DNA from: Bacillus sp. JCM 19058
GTDB taxonomy: Bacteria > Bacillota > Bacilli > Bacillales_H > Bacillaceae_D
Direction of reading: 5' to 3'
Length of the DNA: 24,334 nt
Assembly: GCA_001310555.1 (NCBI GenBank)
Contig: BAXO01000080.1
Coordinates: 1-24,334, forward strand
The notes under the pieces are model-generated. The model did not search any database and was not told where the DNA came from. It was given only the letters and a program-made list of their open reading frames with translations. Made by a program: the position numbers and the translations under genes. Shown here piece by piece: positions 1 to 24,334 of this stretch; positions within the stretch are counted from its first letter, which is position 1, and each line of letters starts with the position of its first letter.

Positions 1-1
1 T

Positions 2-145
2 ATGGCCGATGGGCAGCTCCTTTATCTTTTCGTAAAACAGTACACTAAGGAATCGCCTAGTACGATTATTAAGGCTAAATTTATGAATATCCTGCCGTGC
101 GTATGCGCCACGACAGGATGTGTGAAACAGACGATGATCTGTTAA
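2..145 (+). CDS. unidentified partial ORF at the left edge
   Basis: An open frame runs from the first bases of the window to a TAA at 143-145 (47 codons seen, probably open further left). The residues seen include DGQLLYLFVKQYTKESPS and end in a cysteine-containing tail. I do not recognise the family. In B. subtilis the gene before ytpQ is ytpP, a thioredoxin-like protein, but no thioredoxin motif is visible here. With frame slips so common in this window, the real gene could end elsewhere. It is followed by an imperfect hairpin (91-117) and by a good terminator at 212-240, which fits the end of a rightward transcription unit. Confidence 0.25.
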   Translation: MADGQLLYLFVKQYTKESPSTIIKAKFMNILPCVCATTGCVKQTMIC

Positions 146-211
146 CAAACGCTTATGAGGGAGACGAACGTCAACCTTTTATGCGAAAACGATGATAAAG
201 ATTGCCCTGTC

Positions 212-241
212 GCCAAGTAAAGCAGTTACTTGGCTTTTTTA
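212..241 (+). terminator. rho-independent terminator before ytpQ
   Basis: A perfect 9-bp stem GCCAAGTAA / TTACTTGGC with a 5-base loop (AGCAG) is followed directly by six T. It closes the transcription unit entering from the left and separates it from ytpQ. Confidence 0.85.
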
Positions 242-431
242 TCCTGAGCCCTAGCCAGTAAAGTGAAAACGAGTAAGGGACGTTGCCTTAGTTCGATTAA
301 CTGAAAGGAGAACTCCGCTGACGAATAATTGACAATAGCCTTGAAGCGTGTTGCGGTAAACGTTAACCATGCCAACCGCTTTGTCGGCCTGGAGTAATCG
401 TGTTAAACTAAAGGGACAAGGAGTGGATCAT

Positions 432-1235
432 ATGGAAATGCGTGAATTCCGCAAGCAAATCGAGAAAAAGCTAGCCAGAGACGGCTGGGACATTTCTTAC
501 AATCATAAAGAATCGACGTTACGAATAGAGGATCAAACGACTAATAAAGGCGTTACATTGGCACTCAAACCATTATTGGCCAAATGGGAGCGTAAAGAAT
601 TCGATTCGATCGATGAGGCTCTTCGTTATGTGGAAGTGGGCTTAGCAGCGATGAAGCAGGAGGCAGACTTATCAGGCAATGAGAAACGGATCTTTCCGGT
701 CATTCGTGCGACATCATTTCCTACTGAAACGAAGGAAGGAATCGAGCTCCTTTATGATGAACATACGGCCGAAACGAGAGTTTATTATGCTCTTGACTTG
801 GGAGAATCTTATACATTGTTAAATAAAAAGCATCTTGAGTCGTCTTCTTTAACAAAAAAAAGAGTAAAGGAAATCGCGCTGTTTAATGTACGCTCGCTTC
901 CGCAGCCGTTAAAGGAAGATGTCGTCGCAGGAAATTCCTTTTACTTTCTCAGGGCGAAGGATGGCTATGACGCCAGCCGAGTTCTCGATCAATCACTTAT
1001 AGAAAAAATGAACGAAAAAGTGAATGGACAACTTGCTGTTGCTATACCGCATCAAGATGTATTGATTTTTGCCGACATTGTTAACGATAGCGGCTATGAT
1101 GTTTTAGCACAAATGGCGTTACAATTTTTTGGGCAGGGGAGGGTTCCGGTTACGGCGCTGTCGTTCCTCTATCAAGACGGCAAGCTGGAACGACCTTTAT
1201 TTTGGCACAAAAAACCAAGAGGACCGTCCTCCTGA
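432..1235 (+). CDS. ytpQ: YtpQ, DUF1444 family protein
   Basis: Conserved Bacillus protein of about 267 residues with no established function. The family pattern is clear along the whole length: LRIEDQTTNKGVTL near residue 30, PVIRATSFP near 90, YDEHTAETRVYYALDLG near 110, and PHQDVLIFADI plus ALSFLYQDGKLE near the end. I start it at the ATG at 432, which has AAGGAG at 418-423 with an 8-base spacer. The frame is open back to 369, but that upstream part has no ribosome site and does not look like the family. It is one of only two genes longer than 200 codons in the window read without a frame break, although it contains an A8 run at 854-861. It lies upstream of ytpR as in B. subtilis, with a promoter between them. 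Confidence 0.93.
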   Translation: MEMREFRKQIEKKLARDGWDISYNHKESTLRIEDQTTNKGVTLALKPLLAKWERKEFDSIDEALRYVEVGLAAMKQEADLSGNEKRIFPVIRATSFPTETKEGIELLYDEHTAETRVYYALDLGESYTLLNKKHLESSSLTKKRVKEIALFNVRSLPQPLKEDVVAGNSFYFLRAKDGYDASRVLDQSLIEKMNEKVNGQLAVAIPHQDVLIFADIVNDSGYDVLAQMALQFFGQGRVPVTALSFLYQDGKLERPLFWHKKPRGPSS

Positions 1236-1251
1236 GAATTATAAAGTATGG

Positions 1252-1257
1252 TATAAT
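1252..1257 (+). promoter_or_regulatory. extended -10 sigma-A promoter for ytpR
   Basis: A perfect TATAAT is preceded by TG one base upstream (TGGTATAAT), 17 bases after the ytpQ stop codon. No good -35 box is present, which is usual for extended -10 promoters. It would give ytpR its own start of transcription. Confidence 0.55.
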
Positions 1258-1303
1258 AGGAGCTGAAATTTTGTCAAACGGTGACGAATAAGGAGAATGA
1301 ATA

Positions 1304-1926
1304 ATGAATGTATTTTACAATTTAGAAGGTATCGGTGATACGTTAATAATCACCTTACACGATATAGAACCGGCAAAAAGAGCCGTCGAAAAGAAGGGAG
1401 ACGTTGCCCGGATTTTCGATAGTGAGAACGGCGAAACGACCGGCTATAATATTTTCAATATCTCTACGTATGGAGCCATTAACGAACGGGGTCCACTTGA
1501 ACTGAAACAAGAGCTGCAAGCAATCATTGAACGAGCGTTACAGGAAAATGATTTTTCTCATGAATTATCCTTTGAAGGCCACACGCCTTTTGTCGTCGGC
1601 TTTGTAGAGCACAAGGAAAAGCATCCGAATGCCGATAAGCTCAGTATTTGTAAGGTCAACGTTGGCGAGGAAACTCTTCAAATAGTTTGTGGTGCGCCGA
1701 ATGTCGAAGCAGGACAAACAGTTGTTGTCGCCAAAGTTGGCGCAGTTATGCCGAGCGGACTGCTCATAAAAAAAAGCTGCTACGGGGAGTAGAATCAGCA
1801 GGAATGATTTGTTCAGCACAGGAATTACACTTACCAAATGCTCCAAAAGAAAAAGGGATTCTCGTCCTTGACAAGGGGTACAGCATTGGGGAGCCTTTTT
1901 CAATAAAGGAAGGAAAACAATGCTAA
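1304..1926 (+). CDS. ytpR: YtpR, tRNA-binding (EMAP/PheT-N type OB-fold) protein
   Basis: About 206 residues. The N-terminal half (about 1-90) is the YtpR-specific domain. The C-terminal half is a tRNA-binding OB fold of the EMAP-II / PheT N-terminal type: FVVGFVEHKEKHPNADKL, then LQIVCGAPNV, then AVMPSGLLIK, LRGVESAGMICS and GILVL. Such free-standing domains bind tRNA-like structures; the cellular role of YtpR is not settled. AAGGAG lies 8 bases before the ATG. The frame breaks at the A8 run 1768-1775: the first part ends early at 1792, and the rest (LRGVESAG...) continues in the next frame to the TAA at 1924-1926. Nine or six A restores one frame. A strong terminator overlaps the stop codon. 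Confidence 0.92.
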
Positions 1927-1956
1927 AGAACCACTAGTTTACTAGTGGTTCTTTCT
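1926..1956 (+). terminator. bidirectional terminator after ytpR
   Basis: A perfect 12-bp stem AAGAACCACTAG / CTAGTGGTTCTT (1926-1937 with 1942-1953) has a TTTA loop. T-rich sequence follows on the + strand and the A-rich start of the stem gives a short T run on the other strand, so it can act in both directions. A possible leftward small ORF ends at 1955, just at its right foot. Confidence 0.8.
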
Positions 1957-2086
1957 ACTCAAGCTTAAATTGTTGTTCGGAAGGTCCGCTAATGATAGCT
2001 TTTCGTATTGCTTTACCAGCACTAGGCTGCATTTCCATTGTATTCGAATGGGTCCGGTACGGTTTCGAGTAATGAAGGCTAAGAAT
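1955..2086 (-). CDS. possible small convergent ORF between ytpR and sftA
   Basis: On the minus strand an open frame reads ...LHYSKPYRTHSNTMEMQP, then SAGKAIRKAIISGPSEQQ and FKLE, ending with TAG at 1957-1955. A near-perfect ribosome site AAAGGAGG lies at 2094-2087, but no ATG, GTG or TTG follows at the right distance; the frame only offers ATT (2086) or, later, ATG at 2038. A G/C under-call or other error could hide the start. The stop sits at the foot of the bidirectional terminator, as expected of a real convergent gene. I do not recognise the protein. Confidence 0.35.
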   Translation of the reverse strand: MLSLHYSKPYRTHSNTMEMQPSAGKAIRKAIISGPSEQQFKLE

Positions 2087-2127
2087 CCTCCTTTTGAACA
2101 GAGTTATATAGAAAGTGAGTGAACAAG

Positions 2128-4711
2128 ATGGGTACGTTTCAAGAATGGGTGAAGCGGATGCAGCAGCTCTTTTTTGGTGAGGAAAGACCGGAAGAACAGG
2201 AACGTTCGGAAGTTAACAGTGAGAAACGCTCATATGGTTTTTTTGGAAGCGGATGATCGTCCAGTCGAGGCAAAAGTCACCTATCAATATGCGAAACCGG
2301 GAAAGTTTCGTTTTCCAGTCATAGAAGATCAGATGTCAGAAGCAAAAAAAAAGACCGGTACGCGTTAGAACAACGCAAAAAAAAGAGCAAAACATAGAGC
2401 AAAACCAAGAACAAAATATAGAACAAAATCAAGAACAAAACAAAGTGCAAACTGAAGAGCGGCCAACCCATGAACAGTTGTTTTCGAATAGTCAATTTAA
2501 ACCGACCTCCATTCCGTCACCTGTTCATGGTTCCGACAGCAAAAAGAAATCAATGCGTCAGGACAAGAAGACAGTGAGCATAGTAATCGAACGGAAGAGT
2601 CTATCCATGGCTCTAGTCACACAACGAGCTCGCTCGAACAAGAAATTCTATTTCTGCACAAGAGGACTCCAGTCCAACCACACGAAAAGGACATTCCCCA
2701 GCAATTGAATGAGCGAACGACGATGCCTGCTCAGCAGAAGCAAGTCGTCAAAGACCCCATCATACATGCTGAACAAAATCAAAGTAATGTCCAACTGAAC
2801 GAACATAAGCAGATAGACAATACGCAAACTAACAACACTATTCTATTAAAAAAAAGAAAACAGGGAAAGGAGCTTCCGTTCAGTTGAGCGCCGAGTAAGC
2901 GCACCACAAGAAGTAAAGGCTGTTGACGAGCAGCCCCGAGTTGAGGGGCCGTCAGAGCGTGTGAGACGAGCGAGCGCGCCACAGGAAGTGGAAGCAGTTG
3001 ACGAGCAGCCCCGAGTCGAGGAGCCGTCAGAGCGTGCGAGAAAAGCGGGCGCAACACAGGAAGGGGAGGCCGTCGGCGAGCAACAGCAAGACGATGCTAA
3101 AATAGAAGCGGCGGCGACGACGGAGAAAACGGCGCTGCCGAAAAACCGTCGGCATGTCGAGCAGCTTAAGCAGCGGAGGATAGAGAAGAAAAGTAAGACG
3201 AGTCAAGCATCCGAAGTACCGTTTAATGTTATGATGCTTCCAGAAGACCGACAAAAAATGAAAAAGCAAAATATAGTAAAGCAGGAACGATCGGACTACC
3301 AAAAGCCGGGCATTCAGCTCTTACGCTATCCGCAAATGCAGACGGAGGATGATTCTAGCTGGCTCAATGATCAGGCGACAATGCTTGAAGAAACATTGCA
3401 AAGCTTCCACGTAGACGCAAAAGTTGTTCATGTGACGAAGGGCCCGTCCGTAACTCGTTTCGAAATTCAACCGGCACGAGGGGTGAAGGTAAACAAAATC
3501 ACCGGATTAACGGACGATATTAAGCTGGCATTGGCAGCAAAGGATATTCGAATCGAAGCACCAATCCCCGGCAAGAATACTATCGGAATCGAGGTGCCAA
3601 ATCGAACGGCGACACCTGTTTTCTTACGAGAGATTTTAAGGAGGGATCGGTTTATTCAGCCCGATTCTCCTTTAACAGTGGCACTAGGACTTGATATTTC
3701 AGGGCAGCCTATCGTTACCGATTTAAAGAAAATGCCGCACGGTTTAGTCGCCGGTGCTACTGGTTCAGGAAAAAGTGTATGTATTAATTCGATTTTAATT
3801 AGCTTGCTCTATAAAGCGAGTCCTGATGAAGTTAAGCTGCTGCTCATCGATCCGAAAATGGTTGAATTGGCACCGTATCATGATTTGCCACACCTTGTAA
3901 CTCCGGTTGTTACCGACCCGAAGCAGGCTACGGCGGCACTCAAGTGGGTTGTGGCTGAAATGGAACGTCGCTATGAGCTCTTTAGTCAACAGGGAGTTCG
4001 CGATATCGTCCGCTATAATGAACTCTACTCCGACTCAAAGACAAAGCCTGCACTGCCTTTTGTGCTCGTAGTAATTGATGAACTAGCCGATTTAATGATG
4101 GTCTCACCTCAGGATGTAGAGGATTCCATTTGCCGTATCGCCCAGAAGGCGCGGGCATGCGGAATTCACTTGCTTCTTGCTACTCAGCGACCTTCAGTCG
4201 ACGTAATCACCGGTTTAATTAAAGCGAACATCCCGACAAGAATTGCCTTCTCGGTGTCATCTCAAACCGATTCGCGGACGATTCTCGACATGAGTGGGGC
4301 CGAGCGTTTGCTCGGCAAGGGGGATATGCTCTTTCACGAAAATGGGACACCGAAGCCGGTTCGGTTCAAGGGACATTCGTATCTGATGCGGAGATTGAGA
4401 ATGTGATCGCTTTTGTCAAAAAGCAAGGAAAGCCGGAATATTTAATCGAAACGACTCAGCTCCAAAAGGCGAACGAGGAATATGAACAAGGCGATGATTT
4501 ATTTGAGGAAGCCTGTTATTTTGTGTGCGCACAGCGATCGGCATCTGCTTCCAGCCTTCAGCGTCGCTTTCGGGTCGGCTATAATCGCGCAGCACGATTA
4601 ATCGATATGATGGAAGCAAAGGGAGTCGTTTCCGAAGCAATGGGAAGTAAGCCAAGACAAGTATTGGTCGACGAATTGGAGCTTGATTCGTTACTGAATC
4701 CGGAAGGGTGA
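2128..4711 (+). CDS. sftA: SftA, soluble FtsK/SpoIIIE-type DNA translocase
   Basis: ATP-driven translocase that clears chromosomal DNA from the closing division septum; unlike SpoIIIE it lacks membrane segments, and none is seen here. The corrected length is about 860 residues. Order: short N-terminus ([19 protein letters not shown]), the family motif [14 protein letters not shown], a Q/N/E-rich linker with tandem repeats (2385-3101), the motor, and a C-terminal winged-helix gamma domain ([20 protein letters not shown]) that reads KOPS/SRS-type sites. Walker A is GATGSGKS at 3753-3776; Walker B-like segments are LLLIDPKM and [13 protein letters not shown]. Frame slips lie at T7 2238-2244, A9 2344-2352, CC near 2533, A8 2848-2855 and GGG 4370-4372. 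Correcting them gives 861 codons exactly, against 952 residues in B. subtilis, the difference being in the linker. Confidence 0.93.
2385..2459 (+). repeat. Q/N/E-rich repeats in the SftA linker
   Basis: In the corrected SftA frame this stretch reads EQNIEQNQ twice, then EQNKVQTEE. It is built from repeats of GAACAAAA-type units, low in complexity and rich in A. It probably forms a disordered spacer between the N-terminal part and the motor. Confidence 0.7.
2892..3101 (+). repeat. 75-base tandem repeat (25 residues) in the SftA linker
   Basis: Two nearly identical 75-base units (2892-2966 and 2967-3041) encode [18 protein letters not shown] and [18 protein letters not shown], each followed by PSER and two or three more residues. 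A third, decayed unit follows to about 3101 ([15 protein letters not shown]). The local GC content is clearly higher than in the linker before it, suggesting recent expansion of one unit. Confidence 0.85.
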
Positions 4712-4737
4712 GCTATAGCCTTTCTGTTTAGAAGGCT

Positions 4738-4771
4738 AATGTGAGAGCAAGCGAGCTCTTGCTCTCACATT
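4738..4771 (+). repeat. perfect 14-bp inverted repeat after sftA
   Basis: Arms AATGTGAGAGCAAG and CTTGCTCTCACATT are separated by 6 bases, 27 bases after the sftA stop. It has no T run after it, so it is not a classical terminator, although its place suggests it protects or ends the sftA mRNA. A second small hairpin (TAGCCTT ... AAGGCTA) lies just before it. Confidence 0.6.
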
Positions 4772-4801
4772 GAAGCTCCTAATAAAAATGAGGCGACATT
4801 A

Positions 4802-4830
4802 TTGTCAATTATGGTTAAATTTAATATGAT
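4802..4830 (+). promoter_or_regulatory. sigma-A promoter for the nicotinate phosphoribosyltransferase gene
   Basis: TTGTCA (4802-4807), a 17-base spacer, then TATGAT (4825-4830). This is a good match to the housekeeping consensus, about 60 bases before the start codon at 4889. Confidence 0.65.
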
Positions 4831-4888
4831 GATAAGGATCTAATGTAGCATCGACAAAACAAGGTTAGGAAAACAAGGAGAAGCCATA

Positions 4889-5986
4889 ATGAAAGAGATT
4901 GAGCTTAAAATGCAAGGTGAAATCAAGCGATTAACCAATAAAACGTTCAAATTCGATTCACGCGTTAACGAAGGCTGGTTTTCTGCCGTATATTTTTTGA
5001 AAACAAGAGAAATTGTCGAACGATACAAGCAGGATAATATTGTCACGATGCAGTTTTTTTCAAAAAGAGGATGCGATTTTATGTGGAACTGATGAAGTGA
5101 TAGCCCTTATCAAAACATTTGCGAAAAACCCTGAGAAGCTCGAAATTCGTTCACTAGCTGATGGTGACAAAATTAAACCGTTTGAAACGGTGCTGACAGT
5201 GACCGGCCTTATCAGAACTTTGGTTATTTAGAGGGGGTTATTGACGGGATTTTTGCCAGACGTACCTCCGTGGCGACGAATGTATATCAAGTGGTGAAAG
5301 CGGCACGTACTTCCGGAGTGCAAAAACCGGTTATTTTCATGGGCGATCGCGATGATCATTTTACGCAGCAGTCCGGTGACGGGTATGCTGCTTACATCGG
5401 TGGCTCAACGGCGCAGGCAACACATGCGATGAACGAATGGTGGGGGAAGCAGGGAATGGGAACGATGCCCCACGCCTTAATTCAGCTCTTTCAAGGAGAT
5501 GTCGTAAAAGCCGCAGAAGCCTATCAGGAAACGTTTCCGAACGATGAACTGATTTCACTCGTTGATTACAACAATGATGTAATCACAGATTCACTTAGGA
5601 TGGCGAAAGCTTTTGGCTCCCAATTAAAGGGAGTTCGCGTTGACACCTCAAGAACGATGGTCGATCGATATTTTTGTAACAACCCTGAAGTTATGGGAAG
5701 CTTTGATCCACGAGGAGCAAATCCAGTCTTATTATTTGCTCTCAGAGAAGCCCTTGATAAGGAAGGATACCAGCACGTCAACATCGTCGCAACAGGTGGT
5801 TTCGATGCGAGACGTATTGAGGATTACGAAAAGCAAGGCGTACCGATCGATATTTACGGAGTAGGGGGAAGCTTGCTTAAAATTAATATCGGTTTTACTG
5901 GCGATAACGTCATTCTAAACGGCGCTCATGAGGCAAAAGCTGGTCGGCGCTTCCGAGACAATCCAAGATTGGTTCGGGTTGAGTAG
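4889..5986 (+). CDS. pncB: nicotinate phosphoribosyltransferase (short type)
   Basis: Joins nicotinate and PRPP to nicotinate mononucleotide in NAD salvage; a cytosolic enzyme of the type II phosphoribosyltransferase fold. Corrected length is 365 residues, which fits the short family. Seen: IFARRTSVATNVYQVVKAA, SGDGYAAYIGGSTAQATHAM, GTMPHALIQ with the conserved histidine, VRVDTSRTM, DPRGANPVLLF, VATGGFDARRI and YGVGGSLL. AAGGAG (4874-4879) precedes the ATG. Two frame slips: T7 at 5054-5060 (six restores QFFQKEDAILCG) and CC at 5207-5208 (three restores VTGPYQNFGYLEGVIDG). They cancel, giving 366 codons. The gene has its own promoter and terminator, so it is probably monocistronic. The pncB symbol is by function only; the family differs from enterobacterial PncB. 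Confidence 0.88.
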
Positions 5987-6101
5987 TGTATTCTGTGAAA
6001 GTTTTTTTCGGAGCCAATTTATTCAATGTATAGATCGGCTATGGGGATGACTAGATAACCCTTCTCCAATTTAAATACATAAATAAAGGACTTGCATGAT
6101 C

Positions 6102-6167
6102 CGCTTCCTATAGGACTCTACTATCTATCCCTTATGACAATTATCCTATACGGAAGCGTATTTTTTT
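6102..6167 (+). terminator. long-stem terminator after the nicotinate phosphoribosyltransferase gene
   Basis: Arms CGCTTCCTATAGGA (6102-6115) and TCCTATACGGAAGCG (6144-6158) pair over 14 bp with one bulged base, followed by TA and seven T. The 28-base loop is long. The bulge disappears if one G is restored in the left arm, matching the G/C under-calling seen in the genes. Confidence 0.65.
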
Positions 6168-6313
6168 ACAGCTGGCCTTGTTGACGCCATCCGGTTTTGT
6201 ATTAGCTTCCGAAGAAAAAGGGCATGATAGTTGTAAGGTAAACTAGTACTAAGAGGGTCTTTTCTTCGACATTCTACATATACTAGTGGTTGAATACAGG
6301 AGTTTGGTCTAGC

Positions 6314-6341
6314 TTGTGATTCCATTCATTTTTGTTATAAT
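6314..6341 (+). promoter_or_regulatory. sigma-A promoter upstream of murC
   Basis: TTGTGA (6314-6319), a 16-base spacer and a perfect TATAAT (6336-6341) with an extended -10 TG. Transcription should start near 6348, giving a leader of about 130 bases before murC that contains a terminator. Confidence 0.65.
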
Positions 6342-6367
6342 GAATCGGTGACTAGCAATTGCAAGCT

Positions 6368-6408
6368 AAAAAAGAGCCCGTGCTTAAGCTAGAGAAGCTC
6401 TTTTTTTT
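6368..6408 (+). terminator. terminator inside the murC leader (possible attenuator or small RNA end)
   Basis: AAAAAAGAGC (6368-6377) pairs with GCTCTTTTTT (6397-6406), and the T run continues to 6408. It lies only about 25 to 60 bases downstream of the TATAAT promoter and 69 bases before murC. Upstream CTAGC (about 6351-6355) can pair with GCTAG (6388-6392) inside the loop, which would allow a competing fold. Confidence 0.65.
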
Positions 6409-6476
6409 ACTATCTGTCCAAGAGATTAATTCAAATTGAAGACAGTGTTAACGATTAGGATTTTGGAGGTTCAACT

Positions 6477-7775
6477 ATGACTACTTATCATTTTATCGGA
6501 ATTAAAGGGTCGGGAATGAGCGCATTGGCTCAAATCCTTCATGATATGAAATATGAGATTCAAGGTTCGGATGTGGAAAAGAATTTTTTTTACGCAAAAG
6601 CCGTTGGAGCAAAAAGGGATACCGTTTTATTCGTTTAACGAAGCAAATATCCGGCCGGAACAGACAATCGTTGCTTCTGCGGCCTATGGTGCTGAGCATG
6701 TAGAAGTAAAATACGCAATGGAGTTAGGGTTGGAGGTGACTCCATACCCGAAGTTTCTCGGAGCATTCATTCAAAACTTTACAAGCATTGCAGTAACTGG
6801 TTCACATGGAAAAACATCAACAACCGGTCTACTTTCGCATGTCCTTGGCTCTGCCTTTCCTACTTCTTACTTGATTGGCGATGGAACTGGAAAAGGGGAG
6901 GAAGCCTCAAAATACTTTGTTTTTGAAGCTTGTGAATATCGTCGTCACTTCTTGAACTACAGTCCTGATTACTGCTTGATGACCAATATTGATTTTGACC
7001 ATCCGGACTACTTTAAGGATGTGAATGATGTCATTGCTGCCTTCCAGGAAATGGCGATGCAAGTGCAAAAAGCAATTATCGCCTGTGGCGATGACAAACA
7101 TTTGCAAGGTCTTCGTGCCAATGTTCCAGTCGTCTATTACGGTTTCGGCGAGGATAACGATTTTCAAGCTCGTAACGTAGAAGTGAGCAGTGAAGGAACC
7201 ACATTTGAAGTGTTTGTCCGGAACAATTTATACGGGCGCTTTACGACACCCGGCTTCGGAAATCATAATGTCCTGAACGCATTAGGAGTCATCGCATTAT
7301 GTCACTATGAGAATGTTCCTGCGGATGTTGTGGAACAGCATTTAAAGACATTTAAAGGTGTAAAGAGACGCTTTAGCGAAAAGCAAATAGGACGGCAAAT
7401 AGTCATTGATGATTATGCCCATCATCCGACAGAAATCGCCGCAACGATTGAAGCAACAAAGAAAAAGTATCCTGAGCAGCCGGTCGTAGCAATTTTTCAA
7501 CCACACACGTTTACGAGGACGAAAGCCTTTTTAAATGAATTCGCGAATTCACTAAAGGAAGCAGATGTCGTCTATTTGTGTGACATATTTGGCTCTGCCG
7601 CGAAAATGCAGGCAGCTTAACGATCGACGATTTGCTAGTATTAATCCCGAATGCGAGGGTTTTATCAGAGGATGAAGTCGATTCATTAAAGAAGCATCAG
7701 GACAGTACGCTTCTGTTCATGGGGGCTGGCGATATTCAAAAGTTTCAGCGTGCCTACGAGGAATCATTAGCTTAA
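6477..7775 (+). CDS. murC: MurC, UDP-N-acetylmuramate--L-alanine ligase
   Basis: Cytosolic Mur ligase that adds L-alanine to UDP-MurNAc with ATP, the first peptide step of peptidoglycan precursor synthesis; essential. Corrected length is 432 residues, as in Bacillus. Seen in order: [18 protein letters not shown] (UDP-binding N-domain), [13 protein letters not shown] (P-loop), [39 protein letters not shown] and [11 protein letters not shown], then FQPHTFTRT and the C-terminal [18 protein letters not shown] precedes the ATG. Two slips that cancel: T8 around 6584-6591 (seven restores [12 protein letters not shown]) and CC at 7598-7599 (three restores [14 protein letters not shown]). An essential gene broken twice at homopolymers points to read error rather than decay. 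Confidence 0.95.
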
Positions 7776-7894
7776 GACGATCTGGAGGACGGAGTAGCGC
7801 TGCTTCGTCTTCCAACCATTTTCAAGCCGACGTGACGAATGAGATGTGGGACTAAAATATTTCACCGCTTATAAAAAAAGCAGCAAAAAAATAC

Positions 7895-7923
7895 TTGTGT
7901 AATAAGAGCAGAGCCGCTAAGAT
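7895..7923 (+). promoter_or_regulatory. probable sigma-A promoter of the sugar cassette
   Basis: TTGTGT (7895-7900), a 17-base spacer and TAAGAT (7918-7923). It is the best-spaced promoter pair before the first isomerase gene, and the cre-like site begins right after its -10 box. Confidence 0.4.
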
Positions 7924-7928
7924 AAAGA

Positions 7929-7942
7929 TGTAAGCGTAGCCA
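7929..7942 (+). promoter_or_regulatory. cre-like site (CcpA operator candidate)
   Basis: TGTAAGCGTAGCCA matches the cre consensus TGWAANCGNTNWCA at all but two defined positions (10 and 12). It lies at about +1 to +14 relative to the predicted start of transcription, a usual position for CcpA repression. This would put the cassette under glucose repression. Confidence 0.4.
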
Positions 7943-8005
7943 AACGACAATGGCTAAAATAATTAACACTTATGCATCAAATAAACGATCATAAGAGGGT
8001 GTTAA

Positions 8006-8041
8006 ATGAAAAAAAACTGGGGAATCGGCTATTTTTTTTAA
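8006..8041 (+). CDS. possible leader peptide or gene remnant (MKKNWGIGYFF)
   Basis: An 11-codon ORF with a GAGGGTG-like ribosome site ends in a T8 run. One extra T would extend it to 32 codons, across the palindrome, ending exactly at the TAATG of the first isomerase gene. The start resembles the first residues of major-facilitator sugar transporters, so it could be the stump of a deleted transporter gene; equally it may be non-coding. No function can be assigned. Confidence 0.2.
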   Translation: MKKNWGIGYFF

Positions 8042-8042
8042 G

Positions 8043-8067
8043 AATTAATAACATCATGTTATTAATT
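8043..8067 (+). promoter_or_regulatory. 25-base perfect palindrome, operator candidate
   Basis: AATTAATAACAT, one central C, then ATGTTATTAATT: two perfect 12-base half sites. It lies 35 bases before the start of the first isomerase gene. Its size and symmetry fit the binding site of a dimeric repressor, and the ROK regulator encoded at the end of the cassette is the obvious candidate. No T run follows, so it is not a terminator. Confidence 0.6.
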
Positions 8068-8102
8068 AAAGGTAATGAGCCTAAAAAGGAGTGTGGATCG
8101 TA

Positions 8103-8974
8103 ATGAAAGTTGGTTTAAGTTCATACAGTTTGGTCCAAGAGATTAAATCTGGCAAACTATCAATTTTGGATGTCGTTCAATGGGTTGCGGATCATGGCGG
8201 GGAGCATCTTGAACTCGTCCCATACGGGTATACGGTCGTCGATAATCCCGAGCTTGCTGATGCAATTAAAGCAAAAGCAAATTCCGTGGGAATTGAATTG
8301 TCCGGTTATTCGTTTCCAGCAAACTTTGTACAGGAGAACGAGACAGCTTTTGAAGAAGAAGTAAACCGGATTAAAACGCATATCGATATTGCGAACCGTC
8401 TTGGAATAAAAAGCGTCCGTCACGATGTAACAGCCTTTACGCTTCCTCCAGAGGATATGACGATTCATTATTTTGAAAAGCACTTTGATAAAATGGTCAA
8501 AGGAAGCCAGTTGATTGCCGATCACGCGGCGCAATACGGAATTACGACGACAATCGAGAACCACGGATTCAACGTTCAATCGAGCGACCGCGTCTTAAGC
8601 GTGCTCCGTGCCGTTGATCGAGACAACTTTAAGACAACACTCGATATTGGCAACTTTCTTTGTGCAGATGAGGAACCGTTGGTCGGCGTAAAGAAAAATG
8701 TTGGTTACGCTAATGTCGTTCACGTTAAAGACTTTTATATTCGGCCGTACTATGAAAATCCGGGAGAAGGTAAATGGTTCCGATCTGTTAATGGTAATTA
8801 TTTGCGCGGCGCATCGTAGGTCATGGAGATATTAACATTCGCGAAGCCTTTAAACTGTTGAAGAGTGCTGGGTATGACGGTTATCTGACTGTGGAATTTG
8901 AAGGGATGGAAGATCCTCAAACCGGATCTAAAATTGGAATGGATAATGTAAGAAGGATTTGGAACGAGGTTTGA
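8103..8974 (+). CDS. sugar phosphate isomerase/epimerase family protein (TIM barrel), first copy
   Basis: 290 residues after correction; member of the AP-endonuclease-2-like TIM-barrel family that includes IolE, IolI and tagatose/allulose epimerases. Metal-ligand positions are visible: Glu152 in TIENHG, Asp181 in LDIGN, His207 in VHVKD and Glu265 in TVEFEG. The family isomerises, epimerises or dehydrates sugars and keto-inositols; the substrate cannot be told from sequence. The ATG at 8103 has AAAGGAG about 11 bases upstream; a GTG at 8091 overlaps that site and is less likely. One slip at about 8813 in GCGCATCG (an added C or A restores LRGAIVGHGDINI) makes 291 codons. It begins the cassette and is followed after 39 bases by the dehydrogenase gene. 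Confidence 0.85.
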
Positions 8975-9013
8975 AGAAGAAATATACCAAATAAGTTTAA
9001 GGGAGAGAAAAAA

Positions 9014-10075
9014 ATGAGGAAATTAAAAGTTTGTGTAATCGGGGCAGGCTCGATATCTGATATGCATTTCGGCCCTTATTCTAAGCTGGAGAACGTAGAT
9101 TTGGCCGGAGTCTATGATTTGTCAGTCGAGCGAGCGGGCGAAAAAGCAAAGAAATATAATATTCCTAAAGTATATCAATCGCTGGAGGAAGTTCTTGCAG
9201 ATACGTCAATTGAAGCAGTCAGCATATGTACGTGGAATAACTCGCATGCAGACATTGCCATTAAGGCGATGGAGGCCGATAAGCATGTACTGGTCGAAAA
9301 GCCTCTATGTATGACGATGGAGGAAGCTCTTAAAGTGGAGGAAACGGCCAAAAGGACAAACAAAATCCTTCAGGTTGGCTTCGTACGCCGTTTTGCTACG
9401 AATACGAATGTTTTGAAATCATTTATTGACAAAGGTCGACTTGGTGATATTTATTATGCAAAAACAACGTGCATTCGTAGGCTCGGTAACCCAGGCGGCT
9501 GGTTTTCAGACAAATCGCGTTCAGGTGGAGGACCTTTAATTGATATCGGCGTACATGTGATCGATATTTGCTGGTATTTGATGGGCAAGCCGAAAGTGAA
9601 GTCGATTGTCGGTCATACGTATCATTTACTCGGTAACCGCAACAATATTGAAAATCTGAGCTTTTATAAAGCGGCGGACTATGACGCCAACAACAATACA
9701 GTTGAAGATATGGCCAATGCCTTAATTACGTTCGAAAACGGCGCTTCTCTCTCCGTAGACGTCTCTTTTACGTTGCATGCGAAAAAGGATGAACTGTCCG
9801 TGAAACTATATGGAACAAAGGGTGGCGCAGAGCTAGAGCCAGCTTTGCACATTGTTAGTGAAGAGAATAATACGATTTTGAATATTGAGCCTCAGGTGGA
9901 TCACTTGTCTTTTGATTTTGAAAAAGCGTTCCTTGGAGAGGTTCAAGGCTTTGTTGACAGCTGCCTGAATGGTGCTGAAGTAATTGCGCCTGTTGAAGAC
10001 GGGGTAGAAATCATGAAAATATTAACGGGGATTTACGAAGCTGCTGAAAAGAAATGTGAGGTGGTGTTTGAATGA
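9014..10075 (+). CDS. Gfo/Idh/MocA family NAD(P)-dependent dehydrogenase
   Basis: Oxidoreductase for sugars or cyclitols, 353 residues, read without any frame break. The N-terminal Rossmann fold has VCVIGAGSIS (residues 6-15). The conserved EKP motif with its lysine is at 95-97, and the catalytic segment GGGPLIDIGVHVIDICWYLM at 171-190 contains Asp177, His181 and Asp184. The C-terminal half is the usual alpha/beta substrate domain. GGGAGAG precedes the ATG. The stop overlaps the start of the next gene (ATGA), so the two are translationally coupled. With a TIM-barrel isomerase on each side it probably oxidises the sugar to a keto form that the partners rearrange; this is inference from the context of similar clusters. 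Confidence 0.92.
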   Translation: MRKLKVCVIGAGSISDMHFGPYSKLENVDLAGVYDLSVERAGEKAKKYNIPKVYQSLEEVLADTSIEAVSICTWNNSHADIAIKAMEADKHVLVEKPLCMTMEEALKVEETAKRTNKILQVGFVRRFATNTNVLKSFIDKGRLGDIYYAKTTCIRRLGNPGGWFSDKSRSGGGPLIDIGVHVIDICWYLMGKPKVKSIVGHTYHLLGNRNNIENLSFYKAADYDANNNTVEDMANALITFENGASLSVDVSFTLHAKKDELSVKLYGTKGGAELEPALHIVSEENNTILNIEPQVDHLSFDFEKAFLGEVQGFVDSCLNGAEVIAPVEDGVEIMKILTGIYEAAEKKCEVVFE

Positions 10076-10969
10076 CACAGTCTATAAAAATTACGAACAA
10101 AATCGGTGTTATCGTTGACAGCTTCCAGCTTCCGCTGCGCGAAGGCTTAAAAAAAAGGCAAAGGAGCTCGGAGCTGATGGCGTTCAGATTTACGCAGTAT
10201 CAGGGGAAATGGACCCGGAAAACCTGACGCCCGCTGCGCGTCAAGAACTGAAGTCTTACATTGAAGAGCTTGGGCTTGAGATATCGGCACTTTGCGGTGA
10301 TTTAGGCGGCCATGGTTTTCAGGACAAAGCAGAAAACGTAGAAAAGATGGACAAATCGAAGCGAATTATGGAGCTAGGCGCTGAGCTTGGTACAAATATC
10401 GTAACGACTCATATCGGCATAGTACCTGATGACACGAGTTCGGCTATTTATGATAATATGCAATCGGTATGTGATGAGCTAGGACTGTTTGCCAAAGAGA
10501 TGAATGCGTATTTTGCAATCGAAACAGGACCAGAAACCTCGAGACATTTGAAAGCATTTCTTGACACTTTACGGACAGATGGAGTTTCCGTGAATTTTGA
10601 TCCGGCTAACATGATTATGGTTACCGGGGACGATCCAGTTGAAGGCGTTAAAGTATTAAAGGATTATATCGTCCATACTCATGCAAAGGATGGAATCCGC
10701 TATAAACCGGTCGATCCACGAGATTTATATGGCTTTTTAGGCTACGGTGGCGGCACGGATCATGATAAGATTGCTGAAATGGTCGCGGACGGAGAGTTTT
10801 TTTTAAAGAAATGGCCCTTGGGAAAGGGGATCTAGATTTTAACGCTTATTTCCAGGCATTACAGGAGATTGGCTATAACGGCTATTTAACGATTGAGCGT
10901 GAAGTGCGAGAGCAGCCGGTGAAAGACATTGGCGATGCGGTTCAATTTTTACAGAGCTTTAAAAAATAA
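10072..10969 (+). CDS. sugar phosphate isomerase/epimerase family protein (TIM barrel), second copy
   Basis: About 297-299 residues; same fold family as the gene at 8103 but clearly diverged from it. Metal-ligand motifs: FAIETGPETS (Glu), SVNFDPANMIM (Asp), VHTHAKDG (His) and LTIEREV (Glu). The start overlaps the dehydrogenase stop by four bases (ATGA). Two slips: A8 at 10149-10156 (six or nine A restores the frame into AKELGADGVQIYAVSGEM) and T8 at 10797-10804 (six or nine T restores EFFKEMALGKGDLDF). After these the frame runs to the TAA at 10967-10969. It ends the enzyme part of the cassette; a terminator-like region follows before the regulator gene. Confidence 0.85.
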
Positions 10970-10987
10970 GGGAACGAGCATAAAGGG

Positions 10988-11040
10988 GGAGTTTGCTAAT
11001 TGCAGGCTTCTCCCCATCATTTTATTGGGATTTTTTTTAC
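10988..11040 (+). terminator. terminator region after the second isomerase gene
   Basis: Two overlapping hairpins: GGGGAG ... CTCCCC and, nested at its right side, CCCA ... TGGG followed by A and eight T. Either would end the enzyme transcript. The regulator gene starts 80 bases later with its own ribosome site. Confidence 0.6.
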
Positions 11041-11120
11041 GGAATAAGACACCTCCTCTAAGCGGAGCATAAGGAGGCTCGACGTTACAGACTGGACGAC
11101 ATAGGGAGGAAGACTATTTT

Positions 11121-12274
11121 ATGAAGCAAAGTGTCAAGCAAGATCAGGAGCAAATTAAACAGCATAATAAACGAATGATTCTTGGCATTATCAAAAAGGC
11201 TCATTTCGCGAATTGAAATTGCGAATGAGACCGGAATGAGTGCTACTGCTGTCAGCCGGCTTGTTAATGAGCTGATTGAGCAAGGCTTAATTTATGAAAC
11301 GTCCAAGTTTTCGGGAGGAGTAGGACGCAAGGCGGTCATGCTTGCCCTGAAGGAAGACTGGGCCTATACTGCTGGCATTTTGCTCAAGAAGAGGAGCATC
11401 CATATTGGTCTTGTCAATTTTAAAGGCGAGCTCATTGATTCGATAAGCATCACTCATTTCGCCCAAAAATCGACACCCTCCGCGACGTTGAACCTAGTAG
11501 TCGAAAGCATTAATCAGCTCCTTGCCACCTTGCAAATACCGAAGCACAAATTAGTCGGCTTGGCCATGGGCATCCCAGGTATCGTCGATTTTGCGGCAGG
11601 GATTGTCCGGTATTCTACCTTATTAGACTGGAGAAACGTAAATGTAAAGGAAAAAAATTCAAGAGAGCTTCCCGGTTCCTATTTATGTTGACAATGATTT
11701 AAAAGTTAAAATTCAGGCGGAATATCAATATAACAGCATGAATAACAGACTGGCGCTAATCGAGGTCGGGAACGGTGTCGGCTCCGCATTTATATCGGAA
11801 GGGGAAGTCTTTCGCGACGGTGCAAACTTGGCAGGAGAGCTCGGACATCTGACAGTGATGCCATTCGGGAATCTTTGCTCCTGTGGAAAAAGGGGTTGTC
11901 TAGAAACGTACGTCACAGAATATGCACTGTTAAAGGAAAGCCGTACGATCGAACCGATCAATGATATTCATGCGTTGTACAAGGCGGCAAGAAAGCAAGA
12001 GTCCTGGGCACAAAGCCTTCTTGAAAGAACAGCTTTTTTTATTGCTGTTTCGCTGAATACAATTGTTTGCTTGTATAACCCGGATAGACTCATCCTGTGC
12101 GGCGAGCTGATCCAGCATTATCCGGAAATTGTCGATTTGGTGAATCAGTACAGTCAGGAAGAGGTCTGGCAGCCGGTCGATACTTCAGCCGAAGCCGTAG
12201 CGACGGGCTTAAGAGATGAAGATATCATCCTGTCAACAGGGAACATCGCTTTGAAATCCTATTTTCTACACTAG
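11121..12274 (+). CDS. ROK-family (XylR/NagC type) transcriptional repressor
   Basis: 384 residues after correction, close to Bacillus XylR. The N-terminal winged helix-turn-helix (about 10-75) reads IKQHNKRMILGIIKKA then ISRIEIANETGMSATAVSRL; the C-terminal ROK domain has GLAMGIPGIVDF, VGNGVGSAFISEG, the metal motif GELGH ... CSCGKRGCLETY and a late NPDRLILCGEL. Such proteins release DNA when they bind a sugar. Slips: near 11202, where GCTCATTT most simply lost two C (KKAPISRIEIA), and A7 at 11651-11657 (six restores KEKIQESFPVPIYVDNDLK). These give 385 codons. It is the only regulator in the cassette and probably controls it, perhaps through the palindrome at 8043-8067. GGGAGGA precedes the ATG. 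Confidence 0.9.
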
Positions 12275-12325
12275 GCAAGGTATTTAAGTCACAATGGTAT
12301 TTTTGAAACCGATGGTAGCAAAAGA

Positions 12326-12358
12326 GAATCGACTATTCGTCGATTCCCCTCGCTTTTA
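12326..12358 (+). terminator. terminator between the ROK gene and ampS (convergent)
   Basis: GAATCGAC (12326-12333), a 5-base loop and GTCGATTC (12339-12346), followed by CCCCTCGCTTTTATTTT. The T tract is not adjacent, so it may be weak. It lies between two converging genes and could serve both. Confidence 0.45.
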
Positions 12359-12386
12359 TTTTCCGTTCTGTACAGAGAATTGACGT

Positions 12387-13502
12387 TCATTTCAAATTCT
12401 CGGGATTTAAAGGCTCGAGCTGTGGCAAGACAAATCGCCCGTCTTTGCGAACGAGCACATCGTCAAAGAAAATCTCACCGCCGCCATATTCGGGACGCTG
12501 AATCATGACCATGTCCCAATGGATCGATGAGTTATTGCCGTTGGACGCCTGCTGATAGCATTGGCCAGGTGTAAAGTGAAAACTGCCATCAATTTTCTCA
12601 TCAAACAAAATATCCTTCATCGGATGCTGAATATAGGGGTTGACACCGATAGCAAATTCTCCAATAAAACGGGCACCCTCATCCGTATCGAATATTTTGT
12701 TGATACGGTCGCTGTCGTTAGCTGTTGCTTCCGTTATTTTTCCGTCCTGAAAGGTTAAAGATACTTGTTCGAAAACAAAGCCTTGATAAGGTGAAGGGGT
12801 ATTGTATGTAATGACACCGTTAACCGAATTGCGAACAGGAGCCGTATACACTTCCCCGTCAGATGTTGAGATGCCCGGCACACTTTACCGAAGGAATACC
12901 TTTAACAGAAAAGGATAAGTCAGTTCCAGGTCCGGTTATGCGAACGCGGTCCGTTTTGTCGAGTAATTGAACTAGCGGCTCCATCGCTGTATTCATTTTT
13001 GATAATCGATATTGCAAACATTGAAGTAAAAATCTTCAAACGCCTCAATGCTTGTATTAGCTAACTGCGCCATGGATGGAGTTGGAAAGCGCAAGACGAC
13101 CCATTTTGTCTTTGGGACTCTTATTTCTTGATGCACCTTTGACGTTACCGTTTTTCCGTACATACTCATTTTTTTTCTGAGGGAACATCGCTGAACTCAG
13201 AAATATTGTCTCCTGCCCTTAAGCCGACATAGGCATCCATCTGGCTCATCACATTGGCTTCAAACTGAGCAAGCTGCTCTAGCTGTTCTTGCTCCGCCCC
13301 TAACAGTAAAGAGCGATTCACTTGATGATCCTTTAATGATACAAATGGGTAACCTCCGACCTTGTAAGCTTCGCGGACAAGTGCGGAAACAAACTCACGC
13401 TGGAGGCCAAAGTTTTCAATTAATACTTTTTCCCCTTTTTGCAAATCGATGGAATACCGAATAATTTTTTTGAGCTAGCGTTTCTAATCTAGGGTCTTTC
13501 AT
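12387..13502 (-). CDS. ampS: AmpS, M29 family metallo-aminopeptidase
   Basis: Cytosolic aminopeptidase of the thermophilic-aminopeptidase (M29) family, about 371 residues after correction. Seen: [91 protein letters not shown] with the metal glutamates, FHFTPGQ and [20 protein letters not shown] with the metal His and Asp. AAGGAGG precedes the ATG at 13502. Slips: A7 at 13475-13481, A8 near 13168-13176 (six restores SEKMSMYGK), near 12996 (one base missing, YxKMNTAM), and near 12862, where two C missing restores AGHLNIPDGEV. These give 372 codons. It stands leftward between two rightward units and has its own promoter. Confidence 0.92.
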
Positions 13503-13532
13503 AGAGACATTCCTCCTTATTAGTTCTTTTCC

Positions 13533-13563
13533 ATTGTATCTGAAAAAAAAGCGATCTTAACAA
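13533..13563 (-). promoter_or_regulatory. probable sigma-A promoter of ampS
   Basis: Read on the minus strand: TTGTTA (13563-13558) and TACAAT (13538-13533). The spacer is 19 bases as read but contains an eight-base homopolymer; one or two fewer bases, as elsewhere in the window, would give 17-18. Confidence 0.4.
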
Positions 13564-13623
13564 GTTAAGCAAAAAAAGTTGCAGGAATTTGTCTATATTT
13601 CGAGAAGTAAATGAGTCAGGGAA

Positions 13624-13648
13624 GTTTAACCACTGAAAAAGGGGGTAC
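13624..13648 (+). promoter_or_regulatory. sigma-B type promoter of ytxG-ytxH
   Basis: GTTTAA (13624-13629), a 13-base spacer and GGGTAC (13643-13648) fit the general-stress sigma-B consensus (GTTTAA / GGGTAT). It lies 29 bases before the ytxG start. In B. subtilis the ytxGHJ operon is known as a general-stress, sigma-B dependent unit, which agrees. Confidence 0.75.
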
Positions 13649-13676
13649 TCTTTAAGCAAGAGGAGGTGCATACATC

Positions 13677-14113
13677 ATGGAAATATTACTTTACATAAGT
13701 GCAATTATTGCGGCTGTGGCATTTGCCGTATTAGTGATATATTTAGTTCGTACACTGATATTAGCCAACCGTACACTGGATCATGTGCCAATACAATGGC
13801 AGGTCTGGAAAAACAAATTAATGGAATAACAAAAGAGACAGAAGAGCTTTTGCATCGAACGAACCGTTTGGCAGACGAGATCCAACGTAAAACCGATTCA
13901 CTAAACACTGTTTTTACGACGGTAAAGGACTTGGGAGATTCAGTACAGCAAGTGAATCACTCGATCAAGCATGTGTCGAGTACAATCTCAAACCAAGCCA
14001 TTCAGCAGTCCGAAAATATAGCTCAGGCGGTTCAGTGGGGAAATGTTATTCTTGACTTCTATACTAGATTCAAAGCCCGTCAACGCCGTGAAAAAAATAA
14101 TGATGAGAATTGA
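13677..14113 (+). CDS. ytxG: YtxG, DUF948 membrane-anchored stress protein
   Basis: 145 residues after correction. One N-terminal membrane segment (EILLYISAIIAAVAFAVLVI, residues 2-21) is followed by a long helical, probably coiled-coil part: AGLEKQINGITKETEELL, RTNRLADEIQRKTDSLN, VKDLGDSVQQVNHSIK. This is the DUF948 pattern, a domain resembling part of chemotaxis receptor coils; the molecular role is unknown. AGGAGGTG (13661-13668) precedes the ATG. One slip near 13787: GTGCC must be GTGGCC to join LDHV to ANTMAGLEKQ. It shares a sigma-B promoter with ytxH, 24 bases downstream. Confidence 0.9.
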
Positions 14114-14137
14114 TTTTTATTAAGGAGGAGTTATCAA

Positions 14138-14591
14138 ATGGCGGATATGAATACGAAGGATTTTTTTGATTGGAACATTAATTGGTGGAATAGTAGGGGC
14201 GACGACAGCTTTATTATTAGCGCCAAAATCGGGTAAGGAACTGCGCAGTGATTTAAATGAACAAGCACAAATTGCTCGTAATAAAACGACCGAATTGACA
14301 TCGACTGCCTATGAAAAAGGGAATGAATGGGCAAATTACGCAAAGGAAAAATCGTCTAATCTGGCTAAAGTTGTTTCCGATCAGTCGGCCCAAGTTGTTG
14401 AAAAAGTGAAGGAAGCTACTAAGAATGCAAGAGCAGAAGCTGAAGGCGTGACAGAAGCTGCAAATGAACTGTCGGAAGACCTAACGGGCGAGCCTGGCTC
14501 AGCAGGTGAAGAAGTTGAAGAAAATGTTAAGCAGGAAATCGATGATATTCAAAGTAAAGTTTCGGAGGAAGCCGAAACCCAAAATACGTAA
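14138..14591 (+). CDS. ytxH: YtxH, general stress protein (gas-vesicle-like YtxH family)
   Basis: 150 residues after correction. A hydrophobic N-terminus (FLIGTLIGGIVGATTALLLA) is followed by the family hallmark PKSGKELRSDL and a long charged, helical tail rich in Ala, Glu and Lys, ending in an acidic stretch. A member of the YtxH-like family, membrane-associated, of unknown molecular function, induced in general stress in B. subtilis. AAGGAGG precedes the ATG. The only slip is T7 at 14161-14167, where six T restores MADMNTKDFLIGTLIGG. The usual third gene of the operon, ytxJ, is absent; a strong terminator follows at once. Confidence 0.9.
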
Positions 14592-14604
14592 CGTTAAATG
14601 ATGC

Positions 14605-14650
14605 AATAAGCTTATTCACGACCATCGTTCGTGAATAAGCTTATTTTTTT
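14605..14650 (+). terminator. strong terminator after ytxH
   Basis: A perfect 17-bp stem AATAAGCTTATTCACGA / TCGTGAATAAGCTTATT with a 7-base loop and a seven-T tail. It ends the ytxGH operon where ytxJ would be expected. Confidence 0.92.
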
Positions 14651-14838
14651 GGCTCTACAATATATGTTGGGGTCGAGGAACAATTGAGGTAAAAAAAATA
14701 CACGCAGCCTCCTTTATCCAGTATCCTTGAATTGTTGAGAAACAAGTAAAGGAGAGCTGCGCGAATATGAATTTTACACGATGTTACCAGGATTAAAAGA
14801 CATCATCATCACAAAAATGCAAGAGGGAGAGGACTCGC
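14651..14838 (+). mobile_element. left-end fragment of an ISL3-type insertion sequence
   Basis: The segment opens with GGCTCTACAATATATGTTGG at 14651, resembling the terminal repeats of ISL3-family elements (GGCTCT...). It then has a hairpin over a ribosome site and the start of a transposase: MNFT, then in the next frame MLPGLKDIIITKMQEGED, a pattern I associate with ISL3-family transposase N-termini. The similarity stops near 14838, where the neighbouring gene's C-terminus begins, so only about 190 bases remain. The catalytic domain and the right end are missing. Recognised by eye, not by search. Confidence 0.5.
14703..14761 (+). promoter_or_regulatory. hairpin hiding the transposase ribosome site
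   Basis: CGCAGCCTCCTTTA (14703-14716) can pair with TAAAGGAGAGCTGCG (14747-14761) with one bulge. The AAAGGAG at 14748-14754 is the transposase ribosome site. Such structures keep transposase translation off when transcription enters an element from outside. Confidence 0.5.
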
Positions 14839-14841
14839 TGC

Positions 14842-17002
14842 TCAGGACTTGGAGTCATCGACAATTAAATCGATGTGATCTCCATTAGTAAGTGGAGCAG
14901 TAAAGCTCGTTTCCTGCCCATTCTTTCTCAGTCGGATCATTTGCTTGCTTTTCAGAGGAAGCTCAAGCTCGACTTTAGCAAAAATGTCTTGCAAGATGAA
15001 GGGCTCAACGTTTCTTTCTAACATTGTCAGCTTATCGCCGGCTGCAATCGAATCGGAGCAAGACATGGGTACTTGTTCTTTTTTGACTTCAATCACTTGT
15101 TTTTCGAGTACGATCGGCTTGTGATTAAAAAAGACTTCAATTTTCATAACGCATTCTATATTTAGGGCAGTGGCTAATGAATGAACAGTTGCTTTTTCAG
15201 GAAGCGCTTGCTCTAGCCATTCAAATCGATCATGATTTTCTACCGAATCTTCGAGGGTAACCGCTTTTCCATTTTTTCGAATAGTATTTGTCAAATTTGC
15301 TAAATTCACCGTCTTACCGTTTACCGTCACTGAAAAAGCGCAGAACGGTTCAAGCGGAATATGTAATGCAGTCAAGATTTCTTTAACAGTGGTAGGGAAT
15401 TCGATTGTCAATACATCGCGTTCCTGTACCTCTGCCATCTCCTGAACTATTGCCCCATTGCACTTAATCGTTGCCGGAATCTCTACGGCTGTTTCGTTAA
15501 TCGTAATGGAAAGCTGAGGTACTTCCCCGAGAAGCTCCTTAATTGTAACGTTGGCCTGCTTTCCGTTTGCCCCCCGTTCGACATGAATTTGATCATTGGG
15601 TTCAAGTGGGGCATCAAAGGAGGTGGGCTCTCCATTTTTCAAAAGCCGTGGGGGTTGCCCATGCTCCCCCGGAATAGAAATAAGGCGATTTTGGACGGTT
15701 GCCATCTTTGCTAGACCAGGCTTACCATATAGCTTCGAAATATCGATCCCTGCTGCCATCAGTCCATCCCCAACGGTTAGACGTTGACGTCAAACAAGCG
15801 CAATTTCTCGTCATTTACGAGTACACTCACATATTCAATTGGGTTTTCTTTTGCTGCGATAGCAATTCCGATTGGTGTAACGAACTCGGGTCCACGTGAA
15901 TCCCGTCTGCAGTCATTAGCTTTTTAATCGCCTCCATTCCGCGAATTGCGACGCGATTACTCGGCAGCTGTAAGGCATCGGCTAGATGCTTTGTCAAATT
16001 AGGGGTCATACTACCGCCTCCGACGAGCATGACAGCCTTTGGCGCTTTTCCATTTAGTCGGATAATTTCTTCACTAATAGAGCGCGCTAAAGTTTGGATC
16101 GCCGAAGTAATTGGCGCAACAATATCTTCTTTTGCATAGAGTGTTTCAAAGCCGAGAATATCTTTTATTTCTACTTCATCTTTCGTGCTGAGCTCACGCT
16201 TTACCGCTTCTGCATCCGGAAAGTCTAGCAGAAAATGATCGCTAAGCGCCTCAGTAATTTCGTCACCAGCTACTGGAACCATACCATAGGCTGTAACAGT
16301 ACCTTCATCTGTTAAGGCAATGTCGGATGTGCCCGCACCGATATCGACAAGAGCGACATTCAGACGGCGCATCGATGGGGGAATAAGGACATTGATCGCT
16401 GCTATTGGTTCGAGTGTCAGTGCTTCAAGTTCGAGATGGACGAGAGAAAGAGCTGTAAGCAGCGATTCGACTACGATCTTAGGTAGAAAGGTCGCAATGA
16501 CTTCGACAGTTGCTGTTTCTCCATTTTGCTCAAGTAGGCTCCCAATGCGTTCACCATCAAGGAGATAAGTCAATACAGAATAGCCGACACAATAATAATG
16601 GGAAACAAACTCTTTTTCCTGCTCTTTGGCAAGGGCATACTGAGCTTGTTGCACAGCGCTTAATTCAAGATGAAGCACATCATTTCGCTCTAGCATCGGT
16701 TTTCCTTTTATAGCGATTTCATAGGAAGATCGTTTCGTTTTCAAGGAGCGCCCTGCCGCTGCAACACAGACTTTAGTTAATGGGCCGTTGCGCTCTTCGA
16801 GTTTATGCTTAACCCTTGCAATGACCGCAGCCACTGAAGGGATGTCGTGAATTTGTCCATCAAGCATGGAGCGTTCGGTATGCTCAATCGTTTCTAGGTC
16901 CAATAGCTCAAACTGTTCACCCGATTGCTTAAGCAGCAAGCCAACAACGGAACGAGTTCCGATATCGAGGGCAAAGAAAGGTGAGGTCGAAAGCTCTGTC
17001 AA
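14842..17002 (-). CDS. FtsA/PilM-like actin-fold ATPase with long repeat-bearing C-terminus
   Basis: About 720 residues after correction. The N-terminal ~370 residues are an FtsA/PilM-type actin fold: FALDIGTRSVVG (phosphate 1), an SHS2-type insertion (VCVAAAGRSLKTKRSS), LVDIGAGTSDIAL (phosphate 2, about 218-230) and AVMLVGGGSMTPNL (adenosine motif). The C-terminal ~300 residues lack a known domain but repeat a beta-rich unit: LLKNGEPTSFDAPLEPNDQI, IRKNGKAVTLEDSVENHD, LRKNGQETSFTAPLTNGDHI. It is much longer than true FtsA (about 440) and has no membrane-targeting tail. I prefer the TTG at 17002, which has AGGTGA five bases upstream, over ATG 17017. Slips: GGG 15888-15890 and near 15779, each lacking one G/C-type base. 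Function unknown; perhaps a scaffold or type IV pilus/division-like role. Confidence 0.8.
14845..15648 (-). repeat. degenerate protein repeats in the C-terminus of the FtsA-like protein
   Basis: Three copies of an approximately 25-residue unit, K/R-N-G-x-x-x-S/T-F-x-A-P-L-x-x-x-D-x-I, lie near 15648-15571, in the middle of the region, and at 14937-14845. The first and last are closest (TSFDAPLEPNDQIHVE and TSFTAPLTNGDHIDLI). The pattern suggests repeated small beta domains, perhaps of beta-grasp type. Confidence 0.55.
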
Positions 17003-17017
17003 ATAAATCACCTGCAT

Positions 17018-17340
17018 TTCAATTTGTTTATTCTTATTTTACTAGAACTTTAGTTTCAAAGTAAGGGTTGAAAAAGAAAGATTCAAACAGGAAAAGGGAT
17101 TAATTTATTATGTATGTACTGTGATAGTGTCCATTTTTGCGTAAGGAAAGCTATTGTAGCTAGCGATACGAACCGTTAAGTGTTTGTGTTCGAGAGAAAG
17201 GTGATTCTGGATGATATTGAACCGTGAAGCTCTTTCAAAGAGAAGGAGCTATCGATCCGAACTCGGCAATACTCTCCTGTCAGCACGTTTCTGTTAGGTT
17301 ACGACCTAGACAGTAGGTGCTTCGACATTTTACAGATTTC
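17018..17340. other. 323-base region without a confident gene
   Basis: AT-rich near the FtsA-like gene, then mixed. The only candidate is a 28-codon ORF with a good ribosome site (17211-17297). I see no clear terminator or promoter. Confidence 0.5.
17211..17297 (+). CDS. possible 28-residue peptide
   Basis: An AAAGGTGAT ribosome site lies 6 bases before an ATG, followed by 28 codons (MILNREALSKRRSYR, then SELGNTLLSARFC) and a TAG. The peptide is basic, with no known motif. Supported only by the ribosome site, and frame slips could have cut a longer ORF. Confidence 0.2.
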   Translation: MILNREALSKRRSYRSELGNTLLSARFC

Positions 17341-18308
17341 TTATGGTAAAACACTATCTAAATTACTCCAATTATCTGTGATCCACATATTCTCCTCTCT
17401 AAACCTCTTTAATGGTGAAGAATCCTGAGCGTTTTCAGCTCGAATCCATTCTGCTTCTTTCCCCAAGTAAGTTTGATTGACCGTATACATTTCTCTTTTG
17501 TTAGGCTTGAGTATTCTCGATAGCCTTTTATAAATGCTGACACGCTGTTTGTATTTAAATAACCGTTTTCTAAACAGCAAGATAAAATAGGTCTTGAAAT
17601 GTCAAATTCGGGATAGACAAAATTCATTCGATCGAAATCAAGTATTGCAGACACATGCGTAGGGTTAAACAACATATTATCTACAAATAAATCCCAATGC
17701 CCCCAGCCCTTTTCACATTGAGAGAATATCTCCATATTAATTTGCTCAATAATTTCCTTTTGTTTATCTAATGCAATAAGCGTTTTTTTCGCAATGACTA
17801 TTAAGAGCCTCAATCCATCTTTTATTCCAGTTTTCAATCATACTTTCTTTCATCCGTATGTCCCAGTGTAATTTGGACTTTTCATTTATTTTAGAGTTTA
17901 AAATTCTATGGATCTTTCCAACTATTTGCCCTAAGCTATGCATTTGTTCCTCTTTTGCCCCACCGGGTCTAATCATATTTCCATTACAGAACCTCATTAA
18001 GACAAAGCGTTCATCAGAGGGAGTTACTAATACATTTTTCCTTTGATAAGATAATAACTCGGGCAAGGAATCCCCATTTTATTTAAATACGCTTGTTTAG
18101 TCAGAGAAATTTCTAACCCATTCCATAAATGTTCAGGGTATCAAATTTTATTGTATTGTTTAACGAATAAATCCCCTTTATCAGTTTTTATTTTCCATTT
18201 TAGATTCAAATAACCTAGCTCTATTTGAGAACAGTCTTTAATCCTTATCCCAAAATTCTTAGTAATAGTTTCAAAAATCTCATCTCTAATAGACTCAACT
18301 GAATTCAA
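17341..18308 (-). CDS. phosphotransferase of the aminoglycoside/choline-kinase-like fold
   Basis: About 322 residues after correction. The catalytic loop GWGHWDLFVDNMLF and metal motif AILDFDRM are the Brenner-type signature of the APH family, with HWD in place of the usual HGD. The N-lobe has GDLFVKQYNK (likely ATP lysine) and FVLMRFCNG. Such proteins phosphorylate small molecules (antibiotics, sugars, homoserine, spore-coat targets); no substrate can be named. The TTG at 18308 follows AGGAGGT. Slips: GGG 18061-18063, A7 17783-17789 and CCCC 17461-17464. In addition there is an in-frame TGA at 18143-18141 (NKI-stop-YPEHLW), so this could be a true pseudogene. Base composition is clearly more AT-rich than its neighbours, suggesting transfer. 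Confidence 0.75.
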
Positions 18309-18614
18309 AAAAAATCTTACCTCCTAGCAAAAAGTTACATTGTATAATTTTCGTTTAAATACGGAATTAGCGAATGATTTAATCAAGGTGATTATTGCTA
18401 TTTAAGCAAATATTAAAGGCTTTTAAAAGGTGAATTATTCAAATTCATAAATAACACCACGCTTTTGCGAAATTACTTCGCTTAGGTTAATATCATGTTA
18501 AATCCAATCTTCCAATAGGTTGTTAAAAGTGTAGGGCTTGTAAAAGAAAACCCTTGATCAATTTTTGAAGTTAAACATAATTTTGCTCTTAAACGTAAGA
18601 ATGAGGTGACTTCG
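18309..18614. other. 306-base AT-rich intergenic region
   Basis: Lies between two divergent genes (phosphotransferase leftward, methyltransferase rightward). It holds the phosphotransferase ribosome site at its left edge and a possible promoter for the right gene at 18554-18581. Nothing else is recognised. Confidence 0.5.
18554..18581 (+). promoter_or_regulatory. possible promoter of the RlmA-like gene
   Basis: TTGATC (18554-18559), a 16-base spacer and CATAAT (18576-18581), about 34 bases before the TTG start. Moderate match only. Confidence 0.35.
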
Positions 18615-19480
18615 TTGTCGACAATGAATAAAAGAATGAAGAGTGCGGAATTTGTAAGCGAGCATGAGTCTATTTTTAAATGTCCTAATTGTGGTTCATC
18701 AATGAAAATAGTCCAACTAAAAAGTTTAATTTGCGCAAATAACCATACGTTCGACTTTGCGAAGCAGGATATCTCAATTTATTGACTCGCCCGATAAAGT
18801 CGAAATACAGTAAGGAGCTTTTTGAAGCGCGGGCGAAACTCATTGTAGAGGAAGGGCTTTTTACACCACTTAGCGATACAATTGCCAAAATAATAAATAA
18901 GCATGTTAGAGGCTCAGCAGCTTTAATCGACATGGGGTGTGGCGATGGTTCGCTTCTCGCAAGCATTTGCGATCGGATCCGCCCTAATTTAGGCGTTGGA
19001 ATTGATATTTCTAAAGAAGGTACTATAGTCGCTTCAAAAAACTATACCGATAGGATTTGGGCTGTTGCTGATCTGGCAAACACACCATTTAAGGATGGGC
19101 GTTTTGATGTTATTCTTAACATTCTCTCACCTTCAAATTATGGAGAATTTAATAGACTGCTGAAGGCGGATGGATTAGTGGTTAAAGTTGTTCCTCAAAG
19201 CAGTCACTTAAAAGAATTAAGACAAACAATATTCAAAGATAATGAAAGGCAATCTTATTCGAATGCGAATACGGTCGAACGGTTTAATAACAATTTCCAA
19301 GTGACAGCTCATTCAAAATTGAGATATACTGTTGCCCTCAATCATTCCTCGATTCGCTCGCTTATTCAAATGACTCCTTTAGCCTGGACAATGACAGAGG
19401 AACAAGCAAAACCTCTATTAGCAGAAAAGTCAGCTCATATAACCGTCGATTTAGAAATATTAGCTGGCAAAAAAAATTAG
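18615..19480 (+). CDS. rlmA: RlmA-type 23S rRNA (guanine-N1)-methyltransferase
   Basis: 288 residues after correction; SAM-dependent enzyme methylating N1 of a guanine in 23S rRNA helix 35 (G748 for the Gram-positive RlmA-II/TlrB type, G745 for RlmA-I). An N-terminal zinc site FKCPNCGSSM ... LICANNHTFD is followed by QGYLNLL. The SAM site is ALIDMGCGDGSLL, and the family-typical VILNILSPSNYGEFNRLLK and KVVPQSSHLKELR follow. I start at the TTG at 18615, five bases after GAGGTGA; ATG 18624 is an alternative. One slip: GG at 18767-18768 must be GGG to join FAKQ to GYLNLLTRP; 289 codons result. Some members give low resistance to tylosin-like macrolides, but that cannot be inferred here. Confidence 0.88.
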
Positions 19481-19797
19481 AATAGACTTAGGGGACGGCA
19501 GTTTTCACAAATAGATTATTTTTTCTGCCAACCAAGCGAGTTATCGGACAGATGCCGCGTGCACGTATTGGCCAGTTTTTTCTGAGGATCATGACCGTGG
19601 TGCCCATACTAGCAACGGAAAAAGGATGGTTGTCAGTAGCTATTTAAAAGCGCCTTGTCGAAGGAAGGATAACGCCAGTTTACTTTAGCGCTTAAAAGCG
19701 TTTAATTAATAAAGAAATAAGTAGTGACATTCTCCGGAATATCCTTTATAATGAATCCTAATTACAAAGAAGATAGCGAGAAAAAGGAGTGGGAGAA
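19481..19797 (+). other. intergenic region with a possible transposase relic and the aroA promoter
   Basis: 317 bases. At 19488 a GGGGACGG motif, then ATGCCGCGTGCACG (MPRAR) near 19550 and, in another frame, DHDRGAHTSNG resemble in order the leader and N-terminus of an IS200-like (Y1, REP-associated) transposase, heavily decayed. The rest holds a GCGC-rich hairpin near 19687-19700 and the aroA promoter. The transposase reading is weak. Confidence 0.3.
19724..19752 (+). promoter_or_regulatory. sigma-A promoter of aroA
   Basis: GTGACA (19724-19729), exactly 17 bases, then a perfect TATAAT (19747-19752), 46 bases before the start codon. Confidence 0.7.
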
Positions 19798-20872
19798 TTG
19801 AGCAATGAGCAAATCGACACGTTAAGGGCCGAGCTGGATAAAGTGAATTTACAGCTCTTAGAATTAATTAATGAACGAGCAGTACTCGTTCAGGAGATTG
19901 GTAAAGTAAAAGGAAAGCAAGGTGTTAATCGGTTTGACCCGGTTCGGGAAAGGAAAATGCTTGATCACATTGCTGATAACAATAAAGGACCGTTTGAAAC
20001 ATCAACGTTACAGCATATTTTCAAACAAATATTTAAGGCTAGTCTTGAACTACAGGAGGACGATAATAGCAAAGCATTGCTCGTATCACGGAAAAAGCAT
20101 CCGGACAATACGGTTGTTGAGGTTAGAGGTGAAACAATCGGGGATGGTGACCAACGCTTAATCATGGGACCGTGTGCAGTTGAAAGCTACGATCAGGTCG
20201 CTACTGTGGCTAAAGCAATGAAAGAGAGAGGTTTGAAGCTGCTTAGAGGAGGGGCCTTTAAACCGCGAACATCACCATACGACTTTCAAGGTCTCGGCTA
20301 GATGGTTGAAGATTTTAAAGCAAGTCGCCGAAGAACTCGATATGGCTGTCATCAGCGAGATCGTAAATCCAGCTGACGTAGAGTTCGCCGTTGACTATGT
20401 TGATGTTATTCAAATTGGGGCAAGAAATATGCATAACTTCGAGCTACTAAAAGCGGTTGGGTCTGTTGATAAACCAGTCTTGCTGAAGCGCGGTCTTTCA
20501 GCTACGATTGAAGAATTCATTCATGCGGCTGAATACGTCGTCTCGAAGGGGAACGGCAAACTGATGCTTTGTGAACGCGGGATTCGCACGTATGAAAAAG
20601 CAACGCGGAACACATTGGATATTTCAGCCGTACCGATTTTAAAACAGGAAACCCATCTTCCGGTTCTTGTCGATGTTACCCACTCAACTGGGAGGCGCGA
20701 TTTATTAATTCCAACGGCAAAGGCTGCATTAGCGATCGGGCGGATGCCGTTATGGCGGAAGTTCATCCGGATCCGGCAGTTGCACTTTCTGACTCTGCCC
20801 AGCAAATGGATATCCCGCAATTCAATGCCTTTATTGATGAGCTTCAAGCTTCCGGTCTGTACAAAAAAATAA
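19798..20872 (+). CDS. aroA: AroA, chorismate mutase / DAHP synthase bifunctional enzyme
   Basis: Condenses phosphoenolpyruvate and erythrose 4-phosphate to DAHP, the entry step of aromatic amino-acid synthesis. The N-terminal chorismate mutase (AroQ) domain (about 1-90: [28 protein letters not shown]) also senses prephenate/chorismate for feedback. The DAHP synthase domain follows: [82 protein letters not shown] and [14 protein letters not shown]. The TTG at 19798 with AAGGAG 8 bases upstream matches the B. subtilis N-terminus. Slips: two bases missing near 20300-20306 (GLxDGLKILK), GGG 20738-20740 (four gives [11 protein letters not shown]) and A7 20863-20869 (six gives LYKK-stop). The corrected length is 358 residues, as in B. 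subtilis. Confidence 0.95.
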
Positions 20873-20891
20873 ATTCAAAATATGAGCGGCA

Positions 20892-20927
20892 AAGAAGGGC
20901 AATGTTTCAATGCTCTTCTTTTTTTTT
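20892..20927 (+). terminator. terminator after aroA
   Basis: AAGAAGGGCA (20892-20901) pairs with TGCTCTTCTT (20911-20920) over 10 bp with one G-U pair, followed by a run of T. Its place 20 bases after the corrected aroA stop confirms that stop. Confidence 0.85.
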
Positions 20928-21363
20928 ATTTCGCACGTTCGGAGTGAACGACGAATCAACTTCTGCGATGAATAATAGCTTTAATCTTTTTAGTTACAAT
21001 TTATGTTATGACTTTAAAGTCAAATTAATAAACGTGCTTTATAATATTGAAGAAAGAAATGACGACAAACTGCACGCTTTCTTTGCGTAAATGTTAATCG
21101 TTTTTTTATGTTTTCCGCTTGATAAAGCTTTTTAGAGCAAGTTTTCTGTCACCGATTTGAAAATAGTGGTGGAAAGAATAATAGTTTTACAAAAAAAGTG
21201 GGAATAATTATTGTCAAATGGAAGCGAATCGCAATGAAAAATTTGTGAAAAATTTTTCAAAAGTGTCGATATTAGTAGAGTAAAGACGTTGCGGACCTCC
21301 CATTTGTATCGTATGATAACTATACAAACTTATTGTTACGTTAAATTTATGAGGAGGATTAGA
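20928..21363 (+). other. 436-base AT-rich ccpA upstream region
   Basis: No gene is seen. One broken frame reads in from aroA to 21092, but it lies beyond the aroA terminator and has no protein-like composition. The stretch holds an isolated TATAAT near 21042, a 9-bp GAAAAATTT / AAATTTTTC inverted repeat (21236-21258) and the likely ccpA promoter at 21289-21317. Confidence 0.6.
21289..21317 (+). promoter_or_regulatory. sigma-A promoter of ccpA
   Basis: TTGCGG (21289-21294), a 17-base spacer, then TATGAT (21312-21317), 46 bases before the GTG start of ccpA. Confidence 0.55.
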
Positions 21364-22366
21364 GTGAATACAACAATATATGATGTAGCAAGAGAAGCAG
21401 GAGTGTCGATGGCTACTGTTTCCCGCGTTGTCAACGGCAACCCTAATGTAAAACCGACAACTAGAAAAAAAAGTGCTGGAGGCAATTGAACGCCTTGGCT
21501 ACCGGCCAAATGCTGTTGCCAGAGGGCTAGCAAGTAAAAAGACAACAACTGTCGGTGTAATCATCCCCGATATTTCGAGCATCTTTTTTTCTGAGCTGGC
21601 GAGAGGAATCGAGGATATCGCTACGATGTACAAATACAATATTATCCTTTGTAACTCAGACCAAAATAAAGATAAAGAAATCCATTTGATTAATACGTTA
21701 CTCGAAAAGCAGGTAGACGGAATTGTCTTTATGGGTGGTCAAATTACGCAGGAGCACGCGGAACAGTTTAAATTGTCTCCAGTGCCGATCGTCCTCGCAG
21801 CTACTTTGGATACGAACAAGGAACTGCCATCTGTGAACATCGATTATCAGCAGGCAGTTGAGGATGCCATTGGTCATTTAATTAAAAACGGACATAAGAA
21901 CATTGGAATGCTTTCTGGAACTTTAGACGATCCGGTCAACGGCTTTCAAAAGTTTAGTGGGTATCGGAATGCACTTGAGAAAAATGGGATTGAGTTTGAT
22001 GAAAAGTTAATTGTGATTGGGGATTATACACACGATTCCGGTGTAGAAGCAGTAGATACGTTCCTTCAGCTTGATGAGAAACCGACGGCGATTTTCGCTT
22101 CAACCGATGAAATGGCGCTAGGGGTAATCCATGGGGCACAGGATAAGGGGTATCAAATTCCCGACGATCTTGAGGTTATCGGCTTTGACAATACACGTTT
22201 GGCGACAATGGTTAGGCCGATGCTGTCAACGGTTGTTCAGCCAATTTACGATATCGGTGCTGTTTCTATGCGGTTGCTCACAAAATATATGAATAAAGAA
22301 GACGTTGCCGAGCATATCGTTGTGTTACCACACCGTATTGAATTCAGACAAACAACAAAATCGTAG
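21364..22366 (+). CDS. ccpA: CcpA, carbon catabolite control protein (LacI family)
   Basis: Global regulator of carbon metabolism; with HPr-Ser46-P it binds cre sites. Corrected length 333 residues (334 in B. subtilis). The LacI helix-turn-helix and hinge read [53 protein letters not shown]; the periplasmic-binding-like core includes [52 protein letters not shown] and [19 protein letters not shown]. The GTG start has GGAGGA upstream. Its only slip is A8 at 21465-21472, within the conserved RKK-VLEAI join, where seven A gives an unbroken frame. It may also act on the sugar cassette through the cre-like site at 7929. Confidence 0.97.
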
Positions 22367-22486
22367 CGGGAGCTATCAACGATAGGCTAATCGTCGAGCC
22401 ATCGACTTATATTTTGCTGTAGCGCCTGTAACGATTCCGTTGCTTATATAAAGGTTAACGGTTTTAAAATAGACAGGGAGAGGAAT

Positions 22487-23287
22487 ATGAAAAAAAATCG
22501 ATCTGTTAACGCCGATAGGAATATTACTTGGCTTTACGATTATTTTATTGGCGGTTTTTTTCAGATTCTGGTATATCAGGATTTGTTTATTTTATAAGCT
22601 TGGCTTCCTTTCTAATCGTAATTGGCGGTGTCATTGCAGCAATTGTCGTAACTTTTTCATTTGATGAATTGCGTGGAGCCCCTAGAGTATTTAAGGAAGC
22701 TTTCGAATCAGTTGAATACGATCTTGACCAGTTAATTGCCACATTTGTCGAATTATCAGGGAAGGCTAGACGCGAGGGACTACTTTCGCTTGAAACGGAT
22801 GTGCAAGAAGTAGACGAGCCCTTTATCAAAAAAAGGTGTCCTACTAGCTGTAGATGGAATCGATCCTGAAATGATTAAAGATATTATGATGGCAGAGGTC
22901 GTCTCTTTAGAAGACCGTCATCGAAAAGGTCGTTCCATTATTGAAAAAGCTGGCGATTATGCCCCTGCCTGGGGAATGATCGGTACATTGGTTGGCCTGG
23001 TGATGATGCTGCAGACGATGGATGACCCTACTTCTCTAGGACCTTCTATGTCACTAGCCTTGCTGACCACTTTATATGGCGTCGTGTTGGCCAATCTTGT
23101 CTTTAATCCGATTGCCAAAAAACTTGAAAACAAAACGGAAGAAGAAGTATTTTTCAAGCAATTGATCATCGAAGGTGTGATCAGCATTCAATCGGGACAG
23201 AACCCTCAAATCCTAAAAGAAAAGCTCAGCGCTTATTCGAAAACGTCTCAAAAGAAAAGATCAGGTGAGCAAGATGATCAGGCGTAG
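22487..23287 (+). CDS. motP: MotP, Na+-type flagellar stator subunit (MotA-like)
   Basis: Membrane subunit of the MotPS stator; with MotS it conducts Na+ to drive the flagellum. Corrected length 265 residues. Seen: two N-terminal membrane segments (IGILLGFTIILLAVF and FISLASFLIVIGGVIAAIVV), a cytoplasmic loop with LSGKARREGLLSLE and EPFIKKGVLLAVDG, then AGDYAPAWGMIGTLVGLVMM and LGPSMSLALLTTLYGVVLAN for membrane segments 3 and 4, with the conserved prolines. GGGAGAGG precedes the ATG. Slips: A8 at 22490-22497, T7 at 22555-22561 and A7 at 22828-22834, each one base too long; removing three gives 266 codons. It follows ccpA as in B. subtilis and overlaps motS. Confidence 0.94.
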
Positions 23288-24025
23288 GATACAAAAAAAA
23301 GAAGACGGGTGCGCCGAATTGGATGGTAACCTATTCAGACATGGTTACGTTAATTCTCATCTTTTTTTATTTTATTATTTTCGATGTCGAGTATTGATGC
23401 CCAAAAGTTCCGAGACATTGCTGAATCGTTTCAGCAGCACCAGTTTTTCGACTTTCTACCGTCTGCTGTCGAATTTGAGCACCAGTCGGAGCAAAGGGAA
23501 ATCGATTCGGACAGCATCGATTTGGAATCGATGCCAGACGGACAAGAAGAAGTAGATATGGATGTTCTGCTTTCAGAGATTCAGAGTTTCCTGCAGGAGC
23601 ACAAGATGTCAGATATGGTATCAGCGACAAGAGACGACCGTGGCGTGGTTCTTGTGCTACAGGAGCAAACTCTATTTGAAACCGCGGAAGCTGAACTCCT
23701 TCCGGAGGCAGAGCCGTTTTTAGACAAGGTCGGCACCTTGTTAATGGCAATTCCAAATATGGTTAAAGTTGAAGGACATACTGATAGCAGACCAATTTCA
23801 ACGGCACGCTATCCATCCAATTGGGAATTATCTGGTGCGAGGGCTAGCAGCGTCATCCGCTACTTGATCGACAATCATTCGCTTGAAGCGAACCGCTTTA
23901 TGGCTACTGGCTACGGTTCGACAAGGCCGATTGTGCCAAATACGGATGAGGATAACCTAAGGCTAAATCGACGGGTCGTCATCGTTGTTTCCGATCCGGA
24001 ATACGACGATCATGACACCTACTAA
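23274..24025 (+). CDS. motS: MotS, Na+-type flagellar stator subunit (MotB-like, OmpA domain)
   Basis: Partner of MotP; anchors the stator to peptidoglycan and carries the ion-binding aspartate. 249 residues after correction. A basic N-terminus (MIRRRIQKKKTGAPNW) leads to the single membrane helix WMVTYSDMVTLILIFFILLF with the aspartate at residue 22, then a plug/linker and a C-terminal OmpA-like domain: VKVEGHTDSRPIST, YPSNWELSGARASSVIRYL, ATGYGSTRPIVPN, NRRVVIVV. The ATG lies inside the end of motP (14-base overlap) with AGGTGAG upstream, so the two are coupled. Slips: A8 at 23293-23300 and T7 at 23382-23388, one base too long each; 250 codons result. A terminator follows directly. Confidence 0.94.
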
Positions 24026-24068
24026 CCCCGGTTCTGCAATTGTGCAGGAAGCTAACCCGGGCTTTTTT
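24026..24068 (+). terminator. terminator after motPS
   Basis: An outer CCCGG / CCGGG stem encloses an inner TTCTGCA / TGCAGGAA hairpin, followed by seven T. It ends the stator operon at once after the motS stop. Confidence 0.8.
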
Positions 24069-24156
24069 TGCCTTTCACAACATGTCCTTATGGCTAAGCC
24101 TAAATTTGAAGTCCCTGAGCTGCACTAGTCGGCCCAAAGGAATTCCGACGAAATCT

Positions 24157-24334
24157 TGCTGAATCGTCGGAATCGGTAGCTCTCCTGTCGAATCGGAAAG
24201 CTCTCCCGTCGGATCAGGAGGAGAATCGTCGAATTCCGGCCAACCGTCGAAAAAAGAGCTCTCCCGTCGAAAAAAAGAGCTCTCCCGTCGAAACCGAAAG
24301 CTCTCCTGTCGGATCAAGTAGCTCTCCTGTCGAA
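24157..24334. repeat. 21-base tandem repeat array running off the window end
   Basis: The core AGCTCTCCYGTCGRA starts at 24178, 24199, 24257, 24278, 24299 and 24320: exactly 21 apart except for a decayed middle where only the GTCG core persists (24228, 24246). GTCG at 24166 marks one earlier unit. About nine units are seen. Twenty-one bases is seven codons, so every frame gives a seven-residue repeat; the minus strand reads TGELSDSTGELPIPT or RRESSFF repeats. No plausible gene start supports translation. There are no unique spacers, so it is not CRISPR. Confidence 0.8.

What the first reader, a model, noticed from the sequence alone, without database searches (positions are those of the whole stretch)
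369..24334. About 37 frame slips follow one rule: A/T runs too long, G/C runs too short
Seen directly: 15 of 17 main genes are broken. About 20 slips are at A or T runs read as 7-9 bases, and where family alignment decides the true length the run is one (sometimes two) too long: murC T8 to T7, ccpA A8 to A7, motP three times, motS twice, ytxH T7, ampS A8 to A6. The other ~17 are in G/C context and always lack one or two bases: murC CC, pncB CC, aroA GGG, ytxG G, ROK and ampS C where CCC is expected. Corrected genes have whole codon numbers and family lengths (AroA 358, CcpA 333). The non-coding stem at 6102-6158 lacks one G in the same way. Three A/T sites (ytpR, second isomerase) fit either +2 or -1. 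The A8 in ytpQ reads correctly, so not every run is affected. Inference: a base-calling or consensus bias in the source assembly, possibly long-read or pyrosequencing. The biological alternative, polymerase slippage rescuing genes, does not explain losses in short G/C runs.
Basis: partly seen in the sequence, partly recalled or inferred. Interest (0 to 1): 0.7.

Follow-up and report, generated by a model that had tools for sequence, protein, structure and literature searches.

The report
Sequencing errors in a bacterial contig
Nearly every gene on this piece of bacterial DNA looks broken, but the breaks are almost certainly reading errors of the sequencing or assembly (long runs of A or T read too long, plus scattered lost bases) and not biology.

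Summary
The broken frames are real in the record. A frameshift-aware HMM against up to 30 orthologues per gene finds 31 shifts in 16 of 16 tested genes (16.6 kb): 17 gains, 14 losses. The same method finds 6 in 327 gene tests in 31 related loci and 99 of 100 planted shifts.

The A/T half of the rule holds and is sharper than stated. Sixteen of 17 gain intervals hold an A/T run of 7 or more (chance mean 0.4). Runs read as 6 show 0 shifts of 10; runs read as 7-9 show 16 gains and 1 loss of 22. Run lengths match relatives up to 5, then jump: 45 of 62 runs exceed 6, against 348 of 1087.

The G/C half is not demonstrated: losses are marginally GC-rich (P about 0.05), not enriched in G or C runs, and the lost base is mostly undetermined.

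Divergence looks like ordinary purifying selection. Best reading: a base-calling or consensus artefact. The platform is not identified; Ion Torrent high-frequency indels are the nearest published description, but two Ion Torrent assemblies lack the A/T excess.

The parts
420..1235 (+). ytpQ (DUF1444), 1 shift (loss) near the C-terminus; its A8 run at 854 reads in frame
1304..1926 (+). ytpR (tRNA-binding domain), 1 shift, called as a loss, beside an A8 run
2128..4711 (+). ytpT (FtsK/SpoIIIE family), 5 shifts: 3 gains at A/T runs of 7-9, 2 losses
   Evidence: the Pfam scan of its longest piece gave no family
6477..7775 (+). murC, 2 shifts: 1 gain at T8, 1 loss
8102..8975 (+). sugar phosphate isomerase 1 (PF01261), 1 loss
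9014..10075 (+). GFO/IDH/MocA oxidoreductase, 353 aa, one intact frame
10072..10970 (+). sugar phosphate isomerase 2 (PF01261), 2 gains (called as +2) at A8 and T8
11122..12274 (+). ROK-family regulator, 2 gains, one at A7, one less sure (posterior 0.70)
12387..13502 (-). ampS-like aminopeptidase, 4 shifts: 2 gains at T7 and T8, 2 losses
13678..14113 (+). ytxG, 1 loss
14140..14591 (+). ytxH, 1 gain at T7
14842..17017 (-). FtsA/PilM-like protein, 2 losses
19789..20872 (+). aroA (DAHP synthase / chorismate mutase type, 358 aa family length), 2 loss clusters
21364..22366 (+). ccpA (333 aa family length), 1 gain at A8; its T7 at 21584 reads in frame
22488..23287 (+). motP, 2 gains at T7 and A7 within reach of the HMM
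23286..24025 (+). motS, 2 gains at A8 and T7
6102..6158 (+). terminator-like hairpin with one bulged base

Best explanation
The frame breaks are errors of the source sequence record. Shown: (a) A/T runs are read too long, starting sharply at a true length of about 6: runs of 5 or less and runs read as 6 carry no run-linked shift, while runs read as 7, 8 or 9 carry a gain in 16 of 22 cases; the excess of long A/T runs holds for the whole contig. (b) 14 scattered losses, mostly of one base, lie elsewhere. (c) Genes and selection are otherwise normal. Inferred: the cause is a base-caller or consensus step that over-extends A/T homopolymers longer than about 5, plus an independent class of single-base drop-outs. 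The platform is not identified. A flow-based platform (Ion Torrent type, whose published high-frequency indels are mostly A/T insertions and C/G deletions) and an under-polished long-read consensus are both open, in my judgement about evenly.
For: 31 shifts in 16 genes against 6 in 327 tests and 119,720 codons of 31 related loci; 99 of 100 planted shifts found, none extra. 16 of 17 gain intervals with A/T run of 7 or more, chance mean 0.40. A/T hazard above 6: 45/62 against 348/1087 in 21 relative loci, Fisher 3e-10, and above 7: 21/45 against 74/348, 6e-4; equal at lengths 1-5 and for all G/C lengths. Window 0.726 against a maximum of 0.485 in 41 related genomes and 0.515 in 136 stretches. 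Taking the called shifts away gives in-gene run counts of 65, 21, 7, 3, 1 for lengths 5 to 9, an ordinary decline (my arithmetic). Codon-position divergence as in relatives. No in-frame stop in 5,511 matched codons. Published rule for Ion Torrent high-frequency indels. A known Ion Torrent assembly, L009, holds 3 clear losses and 1 less sure one in the same genes.
Against: No reads or second assembly of this strain were available. The two Ion Torrent plus Newbler genomes do not show the A/T excess: 202/655 and 209/637 runs exceed 6, and fewer than in other relatives exceed 7; one of them, L005, has no shift at all in these genes, although its own 21-kb locus has the second highest hazard of 136 stretches, 26/54. 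Published Ion Torrent and nanopore profiles under-call long homopolymers. Five of 22 A/T runs of 7-8 read in frame and one is linked to a loss. In 5 of 17 gains the protein-only likelihood does not favour the run.
Confidence: 0.96

Rival explanations
1. The indels are real: a hypermutating (for example mismatch-repair-deficient) or decaying genome in which A/T runs have grown and genes are pseudogenes or are rescued by slippage.
For: Homopolymers of 6 or more are also hot spots of real indels (general knowledge, no call). The base letters in the record are consistent with real sequence, and no reads are at hand.
Against: murC, aroA, ccpA, ytpT and others would all be broken together, murC twice and ytpT five times. 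Purifying selection is intact beside the breaks and no in-frame stop substitution is seen in 5,511 codons (HMM biased against stops). Losses outside long runs cannot be rescued by slippage. No related genome of 41 shows such a run spectrum.
Confidence: 0.02
2. Specifically Ion Torrent errors: the losses and gains are high-frequency indels of one run at low coverage.
For: Bragg 2013: such indels are most commonly insertions of A/T or deletions of C/G, about 1 per 1000-2000 bp, mostly specific to one run; strand-asymmetric ones lie 82% in runs of 2-3 and are mainly C/G deletions. Losses here are 1 per 1.19 kb (14 in 16,645 bases). L009, a PGM assembly, has losses only, in short contexts.
Against: In the same paper only 29% of such indels lie in homopolymers, whereas here 16 of 17 gain intervals hold an A/T run of 7 or more; and flow calls under-call long homopolymers. 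G005 and G009 show no A/T excess.
Confidence: 0.4
3. Specifically a long-read (nanopore or PacBio) consensus, over-extended at A/T runs by the assembler or polisher and short at other sites.
For: A Flye draft of an R9.4 metagenome was dominated by insertions, 14,394 against 439 deletions (PMC8011154); in a nanopore assembly many insertion errors follow A or T (PMC12007338); a sharp threshold near 6 would fit a pore that reads 5- or 6-mers (my inference).
Against: Most reported nanopore homopolymer errors are deletions, worse for G/C and for longer runs.
Confidence: 0.4
4. One reading: one bias with A/T runs too long and G/C runs too short.
For: A/T half as above; tight loss intervals are slightly GC-rich, 0.52 against 0.446, P 0.05.
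Against: No enrichment of G or C runs at losses (8 of 12 against 7.1 expected), lost base undetermined in most, normal G/C run spectrum.
Confidence: 0.4

Closest known systems
Ion Torrent PGM high-frequency indels (Bragg et al. 2013, PMC3623719, passages seen)
   Same: Mostly insertions of A/T or deletions of C/G; rate of the same order; produce frameshifts in assemblies
   Different: Published ones lie in homopolymers in only 29% of cases; here 16 of 17 gain intervals hold an A/T run of 7 or more. C/G identity of the losses not shown here
Ion Torrent / 454 flow-call homopolymer errors
   Same: Length errors of homopolymers
   Different: PGM flow calls under-call long runs (PMC3623719); 454 gains and losses are about equal according to that paper; here long A/T runs are over-called
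Nanopore systematic homopolymer errors (PMC8486125, PMC8011154, PMC12007338, passages seen)
   Same: Indels at homopolymers that break frames; drafts can be rich in insertions
   Different: Long homopolymers mostly reported too short
Genuine pseudogenes / slippage-prone genomes
   Same: Frameshifts at A/T runs
   Different: No relaxed selection, no stop substitutions, losses outside runs, all genes hit

Membership tests
Ion Torrent high-frequency indels | Gains are of A or T | tested here: met
   16 of 17 gain intervals hold an A/T run of 7 or more; per-site likelihood favours the run in 12 of 17
Ion Torrent high-frequency indels | Losses are of C or G | tested here: inconclusive
   P(G or C) 0.42-0.57 for 12 of 14 losses; GC of tight intervals 0.52 against 0.446, P 0.05
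Ion Torrent high-frequency indels | About 1 per 1000-2000 bp | tested here: inconclusive
   All shifts 1 per 0.54 kb; losses alone 1 per 1.19 kb
Ion Torrent high-frequency indels | Mostly outside homopolymers (29% inside) | tested here: not met
   Gains sit at long A/T runs
Ion Torrent high-frequency indels | Specific to one sequencing run | not testable with these tools
   No reads or replicate assembly at hand
Ion Torrent flow-call errors | Long homopolymers under-called | tested here: not met
   Window over-calls; two PGM genomes do show a deficit above 7 (28/202 and 32/209 against 70/312, P 0.016 and 0.055)
Nanopore homopolymer errors | Long homopolymers read too short | tested here: not met
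   A/T hazards above 6 and 7 raised
Pseudogene decay | Relaxed selection | tested here: not met
   Ratio of position 1+2 to position 3 divergence 0.285-0.314 for window pairs; L001 pairs of similar distance 0.277-0.309. Window values are at the top of the range, so slight relaxation is not excluded
Pseudogene decay | Stop substitutions besides frameshifts | tested here: not met
   0 in 5,511 matched codons; HMM penalises stops, so this is biased towards none

The most novel reading that the evidence does not exclude
The indels are real: a living alkaliphile of a lineage near Halalkalibacter whose A/T runs of 6 or more have recently grown genome-wide, so recently that selection on the gene pieces still looks intact, with genes rescued by slippage or carried in a dying mutator.
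Probability: 0.02. Interest if true: 0.8.

Novelty: not a real feature. Interest (0 to 1): 0.1.

Why it matters
Any gene-loss, pseudogene or frameshift claim from this contig would be false, and gene callers will have split its proteins (the protein database already holds fragments from it: a 208-aa isomerase piece whose listed relatives are mostly 290-300 aa). One method point is useful: comparing the chance that an A/T run exceeds length k with that of relatives exposes such a record without any reads, and separated this contig from 136 related stretches. If the indels were real, a genome-wide burst of run growth in a living cell would be remarkable, but that is very unlikely.

Tried and rejected
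Direct comparison with the same strain or species: no whole genome is held; the best DNA match of an FtsK stretch in 41 related genomes is 76%; the best named or unnamed protein relatives listed for two isomerases are at most 79% and 75% identical, and the ROK piece had no relative other than itself. Haloalkalibacter hemicellulosilyticus JCM 9152 (Ion Torrent, PMC3907737, whole text) was considered as source: its published G+C is 38.2% against 42.6% here, so it is unlikely; not tested by sequence.

A first control (219 tests, 0 events) was biased because its regions were taken from intact frames; the unbiased one found 6 events and replaces it. A first base-level likelihood with a smooth profile was nearly flat; the sharper one is used. 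A MurC tree puts the window among Halalkalibacter and close kin without a supported position; its branch is inflated by out-of-frame ends. Literature searches for a profile with A/T over-calls in nanopore data returned nothing fitting; searches were full-text word searches of one open library. Searches for other Ion Torrent strains of the same programme by number gave none.

Papers: PMC3907737 whole text; PMC3623719, PMC8486125, PMC12007338, PMC8011154, PMC4719071 passages only; all others listings only.
Full report
What the window is. It is 24,334 bases, and the protein database gives 24,334 as the contig length for proteins it shares with the window, so the window is a whole contig. Its gene order follows Halalkalibacter (ytpQ, ytpR, ytpT, pncB-like, murC, ampS, ytxG, ytxH, FtsA-like, aroA, ccpA, motP, motS), with a sugar gene group between murC and ampS that the three relatives printed there lack between those genes. 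The MurC frame is 76-79% identical to its closest Halalkalibacter relatives; averaged over genes the window is 73-74% identical to each of seven relatives. No conspecific genome is held.

Detecting shifts. I wrote a pair-HMM that aligns a profile of up to 30 orthologues (13 for ROK) to DNA and allows codons of 1, 2, 4 or 5 bases. Profiles came from related loci, from protein search hits for the two isomerases and from distant ROK loci. It gives 31 shift clusters in 16 genes: 17 gains (three called as +2) and 14 losses (two called as -2 with the first profile). A sharper profile gives again 31, with the same 17 to 14 split. Sensitivity: 99 of 100 planted single-base shifts found with the right sign, no extra calls. 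Background: 6 events in 327 gene tests, 119,720 codons, 31 loci. Four of the 6 are in L009, one in L001 (in ytpT, posterior 0.80) and one in L019 (at a T11). L009 is Halalkalibacter wakoensis JCM 9140, sequenced on an Ion Torrent PGM and assembled with Newbler; its events are losses in short contexts, three clear and one in ytpT at 0.89. L005, H. akibai JCM 9157, made in the same way, has none.

The A/T half of the rule. Sixteen of 17 gain intervals contain an A/T run of 7 or more; random intervals of equal size contain one 0.40 times of 17 on average, 3 at most in 1000 draws. By observed length inside the genes: 6, 0 of 10 with a shift; 7, 8 of 11 with a gain; 8, 7 of 10 with a gain and 1 with a loss; 9, 1 of 1. 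The five clean ones are at 854, 2377, 12034, 14091 and 21584. Subtracting the called shifts gives 65, 21, 7, 3 and 1 runs of length 5 to 9, an ordinary geometric decline (my arithmetic). So about half of the true 6-mers (11 of 21) and 7-mers (4 of 7) are over-called, and 5-mers are not visibly over-called. Against this: a run-blind protein likelihood gives the run over half the weight at 7 of 17 gains, 0.3-0.5 at 5, and under 0.03 at 5, among them the ROK site without a long run.

An independent test that uses no alignment. The chance that an A/T run of length at least k exceeds k is the same in the window and in 21 relative loci for k = 1 to 5, but 45/62 against 348/1087 for k = 6 (Fisher 3e-10) and 21/45 against 74/348 for k = 7 (6e-4). 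For G/C runs it is the same at every length. Among 41 related genomes the highest value for k = 6 is 0.485, among 136 single stretches 0.515; the window has 0.726. A and T are both affected, and so is sequence outside the aligned genes.

The G/C half of the rule. For losses the protein leaves the lost base open: the probability of G or C is 0.42-0.57 for 12 of 14, 0.77 for ytpR and 0.97 for ytpQ. Tight loss intervals (12 of 14) are slightly GC-rich (0.52 against 0.446, P 0.05) but hold no more G or C runs than random places do. One loss lies at a T5 in ampS.

Is it biology? Codon-position divergence of the window's gene pieces from seven relatives is 0.22-0.24, 0.11-0.13 and 0.58-0.61 for positions 1, 2 and 3, a ratio of 0.285-0.314; the pairs of L001, of similar distance, give 0.277-0.309. 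There is no in-frame stop in 5,511 matched codons (the model penalises stops). Genes broken two to five times, with losses outside runs, cannot be rescued by slippage at runs. Real decay or a real mutator is therefore very unlikely.

Platform. Bragg et al. 2013 describe for Ion Torrent PGM high-frequency indels that are most commonly insertions of A/T or deletions of C/G, about one per 1000-2000 bases and mostly specific to a run (a review repeats it). But those indels lie in homopolymers in only 29% of cases, PGM flow calls under-call long runs, and 540 kb from two PGM genomes show no excess above 6 and a deficit above 7. Nanopore profiles also report long runs too short, although drafts can be rich in insertions and insertions may follow A or T. 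I leave the platform open.

Verdict. An artefact of base-calling or consensus, of a known general kind, with a clear threshold at A/T length 6 as its particular mark. Interest is low.

Noticed in passing
8091-12274: A sugar gene group (two PF01261 isomerases, an intact GFO/IDH/MocA oxidoreductase, a ROK regulator) sits between murC and ampS; the three Halalkalibacter loci printed show no match to it there.
   Followed up: partly
17341-18350 (-): An APH-type phosphotransferase (PF01636) in at least two frame pieces; not analysed for shifts.
   Followed up: no
18600-19480: An RlmA-like methyltransferase (Methyltransf_11); a likely N-terminal part lies upstream in another frame (name recalled, only the Pfam domain comes from a call).
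   Followed up: no
24165-24334: A 21-bp tandem repeat at the right end of the contig, perhaps why the assembly stops there.
   Followed up: no
2375-2458 and 2898-3082: Short (12/24-bp) and 75-bp tandem repeats in the YtpT linker; shift calls in this part are the least sure.
   Followed up: no
L009, positions 12734, 18599, 18988: The deposited H. wakoensis JCM 9140 draft (Ion Torrent) carries apparent single-base losses in ytxG and motP.
   Followed up: partly
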